Below, piece by piece: positions 1 through 64,000 of a stretch of 64,000 nucleotides of DNA. The notes beneath the pieces were generated by a model. It was not told where the DNA came from and searched no databases. It saw nothing but the letters and a program-made list of their open reading frames with translations. This DNA is from a virus. The position numbers were made by a program, and so were the translations under genes. The stretch spans positions 1 to 64,000 of the IMG/VR virus record IMGVR_UViG_3300023184_009074; one strand, written 5' to 3'. How positions within the stretch are numbered: position 1 is the stretch's first letter; every line of letters begins with the position of its first letter.

Positions 1-1014
1 CCTACTACACCACCTCCTACTACGCCACCGCCTACTACACCACCGCCTACTACACCACCGCCTACTACACCACCGCCTACTACACCACCGCCTACTACAC
101 CACCGCCTACTACACCACCGCCTACTACACCACCGCCTACTACGCCACCGCCTACTACGCCACCGCCTACTACACCACCGCCTACTACACCATTACCAAC
201 TACTACGCCATTACCAACTACACCATTACCAACTACACCATTACCAACTACTACACCACCGCCTACTACACCATTACCAACTACTACGCCATTACCAACT
301 ACACCATTACCAACTACACCATTACCAACTACTACACCATTACCAACTACTACGCCATTACCAACTACTACGCCATTACCAACTACTACGCCATTACCAA
401 CTACTACGCCATTACCTACTACTACGCCATTACCTACTACTACACCATTACCTACTACTACACCATTACCTACTACTACACCATTACCTACTACTACACC
501 ATTACCTACTACTACACCATTACCAACTACTACACCATTACCAACTACTACACCACTACCAACATCAACTACTACACCATTACCAACAACTACGCCATTA
601 CCAACAACTACGCCATTACCAACTACTACGCCATTACCAACTACTACGCCATTACCAACTACTACGCCATTACCTACTACTACACCATTACCAACTACTA
701 CACCATTACCAACTACTACACCACTACCAACATCAACTACTACACCATTACCAACAACTACGCCATTACCAACTACTACGCCATTACCAACTACTACGCC
801 ATTACCAACATCAACTACTACACCATTACCAACAACTACGCCATTACCAACATCAACTACTACACCACTACCAACATCAACTACTACACCACTACCAACA
901 TCAACTACTACACCACTACCAACATCAACTACTACACCACTACCAACATCAACTACTACACCACTACCAACATCAACTACTACACCACTACCAACATCAA
1001 CTACTACTACACCT
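1..1014 (+). repeat. In-frame Pro/Thr-coding tandem repeats
   Basis: Degenerate tandem repeats with 15-bp units (CCTACTACACCACCG) at the 5' side, 18-bp units built on CCATTACCAACTACTACG in the middle, and longer units containing CCAACATCAACTACTACA at the 3' side. Every unit is a multiple of three, so the reading frame is kept. The gradient of unit types suggests successive local expansions. Confidence 0.95.
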
Positions 1015-1347
1015 TGTCCATGTAGGTTTAATACTTTAAAGCTTAAAACTGATAATTGTGGTTTTTGTGTAAGTACAGACTACAAGAAATTATTTAAAAT
1101 AGGAAGTGGTAATGTTTATTGGTCTGGTGATCTAGACCAGTGTATAGATAAAGTTCTTATTAACGGACAAGAATCTCCTGTTTACATTACAGATGGAACT
1201 CAAATAACAGTCGCTACAATAAAAGAAGAAAGCTCATGTTGCTTTGAAGTAAATACTTGCAAATATATTTGTAGCAAACAATGCAGTTATAAAAAATCAT
1301 TAAAAGAAACATTGAAAGAAAAAATAAAATTCATCAGAAGAAAATAA
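1..1347 (+). CDS. Pro/Thr-repeat protein with Cys-rich C-terminal domain (5' partial)
   Basis: The frame is open from base 1 to a TAA at 1345-1347; the start lies outside the window. About 338 residues are Pro/Thr repeats: first PTTPP units, then PTTTPL, then PTSTTTPL. The last ~110 residues are non-repetitive and Cys-rich (PCPC, CGFC, CC and several single Cys) and end in a basic tail. The product resembles a mucin-like stalk with a disulfide- or metal-stabilised head, so a virion surface or host-contact protein is an inference; no family was recognised. The stop abuts the convergent helicase gene with zero bases between. Repeat count is prone to assembly error. Confidence 0.8.
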   Translation, partial: PTTPPPTTPPPTTPPPTTPPPTTPPPTTPPPTTPPPTTPPPTTPPPTTPPPTTPPPTTPPPTTPLPTTTPLPTTPLPTTPLPTTTPPPTTPLPTTTPLPTTPLPTTPLPTTTPLPTTTPLPTTTPLPTTTPLPTTTPLPTTTPLPTTTPLPTTTPLPTTTPLPTTTPLPTTTPLPTTTPLPTTTPLPTSTTTPLPTTTPLPTTTPLPTTTPLPTTTPLPTTTPLPTTTPLPTTTPLPTTTPLPTSTTTPLPTTTPLPTTTPLPTTTPLPTSTTTPLPTTTPLPTSTTTPLPTSTTTPLPTSTTTPLPTSTTTPLPTSTTTPLPTSTTTPLPTSTTTTPCPCRFNTLKLKTDNCGFCVSTDYKKLFKIGSGNVYWSGDLDQCIDKVLINGQESPVYITDGTQITVATIKEESSCCFEVNTCKYICSKQCSYKKSLKETLKEKIKFIRRK

Positions 1348-3333
1348 TTATTTTATAATATTTTTAAAATTATATTTAGCTATTTTTGATGCCTTTTCAA
1401 TATTATTCAAAATATCATTTTTATTTTTAAATCCAGCATCGTGTAATAATTTTGCTCTTGCAGCACCAATTTTTGGAATTCTTGCAAGTTCAACAAGCTC
1501 TACTGGTATTTTTTTATTGATTCTTAAAGAAATACAATCAAAAGTATTTTTGCAGTCTTTAGAAATATAAGAAAGATCTATTTGTTTTAATATTTGCAAA
1601 GTTCTATCTAACGAAAATTTTAATTTTTTTGCTACTGTTGGGAAAAAATTATCTTTATTGTTAAGCATTGAATAATAACAATACGCAGACTTTATAATAC
1701 CATCTGGAACATTTTTAATATCATATATTTTTTTTAATTCATCAATATATTTTGTAATATATGTCTTTTCACCTTTAGTCATATAATTTGTTATATTATC
1801 GCTATTATTTGCAAGCGAAAAAGATAAACAAAAATCATTGTTGTAATAATTTTTAAAATAATTTATAAATGAATTCTTAAATGAAGCAACTACAAACGGA
1901 GAAACATAATTGTTAACAGAAACTTTTCCAATGTTTGTCAAGCTAAGAATGTCTCTCTGCAAATTAACAACTCCTAACTCAAGTAAATTAGTCAAAGTTG
2001 ATGAAAATATTGATGTGCTTATATTTTTTCCAATAAAATAAGAAAAAGATCTTTTGTACCAATTGAAAATATCTTTAAGTTTATATTCTTGCTTATTGTG
2101 TATTTCACTTAGTATTTGAAAAGCAAGATTTTTATAAAAACCATTTTCTTGATCCAACAATCTACTTGTTATTAATTCTTTTTTTTGAAGTCTTTCTTTT
2201 TCTTGTTTAAAACTACTTTTACCAATAAAAATATAAGCGTCTCCATCTTTATCAAACGCTGGTCTTCCTGCCCTGCCACACTCTTGTTGTATTTCATAAG
2301 AAGGTATAATATGTCCATTTCTTGTAGTGCCCAATATTATTACTCTTCTTGCTGGAGTATTTACTCCAGCAGCTAATGTGCTAGTAGCTACCAAAACTCT
2401 TACTCCGTCTTTTTCACGAAATGATTTTTCGAGGTCGATTCTTTTTTCTTTTAAAAGATCTGCATTATGAAAATCTGCGAAAATAGAGTTATCTTGAAGC
2501 ATTTGTAGCATTGAATGCCCCATTTTTTTACTATGAGTAAATATAATAAATTTATCTGAATTATACTTGGTTGTTAAATCAAGTGCATTTTCGAACATGG
2601 AAACTAAGCTTAAATTATGATTTCCAATTTCATCATCGAAAGGACAAAAATGAACATTTAATTTACAAGGCCTATAATCACTTTCCAATATAAATGTGTC
2701 TTTTTTATTAAGACTTGAAAGCCATTCTGCAAGCTGCATAACATTAGGCATTGTAGCAGACAATAATATTATCTTTGCCTCTGGATTAATTTCTGTAAAT
2801 CTCATTAAAGCTGTTTCTAAATTATCTCCTCTTCCTTCAACAGTTAGCAAGTGAGATTCATCTACAACTAAAACACCACAATCTTTAATAAAAGAACTCT
2901 TTTCGCTTCTATACATTCTTAAACGATGATCAAGCATTTCTGAAGTCAAAATAACAATATCGCTTTCTTGTATTTCTTTTAATCTAGAATCATCAATTTG
3001 ATAATCACCAGTGCAAATAGAAAGTTTTAAATCTGAAAAATGGTGGTTTGGATTTGTCCAATCATCAATTTTTTCTTGTGCAAGAGCTTTCAAAGGAGTC
3101 AAATAAATAAACTTCTTCTTGTTCTCCCTTATCAATCTTGATCCAAATATTTCTGCAACTATTGTTTTACCAGAACTTGTTGAAGCAGCTACCACACCGT
3201 TCATATCTTCACTACAATATGGCATTATTGTGGATTGAACGATATTAAAGTTTTCAAAAGCGTATTTTGCAAAAGGAAAATCTTTTACAGGGACAAGTTG
3301 TTCAGATTCTTTTAATTGTATTATTTTGTTCAT
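1348..3333 (-). CDS. Hel308/Ski2-like superfamily 2 helicase
   Basis: 661 aa ATP-dependent helicase. Motif I TSSGKT lies near residues 52-57, motif II DESH at 158-161, motif III SAT near 192-194, motif V as STLAAGVNTPARR and motif VI as QQECGRAGRP. The long C-terminal region ends in a helix-hairpin-helix (IPKIGAARAKLLHDAG), as in Hel308, which unwinds lagging strands at stalled forks. The GAGVNTPA/GRAGRP signature separates it from UvsW, which this genome encodes separately at 21-23 kb. A role in replication-fork repair is inferred. It is convergent with the Pro/Thr-repeat gene. Confidence 0.85.
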   Translation of the reverse strand: MNKIIQLKESEQLVPVKDFPFAKYAFENFNIVQSTIMPYCSEDMNGVVAASTSSGKTIVAEIFGSRLIRENKKKFIYLTPLKALAQEKIDDWTNPNHHFSDLKLSICTGDYQIDDSRLKEIQESDIVILTSEMLDHRLRMYRSEKSSFIKDCGVLVVDESHLLTVEGRGDNLETALMRFTEINPEAKIILLSATMPNVMQLAEWLSSLNKKDTFILESDYRPCKLNVHFCPFDDEIGNHNLSLVSMFENALDLTTKYNSDKFIIFTHSKKMGHSMLQMLQDNSIFADFHNADLLKEKRIDLEKSFREKDGVRVLVATSTLAAGVNTPARRVIILGTTRNGHIIPSYEIQQECGRAGRPAFDKDGDAYIFIGKSSFKQEKERLQKKELITSRLLDQENGFYKNLAFQILSEIHNKQEYKLKDIFNWYKRSFSYFIGKNISTSIFSSTLTNLLELGVVNLQRDILSLTNIGKVSVNNYVSPFVVASFKNSFINYFKNYYNNDFCLSFSLANNSDNITNYMTKGEKTYITKYIDELKKIYDIKNVPDGIIKSAYCYYSMLNNKDNFFPTVAKKLKFSLDRTLQILKQIDLSYISKDCKNTFDCISLRINKKIPVELVELARIPKIGAARAKLLHDAGFKNKNDILNNIEKASKIAKYNFKNIIK

Positions 3334-3455
3334 AATTTACATTTTAATGATTTTTAAAATATTTTCCAGATCAAATGAAAATTTTTAAATAGACTTTTTT
3401 AAAAAAAAATATAATAATAATAATAATGCAACATTATTTAAAAGGAATTCTAACA

Positions 3456-3797
3456 ATGTTTAATATAGTTATATTTCATTCTGAAAATGAAATTTTATTA
3501 CCAGAAATAAAAGCTGAGTGCCAGAAACAAAATTGGGTTCCAGTTGCATGCTTGGAAGTTTTAAATAAAAAAACAATATTATTTTTTAATAGTATTGATA
3601 CTGCTAGGAATTTCTTAAGAAGGAATTTTAATAAAAATACTTTCGTTGGTTTAATAATACTTGGAGAAAACGATGTTAAAAATATCAAAGATAATTATGA
3701 TTTTCAAGAATTAAGTTGGCCTAAAAAAATGAATAATATTAGCTTTGAAATAATTGAACTTGAATATAATCCTTTGTTAAAAGTAATTTCAAGTTAA
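3456..3797 (+). CDS. hypothetical protein
   Basis: 113 aa, no family recognised. An in-frame ATG lies 10 codons upstream (3426), but AAAGGAA at 3441-3447 is correctly spaced for the ATG at 3456, so I take that start. The protein opens with a hydrophobic strand (FNIVIFH) and has alternating strand and helix character, compatible with a small alpha/beta domain. A TATAATAATAAT tract just upstream (about 3410-3421) may be its promoter. Confidence 0.6.
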   Translation: MFNIVIFHSENEILLPEIKAECQKQNWVPVACLEVLNKKTILFFNSIDTARNFLRRNFNKNTFVGLIILGENDVKNIKDNYDFQELSWPKKMNNISFEIIELEYNPLLKVISS

Positions 3798-3824
3798 ATA
3801 TTAATACAAATAAATAACACGAGG

Positions 3825-3831
3825 ATAAATA
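3825..3831 (+). promoter_or_regulatory. late-promoter-like box ATAAATA
   Basis: The sequence GATAAATAATATAA lies 14 bases upstream of the methyltransferase ATG at 3846. It matches the T4-type late promoter core (TATAAATA). The assignment rests on recurrence of the box before other genes here. Confidence 0.45.
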
Positions 3832-3845
3832 ATATAACCTTATAG

Positions 3846-4475
3846 ATGGGATTAAATATGAAACTTGATAAAAAAGACATTCTTCCTCCAGATTTTCAAG
3901 GATGGAATTTTGAAAATCCAATATTTGAAAATTTTGTTTTAAAAATAAAGCCAAAAGTTGTCATCGAATGTGGCACATGGAAGGGCATGAGTGCGATTAA
4001 ATTACACAAAGCTTTACAAAAATTAAAAACTTCATTTCAACTTATTTGTGTAGATACATGGCTTGGAGGAATAGAACACATGGATGAAATGGCATTTCAA
4101 GGATTAATTGCAAAAAAATATGGTTATCCACAATTATATTTTCAATTTCTAAGTAATATGCATCATGCTAAATGTTTGAAAAATTTATTACCAATTCCAA
4201 ATAGTACCTCAAATGCAGCAAAGTGGATAAAAAATAAAAAAATAACAGCACAATTAATTTACATAGATGCCAGTCATGAAAGCCCAGATGTTTTTTATGA
4301 TATAAAAAATTATTGGGATTTACTTGATTCAGGCGGAACTATGTTCGGAGATGATTACAGCTACCCAAAAATTTCTTCAGATTTAAATAGATTCTGTAAG
4401 AATAAAAAATTAAACTTTACCTTAATAAATGATTTTTGGGTATTAAACAAACCGATATTAACAAAGGGGACTTAG
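3846..4475 (+). CDS. class I SAM-dependent methyltransferase
   Basis: 209 aa. Motif I is VIECGTWKGMSAIKL (glycine-poor SAM-binding loop), followed by an acidic strand end (LICVDTW) and the later IYIDASHESPDVFYDI block. This arrangement is typical of the Methyltransf_24 group often found next to glycan genes. The acceptor is unknown; sugar or glycan methylation would fit the other sugar-active genes in the window. A second ATG at 3858 follows TGGGA at suitable spacing and could be the true start. The TAG stop falls inside the loop of a terminator hairpin. Confidence 0.75.
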   Translation: MGLNMKLDKKDILPPDFQGWNFENPIFENFVLKIKPKVVIECGTWKGMSAIKLHKALQKLKTSFQLICVDTWLGGIEHMDEMAFQGLIAKKYGYPQLYFQFLSNMHHAKCLKNLLPIPNSTSNAAKWIKNKKITAQLIYIDASHESPDVFYDIKNYWDLLDSGGTMFGDDYSYPKISSDLNRFCKNKKLNFTLINDFWVLNKPILTKGT

Positions 4476-4492
4476 TTAAAGTCCCCAATTTT
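4466..4492. terminator. rho-independent terminator between convergent genes
   Basis: GGGGACTT and AAGTCCCC form a perfect 8-bp stem with a short loop, followed by AATTTTAT. It sits between the convergent genes ending at 4475 (+) and 4497 (-). The T-tract is better on the plus strand, but the site could serve both. Confidence 0.8.
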
Positions 4493-4496
4493 ATAA

Positions 4497-4784
4497 TTAA
4501 TTAACAGATGCAGTTTTTCTTTCCGACCTATTGCTTCTTCTTTCGTATTCTTTGTTGATAACTCTTGTTAATAAATCAATCATAGAAAAAAATTCTTCTG
4601 AAGTCTTCGCAGATTCAAGCCAATAATGGACTTCATTATCAGAGTAATTTGTTTGTGCTATAAATTGCAAAGCAATTGCTAAATCACCTTGATATTTTTG
4701 ATTTAATCTAGTATATAATAGATTTAGTTCTTCGAAAGAACAAGCTAATGAAAATTGCTTAAGTAAAAAATCAATCTTTTTCAT
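4497..4784 (-). CDS. hypothetical helical protein
   Basis: 95 aa, predicted almost wholly helical with a basic C-terminus (ERRSNRSERK). No family recognised. GAGGT seven bases upstream of the ATG supports this start. It is divergent from the next gene with only 13 bases between the start codons. Confidence 0.65.
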   Translation of the reverse strand: MKKIDFLLKQFSLACSFEELNLLYTRLNQKYQGDLAIALQFIAQTNYSDNEVHYWLESAKTSEEFFSMIDLLTRVINKEYERRSNRSERKTASVN

Positions 4785-4797
4785 AAATATACCTCAA

Positions 4798-5133
4798 ATG
4801 AAAATTTTAAACAAAGAAAAATTCGAATCCCTTGTTTTGAAAAATTGGACAGAATTTATAAGCTATAAAGATATTTTCTTAACCATAAAAGAAAAATCAT
4901 TAGGCCTAGTTAATTCTATGCCTACTATCAAAGTAAATGCAAGTCCTTTAATAAATTCTAGAGTAATTATGACAAGATTTGAATATCAAGGAGATTCAAT
5001 TGCAGTATGGTTTGACTTTCATGTTACTATAGAACAAGGAAAAAAATACATAGCAGGCACTATAGAATACCTTCTAGATAAGCAATATGAATTAAATTAC
5101 TCTAATATTGAAGCTAACTTATTTATCGTTTAA
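4798..5133 (+). CDS. hypothetical protein
   Basis: 111 aa with mixed strand and helix character. No family recognised. There is no Shine-Dalgarno before the ATG. The stop overlaps the stop region of the convergent gene at 5130 by four bases. It fills the space between two well-supported genes and has phage-like composition, so it is probably real. Confidence 0.55.
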   Translation: MKILNKEKFESLVLKNWTEFISYKDIFLTIKEKSLGLVNSMPTIKVNASPLINSRVIMTRFEYQGDSIAVWFDFHVTIEQGKKYIAGTIEYLLDKQYELNYSNIEANLFIV

Positions 5134-5423
5134 ACAACATTAAGCTGTCTTATTTGATTGCCATCTACATCAACAAAAGAGTCTTCTAAAAGATAATTAT
5201 TTTCTTCATCTGAAAATCTAATTCCCAAATTAAAAGAATCAAGAACTGTTGTCCTGTCTTCTTTTTTGGCAATTACATAACAATAATTATTAGTTTTTTC
5301 CTCTTTACCATGCTTATTTTCTTGTAATGTTCCTATTTCTAGTTCAACATTATCTGGTAAAAGTATTTTTAAAACACCATGTTTTCTTAAGTGAGAATTG
5401 ATTAAACTTTGAATTTTATTCAT
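5130..5423 (-). CDS. hypothetical protein
   Basis: 97 aa from the ATG at 5423, chosen because AAAGGAG sits directly upstream; an in-frame ATG at 5447 lacks one. The N-terminus is helical (NKIQSLINSHLRKHGV) and the rest is strand-rich with acidic stretches. No family recognised. CTAAATAAAG about 30 bases upstream resembles the ATAAATA boxes in front of other genes. Confidence 0.65.
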   Translation of the reverse strand: MNKIQSLINSHLRKHGVLKILLPDNVELEIGTLQENKHGKEEKTNNYCYVIAKKEDRTTVLDSFNLGIRFSDEENNYLLEDSFVDVDGNQIRQLNVV

Positions 5424-5464
5424 GGCCTCTCCTTTAATTAGAGACAACTACTTTATTTAGTATT

Positions 5465-5923
5465 TCAACTTGTAAAATCTGGCATATTTACTGTAATATA
5501 ATTAAATTTATAACCATCATATTCCATTTTTTCAGAATATTGCTCAACTGGGTGCAGTTTTTCCTTATTTTGTTCATTTTCTAAAACCATCCAACAAAAA
5601 ACTTTTTTTGATTCTTTTTCTGTTTCTAAAAAAGAAGTCTTTGTATTTTTGTAAAAAAGCTTTGCAAATTTAACTACTATTGAAAATGGTAAAGTTGGAA
5701 AATCAACTGAATATATTTGTAAATTTTCAAGCTTATATTGAGAATAACTAGAAATAGTATAATGAAAAATTATATTATATCCGTCTATTGTTATTAAGTT
5801 TTTCTTTAATAACAATAATTCATTATCGAATGATTCTGGGTTATTTAAAGATGTATATTTTTTCAATGCACTTGCAAGTATCTTTGATTGTTCAATTTTT
5901 TTATCTAGTATTTCATTAATCAT
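5465..5923 (-). CDS. hypothetical protein
   Basis: 152 aa, no family recognised. An N-terminal helical segment is followed by a strand-rich region with aromatic residues. There is no Shine-Dalgarno; instead an ATAAAATA box lies four bases before the ATG, as for several genes here. Confidence 0.55.
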   Translation of the reverse strand: MINEILDKKIEQSKILASALKKYTSLNNPESFDNELLLLKKNLITIDGYNIIFHYTISSYSQYKLENLQIYSVDFPTLPFSIVVKFAKLFYKNTKTSFLETEKESKKVFCWMVLENEQNKEKLHPVEQYSEKMEYDGYKFNYITVNMPDFTS

Positions 5924-5927
5924 ATAT

Positions 5928-5935
5928 TATTTTAT
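5928..5935 (-). promoter_or_regulatory. late-promoter-like box abutting a start codon
   Basis: On the minus strand CATAAAATAATAT runs straight into the ATG at 5923. A start site six to seven bases beyond the box would coincide with the start codon, giving a leaderless message. Confidence 0.4.
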
Positions 5936-5945
5936 GATGATGTAC

Positions 5946-6854
5946 CTATGTTTCAAAATATTTTCTAATTGATTCATAATAAGAATTAAAAATATTATCA
6001 AAAACACTTAATTTCAAATCATTTTTATCTAAACTATAATTATAAATCCTTGATTTGCAAAATTTAAACAAAATATTATTTTTTCCAATATCGAGAAATT
6101 TAAATACATCTTCTATGCTTAGCCATTTTAAATCTTCTTTTCTTACCATTCCATTAGGAACTAAATTGTTTTTATCGCAAGATTCAAGAAATTTATCTAA
6201 TAATAAAATCCAATAGCAAGCATAATCTTCATTTAAACAAGCAGAACAGTCCATAACTCTAAACTCCATTGTCTTTCTATTAGATTTTTTAAAATGATAT
6301 AAATTAATACTATAAAATTTATAATCTTTAATATAAGCTGATAATGCATAATCAACAATAAAATCATTTTTAAAATTATTTTTAAAAAATAAAGGAGAAA
6401 GACTTAAAATCTGAGAATAATTACTTTCTTTTCTATGGTTCGGAACCATTAAAAAGAAAAAAAGCTCACATCTAATCCACCAAGTAATAATGTTTGCCAA
6501 ATATGAATCATCTGTAGATGATAATTCAAAATGAACATGAAAACTACATCTTCGATCTGATTTAATTTTATTATATTTTCTTATAACCTTTATTACATTT
6601 TTTAATTTTTTTAAGTCTCCAAATCCTTTTAAAATTGGTGTACATATTTCAAATCCGCAACTAGAATCAGGCTTAACCAACCAATAATCATTATTAACAG
6701 TAGTATGCCAATTACATACATGAATTTTCGCATTTAACTCATTCTTTAAAATTTCTGCTATATCAAGCATTCCAGAAGGCAAACAATCACCTTCTGGAAG
6801 CTTGCTGTCCATAGAGTTAAATTCAAGCTCGACTCCAAACCTTCTTTTTAACAT
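5946..6854 (-). CDS. putative amidoligase (Amidoligase_2-like)
   Basis: 302 aa. GVELEF near residue 7, an acidic D-S-S-x-G-F-E-I-C-T-P block near 63-73, CSFHVHFEL near 103 and TMEFRVMD near 194 match the order of conserved motifs in the COOH-NH2 amidoligase family (PF12224, glutamine-synthetase-like fold). Relatives are predicted to form amide or isopeptide bonds and occur in phages and mobile elements; the substrate is unknown. The start overlaps the end of uvsX by seven bases, so the two are co-transcribed. A role in modifying a protein or peptide is inferred. Confidence 0.65.
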   Translation of the reverse strand: MLKRRFGVELEFNSMDSKLPEGDCLPSGMLDIAEILKNELNAKIHVCNWHTTVNNDYWLVKPDSSCGFEICTPILKGFGDLKKLKNVIKVIRKYNKIKSDRRCSFHVHFELSSTDDSYLANIITWWIRCELFFFLMVPNHRKESNYSQILSLSPLFFKNNFKNDFIVDYALSAYIKDYKFYSINLYHFKKSNRKTMEFRVMDCSACLNEDYACYWILLLDKFLESCDKNNLVPNGMVRKEDLKWLSIEDVFKFLDIGKNNILFKFCKSRIYNYSLDKNDLKLSVFDNIFNSYYESIRKYFET

Positions 6855-8056
6855 TCAATTTCCGAAGAATCATCAGAAATATCGCTTACTTCCAAATCTT
6901 CAGGGTTAGTATTTTCAATACAATTCATAAATGGTTCCAAATACTGTTCTACTTCTTCTTTGTTCTTTGCATCTATAATTGCAGGACAATCATAAAGAAG
7001 CTGAATTGGAACATCATTCCTTTCATTACTGCTTTTAAACTTATATTCTTCCCCATTTGAATAATCCTTGTTTACAATAAAATTACCAGCCCCAGAAGCT
7101 GAAATCCTATCGGCATCTAATAATGCACCAAGTAAACCACCAATAGGATTAATTCCTTTTTCGAAATACAAAGGAATATTCTCAACATCAACATATGGTC
7201 TATAAGCACGATTTTTCTTGTTACTAACCTTAAGATTTATTCCAATAAATTTCTTTCTGCTTCCAGATAATTTTACCTCTAACTTTCTTTGACTTTGTGT
7301 TCGCAAAATCAATGAAGCATAATAAGTAAGAGCAGTTCCTCCACCAGCCTTGGCTTCATTTGGACCATAACCATAACTCATGCCAATTTTTTCTCTAGTT
7401 TGATTCATTACAATTAAACTAGCATCAGATTCCTCTAGAATTGTATTTAACTTACGAAATTCTTTAGAACAAATCTTTGCTCTTTCACCTGGCTGTTCAT
7501 TTGCCCCAACTATTTCTTTAAATTGGGTTTTAGTATATTTTTCTGGTAAATTAATCTCTCTGAATTCTCTAGCACTTGGAGACACTGAAATAGAATCGTA
7601 AACAATTACAATTGGTTTATCTTTATATTCTTCGTGCTTCCGTATGTGCTCAATTGTTTTATGTATTTTCATAAAACAATCTTCAAGCGTTTCTGGGGTA
7701 AATCTAACAATTTTATTTACATCTACATGTGATACCCTAGACATGAAATCGGGATTAACGGCATTTTCTGTATCTAAAAGTACTGGCACACCACCTAGCT
7801 TTTGACAACCATAAAGAATATTAGCCCCAATTAAACTTTTAGAGCTTGCACTAGGACCATATATTTCAGTTAGTCTTCCGCTTGGTATACCACCATTTAT
7901 AAACTTTCCAGAACAAGAATAATTAATTGATAAATTTCCAGTATCAACAAAATACTTTGCAGCATCAAGATTTCCAAGTATTTCTCCCCCAACTTCTTCT
8001 TTCAATGATTCAAAAATATCAAATTCATTTATAGTGTTTTTCTTTGCTCTTCCCAT
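6848..8056 (-). CDS. uvsX: UvsX/RecA-like recombinase
   Basis: 402 aa strand-exchange ATPase for recombination-dependent replication. The P-loop GPSASSKS (residues 67-74) lacks the canonical GK glycine, as T4 UvsX does (GPSKSFKS). Other hallmarks are LLDTENA, IVIVYDSIS (Walker B), SLIVMNQTREK and the AKAGGGTAL loop. The ATG at 8056 was chosen because GGAG lies six bases upstream; an ATG eight codons further up has no ribosome site. It lies downstream of gp32 across a strong terminator and is coupled to the amidoligase gene. Confidence 0.95.
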   Translation of the reverse strand: MGRAKKNTINEFDIFESLKEEVGGEILGNLDAAKYFVDTGNLSINYSCSGKFINGGIPSGRLTEIYGPSASSKSLIGANILYGCQKLGGVPVLLDTENAVNPDFMSRVSHVDVNKIVRFTPETLEDCFMKIHKTIEHIRKHEEYKDKPIVIVYDSISVSPSAREFREINLPEKYTKTQFKEIVGANEQPGERAKICSKEFRKLNTILEESDASLIVMNQTREKIGMSYGYGPNEAKAGGGTALTYYASLILRTQSQRKLEVKLSGSRKKFIGINLKVSNKKNRAYRPYVDVENIPLYFEKGINPIGGLLGALLDADRISASGAGNFIVNKDYSNGEEYKFKSSNERNDVPIQLLYDCPAIIDAKNKEEVEQYLEPFMNCIENTNPEDLEVSDISDDSSEIEC

Positions 8057-8086
8057 TGTTTTCTCCAGATAAATAAACAAATATTT

Positions 8087-8132
8087 AAAAAAAAAAATAG
8101 TCCTACCACTTAAAATTTATAGTGGCAGGACT
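8087..8132 (-). terminator. rho-independent terminator after gene 32
   Basis: On the minus strand AGTCCTGCCACT pairs with AGTGGTAGGACT as a 12-bp stem (one G-U pair) with a 10-base loop, followed by a long U tract. It separates gp32 from uvsX, so uvsX is probably expressed from read-through or its own promoter. Confidence 0.9.
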
Positions 8133-8142
8133 AATAGAAATA

Positions 8143-9078
8143 TTAAAGACTTTGAAAACTCTTTAAAAAGTCTTCATCAACCATTCCAGCTAATTCAGGA
8201 TCAATATCTGCCTTAGTCTTAACCTCTTCTTTTGAAGATTTAGTCACAGGCTGTGACTCCTTTTTTGCTGTATAAGAAATTGGCTGATCATCTTCCTCGC
8301 CAATATTAGGATTAACAAACTTCCTAACTTCAACTTCCAACTCTTCTCTAGTTGGAATCTTTCTGCATTCAGAAAGATCGTGAATGCTGTGAAGCCACTT
8401 CTTAAGCTCTTCTGTTGTTCCAGCAGGACATGGATCAGTGAAGATAGAATGATCATAATTAGGATATTCTGCACCACCACTACCACGAACAACTTTTTTG
8501 ATTAATTTAAAATCTCTTCCTTTGAAAGGATCAGTAACATCACCTAATGCTTCCTTTCCTATCATTTCGCTACCACGGATAGACTCAAGGATTAAAGTTT
8601 GAACAGTTTTGCCAATAGCAAGAATTTTAGGCCCAACATTCTTATCTACAGCACCAGTTTTTGGATTATTTTCAGATCTTACGATTGCATTCCAAAAATA
8701 TCTTTCTACAGGCTTTAGGCTTCTTGCTTTATTTTCAATCTTTGATCTTTCATGAATATCACCAGTGTTCTTAGCTTCTTGCCAAAGTGCATTATATTTC
8801 TTGCAACATGGACATTCACCTCTGCTAGAATCTACAACCCACTTCCCCTCAACAATAGTCCTTGTGCAATGAAGACTCTTGCCGTTAATATAATGGATTC
8901 TAGTAGAACAAAATAAATCCTTGCCCTTTATTTTTGGCAACAAACGAATATTAACAAAGCCTTCTTTGTCAGGCATTTTAATGTAAGTCTCGCTAAGACC
9001 AGTATTAGTCTTGTTAAGCCTATCGGCCTCTTTATTAATTTCGGTTAAATTTAAAGGTTCAAAAGACAATTCTGACAT
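8143..9078 (-). CDS. 32: gp32-like single-stranded DNA-binding protein
   Basis: 311 aa, close to T4 gp32 (301 aa). An LxLT-like N-terminal segment precedes a core with a metal site of the His-x-n-Cys-x-n-Cys-x2-Cys type (H near HYINGKSLHC, then ECPCCKK). The tail is acidic and ends DEDFLKSFQ, the region that recruits partners in T4. It coats ssDNA during replication and recombination. AGAGAG precedes the ATG, and a perfect hairpin lies about 40 bases upstream. Genes on both sides are replication and recombination factors. Confidence 0.93.
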   Translation of the reverse strand: MSELSFEPLNLTEINKEADRLNKTNTGLSETYIKMPDKEGFVNIRLLPKIKGKDLFCSTRIHYINGKSLHCTRTIVEGKWVVDSSRGECPCCKKYNALWQEAKNTGDIHERSKIENKARSLKPVERYFWNAIVRSENNPKTGAVDKNVGPKILAIGKTVQTLILESIRGSEMIGKEALGDVTDPFKGRDFKLIKKVVRGSGGAEYPNYDHSIFTDPCPAGTTEELKKWLHSIHDLSECRKIPTREELEVEVRKFVNPNIGEEDDQPISYTAKKESQPVTKSSKEEVKTKADIDPELAGMVDEDFLKSFQSL

Positions 9079-9117
9079 GATAATCTCTCTTTCTATGAAA
9101 CTAGAGTGGTTTTATGA

Positions 9118-9142
9118 GTCATCAAAAGCATTATTTGATGAC
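9118..9142 (-). promoter_or_regulatory. hairpin in the gene 32 leader
   Basis: GTCATCAAA and TTTGATGAC form a perfect 9-bp stem with a 7-base loop, about 40 bases upstream of the gp32 ATG. No U tract follows, so it is not a simple terminator. T4 gp32 represses its own translation through a structured leader; a similar role is inferred. Confidence 0.5.
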
Positions 9143-9192
9143 AAGGCTTATAGTAACATAGATGTTTTTACAAATCAAGTCTTTTATTCAAT

Positions 9193-9474
9193 CTATTCTG
9201 AAATATTTTTTTGAATATTTTTTTCAATTTCTTCTTTTCTTAAAGCTTCTTCTTTTTCCATTTCACTCTGTATTTCTTCTAACTTTCTTAAGTTATGTTC
9301 AATTTTTTCCATTTTTGACTGCAATTCCAATTCTTTCTTTTTATTTTCATCTTTCTGCAAAGCTTTATCCCTCCTTCTTTCTTCTAATGCCTTTTCACGG
9401 AGCAATTGTATTTTTGCTCTCGATTTTTTTTGTCTCTCTTTTCTTTTAATAAACTTCTTATGTTCTTTCGACAT
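9193..9474 (-). CDS. hypothetical charged coiled-coil protein
   Basis: 93 aa, almost entirely Lys/Glu/Arg-rich helix (for example RAKIQLLREKALEERRR), predicted to be a long coiled coil. AAGGGGG just upstream supports the ATG at 9474, one base after the previous gene's stop. No homologue recognised. T4 relatives carry small accessory replication genes near gene 32, but I see no motif that identifies this one. Confidence 0.65.
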   Translation of the reverse strand: MSKEHKKFIKRKERQKKSRAKIQLLREKALEERRRDKALQKDENKKKELELQSKMEKIEHNLRKLEEIQSEMEKEEALRKEEIEKNIQKNISE

Positions 9475-9475
9475 T

Positions 9476-10234
9476 TTACCCCCTTCGTAAATCTGGCATA
9501 TCAACACCTTTTGACCCTGACCAATTTAAAACATCTTCTTTTAATACTTCCGTATTTTCATTAATTAGATTAATTGTGTCATTAATAAAATATTCATCTG
9601 TAACCTCAACTTCCCTTCCCATATCATCTATCGTGCATAAAATCATTCCAATACCATTGTTAGCCAGTTTTTCCCTATAAACGCTATACACTTTGTTAGG
9701 TGTGAAACGCAAAGGCTTACCTTTTAAATAACTGGTGTCGCTGGGAACGAATATCATTTTTCTAATTGGCCTTGAATCTCTTAATGATTTAGAAGGAACA
9801 GGAATAGCAGCAGGAATAGCAGCAGGAATAGCAGCAGGAATAGCAGGGAATACTTGCTGTAGTTTTAATTGTGAAGCTGCAACAATATTATTGTCAACTT
9901 CTGATTCTTTTTTAAAAGATATAAGATTAGACTGTTCAATTTCTTGAACAACTATTGCTTCCCCTGAAAATCCAAACTTTTTATTTTTAATTAAAATATT
10001 ATTTTTAGATTGTTTATAAGATATCTTTTTCTTTACTAATTCAAAAACTTCAACATCAAAAACAAAAACATCTCTTCTGGCAAGCTGGGTTAAAATCATA
10101 GATGCAAGTTTTTCCAAAGAAACTTCTTCAAATATATTTCCTAAGTTTTTAGTATATGATAAAATATTAGTTTTATCATAATCTGTTCCACCTTCCAAAC
10201 ATTCATAATACTTAAAAACTATTTCAAATGCCAT
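9476..10234 (-). CDS. hypothetical protein with PAAI repeats
   Basis: 252 aa, unrecognised. The N-terminal ~110 residues are mixed helix and strand. A linker of four PAAI-type repeats (IPAAIPAAIPAAIPVP) follows, then a compact C-terminal domain (RFTPNKVYSVYREKLANN). The repeat linker looks like a flexible hinge between two domains. It lies three bases after the upstream gene and just before the coiled-coil and gp32 genes, suggesting one transcription unit. Confidence 0.6.
   Translation of the reverse strand: MAFEIVFKYYECLEGGTDYDKTNILSYTKNLGNIFEEVSLEKLASMILTQLARRDVFVFDVEVFELVKKKISYKQSKNNILIKNKKFGFSGEAIVVQEIEQSNLISFKKESEVDNNIVAASQLKLQQVFPAIPAAIPAAIPAAIPVPSKSLRDSRPIRKMIFVPSDTSYLKGKPLRFTPNKVYSVYREKLANNGIGMILCTIDDMGREVEVTDEYFINDTINLINENTEVLKEDVLNWSGSKGVDMPDLRRG
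9799..9849. repeat. 12-bp tandem repeat, four copies
   Basis: About four head-to-tail copies of GGAATAGCAGCA, encoding the PAAI linker of the overlapping minus-strand gene. Copies are nearly identical, suggesting recent slippage expansion. Confidence 0.85.
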
Positions 10235-10237
10235 TTT

Positions 10238-10849
10238 TTAATTCTTTCTCAAAATTATTGCTTCATTTCTCTTATTGTACTTTTCAAATTTAATATTCCT
10301 CAAATCACAATAATTATTAACATGTTTTTCAAAATCTTTATCTAAATCAATTATATTATCAAATATTAAATTTTGCAATTCATTAAAATCAACAAATAAA
10401 GATAATATTTTATTCATATTTTTATCAATATAATCTTTATCATTAACAAAAAGTAATTTAACTTTATTTTCTTTTATAGAATTTAAAAAATCATCATGAA
10501 CAATCGAATAGTGTTTTTGTGCAAAATTAAATTTTAATAAATTATTCTTAGTTAATCTTAATAATTTATTGTTATTCTTATCATCATAAATGTACACATT
10601 TTTAATATTTTTATTGCCCGTCAAATACATTCCTAAATTATAACCACCACATAATCCAATTTGTGCCACTTCTGTAATTTCTAAACTGTTTTTTCCAAGA
10701 AAATAATAAAAAGGGAAATTCCTTTTGTCGTTCACAAACATAGAATTTCTTACCGACTCACTTTCAAATATAAATCTATTAATTAAAAAGCTACAATTAA
10801 CCAAAGATTCATTAAACCGTTCATATTCTTTTTTATTTACTAAAATCAT
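10238..10849 (-). CDS. hypothetical protein, Rossmann/methyltransferase-like fold
   Basis: 203 aa. VAQIGLCGGYNLGMYL followed by a strand ending VYIYDD resembles motifs I and II of class I SAM methyltransferases, but the catalytic-side motifs are weak, so this may be a degenerate methyltransferase fold. There is no Shine-Dalgarno; a palindromic TATAAT element lies directly upstream. Confidence 0.4.
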   Translation of the reverse strand: MILVNKKEYERFNESLVNCSFLINRFIFESESVRNSMFVNDKRNFPFYYFLGKNSLEITEVAQIGLCGGYNLGMYLTGNKNIKNVYIYDDKNNNKLLRLTKNNLLKFNFAQKHYSIVHDDFLNSIKENKVKLLFVNDKDYIDKNMNKILSLFVDFNELQNLIFDNIIDLDKDFEKHVNNYCDLRNIKFEKYNKRNEAIILRKN

Positions 10850-10863
10850 ATAATATTATTATA
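10849..10863. promoter_or_regulatory. palindromic bidirectional TATAAT element
   Basis: TATAATATTATTATA contains inverted overlapping TATAAT-type boxes between divergent genes starting at 10849 (-) and 10908 (+). The identical 15-mer recurs at 50294-50308, again between divergent genes. Confidence 0.5.
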
Positions 10864-10907
10864 GGTAAATTACAACAAGTGTTAGAATTAATAAAAAAAG
10901 GATTAAA

Positions 10908-11636
10908 ATGAATAAAAATATTGAAGAAAATAATATTGAAGAAAATATTGAAGAAAATAATATTGAAGAAAATAACCCTACTGAAATTCAAAAAGATTCT
11001 TTGTATTTTGACATAGGAGCAAATGTAGGTAAATGGTCTTTGACAAACATTAAAAGATGTGAAAAAATAATTGCTGTAGAACCATCAATAAAAAATTACA
11101 AAATATTGAGTAAAAAATGTGAAGACAAAAACATTATATGCATAAATTATGCAGTAAGTAATAAAAATGAAAAAGAAATTGATTTTTATGAACATGGATG
11201 CATATCAACAATAAACAAAGATTGGCTGTGCTCTGAAAATTCTAGATTTTACGGAAGAGGATATGATAAAACCACTTGCAAAACAATAAGATTAGATAAG
11301 CTTATAAAAAAATATGGAGTGCCAGACTTAATTAAAATAGATGTAGAAGGGGCAGAGCATTTAGTGATTTCATCTTTAACACAAAAAGTAAAAACCTTGT
11401 GTTTTGAATGGGCACAAGAATTCCCATTTGTAACAAAACATAGTATTAATCATTTGATAAAAATTGGTTTTACTAAATTTTATGTTCATCTAGATGGCAA
11501 CCATGTTTTTGTACCAAAAGAAGAAGAATACACAGAAGATTTAAAAATTATAGAAGAGAAACTAAGTGTAAATAATACAAAAGTAAATCCTCAAGGCATA
11601 ATAATTCCCGCTTGGGGGATGATCTGGGCTAAGTAA
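10908..11636 (+). CDS. FkbM-family methyltransferase
   Basis: 242 aa. After a 26-residue N-terminal run of NIEEN repeats comes YFDIGANVGKWSL (SAM motif I), IIAVEPSIKNY (motif II), TIRLDKLIKKYGVPDLIKID and DVEGAEHLVI, the FkbM signature. FkbM enzymes O-methylate hydroxyls on sugars or polyketides, and several phage homologues sit near glycosyltransferases. The acceptor here is unknown. The repeat-rich N-terminus is unusual and may be a flexible tether. Confidence 0.85.
   Translation: MNKNIEENNIEENIEENNIEENNPTEIQKDSLYFDIGANVGKWSLTNIKRCEKIIAVEPSIKNYKILSKKCEDKNIICINYAVSNKNEKEIDFYEHGCISTINKDWLCSENSRFYGRGYDKTTCKTIRLDKLIKKYGVPDLIKIDVEGAEHLVISSLTQKVKTLCFEWAQEFPFVTKHSINHLIKIGFTKFYVHLDGNHVFVPKEEEYTEDLKIIEEKLSVNNTKVNPQGIIIPAWGMIWAK
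10917..10975 (+). repeat. short tandem repeats coding NIEEN units
   Basis: Four copies of an AATATTGAAGAAAAT-like unit, one with a 3-base-multiple variation, encode an acidic N-terminal extension before the FkbM domain. Confidence 0.75.
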
Positions 11637-11656
11637 TTAAATTTAAAAAACACTAC

Positions 11657-11665
11657 TATAATAAT
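11657..11665 (+). promoter_or_regulatory. TATAATAAT promoter-like box
   Basis: TATAATAAT lies about 30 bases upstream of the SET-gene ATG, leaving room for a leader that includes AAAGGAG. It matches boxes found before other genes. Confidence 0.45.
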
Positions 11666-11696
11666 ATCTCAGTAACATTAAAACAAAAGGAGAATT

Positions 11697-12497
11697 ATGA
11701 AGCCGTTTTTAGATCCAAGATTGTATGTAACACAAACAACTCACAAAGGTTGGGGAATTTACACAAAAGCAAAAATTAAAAAGGGAACAATTGTTGAAGC
11801 TTGCATCCCAGCAAAAATAAAACATAAAGATATCAAAAAAGGATTTGAAGACATAGGAATGTACATATACACAGGAATGCCATATTCTGATCTTGGCACT
11901 GGGTTTGCTTCTTGTATAAATCACGGACCAAACGCAAATGTAGGAATTTATGGATCAGAAGAAGGCCTTCTAGTTTTTCACGCAGTTAGAGACATTGAAG
12001 CAAATGAAGAAATATGCATGGACTATGGGCTAGAAGATTGGGGTAAGCCAGAAGAAAAAACAGTTTTCAATCCCAAGAAAATAAAAGATTATATTTACAT
12101 AGATAAAAGATTATATTTAAACTATAATGATAAACCAATTAGTAAAAAAATAAAAAATATTGATGCCTATTTAAAAAAGACATTAAATAATAATTTGCTA
12201 TACAATGTATTTGCAAGAGAAAATATCAAAAAAGGCACCACTGTCGAAATAGCAATGTGTGGAATTTTTGAAAAAAATAAGAATAAAATTAAAGCTAATA
12301 AAAACTGCAGCTTAAAAAACCTTTATTTCTACAGCAACAATAAAATAATTTTGCCTTTTGGATTTTCAAATTTATATGCAATAAATAAAAATAAATGTAA
12401 TGTCAATATTGTACTTAATGATAAAAAATTAAGCTTTATTACTAATAAAGATATTAAAAAAAATGAAAAGCTTTTCATTAAATCAAAAACATTTTAA
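11697..12497 (+). CDS. SET-domain protein with a second, degenerate SET-like repeat
   Basis: 266 aa. Residues ~10-111 carry SET hallmarks: GWGIYTKAKIKKGTIVE, CINHGPNANVG (NHxxxxN motif) and DIEANEEICMDYG. SET domains are usually lysine methyltransferases. Residues ~137-262 align as a second copy (FARENIKKGTTVEIA; later KNKCNVNIV and DIKKNEKLF) in which the NH motif and catalytic Tyr are lost. A strong AAAGGAG sits upstream. The target, phage or host protein, is unknown. The C-terminal copy may be structural or regulatory. Confidence 0.8.
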   Translation: MKPFLDPRLYVTQTTHKGWGIYTKAKIKKGTIVEACIPAKIKHKDIKKGFEDIGMYIYTGMPYSDLGTGFASCINHGPNANVGIYGSEEGLLVFHAVRDIEANEEICMDYGLEDWGKPEEKTVFNPKKIKDYIYIDKRLYLNYNDKPISKKIKNIDAYLKKTLNNNLLYNVFARENIKKGTTVEIAMCGIFEKNKNKIKANKNCSLKNLYFYSNNKIILPFGFSNLYAINKNKCNVNIVLNDKKLSFITNKDIKKNEKLFIKSKTF

Positions 12498-12501
12498 AGC
12501 A

Positions 12502-12990
12502 TTAATTAAAATCTTCTAATTCTCCAATAACTCCGCCAAGAGTTTGATCAAAATCATCTCTTGGCTTTAAAAACTCATTTGATAATTTATCCATTTCTTT
12601 TCTTAACATATGCCCACGATTGTGAGCATCTTCTCTTGCTGAGTTCAACGATTGTAAATGATGATAAAGTATGTCTTTTATATGCTTTGATTCTATTAAA
12701 GCTTTTTTATATTTTTGCACTTCATCAGAACCCTTAGCAAACAATTCAGCAGATTTATCACTTTTTCCTTCTTCTTTACACTTTTTAAATTCATTTATAA
12801 ATGAAAATTCAGTTTTTTGTTCGATTAAAGAACAAATTCTTTGTGCGTTTGCTAAACAACGACCTATGTAATCAATCTTCCCAGAAATTCTTTCAAAGAA
12901 AATATTAATAGTTGCATCTGTAAATTTTAAATCATCTGGATTAATTTCTACTACCGATTCTCCAATTTTAACTGTAAAAGCATTACTCAT
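12502..12990 (-). CDS. hypothetical helical protein, possibly UvsY-like
   Basis: 162 aa, mostly helical. Its placement right after the helicase gene (8-base overlap) and a C-terminal helical block (ILYHHLQSLNSAREDAHNRG) recall the recombination mediator UvsY, which loads UvsX onto gp32-coated DNA. The resemblance is by eye only; T4 UvsY is 137 aa. A plain unknown is equally possible. Confidence 0.35.
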   Translation of the reverse strand: MSNAFTVKIGESVVEINPDDLKFTDATINIFFERISGKIDYIGRCLANAQRICSLIEQKTEFSFINEFKKCKEEGKSDKSAELFAKGSDEVQKYKKALIESKHIKDILYHHLQSLNSAREDAHNRGHMLRKEMDKLSNEFLKPRDDFDQTLGGVIGELEDFN

Positions 12991-14488
12991 TTTCTTCCTC
13001 TTCCTCTTTCTTTTTATTTTTATTTTTTTCTTTTAAATTACTAGAATCTATATTAGTCATCTGAGATCTTTTTGCCTGAACATCATTCATAGTTATTCTA
13101 TACTTGGTTTCTGTACACTCATACATAGAAAGAGTATTATAATTAAAATTAACATGAAAATGAAATCGACTTTTACCATTTCTATGCTTGATAATAAATA
13201 TTCTTCCTACACTACCATCTTTTTCCTCATTGGTTTGATTGATACTCCACAAACCATCTAAAGGCTTAAATTGATCAAAACTACCACCGATATTACCCTC
13301 ATCAATAAAGCCACCACTATCTATTTCGGCAGCAGATTTACTTGGCTGAATACAAGTAACACAGCAAAACTCATGTTCCATTGCTAATCCACGCAAGTCT
13401 CGCATGATCCTATATTTAGATTCCCAGCTTGGAATATTAGGAGTATCTTTCATTTCACCAACATAATCTATTATCACCATATCTGGCTTATAACCATAAA
13501 GTTGAAGCTGAGAAATAAAAGCACGAATATCATTTACATCTATACTTCCAGATGCAAATTGTTTTACAACTAGCAAATTTTTATCTTCGGCATTTTTAAC
13601 ATGCAAATTCATTAAACTTATAATTTCTTCTTTGTTATTAAGTAAGAAGTTAAAAGGCTTTTCTGAAAATTGACTTGTAAACCTTTGGCAAATACCAACC
13701 CAGTCCATTTCTATGGTAATATAAAGAACTTTTTTATTATTCTTTACATTTTCAACAGCAGCTTTTACTAAAGCAAGAGACTTACCTTTGCCAGGCAAGC
13801 CAATCCACGAATAAATTTCACCCCTTTGCAATCCACCGCCAGCAAGTGCATTATCAATTTTAGGAAAACCACTTGTAAATTTTTCTTTTGGATTATTGTT
13901 CTCAACGAGTTTTGCGAAAAACATTTCTAAATTAACAAAATATTCAAAGCCAATATCAAAGTTTTTATTAACCAACATAGCTTTATGTATATTTTCATAA
14001 ATATTAGCCCAAACATCATCACTCTCAGAATTATTTCTTAATTCTTTATGTGCTTTTTCAATCGCAACTTTCAAAGCTTGTATTTTGGCAAAAAAAGTAA
14101 TCTTATCCAACAAAACTTCTCTCGAAGATATCTCAGGAACAAAAAATTCCTGAATATTCTCAAGTTCATTTTTGTAATAATTTCTTACTGCTTCGTCTCT
14201 GCTTTTCACTTTATCTGCAAGTGCTTGTTCGATAACAAACATCTCTACTTTTACTTTATATTTTTCAAAATAATCCAAACAAATCTTTATGATTTCAGAA
14301 TGACATTCATTAGAAAAATACTCAGGCAGAACCAATGATCTTGCCTGAACTAAAAAATAAGTGTCTGTCAAAATTAAACCAACTATTCTTCTTTGGAAAT
14401 TATCATCCCAAGAATATTTTGGTTTTTTGACAACATCTGGATTAACAAGAGATTCAACAATCTCTTCTGTTTTTTTATTTTCTTCCAT
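12983..14488 (-). CDS. 41: DnaB/gp41-type replicative helicase
   Basis: 501 aa. An N-terminal DnaB-like helical domain (residues ~25-150) precedes a RecA-fold core with Walker A GLPGKGKS at 230-237, LYITIEMDW, Walker B MVIIDYVGEM, CVTCIQPSKS and a final FIIKHRNGKSRF block. It is the fork helicase, expected to form hexamers and translocate 5' to 3'. The C-terminus is a charged Lys/Glu tail. No primase was found in this window. Confidence 0.9.
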   Translation of the reverse strand: MEENKKTEEIVESLVNPDVVKKPKYSWDDNFQRRIVGLILTDTYFLVQARSLVLPEYFSNECHSEIIKICLDYFEKYKVKVEMFVIEQALADKVKSRDEAVRNYYKNELENIQEFFVPEISSREVLLDKITFFAKIQALKVAIEKAHKELRNNSESDDVWANIYENIHKAMLVNKNFDIGFEYFVNLEMFFAKLVENNNPKEKFTSGFPKIDNALAGGGLQRGEIYSWIGLPGKGKSLALVKAAVENVKNNKKVLYITIEMDWVGICQRFTSQFSEKPFNFLLNNKEEIISLMNLHVKNAEDKNLLVVKQFASGSIDVNDIRAFISQLQLYGYKPDMVIIDYVGEMKDTPNIPSWESKYRIMRDLRGLAMEHEFCCVTCIQPSKSAAEIDSGGFIDEGNIGGSFDQFKPLDGLWSINQTNEEKDGSVGRIFIIKHRNGKSRFHFHVNFNYNTLSMYECTETKYRITMNDVQAKRSQMTNIDSSNLKEKNKNKKKEEEEENE

Positions 14489-14532
14489 GCTACTTATATT
14501 GCATGAAAATTTTATTTAATCAAGATAAAAAT

Positions 14533-15105
14533 CTAAATTCCAATAGAATTATTTCCACCAAGATAATCAAAGTCAGATAAACTTACTTGGCCAGAACGAA
14601 GAGGCCTTTCTTTTGAAATCTTTTTTCCAATTGATCTTTGTGCATTCCATAAAATCTGTTTTGCATAAGTATCAAACTTAGCATCCATAATTAAATCAGA
14701 ATCTTTTCTTGGTCTTAATTTTTTTGGCACAGCCATTCTTGCAAGTCTATCCAAAATCTTTTCTTCTGGTGCTCCAAATAATTGTCTGTTGGCACCATGT
14801 TTAGTTCTATTAAGCCATAATTTAAATATTTTTTCTAAGTTTTTTAAAATTGCTTTATTTTTAGTATTGCTTCTTATACTATCAAAACAAGATTCAATAT
14901 AACATTGTCTCTTATAATATGAACCTGCTCTCAGAACAGATATCATGAGTTCTTGCTGAAAATCCTCAATTTCATAATCGTGATTATTATTTAAGTTCTT
15001 CCTGTCAAGCTGCCAAGAAGCATAATAACAAAGTTTACCAAATTTTTTATTTAAAGCTTCATATTCTTTTTCGGTAACTGGAAAAGTTTTAGATATTAAA
15101 TTCAT
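14533..15105 (-). CDS. hypothetical protein, weak sigma region 2 resemblance
   Basis: 190 aa. The segment IEDFQQELMISVLRAGSYY resembles the core-binding helix of sigma-70 region 2, followed by a helical, basic region. The resemblance is modest and there is no region 4, so a sigma-like or other DNA-binding role is only a suggestion. It has no Shine-Dalgarno; a TATAATAA box abuts the ATG. It sits between the polymerase and helicase genes. Confidence 0.5.
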   Translation of the reverse strand: MNLISKTFPVTEKEYEALNKKFGKLCYYASWQLDRKNLNNNHDYEIEDFQQELMISVLRAGSYYKRQCYIESCFDSIRSNTKNKAILKNLEKIFKLWLNRTKHGANRQLFGAPEEKILDRLARMAVPKKLRPRKDSDLIMDAKFDTYAKQILWNAQRSIGKKISKERPLRSGQVSLSDFDYLGGNNSIGI

Positions 15106-15108
15106 ATA

Positions 15109-15116
15109 TTATTATA
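15109..15116 (-). promoter_or_regulatory. TATAATAA box abutting a start codon
   Basis: On the minus strand GTTATAATAATATATG places the box three bases before the ATG at 15105, with no Shine-Dalgarno. Confidence 0.45.
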
Positions 15117-15134
15117 ACAATTTCAATCTACAGA

Positions 15135-16499
15135 TTAAACTATCTCCTTCCTTTTGAAATCTAACATTTCATTTAAGTTCTTTCCTATTTTCAACGAAGT
15201 ACGCAATTTCAAACTCGGAAGCAAAATGCTATCTGACTCCAATATAGCTTTTATTCCATTATACAAACCAAAAAAATTATCTTTAGCTACAGAAATGCCA
15301 TAACCATCATGAATAGAAAATACTATTCTTGCCTCTTTCTTATTTAAACCATCATATAAATTTATCAATTTTTCTAAACATAATAAAGCAGCAGGAGATT
15401 GAATAACAAAATTTCTTGCTTTATGAAAGTTATCATTGAAAATTCTGGTTCTTGAAAATAAGTCTTTGACATATCCATTGTTTCTTGCTTCATCCTGTGC
15501 ATTGTCAGAAAATTCAAAAGCATCAGGAAAAACTTTTCTAAGTCTTTTTATTAATTCTTTTGCTGTGCTCTCAGAAATACCAAGCTGATCAGATAAAGAT
15601 AAATGTGCTTGCCCATATATAATCGGCAAAAATATTTTTTTGGCGATACCTCTAGAATTCTTATCCTCTCCACCAATTACAATCTTATATACTTCTTCAT
15701 AAAAGTCTTTTCCAGATTCTAATATTTTTATTAAATTCTTATCTTTACAAATTTCTGCTAATACAGATACTTCCATATTTTTATAATCAAATATCATAAA
15801 AACATTATGCGGAAAAACTGGTCTTAAACTACCTTTTATTTCTGGTCCTAAAGAATGAGGATTGTAAGACTTCCTGTGATTCATTTGGCAAGACAATCTG
15901 CCATTTTCTTGACCCTCAATCTTGTAAAACGGATAAACCTTTACTTCTTCATCGAAATCAATCAAATGGTTGTTCTCTATGTAAGGCAATACTTCAGCTA
16001 TAAGCCTTCCATAAATCGTTTTATAGAGGTTATTTTTATCATTAGACAAAAGACTCACTATCTCAGAAAAAGTGGATATTAAATCATTCCTAGAGCTTAT
16101 TTTGACATCTCTTTTGCCATTGTAAGAAAAAAACCATTGAAGATCATAAAAAGATGCTTCAAAAAAAGAAGCTTTAACTTTGTTTGATAAAATGTAAGAA
16201 AAAAATGGTTTTGAGTTAAAACAAATAACCTTTTTGTCTTTTCCAAATATTGTATCTTTTAAAAACTTACAATATAAACCTGTGTTATACTTTGTAAAAC
16301 TTAAATTTACTTGTGATCCTTGTATACCAAAAATACTTAAAGTAGGCGAATTTAAATTATGCGTGTGATCATAATCTAAGTCATTATTTATAGAAAAAAA
16401 ACTAAAAGGTTCCTTTTCTACAAACTGTATTAACTGTTTCAGAATATCTACTTCTGTATTCATTGTTTTAATCTTATCAAAAGAATTATCCTTTTCCAA
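15135..16499 (-). CDS. family A DNA polymerase, compact
   Basis: 454 aa. Motif A is FDYKNMEVSVLAE (Asp238, Glu243), motif B RGIAKKIFLPIIYGQ (near 283-297) and motif C FSIHDGYGI (His397-Asp398). The usual motif C is HDE, so the Glu is replaced by Gly here. Residues ~45-150 occupy the place of a 3'-5' exonuclease domain, but no DxE exonuclease motif is visible, suggesting it is inactive. GRLSCQMNHRK is the fingers-side substrate contact. Expected role is genome replication with the helicase, gp32 and UvsX, although T4 itself uses a family B enzyme. Confidence 0.85.
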   Translation of the reverse strand: MEKDNSFDKIKTMNTEVDILKQLIQFVEKEPFSFFSINNDLDYDHTHNLNSPTLSIFGIQGSQVNLSFTKYNTGLYCKFLKDTIFGKDKKVICFNSKPFFSYILSNKVKASFFEASFYDLQWFFSYNGKRDVKISSRNDLISTFSEIVSLLSNDKNNLYKTIYGRLIAEVLPYIENNHLIDFDEEVKVYPFYKIEGQENGRLSCQMNHRKSYNPHSLGPEIKGSLRPVFPHNVFMIFDYKNMEVSVLAEICKDKNLIKILESGKDFYEEVYKIVIGGEDKNSRGIAKKIFLPIIYGQAHLSLSDQLGISESTAKELIKRLRKVFPDAFEFSDNAQDEARNNGYVKDLFSRTRIFNDNFHKARNFVIQSPAALLCLEKLINLYDGLNKKEARIVFSIHDGYGISVAKDNFFGLYNGIKAILESDSILLPSLKLRTSLKIGKNLNEMLDFKRKEIV

Positions 16500-16538
16500 T
16501 GTTTTCTTTTTGTTTTGTTTTAAGTTTCTGAGTTTACA

Positions 16539-17058
16539 TAACGGGGGGCGGTTCCAAGATAAACCAAAAAAATATATAAATACTTAAATAGTAAGTAGTT
16601 ATATTAGGTTTCCTTAGAATTAGCTAACTAAGTGTTCCTAAGAACACCGAAGCTTCTAGAATGCATCAAAATGCTTAGTGCTTGTTATTAATGTGTTAAT
16701 CTAACTTAAGTTGTTTGTTAAGATTTTATTCTTAACTGCTTCCGCCTTATTGATGCCAACTTAAGTAACTCATAAACACAACCGTTCTTCTTGAGATCCC
16801 GTATTTCCCGAAGGTTCAGAGCAGGTAGAGTGTTAATCCTTCTGCCACGGTTTGTTTTTTTGTATTTCTGTTGAAATACTTCCTATTAATTCTTTTAAAG
16901 CGAGCACAGGCTTTGAATCTATAGGAAATCTATTAGTTTAAAAGAATGTTAAAAACAAAAATTTAAACCGTTAGATAATTAAAGTTTATCAGCAAATCAA
17001 AAAAAAAACAATAACCTATAGAATGAATTTGCTTTTATCTTTAGAAGTGATAAACTTC
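16539..17058. ncRNA. candidate large structured RNA (strand unresolved)
   Basis: No convincing gene lies between 16500 and 17062. The stretch holds many perfect complementary pairs: GTGTTC/GAACAC (16632-16647), ACTTAAGTTG/CAACTTAAGT (16704-16713 with 16757-16766) enclosing GTTAAGA/TCTTAAC, GTATTTC/GAAATAC (16862-16879), an H-type pseudoknot TTCCTAT/ATAGGAA interleaved with ATTCTTTTAAA/TTTAAAAGAAT (16880-16947), AAGTTTATCA/TGATAAACTT (16982-16991 with 17048-17057), and a possible closing pair TAACGG/CCGTTA (16539-16544 with 16968-16973). It contains local GC-rich blocks unlike its surroundings. Size and phage context recall the ROOL and GOLLD RNA classes, but I recognise no consensus of either. 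An origin or a long regulatory leader are alternatives. Confidence 0.6.
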
Positions 17059-17062
17059 AAAA

Positions 17063-17320
17063 ATGAACAAAAGAAAAGAAATAGAAGAATTTTGTATTGA
17101 ATTTGAAATTCCTGCAATGTTCTTGGATAATTATGATGATGAAATAATAGATCTAATAATATCATTTGATAATTATAAGATATTATACGATACTCAAAAG
17201 ATAATTGATAAATTATCACAAGATATGACAATTGAAGAAGCTGAAGAGTTTTTTAGCTTTAACATTATCGGAGCCTATATTGGTGAAAACACACCTGCTT
17301 TTACTGTAAGATTAAAATGA
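17063..17320 (+). CDS. hypothetical acidic protein
   Basis: 85 aa, acidic and helical (for example NYDDEIIDLIISFDN and IEEAEEFFSF). No family recognised. The ATG follows the last inverted-repeat arm of the structured region by five bases, so its translation could depend on that structure. It shares an ATGA overlap with the next gene, implying translational coupling. Confidence 0.6.
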   Translation: MNKRKEIEEFCIEFEIPAMFLDNYDDEIIDLIISFDNYKILYDTQKIIDKLSQDMTIEEAEEFFSFNIIGAYIGENTPAFTVRLK

Positions 17321-18027
17321 ATAAATATTTAAAAGAATTGAAGTTTAATAATAATATTCCACAAGAATATGATATGAATCCCAAGGAAACCCTTGCATAT
17401 CATTGTTGCGTAATATATGAGCACTTCTCAATTATGATATTTCCTAAATATAGACATTCTAAAATGCCAAGTAAAGGAGATCCGAGAAAATGCACATTAT
17501 TTAAGCATTGTTACAAGATGAATGCCTTATTAGAAGGCAAATTAGAAAAGATATATTATCCTCTATTTATAAAAGCACAATTTGATATATTTAAGAAAAT
17601 ATTTGAAGCTACAAATCAATGTCCTTTAATAACACCAACTATAATTTCCAGTAACAAAGCTTTAAGTAGATGGAATGTATGGAAATATTATTATGAAAAA
17701 GTAAAAAGCATTAAGAATGACAACAATACTATTAATGTAGAACAAAGTGTTTTGGAAAATGAGTTTAAAAGCACTTTAGATTTCATGCATTGCAATAGCT
17801 ATATTTTCAATGATGTAAATTGTTTTATAAAAAACGAAGAAGATATTTATAAATTTACACTTCTTAAGAAAATAAGTCCTTATTATATTTCTCTATCTCC
17901 ATGGATCTCGAAGTTAAAATCAAAAGATGATATTTACAATATTTCTAATGCTGAAACAATATTAGAAATATTATCTGATAAAGACAAGCAATTACATAAG
18001 AAATATTTCTCTAAAGAATATATTTAA
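17317..18027 (+). CDS. hypothetical protein
   Basis: 236 aa, start overlapping the previous stop (ATGA). Several Cys and aromatic residues occur in the first 70 residues (AYHCCVIYEHF, KCTLFKHCYKM), which might bind a metal. The remainder is helical and Lys-rich. No family recognised. Confidence 0.6.
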   Translation: MNKYLKELKFNNNIPQEYDMNPKETLAYHCCVIYEHFSIMIFPKYRHSKMPSKGDPRKCTLFKHCYKMNALLEGKLEKIYYPLFIKAQFDIFKKIFEATNQCPLITPTIISSNKALSRWNVWKYYYEKVKSIKNDNNTINVEQSVLENEFKSTLDFMHCNSYIFNDVNCFIKNEEDIYKFTLLKKISPYYISLSPWISKLKSKDDIYNISNAETILEILSDKDKQLHKKYFSKEYI

Positions 18028-18040
18028 TTATTATAAAATA

Positions 18041-18742
18041 TTATTTAACTTGATTTAATTTATAGATTTCATCTGGTGATTGATCAATATGTCCAGCTTT
18101 GCCTTCTGCATCAAAGAAACCATGTGCTAAGTGTTTTCCTCCTTTGTCGGAAGTAACATAATGAAAAGCACTTAATTTTTTGTTTAATCCACGAAGAACA
18201 TTATGATCACCTGCTGATAACGAATTAGCATTTTTATTTAAAGCACTTTTTTCCGCAGTCGTAAGCACATTATCTGTGATTCCTTTTCCTTGCATGTAAT
18301 TTTTAATATCTTTTGGCAACATTGATGTTAGTTCGCTATGACTTGATTTAAGATCTATGTTGCTTTGCACAGCTGTAAAATCATCTGGATCATCTTGATT
18401 TGCACTTCTTATAGAAGATTGGAAGTCATCTTTTTTACGGCTGTCCATTGTAAGTTTGTCGATTGCAGAAACATCATATGTAGCATGTGGGTCATTAAAT
18501 GAATCTTTTTTACCTTGAATCAAAGTTTCATTGTCTGGAGAAAATTTAAAATTGTTTCCAACATCATTAGGAGCATAAGATTTTCCTGCTAATCCTAATC
18601 CAGCACCAAGCATCGCAGCACCTATTACGCCTTTATGCACTCCTTGTTTAACTTGTTTCCAAGAAGGAAGTTTAAATTCGTTTAAAAGTTCATCGTAAAG
18701 TTCTGGATCTCGTTGTTCTAAGAATTTTTTAAATGATTTCAT
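18041..18742 (-). CDS. hypothetical protein with capsid-targeting-like N-terminus
   Basis: 233 aa. The N-terminus MKSFKKFLEQRDPELYDELL closely parallels that of the gene at 20401-20979, and the upstream leaders are also near-identical (TTTTATATTAAAAA), although the bodies differ. A Gly/Ala-rich hydrophobic stretch (GVIGAAMLGAGLGLAG) follows near residue 40. The C-terminal domain ends HVGH-type (HLAHGFFDAEGKAGHID). The motif is one of a genome-wide set resembling T4 internal-protein leaders. Function unknown. Confidence 0.6.
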   Translation of the reverse strand: MKSFKKFLEQRDPELYDELLNEFKLPSWKQVKQGVHKGVIGAAMLGAGLGLAGKSYAPNDVGNNFKFSPDNETLIQGKKDSFNDPHATYDVSAIDKLTMDSRKKDDFQSSIRSANQDDPDDFTAVQSNIDLKSSHSELTSMLPKDIKNYMQGKGITDNVLTTAEKSALNKNANSLSAGDHNVLRGLNKKLSAFHYVTSDKGGKHLAHGFFDAEGKAGHIDQSPDEIYKLNQVK

Positions 18743-18836
18743 TTTTCTCTTTTTTAATATAAAACAATTTAAAGTATATATGTTTTAAAGTTTAAATTAA
18801 GCTAATTTTTTTGCTGGTTCGGTTTGTTAAATATAT

Positions 18837-19166
18837 TTATAATGGAACATGAAATATTTTTATTGTTAAAATTCCAATAACAATTAGAATTAATCCTATT
18901 ATTTGATTTAAATTAAATTTAAATTGAAATATAAAAATTGGAATTAAATAACCAATAAAAATAAGCATAAAATCCCAGTATATGCCATTTATTAATATAT
19001 CTTCTTTATTATTTAACTTTTTAATAAGTAGGAAATAACACATTGAGCTAAACAAATTACAACAAATTGATACTGGCAGAAACCAATTTGTTTTTCTTGT
19101 AGGTTCATGGAATGTAATTAACATTACTACCAAGTAGAAAAAAGAAGCAATTATATAATATTGCAT
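18837..19166 (-). CDS. small four-helix membrane protein
   Basis: 109 aa with four hydrophobic segments (about residues 2-20, 27-46, 62-82 and 86-107) separated by short polar loops. Size and topology resemble small drug/metabolite-type transporters or halves of EamA proteins, but no signature residue is visible. Location is expected to be the host inner membrane. Confidence 0.6.
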   Translation of the reverse strand: MQYYIIASFFYLVVMLITFHEPTRKTNWFLPVSICCNLFSSMCYFLLIKKLNNKEDILINGIYWDFMLIFIGYLIPIFIFQFKFNLNQIIGLILIVIGILTIKIFHVPL

Positions 19167-19180
19167 GTTTATTCCTTTAG

Positions 19181-19999
19181 TTAGTAAGTGCTAAATATTC
19201 TTTCTATGTTTTCTGAAATATCTTCTATTTTTTGAGTATTTGCAAAAACTTCATCCCATTCAGAAGGTTGAATTTCCCATTCTGTAGATTTCATAGATGT
19301 CGATATTTCATTTCCCCAAGTTCTAATTAATCCTAAGTTTGGTACATTTTCTAAATGAATTTGGAATTGCAAAGCTCTTCTGAAACTTGGTAATCCATTA
19401 CCTCCACCTTTGTATTCATAACAAATTGTATAGTTGTGATTATTTATCTTTACTACTTCTGTGAAAAACATAATTTTTGGATGTTTGTTTCTTAATACTT
19501 GTGAAGTTTTAATTACAAGTTTTAAGAAATCTTCATTTGAATATCCTTCTTTGCAGTACTTAATATTTTTTTCATCTAGCTTTATAAGTTGATCGTAAAT
19601 ATATTGTGCTATTTTTTCTTCATCATTTACACCAGTTAAATGTTTAAAATCATTTACCAATGGATAGCATTTAATTAAAATTGGTGCTGGATGACCTTTT
19701 AAATCTTTTATATCTCTTCTCAATAATATTTTAAAAGATCCAAGTGGAGACACAGATATTATGAATTTACCATAGCTATCTCCAAATTCTAAAACACTTG
19801 ATTTTGATCTATATGCTTTTTTATTATTTAATGGACCTAATCTTTGTAAATTGTCTAAAAGAAGATTAGAGTCTAAGTGTTGAATTGGATTTTGATCGTA
19901 AACTTCATCTTCTTTTGAAGATTTTTTATTAATTTCTCCAAAACCATATAAATCTTCTGGAGTTTTATTAAACCATGTTTTAAATTCAAGAAGCATCAT
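19181..19999 (-). CDS. hypothetical protein
   Basis: About 272 aa. The open frame extends upstream to 20158, but that part overlaps the divergent gene at 20014, so I take the tandem ATGs at 19996-19999. The N-terminus MLLEFKTWFNKTPEDL fits the aromatic-x-x-W pattern shared by many small proteins here. The body has alternating strands with no recognised family. Confidence 0.55.
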   Translation of the reverse strand: MMLLEFKTWFNKTPEDLYGFGEINKKSSKEDEVYDQNPIQHLDSNLLLDNLQRLGPLNNKKAYRSKSSVLEFGDSYGKFIISVSPLGSFKILLRRDIKDLKGHPAPILIKCYPLVNDFKHLTGVNDEEKIAQYIYDQLIKLDEKNIKYCKEGYSNEDFLKLVIKTSQVLRNKHPKIMFFTEVVKINNHNYTICYEYKGGGNGLPSFRRALQFQIHLENVPNLGLIRTWGNEISTSMKSTEWEIQPSEWDEVFANTQKIEDISENIERIFSTY

Positions 20000-20013
20000 A
20001 ATATATATATGAT

Positions 20014-20334
20014 ATGAAACATTTAAATTTTTATAATTGGTTGTTAAATGAAGAACAATCTTCTTATGTTCAAAAAATAAAACAATTGAAAAATGCTTTG
20101 GGGCTTTCTGTGCAAGTAGACGACACAGATGGAATAAAAGCTGCTGGAAATATACCATTAAGCGATATAGAGAAAGATAACATTAAGAATTTTAAAACAA
20201 ATTATATGTATACGGATGTTGGAGTGGAAGATAATAGAAAAGAAAATCAAACTGCTATAGACGAATTATTAAGTTCCCCAAATAAAAATGTTAGTGATCT
20301 TGCAAATCTTATGGTTGGTTTAGAAAGCAAATAA
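20014..20334 (+). CDS. small protein with capsid-targeting-like N-terminus
   Basis: 106 aa beginning MKHLNFYNWLLNEEQ. The segment FYNWLLNE matches the aromatic-x-x-W-L-x-E pattern and ends in an L-x-E site like those cut by the T4 prohead protease. The rest is polar and acidic with no recognised domain. A bidirectional terminator follows. Confidence 0.6.
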   Translation: MKHLNFYNWLLNEEQSSYVQKIKQLKNALGLSVQVDDTDGIKAAGNIPLSDIEKDNIKNFKTNYMYTDVGVEDNRKENQTAIDELLSSPNKNVSDLANLMVGLESK

Positions 20335-20344
20335 CCTATAAATA

Positions 20345-20375
20345 AAAAAGCAGCCCTTTTATAGGACTGCTTTTT
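20345..20375. terminator. bidirectional rho-independent terminator
   Basis: AAAAAGCAG and CTGCTTTTT form a stem extended by CC/GG, flanked by A and T tracts. It lies between convergent genes. On the minus strand one C/A mismatch becomes a G-U pair, so termination of the gene at 20401-20979 is favoured. Confidence 0.85.
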
Positions 20376-20400
20376 AAATATAAGTATAATATTTATAGTA

Positions 20401-20979
20401 TTACATTTGTGGTCTGTCTGCTGGATTTAATTCATTTTCTCCTCTTTGGTTATCCATATTAGATATATGTTTTTTTAAAACCATCTCAATTTTTTCTAGT
20501 GGATCTTGAATAAATCGTTTAAGAGCACCTAAATACTCTTTATCATCAAATCTTCCTATTGATCTATTTCTGGCCATAGGATCAGTTGAATAACTTCTTC
20601 CTTTATTTAATTCTGAAAGTATGTCATCTACAGCCCGAATCATCATTGCTTGGTCTGATGGAGAATTTTTATCAAAGTGTTGTGCGAATGCATTACTAAA
20701 TCGGTGTAATGGTTCTATAATATTTCTATCAACGGCTTGAAAGTTTTCGTCATTAGGCAACAGGGCTAAATATCTTAGTTGTGGAATGCTATCTTTTTTG
20801 TCATTGCCTAATACATGCTCTATGTGATTTATTAAAGTAACAATACCTGCTTTGAATCTACTAGAATTTTCTTGATCCATTTGAGCAATATGGGTAGCAG
20901 TGTTAAGCCTAGCCATTTCAGAGAATTCTTTATAAAATGATTTATCACGATTTTTAATAAACTGATTAAAACTTTTCAT
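20401..20979 (-). CDS. hypothetical protein with capsid-targeting-like N-terminus
   Basis: 192 aa beginning MKSFNQFIKNRDKSFYKEFS, paralogous at the N-terminus only to the gene at 18041-18742. The body is helical and ends DRPQM. AAAGGA precedes the ATG, after a TTTTATATTAAAAA leader shared with the paralogue. No domain recognised. Confidence 0.6.
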   Translation of the reverse strand: MKSFNQFIKNRDKSFYKEFSEMARLNTATHIAQMDQENSSRFKAGIVTLINHIEHVLGNDKKDSIPQLRYLALLPNDENFQAVDRNIIEPLHRFSNAFAQHFDKNSPSDQAMMIRAVDDILSELNKGRSYSTDPMARNRSIGRFDDKEYLGALKRFIQDPLEKIEMVLKKHISNMDNQRGENELNPADRPQM

Positions 20980-21047
20980 TTTTTTCCTTTTTAATATAAA
21001 ACAATTTAATTTATATATAATTAATTAATAATAAATTTAAATAAATT

Positions 21048-23288
21048 TTAAAATTTTAAATCATCTATAGAATCAAGTATTTTAATTTTATGCCCTTGTT
21101 TTTCTAATATACTTATTCTTTTTTCTGAATGTTTTTCTAAATATTCATTATTTTCAAATAAGAAGTCATAATAATTTAAACCATTTTTATCTTTAGCTAT
21201 TCTTAAACCTCTACCCATGCGTTGAATAATTAAATGGTCGGCTGAACCACCACAAGAATTTATTATGTTGTGTACGAAAACATTAATGCCTGTATTAAAT
21301 ATTTGTTGAGTAGCAATTGCCATTACATTACCTTGTGCTTTTTGAAGTTGATCTATAACTTCTTGTCTTACTTCGTCATTGTCTTCACCTTTAACCCAAA
21401 AAGCATTAGGCAATCTATATTTTAAAATATCACCATGCTGTATTCGATCAACAAGAATCAATGTTCTTCCTGTACATTTATTAGCAAGGTTCTCAACTAT
21501 ATCGTGAAAATAGTGATTTTCTACAATGCCATGTTGTACTGCATCTTGATAAATTACATGTTCTAATTTTTCTCCTTTTATTTTAATAAAGAAGCAAGAG
21601 CTTTTAGATAGTCTTCCACGATCTTGAAGTTCTTTAGTAGTTAATAAACCACTTTCTGTAGCAGTTGTTTTAAGGATTGGCCCAAAAAAACCTTTTACAT
21701 AATACTTTTGTACTTTATCTGTTTCTCCATATTTAAATGGTGTCGCAGAAAGTCCTATTCGGATACCACAATTAATCATTTTCTTATAAACAGCTTTAGG
21801 AGTTTTGCTCATCATATCGTGAATTTCGTCAACAATAAGAACTTTAAACTTTGGTAATAACTTAGTTATTTTGCTACAAGATTGAACAGTAGCAACGGTA
21901 ATTAGATTTGGTTCATTGTAGGTGTGATAAAGTCTTCCTACATTTTTAAAACCCCATTTTATTAATTCATTGTAGTTTTGAATAGCAAGTGATTTGCGAT
22001 TTTGAACAACTAAAATAGGAGTATTAGGAGGAAGGCATTTTATAATGCTTGTTAATATAAAAGTATTGTGAGTTACAACAAAATTATTTGTCAGGTATAA
22101 TTGATCTGGATGATCAACACTAATACAAGCACAATCTTTTTCTTCTGTATATTCGATTTTATCAATATATCTTATTGGTTTAAAACAAGATAAATTTTTA
22201 TAAGTTTTAATTTTCTCTATATCTGAAAATGGCATTATTTCTTTTGGTAGTATAATTCCTGTAAGAAAAATCATTCTATTTTTTCTTATTTTTAACTTTG
22301 TGTAAGTTATTCCACCTAGAGATTGTACTAGTTGTTTAATTTGGTCGTTTAATATTTTTGAATAAGAAACATAATAAATTGATCTTTTACCGAATAAAGA
22401 TCTTCCATCTAATAATCCACATAACAATTTAATTCTATTATCATAAGAGTTAAATAAATATTCATCTGGTATTATTGTTTCTTTGGCTAATTTATTTTTT
22501 TCGTAATTAATTACATTACTTATTATCAATCCAAAGAAATAAGGTTCTGTTTTTGTTTGTTTTTCTAAAAAATCAACTCTTTTTGGAGTTGGAACAAATA
22601 CTTTATTTTTTTCATGCATTAAGTCTTTTGCTTCAACAATTTTTGTTTCTTTATTTATCTTTACCTTCCAGAGATGATTTTCGCAGCATTCAACAACATC
22701 GCCATTATTGAATGTTATTTGAACTATTTTCTTTTTTCCTTGTGGGAATATTCCTCGTAATTCTGCATATCCACCATTTGGAACACATACTTTATCTTTT
22801 AATTTTAAATCTTTTAATTTAACAAAACCATTTTGGGTAGCAATCAAGGAATTATAAGGTTGTGCTTTACCAGAACTTGTAGGAGCAAATACAATTCCTC
22901 TTTGATGTTTAACAGCTTGGTTGGTAAAATCTACTTGATAATCTTCTAGTTTTATTTTATCAATTCCTTCTGGGAGCCATTGATTTAAGAAATTTTCATC
23001 AATTTCTTTAATTATAAAGTCAAACTTATCTCTAAGGTCATCAATTTCATAATCTATATTTTTTAATTTTAATGCCATTAATATCTCTGGTAACAGCCCT
23101 GTCAGAAATTTACCAGAATCTTTATTAAAGAACGATGTGTATCCGTCCCAAATTTTTTGTTTGTAAAGTCTGTTGTGAAAATAGTTCCTTTCTCTGAACT
23201 TTAAACAGTTGCAAAGCATATCCTTGGTAGTTACATCAGATGTAATTACTTGACTTATATCATTTTTAACCATTATTTTAACTGACAT
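21048..23288 (-). CDS. uvsW: UvsW-like helicase precursor interrupted by an intein
   Basis: 746 aa precursor. The extein reads APTSSGK, then resumes TFILTSII after residue 408, so the insertion lies inside the Walker A motif. Extein motifs include VLIVDEIHD (DExH), IGLSATPF and QRMGRGLRIAKD. The N-terminal ~100 residues resemble the DNA-binding domain of T4 UvsW, which remodels forks and Holliday junctions and unwinds R-loops. Without splicing the ATPase would be dead. After splicing the product is about 479 aa, near T4 UvsW (503 aa). Confidence 0.9.
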   Translation of the reverse strand: MSVKIMVKNDISQVITSDVTTKDMLCNCLKFRERNYFHNRLYKQKIWDGYTSFFNKDSGKFLTGLLPEILMALKLKNIDYEIDDLRDKFDFIIKEIDENFLNQWLPEGIDKIKLEDYQVDFTNQAVKHQRGIVFAPTSSGKAQPYNSLIATQNGFVKLKDLKLKDKVCVPNGGYAELRGIFPQGKKKIVQITFNNGDVVECCENHLWKVKINKETKIVEAKDLMHEKNKVFVPTPKRVDFLEKQTKTEPYFFGLIISNVINYEKNKLAKETIIPDEYLFNSYDNRIKLLCGLLDGRSLFGKRSIYYVSYSKILNDQIKQLVQSLGGITYTKLKIRKNRMIFLTGIILPKEIMPFSDIEKIKTYKNLSCFKPIRYIDKIEYTEEKDCACISVDHPDQLYLTNNFVVTHNTFILTSIIKCLPPNTPILVVQNRKSLAIQNYNELIKWGFKNVGRLYHTYNEPNLITVATVQSCSKITKLLPKFKVLIVDEIHDMMSKTPKAVYKKMINCGIRIGLSATPFKYGETDKVQKYYVKGFFGPILKTTATESGLLTTKELQDRGRLSKSSCFFIKIKGEKLEHVIYQDAVQHGIVENHYFHDIVENLANKCTGRTLILVDRIQHGDILKYRLPNAFWVKGEDNDEVRQEVIDQLQKAQGNVMAIATQQIFNTGINVFVHNIINSCGGSADHLIIQRMGRGLRIAKDKNGLNYYDFLFENNEYLEKHSEKRISILEKQGHKIKILDSIDDLKF
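22065..22865 (-). mobile_element. intein in the UvsW Walker A motif
   Basis: Residues 142-408 of the precursor (267 aa). It begins with Ala (AQPYNSLIATQNG) rather than Cys or Ser, has a block B-like ENHLWKV, and ends VVTHN followed by Thr. An Ala-1 intein must splice by a variant pathway that skips the N-terminal acyl shift. Two weak LAGLIDADG-like helices (YFFGLIISNV; LLCGLLDGRS) suggest a degenerate homing endonuclease. The insertion point, between GK and T of the P-loop, is a classic conserved intein site. Confidence 0.88.
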
Positions 23289-23357
23289 AATTTTTCCTTA
23301 AGATAAGGTTTTATTATAAAAAAGTAAATTTAGAAAAGCAAATTATTTATTCAATTA

Positions 23358-23364
23358 ATAAATA
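23358..23364 (+). promoter_or_regulatory. ATAAATA box near a start codon
   Basis: ATAAATATAGT runs into the ATG at 23369, four bases after the box, with no Shine-Dalgarno. Confidence 0.45.
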
Positions 23365-23368
23365 TAGT

Positions 23369-23821
23369 ATGAAGAAATATAATGAATGGTTAAAAGAAGA
23401 AGCCGAATTAGTGTTAACTACACCAATTCCAGTTGCACCAACTGCTGTTTCACAGACTGTTGCTCAAAAGGCAGTTTACCAAGCAGATAAAACAAAATTA
23501 AAGAATAAAGCTTGGAAAGCAAGTAAAGATGAAATATTAACATTTTGGAGAAGTGTTGCTGGTAATTCACCAATTCAATTAAAACCTATTCCTTACAATC
23601 ACAAAGGAACTACAATTCAAGAAGATGGCATAAGAATTACTGGTACTAAAGAATTTATCGCAAGTATTCTTTCTAGAATGAAGGAATTGATTAATTTTGA
23701 AAATGATAATAATAAATTAATAATTTCTTACAGGCAATCACCTAAAAGCTTAATACCTGGAAATAAAGAAAGTTATATGTTTTATTTGCAAATAAAAGAA
23801 AGAGGTCAAAAATCTAAGTAA
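23369..23821 (+). CDS. small protein with capsid-targeting-like N-terminus
   Basis: 150 aa beginning MKKYNEWLKEEAEL, matching the aromatic-x-x-W-L-x-E pattern. A Pro/Val/Ala linker (TPIPVAPTAV) follows, then a compact C-terminal domain (residues ~70-150) with alternating strands. No family recognised. The structure suggests a cleavable leader, linker and cargo domain. Confidence 0.6.
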   Translation: MKKYNEWLKEEAELVLTTPIPVAPTAVSQTVAQKAVYQADKTKLKNKAWKASKDEILTFWRSVAGNSPIQLKPIPYNHKGTTIQEDGIRITGTKEFIASILSRMKELINFENDNNKLIISYRQSPKSLIPGNKESYMFYLQIKERGQKSK

Positions 23822-24010
23822 TTAAACATTAATAAGTTTTTGCATGTCTTCGTAAGCTTTAATAATTTTTTCTTCTTTGTTGTTGTTGTTTGAATGTATT
23901 ATTTCTTGGATTTTTTCTTGCATTTGATTATGTTGTTTTTCAACTTCTTCAGTGTTTTTAAAAATTTTCTTTGCTTTGTTAACAATTAAATTCAAATTTT
24001 CTTGCAACAT
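23822..24010 (-). CDS. small coiled-coil protein
   Basis: 62 aa, predicted helical coiled coil with an Asn run (HSNNNNKEEK). AAGGAT upstream supports the start. Its stop directly abuts that of the convergent gene. Unknown function. Confidence 0.6.
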   Translation of the reverse strand: MLQENLNLIVNKAKKIFKNTEEVEKQHNQMQEKIQEIIHSNNNNKEEKIIKAYEDMQKLINV

Positions 24011-24131
24011 AAAGAATTATCCTTTTGTTTTAACAAATAATAATTTATTTACTTTTTTAAAAATAAAATTTAATAATTTTTTGTTTATATTCCTACCAAA
24101 AAAAATTAATAATAATTAACTACATATTATT

Positions 24132-24503
24132 ATGGAAATGAATTTCAAAAAATGGTTAAATGAAGTGGTTGCTCCATTATCTGCTTCTGGGATTAAAACT
24201 ACAGCAACGACAGGAACAGTTCAAACTAATGCTATAACGCCTAATTCATCTGGACAAAAAGGTATTGAAGATAAAAATTTATCAAAAAATATTACAGATT
24301 TAGCTGGCATTATGCAAAGAGATCTTCAAAAAACAGGTCAAAGCATTAATGACATGACTAAAAAGGCTGTCAACAAAGATTTAAGTGGTATTGTTGGAAT
24401 GTTTAGAGCATATGATGCAAAAAACAAAAATAAACTTCCTAAAGATGATAAAGTTTTGGCTGCTGCAATTACAGGTTTAACTGGACAAGGAGAAACGAAA
24501 TGA
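24132..24503 (+). CDS. small protein with capsid-targeting-like N-terminus
   Basis: 123 aa beginning MEMNFKKWLNEVV; WLNE fits an L-x-E protease site. ATG codons at 24132 and 24138 are both possible. The body is polar, Thr/Asn/Lys-rich and helical in the second half. Overlaps the next gene by four bases (ATGA). No family recognised. Confidence 0.6.
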   Translation: MEMNFKKWLNEVVAPLSASGIKTTATTGTVQTNAITPNSSGQKGIEDKNLSKNITDLAGIMQRDLQKTGQSINDMTKKAVNKDLSGIVGMFRAYDAKNKNKLPKDDKVLAAAITGLTGQGETK

Positions 24504-24850
24504 TTAATTTTCTAGAATATGTCAATATTCTTGCAGAAGCAGACGCACCAGCGTTAGGAGCACCACCTGCTGGCGGTGCAATGCCTCCTCCTCCTGCTGG
24601 CGGTGGTGCTGGCGGTGCTGGCGGTGCTGGCGGTGCTGGCGGTGGTGCTGGTGATATGGGTGCACTTTCTGCTCCTTCTTCTGCACCTTCTCCTGTTCCT
24701 GCTGCAAGTGGTGGTGGTGGTGCTCCTCCTATGGATGCTATGGGTGGTGCAGCACCAGCTGGTGATGTCAGTGCTTTAAAAACTCCAAACATAAACCTAG
24801 AAGATGCTTATGATCATTTAGAAGATTTCTTTAATAAAAATAAAAAATAG
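24500..24850 (+). CDS. Gly/Ala/Pro-rich protein with capsid-targeting-like N-terminus
   Basis: 116 aa beginning MINFLEYVNILAEADAP; ILAE followed by Ala matches the T4 internal-protein cleavage pattern. The middle ~80 residues are low-complexity Gly/Ala/Pro, and a short acidic helix ends the protein. The gene is far more GC-rich than its neighbours because of GGT/GCT codon runs. The composition suits a flexible internal or structural protein. Confidence 0.6.
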   Translation: MINFLEYVNILAEADAPALGAPPAGGAMPPPPAGGGAGGAGGAGGAGGGAGDMGALSAPSSAPSPVPAASGGGGAPPMDAMGGAAPAGDVSALKTPNINLEDAYDHLEDFFNKNKK

Positions 24851-24913
24851 TTTAGATTGACAAAATTAGAAAATATCATTATTTTAAGGCTTTAGTCTTT
24901 CAAGAAAGATTCC

Positions 24914-26011
24914 ATGGCCAGAATACTGCTTTTCTCAGACATTCACATTCACAATCATAAAAAATCTTATGACAGGTTAAATGATTGTTTAAAAGCCTTG
25001 CAATGGGTTTTTGATACAGCCAAGAAAGAGAATATTAAAAGTATAATATTTGGCGGTGACATTTTACATGAAAGACAAAAAATAGATATATTTGTTTACA
25101 ATCAAATTTATAATATTTTAAGCGTAAATTTAAAAGGTTCTGGAATTAATTTTTATTGTTTATTGGGAAATCATGATTTATGGTTTAATGAAAACACAAG
25201 CATAAGTGGGGTTTATCCTTTTCAATCTATAGAAGGGTTTAAAGTTGTTTCAAACCCAGAAACAATTTTTGTTGAGAATTCCACATGGGATTTCTTGCCG
25301 TTTACACATGATCCATTAGACTCTATGAAAAATTTTGCTAATGATAAATTAAATGAAAAATACTTAATTGGCCACATTTCAATAGATGGAGCAGTATTAA
25401 ACTCTTCTGGTAATATATCAGATGTAATTATTGAACATGATGGAGAAATGGTAAAAGTATCAAAGGATATATTTCTTCATTATAAACATTCTTTTTTTGG
25501 TCATTATCATCAAGGACAATCTTTAGCAGAGAATGTTGAATATATTGGATCTCCGCTTGAATTATCTTTTGGAGAAGCTGGAGAACAAAAACACATTATA
25601 ATTCTTGATACTGATAAAAATGAAAAAAAATATGTAATTAATGATTTTAGTCCGAAGCACATTTATATTTACGAAAATGAACTTGAAAAAATTAAAACAG
25701 ATAAGTTAAAAAATAATTTTATATGCCTTCTAAGCACTGATGTCTCATCATTTAAAACCAAAGAATTTTCAGATTTTATAAAAGAAAATTGTGATATTTT
25801 ATCTTTTCAAATAAAAAGCGTTTCACTTAAAGATGAATCAGTCAGCTTAGATAAAACCATAATAGAAGATGCAAAGTCTTTGATGTTAAATGATGAAAAA
25901 TTAATTTCTATGTATGTTGAAAAACAAGATGTTAAATCTTTAGATAAAACTATTTTAGCAGAAATAGGAAATAAAATAATTAAACTAATGAGCGAAAAAG
26001 TAAATGATTAA
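24914..26011 (+). CDS. 47: gp47-like recombination nuclease (SbcD/Mre11)
   Basis: 365 aa. Metallophosphoesterase motifs appear in order: FSDIHIHN (near residue 7), FGGDILHERQ, LLGNHDLW, IGHISIDG and FGHYHQG. It pairs with the gp46 ATPase to resect DNA ends for recombination-dependent replication. It overlaps the next gene by eight bases, with the gp46 gene one further downstream, as a single unit. Confidence 0.92.
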   Translation: MARILLFSDIHIHNHKKSYDRLNDCLKALQWVFDTAKKENIKSIIFGGDILHERQKIDIFVYNQIYNILSVNLKGSGINFYCLLGNHDLWFNENTSISGVYPFQSIEGFKVVSNPETIFVENSTWDFLPFTHDPLDSMKNFANDKLNEKYLIGHISIDGAVLNSSGNISDVIIEHDGEMVKVSKDIFLHYKHSFFGHYHQGQSLAENVEYIGSPLELSFGEAGEQKHIIILDTDKNEKKYVINDFSPKHIYIYENELEKIKTDKLKNNFICLLSTDVSSFKTKEFSDFIKENCDILSFQIKSVSLKDESVSLDKTIIEDAKSLMLNDEKLISMYVEKQDVKSLDKTILAEIGNKIIKLMSEKVND

Positions 26012-26723
26012 AAAAATAATAATTCCTTTAAATTATGATACTTATAATTCCAACATAACATTTAATCTTATAGCATATTATAAATATGTTTTAAAATATT
26101 CTGGTGATTTAATTATTAGTATTAAAAAGCATATTGATGAAATGAATCTTTCAAGGTTGCCAATTAAAGATTGTTGTTTTCATGATTATTCTTTTTTAGA
26201 AAGCTGTTGTCAATATTTTAGTAATTGTGCTGGAGATGATGATGATTACTATGCTTCAGTTCAAAACAATGTAATAATACAGAAATTTGAAATTATTGAT
26301 GATAATTATGATGCATTTATAAAATACAATACTAATATTTTAGGCGTTAAATCTTATAACAAAATTAACACAAGAGTAATTGTAGCCAAAAAGAAAACAT
26401 GGAAAGAAATAAATTCTTTTTATGATATATTAAAAAATAATTTTTCAATTTATAAGAAAATAGAAGAAAATTTATTTTTTGAAAGAATAGTAAATGGATT
26501 AGATATAAAAATAAAAAGCATTAATAAGTTGCAATTTATGGATTATAAAATTGAATTTGATTATTTGAATGGCGAATTTTTATTCAGATATCAAAAGCCA
26601 AATTTTATAAATTTTAAAGATGGAATTGGAAAAGAAAAAGAACTAAGTAATATTTTATTTGAAGAAAACAAAGATTTAGTTTATAGTTGGCGAGAAGACT
26701 GTGGCGAACTTAAGATAATTTGA
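26004..26723 (+). CDS. hypothetical protein between genes 47 and 46
   Basis: 239 aa, unrecognised. It has strand-rich segments and an unusual CCFHDYS...ESCC cluster with an acidic GDDDDYY patch near residues 55-75. Overlap with gene 47 and nine-base spacing from gene 46 imply co-expression, so an accessory role in the 46/47 complex is possible. Confidence 0.65.
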   Translation: MIKKIIIPLNYDTYNSNITFNLIAYYKYVLKYSGDLIISIKKHIDEMNLSRLPIKDCCFHDYSFLESCCQYFSNCAGDDDDYYASVQNNVIIQKFEIIDDNYDAFIKYNTNILGVKSYNKINTRVIVAKKKTWKEINSFYDILKNNFSIYKKIEENLFFERIVNGLDIKIKSINKLQFMDYKIEFDYLNGEFLFRYQKPNFINFKDGIGKEKELSNILFEENKDLVYSWREDCGELKII

Positions 26724-26732
26724 AAAATAAAA

Positions 26733-28733
26733 ATGAAACAATTGAATTTTAAAAAAATAAAAGCACAAAATTTTTTCTGTTTTGGAAATAAAGGAATTGA
26801 AATTGATTTTGAGCAATACAATAATATTATTCTTATAAATGGAATTAACAAAGATGTAGTGGATCAAAATGGAAAATTTTCTTCAAATGGTTCTGGCAAA
26901 TCAACTATTCCTCAGATATTAACTTATTGCTTTTATGGCAAGCCAATTAAATCTCCTAAGAAAATAAGTCACAAAGATATTATTAATAACAAAAACGCTA
27001 AGAAGCTTAGCGTAGAAGTGACATTTGATAATTATAAAATAATAAGGACAAGAAAGCCTGATTCTTTAAGAGTATGGAAGAGCGATGATGGTGTTTGGGA
27101 TGATTCTACAGAGATAACATTGGGAGGAATGCCTTCTACTCAAGAATTAATTAATAATATTGTTGGTCTTTCTTATGAATCTTTTTTAAATGTTTGTATT
27201 TTCACAGACGATAATAATTCTTGTTTCTTAGAACTTGAAGCTATTGAAAAGAGAAAGATTGTAGAAAACTTACTTAATCTTGAGAAGTATAGACTTTATT
27301 TGGAAGTAACAAAAGAATTAATTAAAGAAAATAAAGATAAAATAAAAGCTTCATCTTTAGAAATTTCTTATATTGATAATAATAAAAAAACGATTGAATC
27401 TAATGTTTCTATTATAAAAAGAAACATAGAATCATATAAAACAAATTTAATAAATGAAATAAATTTTATTGATAAGAAAATACAAGACTTAAAAAATCAA
27501 ATAGTAAATTCTTCTTATGATGAAGATTTTAAAAAATATGAAGATGCACAAGAAAATATTAAAAAAATAGATTCTGCTTTAGAATCTTTGGAAACTAAAA
27601 AAACTGAAGTTTCTTTGAAAATACAAGATTTATATGAATCTTATAAAAAAGCAATTTCTAATAAATCAGATCACGATTTGATTTTAACACAGGAGAAAAA
27701 CAATGTTTCTGTAATTTTGAAACTAATTGATGAATTGAATAAGAGAATTTCAAAATTTCAAAACATTGAACCAAACATTACTTGCGATAAATGTTATGGA
27801 ACTATTAACCCAGAAAACTATCAAGAGTTTTTCGACAAAGCAATTATTGATAAAAATATTCAAGAAAAAGAAATTGAAAAAGCAAAAGAAAAATTAAACG
27901 AGGAATTAATAAAACAAAAAGACTTGTCTGAAAAAATAAGTTCCTTAAATGAAAACATTAATAAGATAAAAGCATTTTATGATAAGATTTCTGCCGAAGA
28001 AACAAAACTTAAAAATGGAAGAAGTGTTTATTTTTCTGTGAAAAAGCCAGAACAAACCAATCAAGAAATCATTATTAAAAGCAAGGTTGAATCTTTGCAA
28101 GAAGAAAAAGCAGATAAAAACAAGCAACTTATAGAGAAGAATCCACATGAAGAATTACTTGATCAAAATAATAAAAGCTTAGAAGAAATTAAAGAAAAAT
28201 ATGATGGCATTAAAAAACAAATAGCAGATACAGAAGCACTTTATTCTTATTATGATTTTTGGGCTGATGCATTTGGTGATGATGGAATTAGAAAATTTGT
28301 TATAAATGAAATTGTACCAGCATTAAATTCAAAACTTGATTATTGGCTTCAAATATTAATTGATAATAAAATTAAAGTATCATTTGATGATTCTTTGAAT
28401 GAAACTATAACTAAATATCCTGACAACGACAAAGAATTAATTTATGCTGTCTTAAGCAATGGACAAAAAAGAAGAATAAACTTGGCTGTAACACAAGCAT
28501 TTGCACATGTCATGATGCTTAGTCATGGTATTTGTCCAAATATAATATTCCTAGATGAAATTTCTACAAACATAGATTCGATTGGCATACATGCAATTTA
28601 TAATATGATTTGTGAATTATCAAAAAATAAAAAAGTTTTTATTACCACTCATGACCAAGATCTTATTTCTATGCTAAGTGGTTGCCAGGAAATAACTTTG
28701 GAATTAAAAAATGGTGAAAGTTCCTTAAAATAG
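26733..28733 (+). CDS. 46: gp46-like recombination ATPase (SbcC/Rad50)
   Basis: 666 aa SMC-type ATPase. Walker A SSNGSGKST is at residues 50-58, long coiled-coil arms flank a zinc hook CDKC near the middle, and the signature LSNGQKRRINLA precedes Walker B IIFLDEISTNID. The coiled coil is short compared with cellular Rad50, as in T4 gp46. It tethers DNA ends and drives the gp47 nuclease. Confidence 0.93.
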   Translation: MKQLNFKKIKAQNFFCFGNKGIEIDFEQYNNIILINGINKDVVDQNGKFSSNGSGKSTIPQILTYCFYGKPIKSPKKISHKDIINNKNAKKLSVEVTFDNYKIIRTRKPDSLRVWKSDDGVWDDSTEITLGGMPSTQELINNIVGLSYESFLNVCIFTDDNNSCFLELEAIEKRKIVENLLNLEKYRLYLEVTKELIKENKDKIKASSLEISYIDNNKKTIESNVSIIKRNIESYKTNLINEINFIDKKIQDLKNQIVNSSYDEDFKKYEDAQENIKKIDSALESLETKKTEVSLKIQDLYESYKKAISNKSDHDLILTQEKNNVSVILKLIDELNKRISKFQNIEPNITCDKCYGTINPENYQEFFDKAIIDKNIQEKEIEKAKEKLNEELIKQKDLSEKISSLNENINKIKAFYDKISAEETKLKNGRSVYFSVKKPEQTNQEIIIKSKVESLQEEKADKNKQLIEKNPHEELLDQNNKSLEEIKEKYDGIKKQIADTEALYSYYDFWADAFGDDGIRKFVINEIVPALNSKLDYWLQILIDNKIKVSFDDSLNETITKYPDNDKELIYAVLSNGQKRRINLAVTQAFAHVMMLSHGICPNIIFLDEISTNIDSIGIHAIYNMICELSKNKKVFITTHDQDLISMLSGCQEITLELKNGESSLK

Positions 28734-28777
28734 ATTTGATTTTTTATAAAAGTAAATTTAAAATAGAATTCAGAAGC

Positions 28778-28784
28778 ATAAATA
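28778..28784 (+). promoter_or_regulatory. ATAAATA late-type box before the RNR gene
   Basis: GCATAAATAAAA lies about 38 bases upstream of the RNR start, with AAAGG in between as ribosome site. It matches the CATAAATA-type late promoters of T4-like phages. Confidence 0.45.
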
Positions 28785-28821
28785 AAATCCACAAATTAAA
28801 AAGTTGAATTGAAAGGTTAAA

Positions 28822-31065
28822 ATGTCTCTGAAATCATTATCTGACTATACTTTTGCAAGTCGTTATGCACGATACGATAAAAATAAAAAAAGAAGAGAAA
28901 CTTGGCATGAAGCAATTGAGCGTGTCAAAGGCATGCATCTTACAAAATATCCAATGGCATCAGATGATATTAATTGGGCATTTGAACATGTTCATAATAA
29001 AGTTGCACTTGGTAGTCAAAGAGCTTTGCAATTTGGCGGAGATCCAATTTTAAAGCGTAATGCAAAAATTTATAATTGTATTAGTGCCTATTGTGATAGG
29101 CCTAGATTTTTTCAGGAATGTACTTGGCTTTTACTTAATGGTTGTGGAACTGGGTTTTCTGTTCAGCGACATCATGTTGATAAATTACCAGATTTTCACA
29201 TTACTAAATCAAGTGATTTGTCAGAAGAAAAAATTTACAAAATTGATGATAGTATAGAAGGATGGTCAGATGCTCTTGGGGCTTTAATTGCGAGTTATAT
29301 TCCTCATTCTGAGTTTTCTGATTTTTACGGCAAAAAAGTAACTTTTGATTATTCTATTATTAGGCCAAAAGGTTCATCTTTATCATATGGTGTAGGTAAA
29401 GCACCAGGTCATGAACCACTTGAAAAGGCATTGGAAAAAATTCGTGATTTACTTAGTAAATCTGTCGATGCTGGTAATAAAAAATTAAGAACAATTGATG
29501 CATATGACATAGTAATGCATGCCTCTGATGCTGTACTTAGCGGGGGTGTCCGCAGAAGTGCCACTTTAGCCATGTTTAGTGTTGATGATGAATTAATGTT
29601 TAATGCTAAAATTGGCAATTGGTATTATGAAAATCCACAAAGAGCAAGGTCGAACAATAGTGCATTACTATTAAAAAATAATACAGGAAGAGAAGATTAT
29701 CATCGTTTATTTGAATCTACTAGGCAATTTGGAGAACCAGGTATTATTTGGAGTCACAGCACTGAACAATTATTCAATCCTTGCGTGGAAATTGGACTTT
29801 ATGGTTATGATGAGCAAGGCAATTCTGGATGGCAAGCTTGCAATCTTTCAACTATAAATGGTGCAAAATTACAAACTAAAGAAAATTTTGCTTTGGCTGC
29901 GAAAGTTGCTTCTATTATTGGAACTTTGCAAGCAGGCTACACTGACTTTGATTATCTTGGTGAAATTAGCGAATCTATTATAAGAAGAGAAGCCCTTCTT
30001 GGTGTTAGTATGACTGGTATTATGGATTATCCAAACATTACCTTGGATAAAAATAATCTTCGTGAAATGGCGGGTATAGTTCTTCAGACTAATGAAGATA
30101 TTGCAAATAAAATTGGAATTAATATTGCAGCAAGAACAACTTGTGTAAAACCAGAAGGAACAGCAAGTTGTTTGCTTGGTACTTCTAGTGGAATTCACCC
30201 TGCACACGCTAGAAGATATATTCGTAGAGTTCAAAGTAATGCTGCAGAAACACCAATTCAACATTTTAAACTTTATAACCCTACTGCTATTGAAACATCG
30301 TTATGGAGTGCAAATGGAACGGATGAAGTAATTAGTTTTTTAATTGAAATGCCAGAACATGTAATAACAAAAGATAGTATTTCTGCTGTTCAGCTTCTTG
30401 AAACTGTTAAGTTGGTTCAGGAAAACTGGGTTGAAACTGGTAAAAGGCCAGAAAAATGTGTGCATCCTTGGATGTCTCATAATGTTAGTAATACAATTAA
30501 TGTTAAAGATAGCGAATGGAAAGATGTAGAAGATTTTATTTATGACAATCGTGAAAGCTTTGCTGGAATTTCTTTATTGCCAGCTACTGGTGATCTTGAT
30601 TATCCACAAGCACCATTTTCTAAAATCCTTACAGTTGAAGAGATAGTAGAAAAATATGGTAAGGGTTGTATTTTTGCTTCTGGATTAATTGTTGATGCTC
30701 TTCATGCTTTTCATAATAATTTATGGAGAGCTTGTGATGCAGCTTTAGGTGTTTTTGAAGTTCAAGAGCCTAAAGCACCAGAAAAACTAAACGATGAAAT
30801 AATGCAAAAATTACAATTAGAGTGGGTTCATTTTAATTTACAAAAAGATTGGGTTAGAAGAGCCAAACAATTTTCAGAAAGACATTTAAAAGGTAATGTT
30901 AAAGAACTTACTTATCTTTTAAAAGATATCAACAATAATAAACTATGGGAAGATTTAAACAGAGTGTACATTAATGTTAATTGGGATGAAATGTACGAGG
31001 AAGATGATACAACTAAATTGGTAGAAAATGTTGCTTGTGCTGGTGGAGCTTGTAGTACTTTTTAA
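28822..31065 (+). CDS. class II (B12-dependent) ribonucleoside triphosphate reductase
   Basis: 747 aa, near the length of the Lactobacillus monomeric enzyme (739 aa). NGCGTG carries one redox Cys (C108), FNPCVEIG gives the Asn-Cys-Glu radical site (C321, E323), CNLSTIN (C340) the second redox Cys, and CAGGACSTF (C739, C744) the C-terminal shuttle pair. SGGVRRSATLAMF and KPEGTASCLLG are conserved substrate-site blocks. It makes deoxynucleotides using adenosylcobalamin, so B12 must come from the host. No separate small subunit is needed and none is seen. Confidence 0.9.
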   Translation: MSLKSLSDYTFASRYARYDKNKKRRETWHEAIERVKGMHLTKYPMASDDINWAFEHVHNKVALGSQRALQFGGDPILKRNAKIYNCISAYCDRPRFFQECTWLLLNGCGTGFSVQRHHVDKLPDFHITKSSDLSEEKIYKIDDSIEGWSDALGALIASYIPHSEFSDFYGKKVTFDYSIIRPKGSSLSYGVGKAPGHEPLEKALEKIRDLLSKSVDAGNKKLRTIDAYDIVMHASDAVLSGGVRRSATLAMFSVDDELMFNAKIGNWYYENPQRARSNNSALLLKNNTGREDYHRLFESTRQFGEPGIIWSHSTEQLFNPCVEIGLYGYDEQGNSGWQACNLSTINGAKLQTKENFALAAKVASIIGTLQAGYTDFDYLGEISESIIRREALLGVSMTGIMDYPNITLDKNNLREMAGIVLQTNEDIANKIGINIAARTTCVKPEGTASCLLGTSSGIHPAHARRYIRRVQSNAAETPIQHFKLYNPTAIETSLWSANGTDEVISFLIEMPEHVITKDSISAVQLLETVKLVQENWVETGKRPEKCVHPWMSHNVSNTINVKDSEWKDVEDFIYDNRESFAGISLLPATGDLDYPQAPFSKILTVEEIVEKYGKGCIFASGLIVDALHAFHNNLWRACDAALGVFEVQEPKAPEKLNDEIMQKLQLEWVHFNLQKDWVRRAKQFSERHLKGNVKELTYLLKDINNNKLWEDLNRVYINVNWDEMYEEDDTTKLVENVACAGGACSTF

Positions 31066-31120
31066 GTATTTTAAAATAGTTTATTGTTGCGAAATTAAAT
31101 AATATGAAAACAGGTGATTA

Positions 31121-31579
31121 GTGAAGCAAGAATTAGAAGATAAGCTGTATGATTCTTTTGCTCATTTATTTCCAAATAGTCTTATTTATGGAATTGAATG
31201 TGAAGATGGTTGGTTTGAATTGATATTTAATCTTTGCAAGCAGTTGGCTGATGAAAATATTGAAGTTACTCAAATAAAAGAAAAGTTTGGGACGCTTAGA
31301 TTTTATTATAATTTTGGAAGTGATAAAATCAAAGATTTGGTTAAAATTGCAGAAGCTAAAGCTTCTGCCACTTGTGAGTTTTGTGGTAAGACAGGACAAT
31401 TATATTCAAAAGGTTGGTGTAAAACTTTATGCAATGAACATGCAAATGAGTTTTATAAAGAAGAATATAAATATGATTACATTTGTGAAAATTGCAATTT
31501 TAATTTTAATTACGAAGGTAATTTAGATAATTTTCAATGTCCACGATGTAGATGTGAAAAAATTGTAAAAAAATCTTAA
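31121..31579 (+). CDS. conserved zinc-ribbon protein
   Basis: 152 aa, GTG start with AGGTGA upstream. The N-terminal half contains KEKFGTLRFYYNFG, a phrase I associate with a widespread uncharacterised phage family. Two metal sites follow: CEFC with C-x3-LC-x2-H, then CENC with CPRC. Role unknown; a zinc-stabilised adaptor or nucleic-acid binder is plausible. Confidence 0.7.
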   Translation: MKQELEDKLYDSFAHLFPNSLIYGIECEDGWFELIFNLCKQLADENIEVTQIKEKFGTLRFYYNFGSDKIKDLVKIAEAKASATCEFCGKTGQLYSKGWCKTLCNEHANEFYKEEYKYDYICENCNFNFNYEGNLDNFQCPRCRCEKIVKKS

Positions 31580-31580
31580 T

Positions 31581-31727
31581 TTATCTTAGACAGCTTTCAT
31601 TTTTTAATTCAAAGCAATGACAGGCATGACATTTACGAAAATGTTTTATGCAATGATTGTCAGATTTTGTCACAACAAAAATAAAAGAAGATAAAATAAT
31701 TGATCCAATTAATATAATTTTTTTCAT
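31581..31727 (-). CDS. small secreted or membrane-anchored Cys/His-rich peptide
   Basis: 48 aa. An N-terminal hydrophobic helix (KKIILIGSIILSSFIFVV) is followed by a polar tail with CHACHC and two more Cys, a likely metal- or heme-binding or disulfide-bonded motif outside the cytoplasm. No Shine-Dalgarno; an AT-rich ATATATAATAT box abuts the ATG as in other genes. Its stop sits one base past that of the convergent zinc-ribbon gene. Confidence 0.5.
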   Translation of the reverse strand: MKKIILIGSIILSSFIFVVTKSDNHCIKHFRKCHACHCFELKNESCLR

Positions 31728-31816
31728 ATATTATATATTGCGTTTTATTATTTATTGCTTAAAATAAAATATAGGAAAATGGCACTATTGTTTTTTAATT
31801 AAAGCAAAAATTTAAT

Positions 31817-32401
31817 ATGGTATATTCTGAAGCCTGTGATGAAATTTTAGCAATTAAGTTAAGTTGTGGAGACAACATAGCATTTGAAGTTATTTATCAA
31901 AGATATTATTCTTCTGCCTATAATATATTCTTAAAAAGATTATCAAATAAAGAATCAGCAGAAGATGCAACTCATGATCTTTTCGTTAAGCTAAGATGTA
32001 AAATAAAAACCTTTGATAAGGTAAGATGTTTTAAGGCTTGGTTTTTAATAGTAGCTAAAAGGTTTGCCATTGATATTTTAAGAAGAAGAAAAAATGAAAT
32101 AAGCTTAGATGTTTTCAATGCCAAGAATAGTGGAGAGTGTTATCTTGAAAAGTTAAATTACAATCAAGATTTGTTAGAAAAAATCACAACGGAAGAAAAT
32201 ATTAACATTGTTAAAAAAGTATTCAATCAAATGTCAGATACGCACAGAAGAATATTGATTTATTATTACTTTGATGATTTATCTTCTGAAGAAATAGCCG
32301 TGTTGATGAATACACCTATTGGCACTGTAAAATCAAGGATTTCTAGAGCTTTAACATTATTTAGGGAATTCCTTGGAAACATTAAAGGAGATTTAAATTG
32401 A
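31817..32401 (+). CDS. ECF-type sigma-70 family factor
   Basis: 194 aa. Region 2 (about residues 20-95) includes FEVIYQRYYSSAYNIF, ESAEDATHDLFVKL and AWFLIVAKRFAIDILRRR, the last being the -10 reading helix. Region 4 (about 135-185) ends in a helix-turn-helix EEIAVLMNTPIGTVKSRISR. Regions 1.1 and 3 are missing, as in ECF factors. It should redirect host RNA polymerase to a subset of promoters. Its end overlaps the next gene, possibly an anti-sigma or partner. Confidence 0.88.
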   Translation: MVYSEACDEILAIKLSCGDNIAFEVIYQRYYSSAYNIFLKRLSNKESAEDATHDLFVKLRCKIKTFDKVRCFKAWFLIVAKRFAIDILRRRKNEISLDVFNAKNSGECYLEKLNYNQDLLEKITTEENINIVKKVFNQMSDTHRRILIYYYFDDLSSEEIAVLMNTPIGTVKSRISRALTLFREFLGNIKGDLN

Positions 32402-32610
32402 ATGGATTTTGTTTTTTTGGAAATCTATCGAAGAAATTATTTTGGGAAATTCAAGTTCTTTCTAGAATAAGGAAATTTAAAGATGGCATAACATTTATAA
32501 AAATAAATTTAAATTATGATAATTATGAAGGCGATCATAATCCTTGTTTTACATTTGAACTTACAGTGTTTAATGTTTACAATCATTTTATTATTTTTAG
32601 TAAAAATTAA
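32398..32610 (+). CDS. small protein coupled to the ECF sigma gene
   Basis: 70 aa, starts with TTG overlapping the sigma stop (TTGA), seven bases after AAAGGAG. Rich in aromatic residues, with predicted beta strands. No family recognised. ECF factors are often followed by an anti-sigma factor; size and coupling make this a candidate, without further evidence. Confidence 0.5.
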   Translation: MNGFCFFGNLSKKLFWEIQVLSRIRKFKDGITFIKINLNYDNYEGDHNPCFTFELTVFNVYNHFIIFSKN

Positions 32611-32619
32611 GGAATTGTA

Positions 32620-33054
32620 ATGAGCACTAAATCTTCTTTGTATTATTCAAATGAAATGCATTTATATAAAGAATTCACTGAAGATAATTCTATATTTTTA
32701 AAAATTAAAAAAATTAATTTAGAATTAAAAATGGAATTTAAATTAATAGATTTTTTAAAAATTGTTAGCACTATTGATTTTAATTCATTGATATTGCAGA
32801 CTAATTTGTCTGACATTGAAATAAAAAAATATTGTATTAAGCGAGTCAAAGAAAGAATCAACGAACAAAATCCTATTATGGGAATTTACGCATATATGAT
32901 CTTTGGGGATAAAAACATGTCAGAAGATGAACAAGTGCAATTAGCATTTGAATATTATTGCAATAAAAGAGATGAACTTAAAAAAATATATGATGAGCTA
33001 AACAAGTCTAAGTTTTCAAAAAATTTTTTTGGATTGGAAGACATCATTAATTGA
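32620..33054 (+). CDS. hypothetical protein
   Basis: 144 aa, helical, with no recognised motif. It starts nine bases after the preceding small gene and its stop abuts the convergent gene at 33055. Probably in the sigma-factor transcript. Confidence 0.6.
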   Translation: MSTKSSLYYSNEMHLYKEFTEDNSIFLKIKKINLELKMEFKLIDFLKIVSTIDFNSLILQTNLSDIEIKKYCIKRVKERINEQNPIMGIYAYMIFGDKNMSEDEQVQLAFEYYCNKRDELKKIYDELNKSKFSKNFFGLEDIIN

Positions 33055-33792
33055 CTATATGCTTGATTCTGTAAGCCATTTTTTAAAAGAAAAATTCTCA
33101 CTTGTGAATCTTTGCTGCCAATCCTGTGTCCTAGAAGGTTGTGGAATATACATGGATGCTTTTGTAGTTGGTGCAGTAACAGTCTTTAAAATTTGACCTT
33201 CTTCTAATTCTCCAAGAGTATAACTTCTAGATTGATTTGTTTTGTAAGAAAAAACTTCAATTTCTTGTTCTTTCAATTCGCTTTCATCTAGAATATCCAT
33301 CACATCCATATCTTGTGCTATGTCATATGCTGCGTTGACAATTTTTCTAGCTGTTTCTTGATTAAATTCCCATACTTCAAAATTATTTTGTCTAATAATA
33401 ATATATCCTAAATATTTACATCCATATTTTCTAGAATCTCCATGTAATGCTTGCATTGCTTCTGTTAATTTTGGATTAGAAACTAATTTATAATTAATAT
33501 CTTTTATGCCATCGTAAAGACTATAAACATTATCTGGGTCATACTCTTCTTGACGAATATCTCTCTCAACTTTCATTTTGTTTACTTCTAATTCTTGAAT
33601 AAGTTCTTCTGATATTTTTGATTTTTCTGATTTTTCTATTAAGTCTTCTGCAATGTTAACTAGTTCTTCTGCATATGTTCCGCAAATTGCTTGCATAATA
33701 TGTGCTTCATGACCCATATCACTGACATCACCATCAGCACCTATTAAATAACTGCCATCATAAATATATTCGCCTCTTAAAAAGTCAATCAT
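33055..33792 (-). CDS. paralogue A of the ART-linked protein family
   Basis: 245 aa, homologous along its length to residues ~85-340 of the 34361-35809 product (shared KLTEAMQAL, RKYGCK, NFEVWEFNQ). It ends FSFKKWLTESSI, so the W-L-x-E motif lies at the C-terminus here. AAGGA precedes the ATG. The shared domain is acidic and helical and I do not recognise it. The C-terminal motif may be a cleavage site or a remnant of a lost downstream domain such as the ART domain of its paralogue. Confidence 0.65.
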   Translation of the reverse strand: MIDFLRGEYIYDGSYLIGADGDVSDMGHEAHIMQAICGTYAEELVNIAEDLIEKSEKSKISEELIQELEVNKMKVERDIRQEEYDPDNVYSLYDGIKDINYKLVSNPKLTEAMQALHGDSRKYGCKYLGYIIIRQNNFEVWEFNQETARKIVNAAYDIAQDMDVMDILDESELKEQEIEVFSYKTNQSRSYTLGELEEGQILKTVTAPTTKASMYIPQPSRTQDWQQRFTSENFSFKKWLTESSI

Positions 33793-33794
33793 TA

Positions 33795-34364
33795 TTAATC
33801 CTTATTTAAAGTACTTATTACAATAGGTTGTATATCTAAAAGTTCAGTATCGTTTTTAAAAATTCTTGGAAATCTTTTTGCTATTACAGGATTGAAGTTA
33901 AATGGTTTTACTTTTACATGTCTATCTTCGTTTATTCCAAGTGCATACAATTTAGCCATTGTTTTCCCAGCAGTAGGATCTAGATCATCTACAAGAATTG
34001 ATTTTTTGCTTTTAGGTAATTTGTTTTCTTCTGGGTCAATAAATTCATAATCTTCTATTCCAAAAATATTATTTTCATCTATTGGGATGCCAAGAGCTTT
34101 TATTACTTTTTTCTGAAATACACTTCCTCCAGCAGTAATAATACAAACTTTGGCAATTGCTTTTAAATTATTTACAAAATCAATTGCATGTGGCCTTAGA
34201 AAACTAGCATAAGAATTGGTAATCAACACACCACTAAGAGCTTTAATTTCTTCTGGATTTTTAAAAGGTGGCACTTTATTAGTACTTACTAAAGTTTCAT
34301 CTAAGTCTAAGAATATGATTGGATTTTCTTCTTTATTTTCAATCCATGTTTTAAAATTTATCAT
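33795..34364 (-). CDS. HAD-family phosphatase with capsid-targeting-like N-terminus
   Basis: 189 aa. After MINFKTWIENKEEN comes FLDLDETLVST (HAD motif I, nucleophile and acid Asp), CIITAGG (motif II Thr), Lys (QKKVIKAL) and SILVDDLDP (motif III acids). This matches NIF-type small phosphatases or nucleotidases. Substrate unknown. It sits between the two paralogues, overlapping the ART gene by four bases. If the leader is a capsid signal, the enzyme would be injected with DNA. Confidence 0.8.
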   Translation of the reverse strand: MINFKTWIENKEENPIIFLDLDETLVSTNKVPPFKNPEEIKALSGVLITNSYASFLRPHAIDFVNNLKAIAKVCIITAGGSVFQKKVIKALGIPIDENNIFGIEDYEFIDPEENKLPKSKKSILVDDLDPTAGKTMAKLYALGINEDRHVKVKPFNFNPVIAKRFPRIFKNDTELLDIQPIVISTLNKD

Positions 34365-35809
34365 TTATGTATTTTCTTTGTGTCTGTAGAAAATGTTCCT
34401 TTGTTTTTAATTGATTTTAATTGTTTTGGATCAAAAACTATGGCATTAAATGTTCCATCTTTATCTTTTAAAATAACGCCATCGTATCCATCTCTAAGCA
34501 ATTCATCTATACCTTTTTTATCATATTCATCCCAGCCAGCTGGATTTTGAATAGATGCATAGAGTTCAAAAACGGCACCGCTAACACCAGCACCAGTTTC
34601 ATTTTTATCAGCAGCATTTTTGTCTGATGTTACCCAAATTATCCCGCCCATAGCAGATTTCTTAGGGTCAAATCCAAATTTATTTATTTTTTCTGCTGCT
34701 TCTTTGCTTGTTTGATGATAAACCACAATTGGATTGCCTTCTGAATCTATTACTTTTGAATTTTTAAACCAATTTTTAAAATCAGGATTGTCAATTATGG
34801 AGTTTTCTAACCATATTTTAAAAGAAAAACTTTCGCTTGTGTATCGCAATTGGTGTCTTTGTGTAGTTGAAAGTCCTTCTGGAGTAGAAGCCTGTGGAAT
34901 GAAATGATTTGATTTACCTTGACTTATTGTAGGTGTTACATTTAATTTTTTATCTCTTAATTGCTCAATAGTATATTCACTGCCTTTATTGGTTTTATAT
35001 GAAGTAATTCCTATAGTTTGCTCATCTTCTCTGCTTCTGTCTTCTCTGTTTTCTTCCATAATTTTTTCTGCTGCATCTACAATCTTATTTGCAGTATCTT
35101 GATTGAGTTCCCACACTTCAAAGAAAGGCCCTCTAATAATAATAAATCCTAAAGATTTACATCCATATTTTCTGACATCTCCATGTGATAATGCTTGCAT
35201 GGCTTCTGTTAGTTTTTGATCAGAAACTAATTGCGGATTAATATCTTTAATAGCATTATAAAGGGTGCCAATATTAGTAATTTCTTTTTCTCCAATATTA
35301 TCATCTTCAATATAATCTGGAAGATTTTTAATTTTATATTTATATCTCTTTAATTCCTCTAATTTTTCTTCTAATTCTTCATCTATTTCTTCTGGTTTTT
35401 TTGATTCAATTTGTTTAATTAATTTTTCTGCAATATTTACTAATTCTTCTCTATGATTTAAAAAAATTGCTGCTTGTATCGTTTCTTCATGAGTTTTTAC
35501 ATCTGCTTCTGTTAATTTTCCGTGATCATAAATCCATTCACCTTTTAAAAGATCTACTTCTTCCTTGTCTTCAAATGGTGGCTCAATTATTTCAAGTTGT
35601 TCTTTCCACCAATTTAATTCTGCTTCAACATTATTTACTTTAGTTTGTTCTAAAAGAGATTTGATCCATATCATAGATTGTTCAATTTTAAATTTTTCTA
35701 TTTCTTCCCATCCCAACCCATCTAAATTATTTATTATGTTGTGAAATGCTATAATAAAATCTTTTGGTATTTCTTTATTTATAAATTTGATAACTGCGTC
35801 TTTGTCCAT
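34361..35809 (-). CDS. ADP-ribosyltransferase-like (ART-PolyVal type) fusion protein
   Basis: 482 aa. Residues ~85-335 are the domain shared with paralogue A. FSFKIWLEN follows near 328, then a C-terminal ART-like domain (~342-468): FKNWFKNSKVIDSEGNPIVV, YHQT (His), WVTSDKNAA (Ser/Thr), YDGVI and VFDPKQLKS. This matches the ADP-ribosyltransferases of phage and plasmid polyvalent proteins. A terminal catalytic Glu is not obvious. T4 Alt is a packaged, injected ART acting on host RNA polymerase, so an early host-takeover role is inferred. Confidence 0.75.
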   Translation of the reverse strand: MDKDAVIKFINKEIPKDFIIAFHNIINNLDGLGWEEIEKFKIEQSMIWIKSLLEQTKVNNVEAELNWWKEQLEIIEPPFEDKEEVDLLKGEWIYDHGKLTEADVKTHEETIQAAIFLNHREELVNIAEKLIKQIESKKPEEIDEELEEKLEELKRYKYKIKNLPDYIEDDNIGEKEITNIGTLYNAIKDINPQLVSDQKLTEAMQALSHGDVRKYGCKSLGFIIIRGPFFEVWELNQDTANKIVDAAEKIMEENREDRSREDEQTIGITSYKTNKGSEYTIEQLRDKKLNVTPTISQGKSNHFIPQASTPEGLSTTQRHQLRYTSESFSFKIWLENSIIDNPDFKNWFKNSKVIDSEGNPIVVYHQTSKEAAEKINKFGFDPKKSAMGGIIWVTSDKNAADKNETGAGVSGAVFELYASIQNPAGWDEYDKKGIDELLRDGYDGVILKDKDGTFNAIVFDPKQLKSIKNKGTFSTDTKKIHK

Positions 35810-35818
35810 ATTATTTTC

Positions 35819-35869
35819 TTATATTTTTCTGGAATAGTTTCTATTTTCTAACCATATTTTAAAGTTCAT
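35819..35869 (-). CDS. 16-residue leader ORF carrying only the W-L-E motif
   Basis: ATG at 35869 encodes MNFKIWLENRNYSRKI then TAA, nine bases before the ATG of the ART gene. The peptide is nearly the consensus N-terminus of the motif family and matches the internal FKIWLEN of the ART protein. It may be a split-off leader, a translated uORF or the remnant of a frame break. Confidence 0.4.
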   Translation of the reverse strand: MNFKIWLENRNYSRKI

Positions 35870-35914
35870 AAAATATATATTGATTTTTTTTCATTATTAG
35901 ATTATTTTTATAAT

Positions 35915-36094
35915 ATGGATAAAATAAAAAAAGAAGAAAAAGTTTGTTATAATTGCGAATATCTTCTTGGACAAAGTGATATTTCTTTTGGTCTTAGATG
36001 TAAACACCCAGAAAACCAAAAAGAAGAAACATTGCCTATTGTTCCAAGTCCAACGCATAATTGTAAGCATTTTGAAAATAAGCTTAGAAGGTAA
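35915..36094 (+). CDS. small Cys-rich protein, tandem copy 1
   Basis: 59 aa. VCYNCEYLL, GLRCKHPEN and THNCKHFE form a four-Cys, two-His pattern, likely one zinc site. It is paralogous to the adjacent gene at 36098. TTTTTATAAT directly precedes the ATG with no Shine-Dalgarno. Function unknown. Confidence 0.65.
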   Translation: MDKIKKEEKVCYNCEYLLGQSDISFGLRCKHPENQKEETLPIVPSPTHNCKHFENKLRR

Positions 36095-36097
36095 TAG

Positions 36098-36289
36098 ATG
36101 TTTAATTTAGAAATAAAGCCAGAAGACAAAGTTTGTTATAATTGCAAATTTTTATTTTGGAGTGTTGGAATAGGCATGGGAATAAGATGTAACAATGAAA
36201 ATAATAGAAAAGGTCAAGAGTTACCGCCTATAACACATAGTAAAAGCACTTGTGATTTATTTCTGCAGAAGCGAAGGCAATTAAAATGA
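36098..36289 (+). CDS. small Cys-rich protein, tandem copy 2
   Basis: 63 aa with VCYNCKFLF, GIRCNNEN and KSTCDLF, the same Cys spacing as the preceding paralogue. It starts three bases after that gene's stop and overlaps the AAA ATPase start (ATGA), so all three are probably co-translated. A zinc-binding accessory factor for the ATPase is possible. Confidence 0.65.
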   Translation: MFNLEIKPEDKVCYNCKFLFWSVGIGMGIRCNNENNRKGQELPPITHSKSTCDLFLQKRRQLK

Positions 36290-37404
36290 CATGGTTTACT
36301 TCTATTTTGACTTTTGGTGGTATTTTTGTTGGCATATGGGCAACCATTAAATATGTTATTTTGTTTGAATTAAGAATTGATAATAATACTTTTAGAACTT
36401 TATATGAATTATCTTTAAAAGAAACTAAGTTTGTATTAGAAGAAGAATTCTTTTCTGAGAAAAGACAGCCTGTTATTTATAGGGCTTTTTGTTTTTTTAA
36501 AAATCAACCTTGGTTTTACTTAACGCATGGAGAAAGGCTTCTTCAAGCAGGATTCAATGGAAAAGATCAAATATCTTATGTAATTTGTGCAAGGTGGAAC
36601 TTTTACAAGCTTAAAATATTTTTACAATCTAATCTTCCGTGTTTACAATTAGAATACTTTGGTATTCCAATTAGAGTTGCAAATCCTTGGTTTACAGATA
36701 AAATTGGATCAATTAAAGAGGCTAATTATCCAATTCAAGCTGAATCTTTTTGGAAGGATCTAGATGAAGATATTCAGCTTGTTGTTGATGGTAATATTTC
36801 AAAAGCTAGTGCAATTTTTTATGGTGAACCTGGCAATGGCAAAAGCTCTTTAGTTAAGTACTTAGCAGTTAAATATAAGCTACCAATAGTAATTTTGACT
36901 TTTGTACCAGAATATACAAACATGGAAATCATGTATATGTTTTCGCAAATAAGCGAAAACTGCATAGTTTTACTTGAAGATTTTGATAATTATTTCGATA
37001 AAAGAAAATGTATTATTGGAGAAAGTAATAGCGGAAGTAACAATGTTGGAATTAAATTTACATTTGACTCAATATTAAATTGTTTAGATGGCGTTTATAA
37101 CAATTATAAAAAAACAGTATTCATCATGACTGTTAATGATATTGAAAAGGTTGATGTTGCTTTGAAAAATAGGCCAAGCAGATTCAAGCATTTGATGAAC
37201 TTTGATAATCCTGATTTTGAATTAAGATTTAAAATAATACCATATTGGGCAGCAGAAACTTCTGGATTAAACTTAGATCAAGTTTTCAGGATGAAAGAAT
37301 TTAAAGAGAAAGGACTTTCTTTAGGCAGTTCTTTGTTGAAAATTAAAATAGAAAAACAAATAGAAGATGCAGAAAATAAAGATTTAAATATGCCTTATAT
37401 TTAA
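36286..37404 (+). CDS. BCS1-like membrane-anchored AAA ATPase
   Basis: 372 aa. One N-terminal transmembrane helix (residues ~5-27) is followed by a ~120-residue middle region and an AAA domain: Walker A YGEPGNGKSS (near 179-188), Walker B CIVLLEDFDNYF and a sensor block MTVNDIEKVDVAL, then KNRPSRF with the arginine. This order is that of BCS1, which moves folded proteins across the mitochondrial inner membrane. Bacterial and phage relatives are little studied. A role at the host membrane is inferred. Confidence 0.82.
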   Translation: MTWFTSILTFGGIFVGIWATIKYVILFELRIDNNTFRTLYELSLKETKFVLEEEFFSEKRQPVIYRAFCFFKNQPWFYLTHGERLLQAGFNGKDQISYVICARWNFYKLKIFLQSNLPCLQLEYFGIPIRVANPWFTDKIGSIKEANYPIQAESFWKDLDEDIQLVVDGNISKASAIFYGEPGNGKSSLVKYLAVKYKLPIVILTFVPEYTNMEIMYMFSQISENCIVLLEDFDNYFDKRKCIIGESNSGSNNVGIKFTFDSILNCLDGVYNNYKKTVFIMTVNDIEKVDVALKNRPSRFKHLMNFDNPDFELRFKIIPYWAAETSGLNLDQVFRMKEFKEKGLSLGSSLLKIKIEKQIEDAENKDLNMPYI

Positions 37405-37454
37405 ATTGTGATTCCATAAAGTTAAAGCTATTTAGTTTTATTGCTTTGCGGATA

Positions 37455-37461
37455 TATAAAT
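37455..37461 (+). promoter_or_regulatory. TATAAAT box abutting a start codon
   Basis: GGATATATAAATTATGG places TATAAAT one base before the ATG at 37463; no Shine-Dalgarno is present. Confidence 0.4.
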
Positions 37462-37462
37462 T

Positions 37463-37840
37463 ATGGTAAATAACAATCAGCAAATTTGGGATTTATTAGA
37501 AAAACAAGATATTTCAAAAGTTTATATTTCTTATTCTACTAAAAGAAAAAAAGCAGAAGACCAAATAATTATTACAATTCAAGATATTACAATTGTTTGC
37601 AAGCATGCAAATCATTCTATTTTTCACGATGAGATATTTAAAGAAGATTCATTTTTAAGAATGCCTATTTTTAATAGCCATAAAGAAATTATAGGAAAAT
37701 CGGATGGGTTGTTAACATATGACAATGTTAAAAGAAAAATAACATTAAAAGGAAAGTACAATAAAAAAATTATAGAAGAATACAAAATAGAATTGGATGA
37801 AAAACATGAATGTTTTAAAGCCAACATTGACAACGATTAG
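37463..37840 (+). CDS. hypothetical protein
   Basis: 125 aa, strand-rich with an acidic C-terminus. No family recognised. Its 3' end overlaps the following membrane-protein gene by about 35 bases. Confidence 0.55.
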   Translation: MVNNNQQIWDLLEKQDISKVYISYSTKRKKAEDQIIITIQDITIVCKHANHSIFHDEIFKEDSFLRMPIFNSHKEIIGKSDGLLTYDNVKRKITLKGKYNKKIIEEYKIELDEKHECFKANIDND

Positions 37841-38069
37841 TTATTGTTTGATTGTTTATGGTATCTTTTTGATATCTTGGCCATTTCCGTTTTTATTTTT
37901 AATACCAGAAGACTTGAAATTTATAATTTTTAATTGGATTTACAATCTTGATAATGATAAAAGTAAAATGCCAGAATTACTTTTTTTATGGTTTTTTTGG
38001 CATGTTCCTTGTGGGATTTTTTATTTTTTAATTGGATGTTTAGTTAAATTTAAAAAAGATAATTTATGA
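37806..38069 (+). CDS. small membrane protein
   Basis: 87 aa from the ATG at 37806 (a second ATG at 37797 is in frame). Two hydrophobic segments (TTISYCLIVYGIFLISWPF and LFLWFFWHVPCGIFYFLIG) suggest two transmembrane helices. No family recognised; a holin-like or membrane-anchor role cannot be judged. ATGA overlap with the next gene. Confidence 0.55.
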   Translation: MNVLKPTLTTISYCLIVYGIFLISWPFPFLFLIPEDLKFIIFNWIYNLDNDKSKMPELLFLWFFWHVPCGIFYFLIGCLVKFKKDNL

Positions 38070-38593
38070 AAAATATATTTTTAATTGCTGATACACATTT
38101 TGGTGATCAAAAATTATGTGAAATGCAATTTTTTAATGGAGAAAAATATCGTCCTTGGGACAAGGCTTCTGATATGGATGAAGCTTTAGTAGGTAAGTGG
38201 AATGAAGTTGTTGGAAAAAATGATATTGTTTATCATCTTGGCGATGTCGCAGTTCAAAAAGAAAAGTTAAAGTTGTTAGGCAAATGCAATGGCGAGAAAA
38301 TTCTTATAAGAGGAAATAAAGATAATTTTGGGCTTATTAATTATGTTCCTTATTTTTCTGATATTAAAGCTATTCATGTAATTGATAAGTTTATTTTAAG
38401 TCATGTTCCTTTATTTCATGCTTGTATTAAAGATGGAAGGGTTAATGTTCATGGTCATTTACATAGACAGGAAATTAAAAATAATAAATATTTAAATGTT
38501 AGTGTTGAAAAAATAAATTACAAGCCTGTTTCTATTGATGAAATAAAAATAAAACTAGATAGAGATCAAATGTATTCTTTATTTTCATATTAA
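38066..38593 (+). CDS. calcineurin-like metallophosphoesterase
   Basis: 175 aa. Metal-binding motifs in order: IADTHFGD, YHLGDVAV, IRGNKDN, LSHVPLFH and VHGHLH. This is a YfcE/MJ0936-type phosphodiesterase, distinct from gp47. Substrate could be a cyclic nucleotide, nucleotide or signalling molecule; anti-defence cleavage of second messengers is a possibility only. Coupled by ATGA to the membrane protein gene. Confidence 0.82.
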   Translation: MKNIFLIADTHFGDQKLCEMQFFNGEKYRPWDKASDMDEALVGKWNEVVGKNDIVYHLGDVAVQKEKLKLLGKCNGEKILIRGNKDNFGLINYVPYFSDIKAIHVIDKFILSHVPLFHACIKDGRVNVHGHLHRQEIKNNKYLNVSVEKINYKPVSIDEIKIKLDRDQMYSLFSY

Positions 38594-38597
38594 TAAC

Positions 38598-38714
38598 ATG
38601 CAAATAAAAAGCATGGATGGTTTTTTAAATTTAGTTTATTTTTTATTATCGGTATGTATTTTAATTTTATGCTTTAAATGTTGGCATTATGAAATTAAAT
38701 TTAATTTCAATTAA
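38598..38714 (+). CDS. possible short membrane peptide
   Basis: 38 aa starting five bases after the phosphoesterase stop, with one hydrophobic helix (LVYFLLSVCILILCFKC). It overlaps the 3' end of the convergent gene by 48 bases and has no Shine-Dalgarno, so it may be chance. Confidence 0.25.
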   Translation: MQIKSMDGFLNLVYFLLSVCILILCFKCWHYEIKFNFN

Positions 38715-39245
38715 TCCTTCTTTATTTTTTAACTTATTAAAATTATTAATTATATCTAAAATTTTATCGCTAACTTTTATGTTTCTTATAAATTCTGAGA
38801 ATTTTATAGTTTGACCAAAAATTTCTATATTGCAATCTGAGAATTTTTCAAAATATACATTTTTAATAGAATTGTTCATAAGTTTATCGAAAATATGTAC
38901 TTCTGTAGGTAAGCCAAAATCATCAGTTATTTTTACGAGTGCAATTCTTTTATCTATTTCATCATGTATTTTTTTATGTACAATCGTATTGTTTAATCCA
39001 AAGCTATCTCTGATTAAAATAGTACCGCTTATTGCATAACCAGTCTTTACTATTGTTAAATTTCTATCTAGCTTAACTTCTACACTTTCTTTTACTTGTT
39101 TTTGAGGTTTTTGTAGAAAATTATTTTCTGCGTTTGCTACTAAAGCAGGTATTGGTTTTTCTACAGGTAAGTCTCCGTCTATGTATTCCATAAAATACCT
39201 GAAAGAAAAATATTTTTTATTATTTTGTTTAAACGAATGATTCAT
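38667..39245 (-). CDS. hypothetical protein
   Basis: 192 aa. Near the N-terminus FSFRYFMEYIDGD loosely recalls the aromatic leader motif. The body has strand-rich segments and Ile/Val-rich patches, with no recognised family. No Shine-Dalgarno; TAAATAA abuts the start region. Confidence 0.5.
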   Translation of the reverse strand: MNHSFKQNNKKYFSFRYFMEYIDGDLPVEKPIPALVANAENNFLQKPQKQVKESVEVKLDRNLTIVKTGYAISGTILIRDSFGLNNTIVHKKIHDEIDKRIALVKITDDFGLPTEVHIFDKLMNNSIKNVYFEKFSDCNIEIFGQTIKFSEFIRNIKVSDKILDIINNFNKLKNKEGLIEIKFNFIMPTFKA

Positions 39246-39248
39246 ATA

Positions 39249-39255
39249 TTATTTA
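39249..39255 (-). promoter_or_regulatory. TAAATAA box near a start codon
   Basis: On the minus strand CTAAATAATATATG leads into the ATG at 39245, three bases after the box. Confidence 0.4.
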
Positions 39256-39288
39256 GTTGCGATTATTAATATTTAAAATAAATTTTGA

Positions 39289-40002
39289 TTAATTTACATT
39301 CTGTTTGGCAGTATTTATTAATTGTTTTCTTTCTTTTTCTCTTCTTCTTTTTTCTCTTCTTTTTAAAATCTCTTTGTCTCTTTTTAATTTATAAATTTCA
39401 GGATTAAGCCATATTTCTTTTCCAATTCTATTGTATTGAAAGAAAATATAATTATCTTGTTCTCTTACTGCTCCTCTTTTCAGTTTAACTGTTATGTTGC
39501 TCATAATAGTTTGTTTTTTTTTCTTTGATTTTAAATATCTCTTTGCGTAGGTAATTCTTAGTGATTCTTTTTTTTCTTTAAGTTTTTTTTTGTTTCCAAA
39601 AAAGCACTTGTTTCCAACTTTGTGAATTACAAACAAATTTGGATTATCTGGATTTTGATCACCAAATTTCAAATTTTTTACTGGCAGATCAGAGCATCGT
39701 TTTACATATTCTTTCCTTCTTAAGTCTTGTCTTTTCCTGAATTTATCTAAAAAAACCTTGCTTCTCCATACTTCTTTGCCAGAACTTGAAATTCCTATAA
39801 AATATAGATTTTTTCTATGATCATAATCACCAATACTTTTATGTTCTTTTTTTAATTTTTTATAAAGCTCCAAGCATTTCTTAACATAAATTTTTCTTTT
39901 AATTTCTCTATTTTCGTATTGTTCTTTAGTTAACCATAGCTGCATGCCTTTTTGCATTCTTGCAAAAATTTTTCCGTCTTCTCTAACAGTTCCTCTTTTC
40001 AT
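39289..40002 (-). CDS. basic protein with four ~45-residue repeats
   Basis: 237 aa, very Lys/Arg-rich. Four degenerate repeats each run strand-strand-GKE-x-W-then helix: around GMQLWLTKEQY, SSGKEVWRSKVF, VGNKCFFGNKK and RIGKEIWLNPEIY, each followed by a basic RRK helix. The first and last begin with KRGTVRE and KRGAVRE. The layout suggests repeated small nucleic-acid-binding modules, like those flanking phage homing nucleases, but no nuclease motif is present. Confidence 0.65.
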   Translation of the reverse strand: MKRGTVREDGKIFARMQKGMQLWLTKEQYENREIKRKIYVKKCLELYKKLKKEHKSIGDYDHRKNLYFIGISSSGKEVWRSKVFLDKFRKRQDLRRKEYVKRCSDLPVKNLKFGDQNPDNPNLFVIHKVGNKCFFGNKKKLKEKKESLRITYAKRYLKSKKKKQTIMSNITVKLKRGAVREQDNYIFFQYNRIGKEIWLNPEIYKLKRDKEILKRREKRRREKERKQLINTAKQNVN

Positions 40003-40039
40003 TATATTATCTCTAATAATTGCTTCTTTTTAAAATAAC

Positions 40040-40074
40040 AAAACCCCTCTTAACATTAAATTAAAAGGGGTTTT
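40040..40074 (-). terminator. rho-independent terminator
   Basis: AAAACCCCT and AGGGGTTTT form a 9-bp stem with a 17-base AT-rich loop. It follows the methyltransferase gene (minus strand) and precedes the start of the repeat-protein gene. Confidence 0.82.
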
Positions 40075-40095
40075 AAATCAAGAATTAAATATGGT

Positions 40096-40977
40096 TTATT
40101 TTCCTAAAATATAATCAATAAAATTTAAACCAAGTTGAAATGTTGGTTTATCAAGGAATTTATAATCTCTTTTGATTTTTTCTAAAACTTGAGAATCTCT
40201 AATTGTTGATTCTAAGTCTTGGCTAACAACATTTTCTGTAATAATCTTAAATTCTGTTTTTGCAATTGTATCTCTGTATTTTCTTAAAGGGAAGAAATGC
40301 TTATTTACTTTTATTTGATTTGGTTTTTTGCCTAAAAATTCTTCTAATTCATTTTCAAGCAAAGCAATGTGAAGGAAGGCTTTATTGCATTCATTATAAA
40401 GATGACCACCATGTCTTGAAGTCCAAGGATGCATTCTTACATAAAGTTTTCCTTGAGGAGACAATACTTCTTTGATTTTATTGAAAACATCAACTTCTGA
40501 TTCATTTTCTAAATGATCAAAAACATCATACATTAAAATAATATCATAAGGGCCATTTTTTTCAACTACCGACCAATCTGTAGTAAACGATTCTGGATTT
40601 TTTTCTTTTAAGGAAGGACAGAAGGTATCTTTTATGTCATATCCTAAAGAATAAGATGCTTTGTTATCATCTGCTGCAATAGCAATGTGTCCTTCTCCAC
40701 ATCCAAAATCAAGAAATTTTTTATTTTTAATATTCTCTTCAATGTAAAGATCAAGAACACTATTTGCTCTTTCGAATTTATCTTCTTCAGAAGCTGCATC
40801 ACAAATCATTGATGGATCAACTGCTTCAGGCCAAAGAGGATTTCTTAAATCTTCCAGCGTCAAATAATATGCTGCTGAATTTTTTTGATTTGGAAGGAGA
40901 AGATTTACTTTATTGTTAATTTCTTCAATTTTATCTTGAAGAATCTTTATTTCTTTGATTAAATTTTCATTGTTCAT
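40096..40977 (-). CDS. class I SAM-dependent methyltransferase
   Basis: 293 aa. FLDFGCGEGHIAIAA is SAM motif I, LGYDIKD motif II, YDIILMYDVFDHLENES motif IV and GKLYVRMHPWTS motif V. An N-terminal coiled-coil (~35 residues) precedes the domain. Related to UbiG/Methyltransf_11 enzymes; substrate unknown. Divergent from the CTP synthase gene. Confidence 0.82.
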   Translation of the reverse strand: MNNENLIKEIKILQDKIEEINNKVNLLLPNQKNSAAYYLTLEDLRNPLWPEAVDPSMICDAASEEDKFERANSVLDLYIEENIKNKKFLDFGCGEGHIAIAADDNKASYSLGYDIKDTFCPSLKEKNPESFTTDWSVVEKNGPYDIILMYDVFDHLENESEVDVFNKIKEVLSPQGKLYVRMHPWTSRHGGHLYNECNKAFLHIALLENELEEFLGKKPNQIKVNKHFFPLRKYRDTIAKTEFKIITENVVSQDLESTIRDSQVLEKIKRDYKFLDKPTFQLGLNFIDYILGK

Positions 40978-41029
40978 AGTATTCTATAATAATTATCATT
41001 TTTATTTTTTAAAAAGAAAATTGGGAAAA

Positions 41030-42655
41030 ATGGCAAAATATTTTGTTGTTGTAGGCGGTGTCTTTAGTGGTATTGGAAAAGGAATATCTATTGCATCCAT
41101 TGGATATTTGCTTTCTTTGAGAAGTTTAAAGGTTATTCCAATAAAATTTGATCCATATTTAAATACAAATGCTGGGATTCTTGCTCCAAGAGAACATGGA
41201 GAAGTATTTCTTTGCAACGATGGCAGCGAAACAGACTTAGATTTAGGTCATTATGAAAGAATAATTGGTTGCCAAGTTTCTAAAAACAACATTTGTACCA
41301 GTGGAACTATTTATAAAGAAATTATAGAAGAACAAGAAGAAGGCAAGTATCTTGGTGAGACTGTTCAAATAATTCCTCATGTAACAAATAAAATCATTGA
41401 AAAATTAAAAAACCTAGGAAAAGACAACGATGTTGTGTTGGTTGAAATTGGTGGTACGGTAGGAGATATTGAAAGTGGCCCTTTCATGGAAGCAATTAGG
41501 CAATTTAAGCGAAAAAACCCAGACGATGTAATTGTTGCTTTGTGTGCTCCTATTTTATGGGTTCCTACAATAAAAGAATTTAAAACCAAGCCTTTGCAGC
41601 AAGCTGTGCAAACAATGCAATCTTGTGGCTTGCAACCTGAAGTTTTGTTGTGCAGAGCAGAGAAAGAAATTCCTTCTAAGATACTTGATAAAATTAGTGC
41701 TTTGACAAATGTTCCAAAAGATGCTGTATTTGAAGCACTAGATGTTAAATCAATTTATCAAGTTCCAATTGAATTTTATAATAGGCATGTAGATGATTTG
41801 ATTATTGATAAATTTCACTTGCCTAGAAATGGGTTAAGAATTCACAAATATAAAGATTTGGTTGAAAAGTATGTTAATTGCGATGATTTAACTTCTGTTA
41901 AAATAGGAATTTTAGGAAAATATGATAATTGTGATGAAGCTTATTTAAGTTTAAAAGAAGCAGTCTTCCATGCTGGTGTAGCTGCTAATGTTAAAGTTGA
42001 AATTGAATGGATATCAGCACAAGAAATTGAACAGATTAAGGATAATAAAGCTTTTTGTAAAATATTTGATTCTATTGATGGATTAATTGTGCCTGGTGGT
42101 TTTGATTCAAAAGGAATTGAGGGAAAAATAAAAGGCATTTCTTGCGTAAGAAATAAAAAAATTCCTTTTTTGGGAATATGCTTGGGATTGCAATGTGCTG
42201 TAATTGAATTTGCAAGACATGTAGGTCTTGAAACTGCTAATTCACAAGAATTTGACCCAGATACAAAATACCCTGTTGTACATTTTATAGCTGGACAAGA
42301 AAAACTAAAGAAAAAATCTTCCAACATGAGACTTGGTGCTTTTGATTGTGATATAACAAAAGATTCATTGGCATTTGATCTTTATAAAAAGAAAACAATA
42401 TCTGAAAGGCATAGACACAGATACGAAGTTAATGATTTATTAATTGATGAAAAGTTTTACAAAGAAGGCTTTAGAATTACAGGAAGATATTTAGAATCAA
42501 ATTTAGTAGAGATAATTGAAATAGACAAAGAAATTCATCCCTTTTTTATTGCAACTCAAGCACATCCTGAATTCAAAAGTAGATTAACATCGCCATCTCC
42601 TTTATTTTTAGGTTTAATAGAAGCTGCTAAAAAGAAAAAAGAAGTTAATATATAG
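41030..42655 (+). CDS. pyrG: CTP synthase
   Basis: 541 aa, the family's usual length, from the ATG at 41030 (GGGA upstream; an ATG at 40955 adds 25 residues outside the family). The synthetase domain carries GGVFSGIGKGI and EHGEVF...GSETDLDLGHYERI. The glutaminase domain carries LGICLGLQ (Cys nucleophile) and QAHPEF (His, Glu). It makes CTP from UTP, ATP and glutamine. Besides nucleotide supply, CTP feeds the IspD-like cytidylyltransferase 2 kb downstream. Confidence 0.95.
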   Translation: MAKYFVVVGGVFSGIGKGISIASIGYLLSLRSLKVIPIKFDPYLNTNAGILAPREHGEVFLCNDGSETDLDLGHYERIIGCQVSKNNICTSGTIYKEIIEEQEEGKYLGETVQIIPHVTNKIIEKLKNLGKDNDVVLVEIGGTVGDIESGPFMEAIRQFKRKNPDDVIVALCAPILWVPTIKEFKTKPLQQAVQTMQSCGLQPEVLLCRAEKEIPSKILDKISALTNVPKDAVFEALDVKSIYQVPIEFYNRHVDDLIIDKFHLPRNGLRIHKYKDLVEKYVNCDDLTSVKIGILGKYDNCDEAYLSLKEAVFHAGVAANVKVEIEWISAQEIEQIKDNKAFCKIFDSIDGLIVPGGFDSKGIEGKIKGISCVRNKKIPFLGICLGLQCAVIEFARHVGLETANSQEFDPDTKYPVVHFIAGQEKLKKKSSNMRLGAFDCDITKDSLAFDLYKKKTISERHRHRYEVNDLLIDEKFYKEGFRITGRYLESNLVEIIEIDKEIHPFFIATQAHPEFKSRLTSPSPLFLGLIEAAKKKKEVNI

Positions 42656-42658
42656 ATT

Positions 42659-43042
42659 ATGGATAATTTTAAAGAATTTATATTAAATGAAAGCAAACAA
42701 TTTTTTGCCACTCAATGTGGCGACATTTTAAATGCTATTCAAAATCTTGAAGAAGAAGCAGACTATATTGGGACAAGAAATCTTGTAAGATATAGTCAGA
42801 ATATTGCAAATAACATTAGAAATTTAATTCATTCTCATTGGAGTGATGATTTAAGTGATAATTTAAAACAATTGCAAACTATAGGAGTTGCAATATTAAA
42901 ATCAATAGAAGAATCATCTGAATTGCTAGAAACAATTAAATCTGCAAGGGCATCTTTAGAAGAACTGGTTAAAAAACTTGGCGTACCAATTAACAATGTT
43001 GGAATACCAGAAAAAGAATCCAAACCTCAAGAAGCAGAATAG
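42659..43042 (+). CDS. small protein with capsid-targeting-like N-terminus
   Basis: 127 aa beginning MDNFKEFILNESKQF; ILNE followed by Ser fits an L-x-E cleavage site. The rest is helical and acidic. It lies three bases after the CTP synthase stop. No domain recognised. Confidence 0.6.
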   Translation: MDNFKEFILNESKQFFATQCGDILNAIQNLEEEADYIGTRNLVRYSQNIANNIRNLIHSHWSDDLSDNLKQLQTIGVAILKSIEESSELLETIKSARASLEELVKKLGVPINNVGIPEKESKPQEAE

Positions 43043-43045
43043 ACA

Positions 43046-43864
43046 ATGTGTGGAATAAGTGGTTTTATTGGAACTTCTAGTAACAAGTCTTTGTCTTTTG
43101 AATTATTAAGTAATTTGTTCAATAATTTACAAATAAGAGGAACGGATGCTTCTGGTTATTATGCTTATTCAAGCAATAATCAAGTTTACTACCATAAACA
43201 AAAAGGCAAATCTTCAGAAATTATTAATTCTAAAGAATGGAAAGACTTAAAAGATTTAAGCTTTAATTTATTTTTATTACACACAAGAAGAACATCATCA
43301 AACTCAGGTTCTTCAGAAAACAATATAAACAATCATCCATTTGTAAATCAAGATAAGACCATAGCTTTGGTTCATAACGGAATTATTAACAGTAATGATT
43401 TTAAAAAATTAAAATCATTTTTAAATGTAAGTTCTGATTGCGATTCTGAAATATTATTAAGCTTTTTATTAGAAAAGAAATTTGAAAATGAAGATTATTT
43501 TTACAAAAGACTTGAAAGGTTAAATGAACTTTTGTTTTTTATTAAAAACAGTGAATATGCTTTTGTGTTTTCAGATTTACTAAAAGATAAAATTGGCTTA
43601 TGGTTAGTTAAAAATGATAAAAGACCATTGTATATTATTGATTTAAAAGAATCTTTGAATCAATATTTTTTTGTATCTACAATAGAAATTTGGCAAAATT
43701 CAATAAGTAATATTAAAAATATTAATAAACTACTTGGAAATTATAATATAATAAATATACCTGAGTTTTCTATTGTAAATTTAACTTACGAAAATTCATT
43801 TTTTAATAAAATCGGATTTCGTTTTAATAATTACGAATTTAAAGAAAAAGAATTTTTCTATTAG
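43046..43864 (+). CDS. class II glutamine amidotransferase (Ntn type)
   Basis: 272 aa. MCGISGFIG exposes the catalytic Cys after Met removal; IRGTDASGYYAY, LLHTRRTSS, NNHPFV and VHNGII are the glutamine-binding signatures of the GFAT/PurF/AsnB glutaminase domain. No synthetase partner domain is fused, so ammonia would go to another protein or the enzyme has drifted. Neighbouring sugar genes make amino-sugar formation conceivable. Confidence 0.82.
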   Translation: MCGISGFIGTSSNKSLSFELLSNLFNNLQIRGTDASGYYAYSSNNQVYYHKQKGKSSEIINSKEWKDLKDLSFNLFLLHTRRTSSNSGSSENNINNHPFVNQDKTIALVHNGIINSNDFKKLKSFLNVSSDCDSEILLSFLLEKKFENEDYFYKRLERLNELLFFIKNSEYAFVFSDLLKDKIGLWLVKNDKRPLYIIDLKESLNQYFFVSTIEIWQNSISNIKNINKLLGNYNIINIPEFSIVNLTYENSFFNKIGFRFNNYEFKEKEFFY

Positions 43865-43871
43865 GAGCAAA

Positions 43872-44405
43872 ATGAATGAAGATTGGGAAAATGATTACGA
43901 GGTTGATGATATTTTGAAAAATGAAAAAAAATCAAAAAAAGTAAATGGTAATAGTAAAGGTAAAAGAACTGAAAGATCTTTGGCGAACATCTTGAATAAA
44001 AGATTTACCAGTGGGTTTAGTCGTACAGTAGGCTCTGGAAATCGTTGGGCACAAGTAAAAAACTTACCTCAACACGCAAAGGATACTTTGACAGGCGATT
44101 TGTGCTGTCCTGAAGGATTTAAGTTTGTAATTGAATCTAAAGGTGGTTATTCAAAAGTTGATTTAAACAACATATTTGACAAGGGAAACTCTGAGCTAGA
44201 TGAGTTTATCGAGCAAGTTTCTAAAGACTCAGAAAGATGTGAAAAAAAGCCATTGTTAATATGGAAGAAAAATCATAAGCCTTGGCTTGCTTTTGTAAAG
44301 AGTCAAGATTTAGAAGGCGAGTATCAATATAAAATTATTTACAGAGATTGGGTTGTCGTCCCATTAAAAGAACTTCTTGAACTACCAGATAGTTACTTTT
44401 TTTAA
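43872..44405 (+). CDS. PD-(D/E)XK nuclease, Holliday-junction-resolvase-like
   Basis: 177 aa. KGKRTERSLANIL supplies the first Glu; GDLCCPEGFKFVIESKGG supplies Asp and ExK of a PD-(D/E)XK site. Fold and size match archaeal-type Hjc or recombination endonucleases. The N-terminus is charged and disordered. Likely acts on branched DNA during recombination and packaging. Confidence 0.7.
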   Translation: MNEDWENDYEVDDILKNEKKSKKVNGNSKGKRTERSLANILNKRFTSGFSRTVGSGNRWAQVKNLPQHAKDTLTGDLCCPEGFKFVIESKGGYSKVDLNNIFDKGNSELDEFIEQVSKDSERCEKKPLLIWKKNHKPWLAFVKSQDLEGEYQYKIIYRDWVVVPLKELLELPDSYFF

Positions 44406-44413
44406 GTATAAAA

Positions 44414-45046
44414 ATGAATATAGGAATATTATTAGCTGCTGGCAAAAGCTCAAGATTTAATAGTAAAATCCCAAAGCAATTGTATGAGATTGATGAAAAG
44501 CCAATTATAAGCTATTCATTTGAAGCAATGAGAGATTGCTTGGATGATATATTAATTGTTACAAATAGCTTGTGTTACAAAAAAATTAAAAACATTTATC
44601 CTAAAACAAAAATAGTTATAAATAATAAAGATTGTAGGTTGGAGTCTTTAAAAATAGCAATTAATAATATTAAAGGAGATGTTGAAAACATAGTAATACA
44701 CGATGCAGCTAGACCATATATAAAATCTAATAATATAAAAGAGCTTGTGGAAAAGTCAAAAACTAATATGTATTCTCAATATTATTTGAAATTAACAAGT
44801 GGATTAGTTGAGAAAAATATCAATGGGTATGATGTTGTGGATAGAAACAATTTTATAGAATTATGTACTCCAAAAATTATTGACTATCATTTGTTTAATT
44901 TTTTATTTAATAAATATATTTATCCAAAAAACAGGATAACATGCGAAGTTCTTCCTTTGATGAATAAATTTAATATAACGCATTGTTTAATAGAAGGATC
45001 GAATAAATATTTAAGAAAAATTACAACTATAGATGATATTTATTAA
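44414..45046 (+). CDS. IspD/TarI-like cytidylyltransferase
   Basis: 210 aa. LLAAGKSSRF near residues 6-15 with PKQL is the nucleotide-binding loop, and VIHDAARPYI is the metal/substrate block of the IspD/TarI/ISPD family. These enzymes use CTP to make CDP-methylerythritol, CDP-ribitol or CDP-glycerol. Next to a LicD transferase and CTP synthase, and with no other isoprenoid genes in view, CDP-ribitol or another CDP-polyol is the more likely product. Confidence 0.8.
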   Translation: MNIGILLAAGKSSRFNSKIPKQLYEIDEKPIISYSFEAMRDCLDDILIVTNSLCYKKIKNIYPKTKIVINNKDCRLESLKIAINNIKGDVENIVIHDAARPYIKSNNIKELVEKSKTNMYSQYYLKLTSGLVEKNINGYDVVDRNNFIELCTPKIIDYHLFNFLFNKYIYPKNRITCEVLPLMNKFNITHCLIEGSNKYLRKITTIDDIY

Positions 45047-45050
45047 TGCA

Positions 45051-45788
45051 ATGAAAAAAATACCAGTCGTAATATGGATGTATCATACTGAACTATGGAA
45101 TGAATTTTTACAGTTACTTATTAAAAACAAGAATTATTTATATCCAGTTGTTGGGCTGCACAAAGATAATGATAATAAAATTATTATAAAATCAATCAAA
45201 GAAAACTTCGATGAATTTAATATTGATTATTATGATAATTACGGCAAAGACATAGGTCCATTTTTATATCAAATACAAAAAATAGAATCTCCTTTTTTTA
45301 TAAAGATACATTCTAAAAAGTCTAAATTAATTTTTGACGAATCTATTAATTGGAGAGAATTACTTGTAAATGATCTTTTGGGAGAGGCTCTTTTGTCCAA
45401 TATAAAAACTTTAAGTTCAGATAAGATACTTCTGCCTTGGAAAAAGATTGGAAACAATGACATCGGATTAATTGCCAACAGAAGATTTATAACAAGCAAC
45501 CATGAATATAAAAACAAAGAAAAAATAAAACAAATTTGTAGCATAATTAACATTGATTACGAAAAACTTAAAAATGGTAGATTTATTAGCGGAACTATGT
45601 TCATGAGCAGAACTGATATATTTAAGAAATACTTTAATTATATTACTCTTCCAAAAATTATAAAATTAATAAAACATGAAACAGGTGATGTAAAGGATGC
45701 AGTATTTGGAACATTTACTCATGCACTTGAAAGAATATTTGGATATATTATAACAAACGAAGGGATGAGAATAACTTCCCCTAACTAA
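45051..45788 (+). CDS. RgpF-like glycosyltransferase
   Basis: About 245 aa. NYGKDIGPFLYQI, FFIKIHSKKS and WRELLVNDLLGEALL match the rhamnan-synthesis RgpF family (PF05045), followed by SGTMFMSRTDIF. These enzymes add rhamnose or similar sugars in bacterial polysaccharides. The ATG at 45033 overlaps the cytidylyltransferase gene by 14 bases; the one at 45051 avoids this. Convergent with the GT25 fusion gene (8-base overlap of the 3' ends). Confidence 0.75.
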   Translation: MKKIPVVIWMYHTELWNEFLQLLIKNKNYLYPVVGLHKDNDNKIIIKSIKENFDEFNIDYYDNYGKDIGPFLYQIQKIESPFFIKIHSKKSKLIFDESINWRELLVNDLLGEALLSNIKTLSSDKILLPWKKIGNNDIGLIANRRFITSNHEYKNKEKIKQICSIINIDYEKLKNGRFISGTMFMSRTDIFKKYFNYITLPKIIKLIKHETGDVKDAVFGTFTHALERIFGYIITNEGMRITSPN

Positions 45789-47523
45789 TATTGTTTAAAA
45801 ATGTAGTAATTAATTGCAATTTATTGTTTCTATCTACAACACCAGATAATCTAGTGTTTAATACATCTAAGTATTTGATAAAATTATTTAAATTATTTGT
45901 ATTATCAATTAAATCTTTAAATTCAGCTAATCCGTAATCTACAAAAGTTATTTTTTTATTTAACACTAGTATATTTTGAAGTCTAAATTCTGGATAAAAA
46001 ATACCATTGTTTGTTAATTCATTAAATATATCTGTTATTTGCATTCGCCAATCTTCAGGCAAGTTAAAATTATCATATAAAGATTCTCCACAATAAGACA
46101 TCTTTATTGTTTTGTTTTCTGTATCAAAACTTATTAATTTTGGTACATTATTTAAATTTTTTATTTTTTTTAATATGTTTAATTCTTTTGTAAATATATC
46201 TAAGGAATTTTCATGACCTTCTACTATCCATCTTAATTTATCATTGTATTTTTTAACTACAATATTATTTTTAGGAAGTAAATAAACATGTGCAGTTGAC
46301 CCAAATCCATAAGCTTTTAATTCTTCATTAAATTCATTGTCAATAGTATTGTGATATTTAAAATTTTCAATAGTATATAAAAATATACTTATTAAATTAA
46401 CAGATTCTGATTCATCTTTAATTCCTTTTTTACTACATTGTAAAAAGAATCTCATACTTTCTAACATTTCAATGTATGCTGGAAAATCAATATATTCATT
46501 GATGTTTATTTTATAATCTTCCTTGTTTTGGTTGTGTTCTTCAAAAGAATTTGGATTATGATGTAGTACATATTCATATAAAATATCATACATTAAATTT
46601 AACAATAGTATTTTATTTCTTTCAGCATTATCAGACAAAATATTATCAATAAAAAAACCAAGACTATTTTCTATTTTTTTAATTCTTTCTCTAATTGGTT
46701 CGTAGTGAGGAGAATTAAATATAACATGCAGATTGTTTTGTGTGTTTGTTGATATATTTTTTTGATATACTGTTTCTTGAATATTATAAATATTTAATTT
46801 TTTGTGTAAGTTAGATATTAAAACATCGACCTGATCTGTAATTGGATAAAGATTTTCAAACAATGTAGGAATGCATTTGTGATTTATGATGTAAAAATGT
46901 GTAGAGTGAAATTCATCGTCAAATTTATACCAAATATTATTGTATATTTTATTTTTAGAACAAGCATTTAGCATTAAAATATCCCAATCATCTGGTATTT
47001 CTTTAATGTATTTCTGAATGTTTTCTGTGTTTGCCACAGAGATATCATCTTCTGTTATTATTGTATAATCTTTAAAATTAGTATAACCATATATCATGCT
47101 TCTTAAGTGAGAAATATAACATGCCAAAGGACCATCTTGAATGTGTATGTTATCATCGTTTATTTTTGAAAACTCATCTATTTCTAATGGCTTTAATTCT
47201 ATTTTAGGATTAAAATCTGAAAGAAATTGCAAGACAAACGATAAATCATTTATTAGCTGTTCTTTGTTTTTCCAATAAGTTGCTTTTAAGTGGGAAAAAT
47301 TATTTAAAGATATTTTTTTAAATTCATTTATTGTACTTTCGTATCTTTTACAATCTTTTTCAAGATTTATCATGATGCAATTCATATCAATTTTTTTTTT
47401 AAATAAATGATCTTCTATAATTTCTTTAATGTTGATTTTTTTATCTGACAAATTACTTGCATATTCTTCATATTGGAATCTTTTAACATCTACTCCTATT
47501 AATCTTTTGTCTTTATTGTTCAT
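45781..47523 (-). CDS. GT25-family glycosyltransferase fused to a kinase-like domain
   Basis: 580 aa. Residues ~48-240 are GT25-like: MINLEKDCKRYES, GPLACYISHLRSM, YTIITEDDI. Residues ~400-540 are a kinase fold: GFGSTAHVYL (406-415), VVKK (423-425), a catalytic loop YPEFRLQNILV where the usual HxD Asp is Glu, and FVDYGLAEF (DxG, D529). A ~150-residue helical linker joins them. The kinase may phosphorylate a sugar or lipid, as in LPS kinases, or be degenerate. It is four bases from the LicD gene. Confidence 0.72.
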   Translation of the reverse strand: MNNKDKRLIGVDVKRFQYEEYASNLSDKKINIKEIIEDHLFKKKIDMNCIMINLEKDCKRYESTINEFKKISLNNFSHLKATYWKNKEQLINDLSFVLQFLSDFNPKIELKPLEIDEFSKINDDNIHIQDGPLACYISHLRSMIYGYTNFKDYTIITEDDISVANTENIQKYIKEIPDDWDILMLNACSKNKIYNNIWYKFDDEFHSTHFYIINHKCIPTLFENLYPITDQVDVLISNLHKKLNIYNIQETVYQKNISTNTQNNLHVIFNSPHYEPIRERIKKIENSLGFFIDNILSDNAERNKILLLNLMYDILYEYVLHHNPNSFEEHNQNKEDYKININEYIDFPAYIEMLESMRFFLQCSKKGIKDESESVNLISIFLYTIENFKYHNTIDNEFNEELKAYGFGSTAHVYLLPKNNIVVKKYNDKLRWIVEGHENSLDIFTKELNILKKIKNLNNVPKLISFDTENKTIKMSYCGESLYDNFNLPEDWRMQITDIFNELTNNGIFYPEFRLQNILVLNKKITFVDYGLAEFKDLIDNTNNLNNFIKYLDVLNTRLSGVVDRNNKLQLITTFLNNIS

Positions 47524-48218
47524 TTTAAATCCTTGGTTTTTAATAGTTCATGTGAATTAATTGTTGTAACATCATTTATTACTTCTTCTGTCTTATGAGA
47601 AAAAGAGCTTGACTTAAATTTTTTCATATAATTTGGCCCGTAATTCATTAGTAAAAACTTATTTGGATTTTTAGGAATAAATGTTTTAATACCCAAAAAA
47701 TCTACCATTTTAAATGGTAAAAAATCATTTGCATTCCATGTTTTTTGGAAAAAAATTATTGATTTTTTATTAGATTCATATGTGAATAAATCAACAAATG
47801 GCCAACAATACTTTTTTCCTTTTAATGCATATTGCTTCCAATATTTAACCCGTGAATTTTCTAATATTTCACTTCCTTTTGAATAACAAAATTTTGTTGT
47901 TTCTTTTTTGTCTTTATGGAAAATATTAATACTACTATATTTTTTTGAAATATCATAAATTTTTTTAGAAATAGTATCATCTACTAATAAGTCAATGTCA
48001 TCATCCCAAGGTATAAAACCATTGTGTCTAACATATCCTAGAAGAGTGCCAGAAATCAAACAATGATTTATTTCAAAATCTTTTAGGATAGCAATAGTTT
48101 TTTCTAATAATTTAATTGCTGTTTTTTCATGCTGTCCGAAGCCATTATTTTTGTTGAAGTGGCTTTCAACAATTTTTTTTGAAATTGTTTTATGGTTTTT
48201 ATTTTTAAAATTTTCCAT
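47520..48218 (-). CDS. LicD-family phosphotransferase
   Basis: 232 aa. ISGTLLGYVRHNGFIPWDDD followed by IDL (residues ~55-77) is the LicD/fukutin catalytic signature. LicD moves phosphocholine from CDP-choline and fukutin moves ribitol phosphate from CDP-ribitol onto glycans. With an IspD-like enzyme nearby, a CDP-polyol donor is plausible. Overlaps the GT25 fusion gene by four bases. Confidence 0.85.
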   Translation of the reverse strand: MENFKNKNHKTISKKIVESHFNKNNGFGQHEKTAIKLLEKTIAILKDFEINHCLISGTLLGYVRHNGFIPWDDDIDLLVDDTISKKIYDISKKYSSINIFHKDKKETTKFCYSKGSEILENSRVKYWKQYALKGKKYCWPFVDLFTYESNKKSIIFFQKTWNANDFLPFKMVDFLGIKTFIPKNPNKFLLMNYGPNYMKKFKSSSFSHKTEEVINDVTTINSHELLKTKDLK

Positions 48219-48230
48219 GTTTATTTATTT

Positions 48231-48971
48231 TTAATTGTAAACTTGCAATGATTGTCTGTCGCTAATATAAACACTATCACCAAAATCAAGTTCAAACCAT
48301 ACATCGTATATTGCTATGTCTAAATCTGTTGTATCAAGCATGTAATATCCGTATAGTTTTTCTCTGTAATCCATATCTGCCTTTTCAACAATCATTCTCA
48401 AGTCTGTCTCACAAGGCAGACAAGTCCCAGTTCTTTGTTCAATACTAATTTTTAGATTACCTCTAATAGCTAAATTTTCATAATATCTTTGAAGATCAGT
48501 ACCCTTTGGCACATTTGGCGTTATTTGAGCAATTAGATATTGTTTAGAACCTTTGCGTAGTCTGTTTGGTCTGAATTGGAATGAGAAATCATAAACAAGC
48601 GGAATAGGTGCAGTATAAAAAAGATCAGGGTAAATTTGAAATACATTAGTTACATTTGCAGGATCTTCTTCATTTTCAAATATAACATTCCAAACATCAA
48701 AGTAATAACCAATTGTGTAGGCTGGAGCAGAAGTTGTTAAATTTAAAAGATATTTACCTATGCTTTCTTTGGTTACATCTTCACCTTTTATTCTTTCTAC
48801 TAAATAGCTTTCGTTTGGATTTGTAATATCAGATGAAGTGCTATTTACTTTATAAATATCAATATAATTAATGGTGTTGATATCTGCAAAGTTATTTGAG
48901 TTATATACAAATAATCTAAGTTTAATATCATCTCCAACTACAGGATTTTGATATCTTTCTTTTATTGGCAT
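48231..48971 (-). CDS. putative virion structural protein
   Basis: 246 aa, strand-rich with no recognised family. It sits between the baseplate gene and the LicD gene. Repeated strand-turn patterns suggest beta-sandwich domains, as in neck, baseplate or fibre proteins. A direct link to the glycan genes is not visible. Confidence 0.5.
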   Translation of the reverse strand: MPIKERYQNPVVGDDIKLRLFVYNSNNFADINTINYIDIYKVNSTSSDITNPNESYLVERIKGEDVTKESIGKYLLNLTTSAPAYTIGYYFDVWNVIFENEEDPANVTNVFQIYPDLFYTAPIPLVYDFSFQFRPNRLRKGSKQYLIAQITPNVPKGTDLQRYYENLAIRGNLKISIEQRTGTCLPCETDLRMIVEKADMDYREKLYGYYMLDTTDLDIAIYDVWFELDFGDSVYISDRQSLQVYN

Positions 48972-48990
48972 AATTTATTTACCTGCTTAA

Positions 48991-49200
48991 TTATTTTTTC
49001 TTGTTTTGTTTTCTTACTTCTTCGTTTTCTTTATTTCTTTGCTCAATAAATCTTTCAATCATGAACGATCTTTCATTAATCGGCATGGACATAACAGAAA
49101 ATCTATCCATGTGAAGGTGATATTGAAAGAAAAATATTATTTCCGCTAAATTACTCCATAGAATTAGGCTTGGGTCACTTCCTTCTTCCGCCTTGGGAAG
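48991..49200 (-). CDS. -1 frameshift extension of the gp26-like baseplate protein
   Basis: An open -1 frame continues from the slippery run at 49200-49209 through a 69-residue tail (LPKAEEGSDPSLILWSNLA, later MDRFSVMSMPINERS) to TAA at 48991. It has protein-like composition and its first ATG (49110) has no Shine-Dalgarno. Programmed -1 frameshifting is well known in tail-assembly genes, so the product is probably a minor extended form. Confidence 0.55.
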   Translation of the reverse strand, partial: LPKAEEGSDPSLILWSNLAEIIFFFQYHLHMDRFSVMSMPINERSFMIERFIEQRNKENEEVRKQNKKK

Positions 49201-50264
49201 AAAAAATTTGTATCAAGCGGAAGATCAATTTCAAATTCTGCCGAACAATTTGGGCATCCTAAAGGAATCTTTGTATCTAGGCCCCAGTCTGGATCAGTTA
49301 CAAGCCCTCTTAAATAAGAAACATCTTGCATTGGAAGATTTTTTATAAGTGTTAGTATTTCGTTTTTATCTCTTACATTTTCTATGCTTTCTACTAATTG
49401 TGCCATGCGGAAAGTAATAGTATCATCTGCTGCTTGGTCGCCAAATTTCTTTACTCTTCTTTCACGATGCTCTTGTATTTCATTTTCGTCTTTTCCAATA
49501 GACATACGATAGGTAAAGCTAAAACCAGTTTTTGGTAACTTGCCACGCAAATCCATACCAGCATCACTAGGATTTTCTACTGGGATATTATTTAAATCAA
49601 TTACTGTTGCAAATTTTGAACTACAATCAGGACACTTTATTTCAACATCATAATCTGGTCCATAGCTAATACCACGAAGATAGATAAGCAAAAATGTGCG
49701 ATCAATTGAAAGTAATTCTTGAGTTTTTACAGGCTCTTGAATGCATCTTTGGAAAATCATGTCAATTGCTTGACCTTTTTTTACAAATCTTGGTGTTGCT
49801 AAAATTTGTTCTTCTTCTCCTGTCATTGGTCTAATATTGAGTTTGCCGTTAATTGGACCATCTTCGCCATTGTAAAATCTACCAAGTGACGGAAGAGTAA
49901 TTTCTTCATAGATAAACGATTGTCCTTTGATCGCTTCTAGAAGATTTGCAAGTTCTAAACTTGCGTTTCTTGGAATTACAATATTTGGTTTTACAGGACC
50001 AGTATTAACGGAATTATTAGAATTACTATTCATGAACGGACTGTCTTCTTGGTTTGATTGCTGTGCTTTTTGCATTGCTGCTGCAACTTGAGGAGGCATA
50101 CGACCACTAACTCCAGGAATACTCATCACATCTTCTGGTCTTAGAGATTTAGGCTGTTGATTTTGTGGCTGAACATTCTGTCTTAATGGATGATTATCTG
50201 GCAATGATTCAAGATCTTCTTTAGAAATATTTGATGGTTGTGGTCTGTAAATATCTTCGGCCAT
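49164..50264 (-). CDS. gp26-type baseplate protein (T4_baseplate family)
   Basis: 366 aa. A ~100-residue Gln/Pro/Asn-rich N-terminus precedes a core with LPSLGRFYN, NIRPMTGEEEQIL, two zinc-ribbon pairs (CPDC and CPNC) and a final LPLDTNFFFPRR. This matches the T4 gp26-type baseplate family (PF12322). It is expected in tail assembly. AGGAGC is upstream. Its 3' end carries a slippery run feeding a -1 extension. Confidence 0.75.
   Translation of the reverse strand: MAEDIYRPQPSNISKEDLESLPDNHPLRQNVQPQNQQPKSLRPEDVMSIPGVSGRMPPQVAAAMQKAQQSNQEDSPFMNSNSNNSVNTGPVKPNIVIPRNASLELANLLEAIKGQSFIYEEITLPSLGRFYNGEDGPINGKLNIRPMTGEEEQILATPRFVKKGQAIDMIFQRCIQEPVKTQELLSIDRTFLLIYLRGISYGPDYDVEIKCPDCSSKFATVIDLNNIPVENPSDAGMDLRGKLPKTGFSFTYRMSIGKDENEIQEHRERRVKKFGDQAADDTITFRMAQLVESIENVRDKNEILTLIKNLPMQDVSYLRGLVTDPDWGLDTKIPLGCPNCSAEFEIDLPLDTNFFFPRRKKEVTQA
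49200..49209 (-). promoter_or_regulatory. putative -1 ribosomal slippery site
   Basis: In the zero frame the codons are A-AAT-TTT and T-TTT-TTC, both X-XXY-YYZ heptamers, just before the end of the gp26-like gene. Slippage leads into the -1 frame ending at 48991. Confidence 0.6.
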
Positions 50265-50293
50265 TTTAATTTTGCTCCTAATTTTTAAAAATG

Positions 50294-50308
50294 TATAATA
50301 TTATTATA
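50294..50308. promoter_or_regulatory. palindromic bidirectional TATAAT element
   Basis: Same 15-mer (TATAATATTATTATA) as at 10849-10863, between genes starting at 50264 (-) and 50338 (+). Confidence 0.5.
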
Positions 50309-50337
50309 ATTATAACACGGAAAAAATTCAAATAAAT

Positions 50338-50703
50338 ATGATTTTTTTAAGCATAAACAATATAGAAGATTTGATATTTACTGATAAAAAAATACGGACT
50401 TTACTTCCAAAGTACAAATATTTATTTGATAGCTTTGATCTTTCTAAAGTAAGTCCAGCCCTTAGACAGCTTGGAATTAGATGTTTAAATGATTTTTTAA
50501 AACAAATTAAAGAAGAAGATTTGAAAATTATTGAAAATTATTTAAATCAAAAAGTGCAAGTAAATCAATTAAATTTAGATGTTGTAAAAAATATAGAAAC
50601 TGATATTAACTATGCTGAATTAGAACTACCAGAATTTTACAACTGTATAGATATTTCAATTTATAGAAAAAAAGATGAATTAAAAATATCTTTGTGGAAG
50701 TAA
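50338..50703 (+). CDS. hypothetical protein
   Basis: 121 aa, largely helical, with no recognised motif. CAAATAAAT directly precedes the ATG; no Shine-Dalgarno. Divergent from the baseplate gene across the palindromic TATAAT element. Confidence 0.55.
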   Translation: MIFLSINNIEDLIFTDKKIRTLLPKYKYLFDSFDLSKVSPALRQLGIRCLNDFLKQIKEEDLKIIENYLNQKVQVNQLNLDVVKNIETDINYAELELPEFYNCIDISIYRKKDELKISLWK

Positions 50704-50750
50704 ATTTTTAGCATATAATATATTAATATTTAGTCAAAGGAAGTAACAAC

Positions 50751-51191
50751 ATGTATTTAGATAACAGTTTTTCGTTTTTTATATTTGCTTTTGGATGCAT
50801 AGGCATAACAAGTATTATTGTAGATGGAGAAATATTTAGACCATTTAGAGAATATTTGAAAGCCAAAGCTCCAGATTTTATAAGTAAATTATTAAGTTGC
50901 TATCAATGTTCTGGGTTTTGGGTCGGTACAATTTTTGGTGGATTGCTTTTTTGGAACAATTTTTATGTAGAAAGCATTCATGCTACTTTAGCTTTTATAT
51001 TTCTTGCTGGTGGAGCTTCTAGTGCTTTGAGTTATTTCTGGGCTTTGTATTTAACATATTTAGAAGCAAATTCTTTGATTAAATTGGATTCCGATCAAAG
51101 TTTTGATAACGACAGCAATCAAAGTTTTGATAACGACAGCAATCAAAGTTTTGATAACGACAGCAATTTGAGAGATCCAAGTAATGGCTGA
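50751..51191 (+). CDS. DUF1360-like membrane protein with C-terminal octapeptide repeats
   Basis: 146 aa. LLSCYQCSGFWVG in the middle is the signature I associate with DUF1360, with hydrophobic segments on both sides (about three membrane helices). The tail holds three identical eight-residue NQSFDNDS-type repeats. Role unknown; AAGGAAGT precedes the ATG. It overlaps the next gene by eight bases. Confidence 0.7.
   Translation: MYLDNSFSFFIFAFGCIGITSIIVDGEIFRPFREYLKAKAPDFISKLLSCYQCSGFWVGTIFGGLLFWNNFYVESIHATLAFIFLAGGASSALSYFWALYLTYLEANSLIKLDSDQSFDNDSNQSFDNDSNQSFDNDSNLRDPSNG
51093..51164 (+). repeat. 24-bp tandem repeat, three copies
   Basis: Three copies of AATCAAAGTTTTGATAACGA plus CAGC (first copy begins GATC), encoding the acidic C-terminal octapeptides. 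Near-perfect identity points to recent expansion. Confidence 0.9.
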
Positions 51192-51564
51192 TATTATTAG
51201 TTTGTTAGATGTAAAAAGAGCATTGCGTGACAGTGAATTTAGAAAAGAATTACCATCTTCGTTGTTAGATGATGTTCAAAAATTTTTAAATAATCCTGGA
51301 TGCGTTTGTAATGTTCCAATATATAGAAAAATAATGAAATTTGGTGGAGAACAACTCAAGAAATACTTTTCAGAAAAAATACTTGTCACGCCAGAAGAAG
51401 AAGAAGCAAAATTAGCAAAAAATAACTGGAGTGTTATAAACTGTAGTATAGGTGAATTAGAAGCAAATTTAAAAAAATTAAATAAAGGAAGAAAACAAAT
51501 AGCTATATCAAGATATGAAGACCAAGTTACTGTAATTATAAACGAATTAGATATTTTATTTTAA
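51184..51564 (+). CDS. hypothetical protein
   Basis: 126 aa. A helical N-terminus contains an NPGCVCN Cys pair near residue 37 and the C-terminus is strand-like. No family recognised. It overlaps the DUF1360-like gene by eight bases. Confidence 0.55.
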   Translation: MADIISLLDVKRALRDSEFRKELPSSLLDDVQKFLNNPGCVCNVPIYRKIMKFGGEQLKKYFSEKILVTPEEEEAKLAKNNWSVINCSIGELEANLKKLNKGRKQIAISRYEDQVTVIINELDILF

Positions 51565-52497
51565 ATTAAAAGTCATTTGATTTTCTATCATTTTTTTACA
51601 TGAATCTATCATTTTAAGAGGATATTTTTTATACTTTTCTGGAATAATAAACCAATCATCATGTATATTTCTATTTTTACCAGATATAATTGCGTACTCG
51701 TAAAATTTTAAAGCATGTCTAAAGGCTTTGCTTTCATACCAATAATCACCTACAAAACACCAAAATTCAGCCATTTGTGGCATTTTTGCTAAGCAAGTAA
51801 CAATGTTTTGAATTATTTTATTTTTATCAATATTCTTATACATTAAAATACTAGAAATATAAAATCTTATTAATATTTCATTTTCTTCTTTAATATTTTT
51901 ACTAAATAAAAATTTTTCTGCTTCGCAGATAAAATTATCATATTCTCCATTAATTAAGAAATTCATGGCTTTGTAATAATTTATCTGATTATTCAAAGGT
52001 TCTTGAATATGCCATTTTTCAAGTATTTCTTTGTAATTTTTTCTTTTACAATTTGTTGCATTTATAAAAATACCTTTGTTTAATTCAAATGTTTGGTCTT
52101 CTATAGACTCAAATACTTTATTTGAAAAAATAAATTTTTCTTTAAGACATATTCTAGTTTCTTTAACAATTGTAGTGTCGTAAACAATAGAAATTTTGCA
52201 ATTTTTATTTTCAACTAATGATTTAATTGATTTAGTAATTAAAATTTCTCCAACATTAATACTTAAAAGTAAATTATTTGGCAAGATATGATTGTTTTTA
52301 TTTCTTAGCTTTGAATAATCTTCTTCCCATGAATTGTCTTTTATAATTACAATTGTTGGTTGTTCTTCTATGTCTTTTGGTAATGTCGAAGTAGTGATAA
52401 TATAAATATCATCAACTTCTTCATTTAAAGAAATTAAAGTTTTCTTTAAATCTTTGTAGTTTTCATCATGGAATAATATTACTGCGGTTATTTTCAA
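51556..52497 (-). CDS. GT2-like glycosyltransferase with degenerate site and C-terminal TPR-like helices
   Basis: 313 aa. The start MKITAVILFHDENYKDL and the WEEDYSKLRN block match family 2 transferases that use a D-x-D/E site, but the expected D-A-D-E appears as INVGE. The C-terminal half is helical with a TPR-like unit (AEFWCFVGDYWYESKAFRHA). It may be inactive or use another metal site. Confidence 0.6.
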   Translation of the reverse strand: MKITAVILFHDENYKDLKKTLISLNEEVDDIYIITTSTLPKDIEEQPTIVIIKDNSWEEDYSKLRNKNNHILPNNLLLSINVGEILITKSIKSLVENKNCKISIVYDTTIVKETRICLKEKFIFSNKVFESIEDQTFELNKGIFINATNCKRKNYKEILEKWHIQEPLNNQINYYKAMNFLINGEYDNFICEAEKFLFSKNIKEENEILIRFYISSILMYKNIDKNKIIQNIVTCLAKMPQMAEFWCFVGDYWYESKAFRHALKFYEYAIISGKNRNIHDDWFIIPEKYKKYPLKMIDSCKKMIENQMTFNLK

Positions 52498-52648
52498 CTT
52501 TATTGTTCTCTACTATTATTTGATTGAAAATATTAGCATGATTCTTTAAATTGTTCTTTTCGTAATAATCTCTTATTTCTGATAAATCTTTTAAGCTAAA
52601 TGGATTATTAAAAAGATTTATTAGATTATTGTAAAAATTTTTAATCAT
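52466..52648 (-). CDS. small hypothetical protein
   Basis: 60 aa, helical and Asn-rich, starting ATGATTAA-overlapped with the late sigma stop and ending inside the next gene. Translational coupling is likely. No motif recognised. Confidence 0.45.
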   Translation of the reverse strand: MIKNFYNNLINLFNNPFSLKDLSEIRDYYEKNNLKNHANIFNQIIVENNKVENNRSNIIP

Positions 52649-53162
52649 TGTCAAAATTATTATTTCTATAATAGTTTTCTTTTATTTTCATAGAATAAGT
52701 ACTCGACATTGATTTTTGATACATATCATTTATTCTACGCTTCAATTCTTGGTAATTTCTAGCTGCTCTATACAATTGTTTAAAATGATTCAGAATACAT
52801 GTAGTCATATAATTAAAAGCTTTACCCTTTGCAGGATCGAATTTTTCTGCTCTTTCAAAACAAATTACAACTCCTTCTTGAATAGAATCATCTTGATCTA
52901 TATGGCTGAACTTTGCGTATTTAACGATGTTCTCTGACAAAGTGTAGAAAGCTTTAGCTAATTCAGTTTGTGCTTCTAAATGGCTTTTCTGAGCTTCTAA
53001 TGGCTGAGTAAGCGGTATGAATAAAACTTTATCTTTGCTGTTTTTTTTATGTATTTCTACATCTTCATGAAGTATTTCATATTTTAATTTATTTTTTTTC
53101 GTTTCTTGAAAATTAATAATTAATTTTTCAAATGTCCTGTTATTTAAATATTCATTGCTCAT
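52641..53162 (-). CDS. 55: gp55-like late transcription sigma factor
   Basis: 173 aa. The block DDSIQEGVVICFERAEKFDP followed by GKAFNYMTTCILNHFKQLYR is sigma-70 region 2, with the core-binding and -10 recognition helices. Region 4 is absent, as in T4 gp55, which reads only the TATAAATA late box. It fits the recurrent ATAAATA/TATAATAA boxes in this window. It is upstream of the tail gene cluster on the same strand. Confidence 0.8.
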   Translation of the reverse strand: MSNEYLNNRTFEKLIINFQETKKNKLKYEILHEDVEIHKKNSKDKVLFIPLTQPLEAQKSHLEAQTELAKAFYTLSENIVKYAKFSHIDQDDSIQEGVVICFERAEKFDPAKGKAFNYMTTCILNHFKQLYRAARNYQELKRRINDMYQKSMSSTYSMKIKENYYRNNNFDND

Positions 53163-53226
53163 TAAGATAAAATAGTTTGTTTTTTATAATTTATACGATA
53201 AAATATTATATAACGAAAGGATAAAT

Positions 53227-53466
53227 GTGATAAAAGATTTTATTGAAATTTTAGAAAGACAAGAACTTTTACAAAAAATTGAAGATGCTGGATTTAAACA
53301 AATCATAGATACTTTGCTTTTGAACGAAAATAAAGTTTATACAAAAAAAGGAAGGCTTAATAAAAGTGGTGCATGTAGAATTTTAAAATGTAAACCAAAA
53401 GACTTAGAAGATTTGCTTAAAAAATTTCGTGATATTATTAATGCTAACCAATTCTTGGAAAAGTAA
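53227..53466 (+). CDS. hypothetical protein
   Basis: 79 aa, GTG start six bases after AAAGG. Helical, with a basic helix-turn-helix-like middle (KKGRLNKSGACRILKCKPKD) that might bind DNA. Unrecognised. Confidence 0.55.
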   Translation: MIKDFIEILERQELLQKIEDAGFKQIIDTLLLNENKVYTKKGRLNKSGACRILKCKPKDLEDLLKKFRDIINANQFLEK

Positions 53467-53469
53467 TTT

Positions 53470-53970
53470 TTAGTCATTAAAATACGCCCTGTCATATTTT
53501 AATGACAGGGAGATATTTAAAATATCATTGCTACTCATGTCTAAATCATCAAAATTAATTTCTTCAGGATATGAATTTTCAAAAGTCCAGCTTTCTATTG
53601 TGTTTCCACAACCATCAAGCATGGTTAAAAGTGCTTGTTTTTTATATTTGGCATCAAGTACATAATTATAATTTCCATCTTTTGGGTTGTAAAAAGGTTT
53701 AATCCAATTTGTCCAAATAGGATTCATATTACACTTCGTATCATATAAAACAATATTAATTGGTTTCCATTCAGGCTTAACTGGAAATGATATTGTTTCA
53801 TTTAAATGTTCAAATGTTTGTGATTTAAAACTTAAGGTTGGTCTAGCTCCTTTGTTTGGTAAAAGAGCATTAACGCTACCTCCAATAATATTATCAATAG
53901 AAAATAACCAACGAAACTTTCTTTTAAAAGTTGCATTACTTAAATTTCCTAACCCCATTTGATATGCCAT
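53470..53970 (-). CDS. tail tube protein paralogue
   Basis: 166 aa gp19-like. It shares with the next gene MGLG...N-x-FKRKFRW, LTMLDGCGNTIE, a W/Y-P-x-x-INF-x-x-LDMSSND block and a terminal SLKYDRAYF. Both are tail tube family members. Because of its shorter length it may form the tube end or another ring. A strong terminator separates the two. Confidence 0.8.
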   Translation of the reverse strand: MAYQMGLGNLSNATFKRKFRWLFSIDNIIGGSVNALLPNKGARPTLSFKSQTFEHLNETISFPVKPEWKPINIVLYDTKCNMNPIWTNWIKPFYNPKDGNYNYVLDAKYKKQALLTMLDGCGNTIESWTFENSYPEEINFDDLDMSSNDILNISLSLKYDRAYFND

Positions 53971-53994
53971 ATGATTATATAGTAGTTTAAATAA

Positions 53995-54026
53995 AAAAAG
54001 CTTGCATTATTAAATGCAAGCTTTTT
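53995..54026. terminator. strong rho-independent terminator
   Basis: AAAAAGCTTGCAT and ATGCAAGCTTTTT form a perfect 13-bp stem with a six-base loop, flanked by A and T tracts. It ends the sheath-tube transcript (minus strand) after the major tube gene. Confidence 0.92.
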
Positions 54027-54046
54027 ATTAAATAATTGAGTATTAC

Positions 54047-54688
54047 TCAACCAGTTGGTTGAGTTTGATTTCCAACAGAGCCAGGTTGTTTCTCGTCAAA
54101 TGTTCCACAGCCAGCACAATAAATATCGAAATCTTTAGCACAGGCACTATTGGGAATGTATTGAAAGTTTCTGTATCTTAAAGTCACATCAATTGTACAT
54201 TCATCATTTGAAGAATAATCTAATTCTCCAAAATTTATTTGAGTAGGCCAACAATCTAGATAAATAAATTTATCAATAGTATTGCCACAGCCATCAAGCA
54301 TAGTTAATACCCCTTCATCGGCAGTGTAACCACCAATAGTAGCTTGTTTTGAAGATTGACTTAGACCAATAGGATCTGTAAAGTTATACACAGTTGCCAA
54401 CCAAGTAAATAAGCTTGATATAACATCGCCACCTTCACCACTTGCTATATCATAATAAGTTACTTGAGTAGTATCAGGAGTTCCTTTGCCAGGAATCCAC
54501 ATTTTTCCATTTAAATAATTAATTTCAGTTTCTTCAATTGTTAAGCTTGGCCTATTTGCAGCCTTAACAAAAGATGGTGCTATGTATTTTTTTCTACAAA
54601 CATTAAAAAATTCCATAGTCCAACGAAATTTTCTTTTGAAAATATTATCAGCAGTTCCCAGTAACCCTAAACCCATTTGTGTTGCCAT
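54047..54688 (-). CDS. 19: major tail tube protein (gp19-like)
   Basis: 213 aa. MATQMGLGLLGTADN...FKRKFRW at the N-terminus, LTMLDGCGNTID, and INFGELDYSSNDECTIDVTL near the C-terminus are the gp19-type tube signatures. AAGGAG precedes the ATG, directly downstream of the sheath gene, the usual order 18-19. The tube polymerises inside the sheath. Confidence 0.88.
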   Translation of the reverse strand: MATQMGLGLLGTADNIFKRKFRWTMEFFNVCRKKYIAPSFVKAANRPSLTIEETEINYLNGKMWIPGKGTPDTTQVTYYDIASGEGGDVISSLFTWLATVYNFTDPIGLSQSSKQATIGGYTADEGVLTMLDGCGNTIDKFIYLDCWPTQINFGELDYSSNDECTIDVTLRYRNFQYIPNSACAKDFDIYCAGCGTFDEKQPGSVGNQTQPTG

Positions 54689-54714
54689 TTTTTTCTCCTT
54701 GTCTTAAATTTAAA

Positions 54715-57051
54715 TTAAATAGTGCCAGTTCTTTGTATTGTAAATTCAATAAATATGAATTCTACTGCCTTAGTTGGAATTATGCCAATTTTTGCTCTCA
54801 ATTCGTTTCTATCAATAACATCAGGAGTATTTAGCTTTTCATCGCATTCAACTGTGTAAGCAATTAATCCTCTTTGTATTAATACAGAATCTAATATTCT
54901 TTTTGCTAATGAAACAAATTGACTTCTTGTTGATTCATCGTTAGGTTCAAACAATAGTGATTTTGCACTATTTTTAATTTGTCTTTCAACATAAAACATC
55001 ATTCTGCGAACATTTACTCGATCAAGAGCAGTTGGTCGCCTTTGTAATGTTTTCTGTCCGAATATTACAAAACCATTGGTGTCAGCAAATGTAACAATAG
55101 GATTTATAGCATTGCCATTGCCATACATCAGATCTCTTTCTGCTAAGGTTGGCCTATTGTAAACATCTAAAACATTATTTAAAACACCTCTGGTAAGACC
55201 AGCAGGAGCATACCAAGGACCAGCATTATTATCGTTTTGTGCATAAACGCCACAAACAGAACCGCTTGGTGGAACCCAAACATTAATTCCATTGTCTGCA
55301 TCGTTAATCATTAACCAAGGCCAGTACAAAGCTGCGAAGTCAGTATTTAAAGGGAAACTATTTAGTGGATGAACACCATTTGCCCATTGAATAATTTCAC
55401 GAACAGTTAATCCAAAAGGTGGATCAATTATTGCAAAAGCATCTCCACGCTCTGTACACATATCAATCAAGGCCTTGACAACTCTTGTTGAGGAATGCCC
55501 AGGAACTGCTACGACATCAATTGTTAGCTGATCTGGCTCACTTAATGCCCAAAGACCAGTATAAGATATGCGATTTCCAATCAAAAGTGAATCTTGATCA
55601 TCTGGATCAGGTGGAATACCATCAGTTCCCCCAGTTAAAACAGATCCAGCTGGGCTATTGTTTGCTGGTGGAGCAGCAACAAGTGTATTATCAATAGCTC
55701 TTATATAGTCACTAACAAGATTCAAGTAAGTTTCAATATAATAACGACTGCCAGGATTCTTTGATAATTGACCCCAAGCTTCGACTTGAAATCCTTTGTT
55801 GAAAACCAAAAGATTAAAATTACCAGTCTCAGGATCGTTTTCAATAAGAATAGAAGTATCATTTCCATCAATACCAGCTGAATCAGCAGTAATAGTCATG
55901 CTAACATCAGTTGTCGAAGAAACGCCATTAATTATACCTAAAGTATCAACATTTATATCTGAACTGCTTCCAGCAGGAGAAACACCGATTGCTGTAGTTC
56001 CAGTAAATCCAAATACAACTGATGCAGTTGCATTTGTTTTTATTAAAATTTTTGCATCTCTACCATTATGAAGAGTTTCAAATGCTAATTTATCTCCAAT
56101 GGCTTTTGCATAAAAACCACCTGGTAAGTTTAATATCTCAGTATTGATTGCCGATACTACATCTGCAATTACTTGATTAGATCCTTCAATTGAAGCAAGA
56201 GATATAACTTGAATTACTCCATCAATATTTGGATTATCAGTTCCATCTACTACTATTTCTAAACTTTGACTAGTAAGACCAGTAAAATCATAGCTGCCAT
56301 CTGCTTGATAAGGATCGGAAGTTGGGTATTTAGAAGAAGCACCAGTACTTTCAGCTGTCATCATTCCAGTTCCAAGACCAACTTCACTATTTTCGCCATA
56401 AAGTGAATTTAAAACAGAAACAAATTCAATAGAGGCTTCGTTTCCATATGCCCAAACTGATTTTACGCCAAGGGTATCGCTGAAGCCATCAGTATAAACG
56501 AAGAATTCAATACCGTCAATATCTGGAATTAATTGATCGTTTAATAAGTTTACAATTTCAGCAGCTGTATAAGTTCCTGTTGGAACTACAACAATTTTTG
56601 AAGCCAAAGTTCCATTTAGTTTCCATCTAAAGAAACTATCGTTAGAAATTACATAGGTATTGTAAGCTCCAATATAGTTTGAATGAATTTCTACAACAGA
56701 ACCAGCAGCAGTCAAATCAACGCTTGCAGTCGTTGCAGCGTAATCAACAACAGTATTTGTTTCTGCAACTCTTAAAATATAACAAGCTTGTGAAGATCTA
56801 AGATATTGTGAAGCAGCATAAATAAGATAAGGATCGCCAGTATCAGGATGTGCATAGCCAAAAACTCTAGTTAAATCATTTTGGTTATTAATAAGTGTAG
56901 GTAGATTGATTGGGCCTTTTGATGCAAATCCAACGAAAGCCCCAATGGTTCCGCTTTGAAGAGTATCTCCATAAAAGCTTAAGTCTCTCTCAGCAATTCT
57001 TACTGAAGGACTAATAGTATTTGAAGGTGGAAAGCCTTTTAATAATGCCAT
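54715..57051 (-). CDS. 18: tail sheath protein (gp18-like)
   Basis: 778 aa (T4: 659). The N-terminus VRIAERDLSFYGDTLQSG and GTIGAFVGFASKGPI is typical of sheath subunits. The C-terminal core includes RRMMFYVERQIKNSAKS, LIAYTVECDEKLNTP and RNELRAKIGIIPTKAVEFIF. The larger middle (residues ~150-460) holds extra surface domains. GGGAG is upstream. It forms the contractile sheath around the tube. Confidence 0.93.
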   Translation of the reverse strand: MALLKGFPPSNTISPSVRIAERDLSFYGDTLQSGTIGAFVGFASKGPINLPTLINNQNDLTRVFGYAHPDTGDPYLIYAASQYLRSSQACYILRVAETNTVVDYAATTASVDLTAAGSVVEIHSNYIGAYNTYVISNDSFFRWKLNGTLASKIVVVPTGTYTAAEIVNLLNDQLIPDIDGIEFFVYTDGFSDTLGVKSVWAYGNEASIEFVSVLNSLYGENSEVGLGTGMMTAESTGASSKYPTSDPYQADGSYDFTGLTSQSLEIVVDGTDNPNIDGVIQVISLASIEGSNQVIADVVSAINTEILNLPGGFYAKAIGDKLAFETLHNGRDAKILIKTNATASVVFGFTGTTAIGVSPAGSSSDINVDTLGIINGVSSTTDVSMTITADSAGIDGNDTSILIENDPETGNFNLLVFNKGFQVEAWGQLSKNPGSRYYIETYLNLVSDYIRAIDNTLVAAPPANNSPAGSVLTGGTDGIPPDPDDQDSLLIGNRISYTGLWALSEPDQLTIDVVAVPGHSSTRVVKALIDMCTERGDAFAIIDPPFGLTVREIIQWANGVHPLNSFPLNTDFAALYWPWLMINDADNGINVWVPPSGSVCGVYAQNDNNAGPWYAPAGLTRGVLNNVLDVYNRPTLAERDLMYGNGNAINPIVTFADTNGFVIFGQKTLQRRPTALDRVNVRRMMFYVERQIKNSAKSLLFEPNDESTRSQFVSLAKRILDSVLIQRGLIAYTVECDEKLNTPDVIDRNELRAKIGIIPTKAVEFIFIEFTIQRTGTI

Positions 57052-57070
57052 GATTTTTCTCCCTTTTTTC

Positions 57071-57271
57071 TTATACGGTTCGTTTAGTAGTAATTAATCC
57101 TGCTTCAACAGCACGATCTATATATTCAGTTGCTCTTTCATCTTGTAACAAAAAAATATTATTTTTTTTGCCAATTCCTGGAATATTCAAGCAAGTGAAT
57201 GAATTTGGTATTTTTGTAGATTTAACTACAATTTGCACTGGGTATTTTTTCTTGTTTGTAATTTCAATCAT
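57071..57271 (-). CDS. small conserved tail-cluster protein
   Basis: 66 aa, ATGA-coupled to the upstream gp15-like gene and 20 bases before the sheath gene. Strand-rich with a central GIGKKNNIFLL and a helical end. Unrecognised, but placement suggests tail assembly. Confidence 0.65.
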   Translation of the reverse strand: MIEITNKKKYPVQIVVKSTKIPNSFTCLNIPGIGKKNNIFLLQDERATEYIDRAVEAGLITTKRTV

Positions 57272-58260
57272 TTACTTAACTCCTTAACCGATTCTTCAAT
57301 TCTTCCGATTACTTCTGTAATGTCTTCTTCCTTTAAGCCATTTACAAATTCTGTTCTTGTTTCCAAAACAGTTTTTTTTCTCACAAGAGGTTGTGCTACA
57401 TAAGTCTCGGCAGTCAATGAGATTTCATATTTTATGACTCTTAATGCAGCATCACCTGGTTCTTGATTTAGGTTATTTGCAATCGAATCAAGCTTAACTG
57501 GAATCTCCCAATTAATACCTCGTACAGTTATATATGAAATAGGTGAGAATTTTAAAAAAATTTGTTCTAAAATTTGATTAATATCTTCAACATACAAAGT
57601 CCATATTCCTAATTTATAAGAAACATCAATTGGTATTCCTCTTGAAACTCCAAAGACTGTATCTTTTTCATATTTTTCAGATCCATAAAAACTTGGCTTG
57701 CCTTTTACATCTCTAAGATAATTTACTGCTGCATGATATGTATAACGATTTTGATTGAAAGAATACCCAGTGCTACTTATAGACATCATTGGAATTCTTA
57801 TTCTATCAACAACTAATGTATCGTCTTTTCTTGCGTTTTCTTGGAGCATAAAAGCAACGGCTCTTTCTTGTGTGCCCCAGATAATAGGAATTGGATGTGC
57901 TTTGCCAGATTCATCTATAACAACTATATTTCTAAACAATCCCATTACAGCTTCATCTGTTCCACGCAAAGATTTTGCATATCTAAAAACTGTATCACGC
58001 ACTGGAGTTTCTAGATCATTTATAATTTTTCCACTTTGAATTGGATCGCAATTATTTTCTTGCCCTAAATTTGTTTTTGTATTTTGCGAATCAGTAAACC
58101 AACTTTCTTTAGCTCCATCTACATTATTTTGATTTAAAGGATCTTTATTACAGTAACCAGGAGGCGGATCAATATTATTGCTTTGTCCTAAAGGACTTTT
58201 GCAATTGATATTGTTTAGTGCTTCTTCTGAAGAATTAATTTGTGGACCAAAATTTTTCAT
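57268..58260 (-). CDS. 15: tail sheath stabiliser/terminator (gp15-like)
   Basis: 330 aa. The segment SYKLGIWTLYVEDINQILEQ with FLKFSPISYITVRG resembles the T4 gp15 block around TRYEDDMFQIVEQILPYFQP. An N-terminal ~70-residue extension has repeated N-N-D-P-type units (SNNIDPPPGY, NQNNVD, QENNCDP). gp15 caps the tube and sheath and binds the head neck. It is upstream of the sheath gene as expected. Confidence 0.7.
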   Translation of the reverse strand: MKNFGPQINSSEEALNNINCKSPLGQSNNIDPPPGYCNKDPLNQNNVDGAKESWFTDSQNTKTNLGQENNCDPIQSGKIINDLETPVRDTVFRYAKSLRGTDEAVMGLFRNIVVIDESGKAHPIPIIWGTQERAVAFMLQENARKDDTLVVDRIRIPMMSISSTGYSFNQNRYTYHAAVNYLRDVKGKPSFYGSEKYEKDTVFGVSRGIPIDVSYKLGIWTLYVEDINQILEQIFLKFSPISYITVRGINWEIPVKLDSIANNLNQEPGDAALRVIKYEISLTAETYVAQPLVRKKTVLETRTEFVNGLKEEDITEVIGRIEESVKELSK

Positions 58261-58292
58261 TTTAAAACCTTTTAAATATTTATTATAACATA

Positions 58293-58299
58293 ATAAATA
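58293..58299 (+). promoter_or_regulatory. ATAAATA box near a start codon
   Basis: CATAATAAATAAATT runs into the ATG at 58304, four bases after the box; no Shine-Dalgarno. Confidence 0.45.
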
Positions 58300-58303
58300 A
58301 ATT

Positions 58304-58525
58304 ATGATTAATTTTAAAGAATGGTTAAAATTACAAGAATATGCTTTTCATAATTATTTTGGACCACTTACTGGAACAGGGGTAAACGATGAACCTTTTT
58401 CAAAAGCAGGTGTGCGTTCTAAATATATTGGACCAGCAGATACATTCAGTTCTAATGGAATAGAGAACACTCCTGAATGTTTATATTTAAAAAAACATTG
58501 TCCCAAGAAACATAAAAGGAAATAA
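58304..58525 (+). CDS. small protein with capsid-targeting-like N-terminus
   Basis: 73 aa beginning MINFKEWLKLQEYAF; L-Q-E is a possible cleavage site. The C-terminus is basic with Cys and His (PECLYLKKHCPKKHKRK). No family recognised. Overlaps the next gene by one base. Confidence 0.6.
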   Translation: MINFKEWLKLQEYAFHNYFGPLTGTGVNDEPFSKAGVRSKYIGPADTFSSNGIENTPECLYLKKHCPKKHKRK

Positions 58526-58803
58526 TGGCATCATTAGGATTTTTAATTGAAAAGCTTTCTAAATCTACAGATTCAAACAAAGAAGAAAAAATAAAAGAAA
58601 TAATATCTTTTGGTAAAAATATTCGTGATGATTTTTGGGATGATTTTATTTTATTATTAAATGATCCTGATGGATTGTCTGCATTATTAGGAGTATCAGA
58701 AGATTTAATTGTAACATGGCATAGTAAAATTAAAAAATATTTAAATGATAAAGATGATGAATTAGAGATATATAAAAAAAGAAGAAAAATTTTAAAAAAT
58801 TGA
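58525..58803 (+). CDS. hypothetical helical protein
   Basis: 92 aa, start overlaps the previous stop (TAATG). Helical, with LLNDPDGLSALLGVSED resembling the GVSED turn of DNA-binding or adaptor proteins. Unrecognised. Confidence 0.55.
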   Translation: MASLGFLIEKLSKSTDSNKEEKIKEIISFGKNIRDDFWDDFILLLNDPDGLSALLGVSEDLIVTWHSKIKKYLNDKDDELEIYKKRRKILKN

Positions 58804-58813
58804 AAGGAAAAAA

Positions 58814-59188
58814 ATGAAGAAATTTAATTCTTGGTTAAATGAAAGTAAGTTTGAGGAAAAAAATATTATTAAAGAGGTTGATTTTAATAGTCCTTTCGCA
58901 AATATAAATAGACTTTCTTCATTGGAAAAAACTCCTCTTAAGAAATTTCAAAGAACCATTCAAGATTTAAAGGAAAAACACGGTAGTGATTTTAAAAGTA
59001 CAGCATCTAACAACAGAGCGATGCTTCTTAATAGTATAAGTTTAGTTCCATATGATAATGTTGATGATTTTATGAGGGATTGGAATTATGTGAAAAATCA
59101 TGTATCTCATACAGAAGATTTGAAAGTAGATAATCCTGTAGAGTTAGATAATTCTATAAAAGATGATTTAAATGTCGATAGAAAATAA
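58814..59188 (+). CDS. small protein with capsid-targeting-like N-terminus
   Basis: 124 aa beginning MKKFNSWLNESKFEE; WLNE followed by Ser fits an L-x-E site. AAAGGA is upstream. The rest is polar and helical with no recognised domain. Confidence 0.62.
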   Translation: MKKFNSWLNESKFEEKNIIKEVDFNSPFANINRLSSLEKTPLKKFQRTIQDLKEKHGSDFKSTASNNRAMLLNSISLVPYDNVDDFMRDWNYVKNHVSHTEDLKVDNPVELDNSIKDDLNVDRK

Positions 59189-59210
59189 AGAATTAATACT
59201 TTTTTAATTA

Positions 59211-60362
59211 ATGAACAATAAAGAATTAAATATGAATAGCATAAAATCATATCTTTCAAGGGAAGATATTCAGAAGCAAATTAAAATTGCTATACAAAAT
59301 CATAAAAATATAGGATCTAACACTTATGATAAATTGAAAAATCAATTTAACATTAAAGAAAACTCATTAGTTGAAAAGGTTCATGTTCAGAATAATGAAT
59401 TGTTGCAAAAAAATAACTTTCAAGTAAGAAGATCTTCTATTATTAGAAATGATTCAGATAGAGAAGAAATAAATTTTTTAAAATTTATTTCTGAATTAGA
59501 TGAATTTATGAATGGTGACAAAAATGTTTATTTAACATTTGGTGGTGTTGGTGATTTATTATTACTTCTTGCTGTTTGTTACAATAACGAAAAAGCAAAT
59601 ATAATTTTTTTAGCAAACGATGAATCAAACCAGTTTGCTAAAAAATTTCTAGATTATTTTAATTTAAAATATGTTACTTACAAGAATTTAATGGGAACAA
59701 AATATTGTAATACTCTTTATAAAAAAGTTACTAGTCATCCTAATTTTACTTTATCTGCACATTTAGCAGATAGATGCGATTATGGAGATTGGAGAAAAAA
59801 TACTGATAAGTATAAGAACAGATTAGTATTTGGAACAGAATGGGTTAAGCTAATAGGAATTAAAAAAAGAGATAAGAAATATGCAATAGTTTGTCCTTCT
59901 GGTTCGCATAAATGCGAACATAGAAGAAGACACTTAAATATTCAAGAATATAATACTATTGTGAAAAAGTATTTAGAAAAAGGTTATGAAGTAATTACTG
60001 CAAGTAGCAAAAATGATTTAAAAAATTTGGGATTTTATCCTAATAAGAATTGTTATTGGCTTACAGACTCCGAACTTATTAATTACAGAGGTTTAAGTCA
60101 ACAAATTGACTTTAATGTTTTTTTGCAAATTATTATTTCTTGTGATGATTTAGTATCAATGGATACATGGATTAAAACATTTATGGCATTATGTGGTAAA
60201 CCAGCACATGTTATAAAGACTAGATATAATTCTAAATATCAAGAAATAGGAAAAGAATCTTGTGATTACATATTTTTAAATAAAGATTTTTGGCCAAAAC
60301 TAAAAATGCATACCTGTGAAGATTTTATTGAATATCTTGATTATTTACCAGAAGAACTATAA
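59211..60362 (+). CDS. GT9-like (heptosyltransferase-fold) glycosyltransferase
   Basis: 383 aa. LTFGGVGDLLLLLA resembles the GT-B N-terminal G-x-G-D loop and IVCPSGSHKCEHRRRHL with LQIIISCDDLVSMDTW the donor-site half of family 9 enzymes. The N-terminal ~100 residues are a separate helical region. It may decorate a virion or host glycan together with the other transferases in the window. Confidence 0.62.
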   Translation: MNNKELNMNSIKSYLSREDIQKQIKIAIQNHKNIGSNTYDKLKNQFNIKENSLVEKVHVQNNELLQKNNFQVRRSSIIRNDSDREEINFLKFISELDEFMNGDKNVYLTFGGVGDLLLLLAVCYNNEKANIIFLANDESNQFAKKFLDYFNLKYVTYKNLMGTKYCNTLYKKVTSHPNFTLSAHLADRCDYGDWRKNTDKYKNRLVFGTEWVKLIGIKKRDKKYAIVCPSGSHKCEHRRRHLNIQEYNTIVKKYLEKGYEVITASSKNDLKNLGFYPNKNCYWLTDSELINYRGLSQQIDFNVFLQIIISCDDLVSMDTWIKTFMALCGKPAHVIKTRYNSKYQEIGKESCDYIFLNKDFWPKLKMHTCEDFIEYLDYLPEEL

Positions 60363-60731
60363 ATTATTATTCTCGGCAACTAAATTTTTAGTAATTACAC
60401 ATGTATTTTTTGCTTCTACTAAATTTAACAATTCATCATAAAAATAAGATTTTGCTAATTCTACTGCTTCGTTTTTAGTAACAAGCTCATCTGGATTATA
60501 AAAAAAATTAGTATTGTCTTTATAAAGAACAACCATTTTATTTGTTGAATAAGGTCCACCTGTAAAAATTAACTTTCTAATGCTTATAGATTCTAATTTG
60601 CCTTTTTTTGCTTTGTAACTTAGCCACGCAATATCTCCAACATTGAATTTATGGAATATGTTAATTCTTTTAAAGTAACCAGTACACAGACCAAATCTTA
60701 TTTTGCCACTGCCAGTATAATTGTAGTTCAT
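60357..60731 (-). CDS. hypothetical SH3-like repeat protein
   Basis: 124 aa. FNVGDIAWLSYKAKKG with later FYNPDELVTKNEAVELA resembles single repeat units of the adjacent 60739 gene. No Shine-Dalgarno; ATAAATAATAT abuts the ATG. Unknown function. Confidence 0.55.
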   Translation of the reverse strand: MNYNYTGSGKIRFGLCTGYFKRINIFHKFNVGDIAWLSYKAKKGKLESISIRKLIFTGGPYSTNKMVVLYKDNTNFFYNPDELVTKNEAVELAKSYFYDELLNLVEAKNTCVITKNLVAENNNL

Positions 60732-60735
60732 ATAT

Positions 60736-60742
60736 TATTTAT
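60736..60742 (-). promoter_or_regulatory. ATAAATA box near a start codon
   Basis: On the minus strand AATAAATAATATATG places the box four bases before the ATG at 60731. Confidence 0.5.
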
Positions 60743-61539
60743 TTTAAAGATTTTTTTTTTAAATCATTTTCATTAAATATCTTTGTTGTTTTTCCATTTG
60801 TTGCTTGATATTTAATTTCATTTTTTGAATTTAAAACATTGACTACAGTCCAAACATGTAATTTATTATCAAAACATAATTCTCCTTTGGAAAATTTATT
60901 TTTTATTAAAGATACTGATTCTAATTCATTTATTTTATCAATTACACTTTGAATTTTTGAATTAAGATTGTTTTGATAAAAATCATCAATTTCAGATGAA
61001 TCACGCAATTCGTTTTCATTAAATATTCTATTTTCTGATTTATTGCTTGCGTTAATAACAATTGAGTTATTCTGTTTCAATACTGATTTAATTTTCCATT
61101 GAATTCCGTAAACATCATATGCAATATCATCTGGTCTAAATTTAATTGATAAACTCAATGATTCAGGTTCTGGAGTAGGTACATATGAGTTTAGTTGATT
61201 AATTTTATTGATGATTGTTTCTATTTCATTGTCTAATTTATTTTGATGTATTGCGTTAATTTCAGCAGCATTAAATAAATTAAAATTATCAAATCTAACA
61301 ATATTAATTCCATTAAAAGCATCATAAAAAGAAATATTATTTTCATAATAGACATTTACAATACGCCATTCTATTCCTTTTAAATCATAGCCAATATCGA
61401 ATGGAACAAATTTTAAAATTGATCTAAATTCAAATATACTAATTGATGTGTATGCTACCCCAGAAAGGGTTACTTTGCCTTGCCCATCATAAGCAAAGCA
61501 TTTCAAATTCAAATTCATTAAGTATTGAATAATATGCAT
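60739..61539 (-). CDS. protein with three tandem SH3-like repeats
   Basis: 266 aa. Three ~80-residue units each begin F-x-x-x-D/E-I/L-x-Y/F-D and continue W-x-h-x-x-V (EWRIVNV, QWKIKSV, VWTVVNV), then a helix ending E-h-x-x-h-I-x-K-I-N-x-L in the first two. A linker PTPEPESLS separates units 1 and 2. The smaller neighbour gene looks like a fourth unit. Possibly a virion adaptor or sugar-binding protein. Confidence 0.6.
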   Translation of the reverse strand: MHIIQYLMNLNLKCFAYDGQGKVTLSGVAYTSISIFEFRSILKFVPFDIGYDLKGIEWRIVNVYYENNISFYDAFNGINIVRFDNFNLFNAAEINAIHQNKLDNEIETIINKINQLNSYVPTPEPESLSLSIKFRPDDIAYDVYGIQWKIKSVLKQNNSIVINASNKSENRIFNENELRDSSEIDDFYQNNLNSKIQSVIDKINELESVSLIKNKFSKGELCFDNKLHVWTVVNVLNSKNEIKYQATNGKTTKIFNENDLKKKSLK

Positions 61540-61543
61540 ACTT

Positions 61544-61550
61544 TATTTAT
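61544..61550 (-). promoter_or_regulatory. ATAAATA box near a start codon
   Basis: On the minus strand TAAATAAATAAAGTATG; no Shine-Dalgarno precedes the ATG at 61539. Confidence 0.45.
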
Positions 61551-61573
61551 TTAAATAAGAAAATAAAAACGAA

Positions 61574-62110
61574 TTATTCTTTTTGTCCCATGATTTTAGC
61601 GTAGACATTTTGATGGTTAGGATTATTATTTATTATTCTAACTCTAATACCGTAAGGATCTAGGGTAGATGTTATTATTTCTGCTTGAACAAATTCCATT
61701 AAAATATAAGGAACTGCACTTGAGTAAAATCCTGTAGCGATAGTAGTCGCATTAATAATATTTCCTGCATTTAATACTCCATAATCAACAACTACTTTAC
61801 ATGGCCCTCCAGAAGAACTTGCCATAATGCCTTTTAAATAAAGTGTTGTAGAGGGGGCTAGAGTGTAATAAATATCGCCACTTGAGTATGGAGCAACAGA
61901 ATTTACTTCTCCATATTCACTTACAACTTTAGTATTATCCGTAGTTAAATTACTTGAAAATATAGTTCCTGATACTGGTTGAACAACACCGCTATTATCA
62001 ACTTTTAAAGCGTTGTTAATAACAACAGCTACTAAATCAGCTTGTCCAGAATCTCCAGTGTAGCCATCTCCGAATATTGTAACGCCTAAACCAGTATTTA
62101 TATCAGGCAT
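61574..62110 (-). CDS. putative virion structural protein
   Basis: 178 aa, strand-rich, Ser/Thr/Val/Gly-rich, with short repeats of turn-strand pattern and few charged residues, suggesting a beta-sandwich or fibre-like surface protein. No family recognised. AGGAATAAT lies upstream. Confidence 0.5.
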   Translation of the reverse strand: MPDINTGLGVTIFGDGYTGDSGQADLVAVVINNALKVDNSGVVQPVSGTIFSSNLTTDNTKVVSEYGEVNSVAPYSSGDIYYTLAPSTTLYLKGIMASSSGGPCKVVVDYGVLNAGNIINATTIATGFYSSAVPYILMEFVQAEIITSTLDPYGIRVRIINNNPNHQNVYAKIMGQKE

Positions 62111-62247
62111 ATTATTCCTACTTTTAAATATAATATTTAATATTATGTATTATATTATATTGAAAAATATATTTAAATATATAAATGATTTTTTAAAAAT
62201 TAAATATTTTACATTGAATGTAATTGATATTTTTTTTACTTAAATAT
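62111..62247. other. short AT-rich intergenic gap
   Basis: 137 bases of near-pure AT between two putative structural genes on the same strand. Several ATAAATA/TATAAT-like stretches could act as promoters. No gene or clear hairpin was seen. Confidence 0.6.
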
Positions 62248-62853
62248 TTAAATGTTTGTAGTCTCAAATCCTAAAAGTGTTGCTTCGTAATTTGCAGCTG
62301 GAGGGTTTCCATTATACGAAGAAATTAAATTTCCAACAATTTTAATTCTATATCCTTCTGGAATTGAGCCAATTGAAGTGGCAAGATTAAATATTCCATT
62401 TAAATTTCCCGCATTAGTTCTGTATGTGAAATATGTTTGACTATTTAATAAATCATCTTGAATAATTAATTTATATTTAGCTGGAAGATCACCGCTTACA
62501 TTAAAACCAGATATGTTAAAGCTTTTACCAGAATCAACAAGATAATTTAAAATTATTGTATTGCTTAAAACTACATTTGTTTTTTCTTCATATATTGGAA
62601 ATATATTTGTTACATGTGGAATATTTCTTGTTACTATTCCATATTCGCAGCCTTCTGCACTAGTATTCTGAATGCTGCAAATTTCTTCTAGGTTTTCTCC
62701 ACCTATTACAATTCTTGCTCTATGTCTAAGTTGAGTTGTAGGGCCAGGTCCAATCGGAAACAAAATTTTTGTTTCATCCATTATACTTCCGCCTTGTCCT
62801 GGACAAAGCTCAGTAAATGTAGACCTGTTTATTATTGGTTCATTGTTACACAT
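62248..62853 (-). CDS. putative virion structural protein
   Basis: 201 aa. Strand-rich with Gly/Asn/Ile-rich segments, composition like phage fibre or head decoration proteins. An N-terminal MCNNEPIINRSTF has Cys and Asn, and the gene start is duplicated upstream. Unrecognised. Confidence 0.5.
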   Translation of the reverse strand: MCNNEPIINRSTFTELCPGQGGSIMDETKILFPIGPGPTTQLRHRARIVIGGENLEEICSIQNTSAEGCEYGIVTRNIPHVTNIFPIYEEKTNVVLSNTIILNYLVDSGKSFNISGFNVSGDLPAKYKLIIQDDLLNSQTYFTYRTNAGNLNGIFNLATSIGSIPEGYRIKIVGNLISSYNGNPPAANYEATLLGFETTNI

Positions 62854-62898
62854 TTTTTTATTAATTCATTTATTATTAGTTCATAGTTACACATTTTT
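62829..62898. repeat. direct duplication of a gene start region
   Basis: Copies at 62829-62857 and 62870-62898 match at 27 of 29 bases. On the minus strand each contains ATGTGTAAC, but the upstream copy is out of frame with the gene, giving a 20-codon uORF. Confidence 0.75.
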
Positions 62899-62949
62899 AA
62901 TTGTCACATAATATATATTTTAATCTTATATTTTTTGGAAATTAAATTT

Positions 62950-64000
62950 ATGAACAATAGAAATTTAAAGAACATACCTTGCAATTTACTTCCTTATATA
63001 AAAGAAAATGTTATCTCTTTTCAGAGCGAAGAGCAAAAATTAGGCTGGCAAATAACTAATTTCAATATACCAGACATATGGAAATTTTCCAAAGGTGAGA
63101 ATGTTAAAGTGGCAGTTTTGGATACTGGAATTGATTTAGAGCATAGTGATTTAAAAGAAAATATAGAAAATGGTGCTAATTTTGTAGAAAAAGATTTGCC
63201 TCCTCAAGATTTTAATTCTCATGGAACTCATGTTTCAGGCATTATTGCAGCAAAAAACAATGATTTTGGAATAGTTGGAATAGCACCTAAAGCTAAAATA
63301 ATACCAATCAAAGTATTAAATAATTATGGTGCTGGAGATATGGAAGCTGTATTAAACGGTATCAATTATGCTGTAAGTGTAAAAGCAGATATTATTTGCA
63401 TGTCTTTGGGAACAAGAGATCCAATCGAAGAAATTAGAGTTGCAATAGAAAATGCAGCAAAGAATAATACTGTTTGTTTTGTTGCTGCTGGAAATGCAGG
63501 TAATACAGAGCAGCTTTTATATCCTGCTGCATATACAGAAGCTATATCAATTGGTGCCGTAGATGAGAATTGCTTAAGAGCAAGTTTTAGTTGTACAGGG
63601 CCAAACTTAGATTTTGTAGCACCTGGCGTTAAAATTTACAGTAGTGTTCCAAAAAATACTTATGCTTACATGAGTGGATCTAGCATGGCATGCCCATTTG
63701 CTGTTGGTGTAGCAGCGTTAATTTTATCTTCTAAAAGAAATATTGATCCAAATGCTACAATGAATGCAGATGATTACAGAGAGGTTTTCAAGGAAAATTC
63801 TAAGACTGTGAAAAATTTAGAAGAATTATTGGCAAAGCAAGGAACTTCTAGATTTTGGCAAGGCATGGGTATTATAAATCCAGAAAGTTTTTCAGAATGG
63901 GTAGAGCTTAAGAACATTGAAACAATCAGAGAGAAAATTACAAATTTAATAGATTTGATTAATATGATTAAAAATAAATCAAATTTAAGTAGAATAATTA
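62950..64000 (+). CDS. subtilisin-like serine protease (3' partial)
   Basis: At least 350 aa and still open at the window end. The triad lies in AVLDTGID (Asp58), NSHGTHVSG (His91) and SGSSMACPFA (Ser245), with the oxyanion Asn in VAAGNAGN (N182). No signal peptide is visible, so it should act in the cytoplasm or the virion. Possible roles are processing of phage proteins or degrading host proteins. No Shine-Dalgarno is evident. It follows two minus-strand structural genes. Confidence 0.88.
   Translation, partial: MNNRNLKNIPCNLLPYIKENVISFQSEEQKLGWQITNFNIPDIWKFSKGENVKVAVLDTGIDLEHSDLKENIENGANFVEKDLPPQDFNSHGTHVSGIIAAKNNDFGIVGIAPKAKIIPIKVLNNYGAGDMEAVLNGINYAVSVKADIICMSLGTRDPIEEIRVAIENAAKNNTVCFVAAGNAGNTEQLLYPAAYTEAISIGAVDENCLRASFSCTGPNLDFVAPGVKIYSSVPKNTYAYMSGSSMACPFAVGVAALILSSKRNIDPNATMNADDYREVFKENSKTVKNLEELLAKQGTSRFWQGMGIINPESFSEWVELKNIETIREKITNLIDLINMIKNKSNLSRII

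Follow-up and report, generated by a model that had tools for sequence, protein, structure and literature searches.

A portable tag, probably directing proteins to the capsid as in T4, on dozens of proteins in one phage lineage

The T-even phages possess a few internal proteins that share a common leader, with about ten kinds over their relatives, and these proteins inhibit type IV restriction (PMC12373910; PMC3012670). Mutagenesis of the T4 internal protein IPIII assigned functions to positions within this leader: entry into the head is directed by residues 4 and 7, and cutting requires residues 8 and 10 (PMC9026906). In phiKZ and SPN3US most propeptides exceed 100 residues (PMC5694885), and purified virions of the cyanophage S-SM1 were found to contain a cytidylyltransferase (T4-GC190; SSM1_190) (PMC3037559). 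Our literature search, carried out without most subscription journals, returned no report of large tagged sets in other lineages, of C-terminal targeting or of RNA-healing cargo.

The DNA analyzed here, referred to as the window, comprises positions 1 to 64,000 of the IMG/VR record IMGVR_UViG_3300023184_009074 (83,444 bp), a fragment of a T4-superfamily myovirus with a tail sheath and a RecA/UvsX-like recombinase. The record ends near a neck gene, and relatives of the gene at that end led to three contigs, G001, G002 (225 kb) and G003. The nearest named record is LR756511.1, an uncultured phage of 595 kb that shares 78% capsid-protein identity with G002. Single-protein scans with UvsX and with the gene at 80432 found no relatives, and a PHROGs search of the tagged proteins scanned gave no useful match. 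An earlier note on this DNA had reported ten genes beginning with aromatic-x-x-W/F/Y-L/I/V, and all ten open reading frames and their N-termini were verified as stated; they are the N-terminally tagged genes listed below other than 19181. The tagged features of the window, named by their first coordinate, are as follows.

18041–18742, minus strand: tagged gene of 233 aa, MKSFKKFL...LLNE, body family unassigned
19181–19999, minus strand: tagged gene, true start MMLLEFKTWF; the family is tagged in G002 and LR756511 too
20014–20334, plus strand: tagged gene, MKHLNFYNWLLNE
20401–20979, minus strand: tagged gene, MKSFNQFIKNR, with a downstream F-S-E only
23369–23821, plus strand: tagged gene, MKKYNEWLKE; the LR756511 homologue is tagged too
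24132–24503, plus strand: tagged gene, MEMNFKKWLNE
24500–24850, plus strand: tagged gene, MINFLEYVNILAE, body rich in Gly, Ala and Pro; similar tagged genes occur in G002 (169074) and LR756511 (438735)
33055–33792, minus strand: gene tagged at the C-terminus and paralogous to the N-terminal part of 34361
33058–33093, minus strand: C-terminal tag of 33055, FSFKKWLTESSI-stop, matrix score 16.8
33795–34364, minus strand: tagged HAD/NIF-type phosphatase (PF03031, 1.8e-9), MINFKTWIEN followed by DLDET
34361–35809, minus strand: gene with an internal tag directly ahead of an ART-PolyVal domain (PF18760, 2.2e-14)
34799–34828, minus strand: internal tag of 34361, SFSFKIWLEN
35819–35869, minus strand: mini-ORF of 16 codons, MNFKIWLENRNYSRKI-stop, in the frame of 34361
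42659–43042, plus strand: tagged gene, MDNFKEFILNE; tag and LNE-type site recur in about 20 homologues, but the family scan used the leader as one search pattern, so leader conservation is no independent test
58304–58525, plus strand: tagged gene, MINFKEWLKLQE; orthologues tagged
58814–59188, plus strand: tagged gene, MKKFNSWLNE; the tag is kept while the body diverges

Two further genes of the window are recorded as side observations: a UvsW-like helicase (21048–23288, minus strand) whose P-loop region is broken by an intein-like insert, with a weak Intein_splicing match, and a phage-borne CTP synthase (40955–42655; PF06418, 1e-97) whose true start is probably internal.

Across the whole record we count 15 N-terminal tags, together with one internal copy (34361) and one C-terminal copy (33055, ending in SFKKWLTESSI), the last two having escaped the earlier note. 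The 15 comprise the original ten, 19181, and four genes outside the window and absent from the original list (67433, 69961, 71735 and 80432). The related leader that the note had seen in 19181 is indeed a tag, but the gene starts near 19999 and not as called, and its overlap with 20014 therefore disappears; a structure model of this family was poor (pLDDT 58) and was left out of the evidence. The mini-ORF at 35819, in which the note had also seen a related version, carries a complete tag; it precedes 34361 in frame with one TAA between them, while 34361 has a second copy, and it may be a lost leader, a case of readthrough or a sequence error. An L-x-E following the leader had been claimed for seven of the ten genes. 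It is present, but in eight when the first ~22 residues are considered (18041, 20014, 23369, 24132, 24500, 42659, 58304 and 58814); 20401 has F-S-E only, and 33795 is without a clear cutting site.

The pattern [FWY]xx[FWY][LIV] opens 14 of 105 ORFs at residues 2–7, where its density in other positions, or shuffling, predicts about 2. We then scored leaders with a nine-column matrix trained on the original ten alone, taking a score of at least 8 as a match, and obtained 12 first-start ORFs on the source contig against 0.45 for shuffled N-termini; a match at 52466 (score 8.6) was regarded as a false positive. Because the matrix was trained on genes of this contig, other genomes serve as independent tests. 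In G002, 24 genes matched with 0 expected from internal methionines, and in LR756511, 39 genes matched with 2.3 expected; with shuffled N-termini and annotated first starts only, the corresponding figures were 18 against 0.4 and 26 against 1.2. Six genes each matched in G001 and G003, one in T4, one in Mel-JY01, two in P-SSM2 and one in RHph_TM30 (2 expected). The genome-wide profile scan that the earlier note had suggested thus returned many further tags, far over chance, with counts above those of shuffled proteomes. An origin by chance or composition would hold that AT-rich genes often open with lysine, phenylalanine and tryptophan codons, and the 28% G+C of the window and the broad aromatic motifs throughout the proteome (86 in all) fit such a view. 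Internal methionines and shuffled N-termini, however, yield only 0–2 matches, a relative at 42% G+C has more tags, and C-terminal copies cannot arise from translation starts; with the independent genomes refuting it, we consider this explanation exceedingly improbable.

The tag keeps the register of the T4 leader. Of 86 tags, 48 have their first aromatic at residue 4 and 20 at residue 3, and among the 48 an aromatic occupies residue 7 in 46 and an aliphatic residue 8 in 38. T4 IPII and IPIII (MKTYQEFIAEA) have the same register and a matrix score of only 3.1, so the likeness is one of pattern and register, not of close sequence identity. As a separate observation, T4 gene 61.1 (NC_000866, 18966–19130, minus strand), which adjoins the 61.2/adfA anti-toxin region, has the N-terminus MKTFKEFIKED and a matrix score of 14.4, above those of the T4 internal proteins themselves.

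Putative cutting sites accompany the tag. An [LI]xE within six residues after it was found in 21 of 56 tags, against 5.5 after shuffling, some tags having no site, and L-N-E-type sites are enriched among tagged genes (10/56 versus 28/575 other genes). The strongest sequence test of such sites is the 71735 family, which was gathered by conserved patterns in its body: here the tag is followed by a linker of 5–60 residues without other conservation and then by an invariant body (TRYS...), and a hydrophobic-x-E lies no more than 16 residues before the body in 27 of 28 members (background 29%; P ~4e-14). By matrix score 16 of the 28 are tagged, and most of the other 12 carry weaker variants by eye. 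The gp21-like protease that the earlier note had expected is found, as Peptidase_S77, in the relatives that have a head module (G001, G002, G003 and LR756511), but not on the source contig, where a PF03420 search gave no protease; this 83-kb contig is a fragment without head genes. A Gp23 capsid protein is present in G001, G002 and G003. In the capsid protein of the relatives, residues 7–10 read FLNE and an L(I/M)NE stands just ahead of the Gp23 domain; LNE sites also occur in the N-terminus of the G002 protease itself.

The S-SM1 cytidylyltransferase starts MKKFSAFLNE/A and is the only ORF in that phage with the strict leader pattern; the P-SSM2 version starts MKSFSQFLTE. Its detection in virions, the only direct evidence from particles, is supportive, not proof, being one case in a distant relative against a base rate of some 41 in 240 genes (~17%). 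These observations bear on the alternative that the tag sends proteins to a destination other than the head, such as a phage-built compartment, the membrane, the replication site or the tail, given that a two-aromatic amphipathic helix at either end of a protein could bind many partners. The retention of the T4 targeting register, the protease-type sites after the tag, the FLNE of the capsid protein and the presence of one class member in virions all argue against it, and we judge it very unlikely.

The tag is also movable, as the earlier note had supposed in describing the leader as shuffled among differing bodies, since cargo families occur with and without it and the NUDIX family is tagged at either end. 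Among 28 complete and distinct members of this family, whose gene adjoins the 71735 homologues, the tag is C-terminal in 19, N-terminal in 4, absent in 5 and present at both ends in none, counts in which L259 has been corrected, its N-terminal call having been a regex artefact. We regard this family, judged from its sequences, as decisive for movement of the tag between ends. The C-terminal form reads S-F-x-E-W-x-x-x-R (motif background 165/4260), and in a predicted NUDIX structure (pLDDT 94) it forms a separate helix beyond the NUDIX fold. Strong C-terminal matches are over-represented genome-wide relative to interior positions. The C-terminal tag keeps both targeting aromatics and is without the cutting residues, which would fit a targeting function that can be separated from cutting. 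Elsewhere, PolyA-polymerase-type proteins are tagged in G002 and LR756511 and untagged in G001, LR756511 has one tagged and one untagged NADAR, and the ART domain has an N-terminal tag in G002 and an internal one in 34361.

Two side observations concern protein ends. The N-tagged NUDIX L231 reads ...KKLNE/QFHRIG, several C-tagged homologues start MMLTE-QFHRIG, MNLYE-QYHHIG or MAE-QYHRIG, and these N-termini (L231, L191, L259 and L228) look as if a former N-terminal cutting site had remained. A subtilisin-like protease (62935 to ~64035, plus strand; PF00082, 3e-56) carries SFSEWVEL near its C-terminus (score 14).

Direct observation covers the motif with its excess and register, the conserved site, the protease of the relatives and the tags at both ends, and we consider it likely that this is a portable capsid-targeting tag of T4 type, borne by dozens of proteins in this phage lineage. 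Core binding, cutting, packaging, injection and the role of the cargo are steps that we infer for this phage. The two aromatics (F/Y, then W/F/Y three residues on, typically at 4 and 7) would sit on a short helix with affinity for the prohead core, through which tagged proteins would be built into the prohead. An S77 (gp21-like) protease would then cut after hydrophobic-x-E, often L-N-E. The cut would fall where the tag ends or at a second site directly ahead of the folded body, and the freed cargo would be injected with the DNA. A C-terminal tag would also target its protein, which, with the cutting residues absent, would probably retain it. The cargo would consist of proteins that act quickly in takeover and against defences, among them enzymes for RNA-end healing and others related to ADP-ribose/NAD.

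Most tagged cargos match no known family. The domains recognised are a NIF-type HAD phosphatase and ART-PolyVal in the window; NUDIX, HAD_SAK_1, PolyA_pol, cREC, ART-PolyVal and a winged helix in G002; and HAD_SAK_1, PolyA_pol, NADAR, a tRNA-ligase CPDase and the C-tagged NUDIX in LR756511. Judged by these domains, the recognised cargo leans toward RNA-end healing and ADP-ribose chemistry, both discussed in the literature as counter-defences of jumbo phages (PMC7824862). The RNA ligases of the same phages, tested as cargo, are present and untagged; a complete packaged repair pathway is therefore unsupported. In another phage, LR756508 (W02, 484 kb), we observed a variant leader, FKxLLxE, on several proteins with no reliable Pfam domain (stitched positions 98625, 170862 and 251448); a reading of some of these leader genes as ADP-ribosyltransferases was dropped, the resemblance being unsupported by Pfam.

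The nature of the cargo also bears on whether the tag, while binding the prohead core, marks proteins that serve head assembly only, as core, scaffold or chaperones, and not effectors. The products of 24500, 67433, 80432 and G002 137483 are small, of low complexity or very large and could be core proteins, and T4 core proteins are likewise cut by gp21. Many cargos, however, are recognisable enzymes without a head role, and the set varies between phages: for 65 of 107 tagged proteins no homologue was found in the genomes compared, and the remainder are spread over many families. We therefore consider a function confined to head assembly unlikely. Within the favored reading of a capsid-targeting tag on effectors, it is conceivable, at somewhat short of even chances, that this terminus-independent code pre-loads dozens of enzymes, so that tRNA-cleaving and NAD-based defences are met before phage gene expression; these enzymes would include a kit for healing RNA ends and processing ADP-ribose, made up of CPDase, HAD_SAK phosphatase, a poly(A)/CCA-type polymerase, cREC, NADAR, NUDIX and ART.

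As a separate matter of expression, a k-mer search returned an enriched CTAAATA some 11–15 bases before the ATG, seen in 8 of 39 tagged versus 19 of 1048 other genes in LR756511 and, ahead of the ATG, in 4 of 24 versus 4 of 298 in G002. It is possibly a promoter whose transcripts would be nearly leaderless. No enrichment before tagged genes was seen for the T4 late-promoter motif TATAAATA.

If the capsid-targeting reading is true, a ten-residue sequence tells from DNA which proteins of uncultured large phages travel in the particle, a question that normally requires purified virions. Loading of the T4 type, known for only a few proteins in each phage, would become a general route for tens of enzymes; it could work from the C-terminus, and RNA-healing and ADP-ribose counter-defence may begin at injection. 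T4 gene 61.1 and the cyanophage cytidylyltransferase offer testable predictions in laboratory phages.

Compared with known systems, the tag most resembles that of T4 IPI–IPIII and Alt with gp21, with which it shares an N-terminal leader, aromatics at 4 and 7, an aliphatic residue at 8, E at 10, unrelated bodies, and an S77 protease and gp23 (here in the relatives); with Alt it also shares ADP-ribosyltransferase as a cargo type. It differs in the far larger number of tagged genes per genome, many with enzymatic cargo, in favoring F-x-x-W, in longer variable linkers with a second site, and in its C-terminal and internal copies, so that restriction to the N-terminus does not hold. The ejection proteins of phiKZ and SPN3US parallel the proposed scheme, being many, packed in large phages and cut at short motifs ending in E, whereas here a tag of ~10 residues plus a 5–60 residue linker (10–70 in total) replaces the long propeptide. 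Polyvalent proteins of phages and conjugative elements have in common with the present set the idea of enzyme delivery along with DNA and the ART-PolyVal domain, found in two tagged genes; they are long multi-domain polypeptides, whereas most of the proteins described here consist of one domain and are tagged individually, only 34361 being two-part. The S-SM1 T4-GC190 cytidylyltransferase has the same leader and L-N-E site and is found in virions, but no other ORF of its genome has the strict leader pattern. We conclude that the tag would represent a variant of the T4 system that is expanded and not tied to one terminus.
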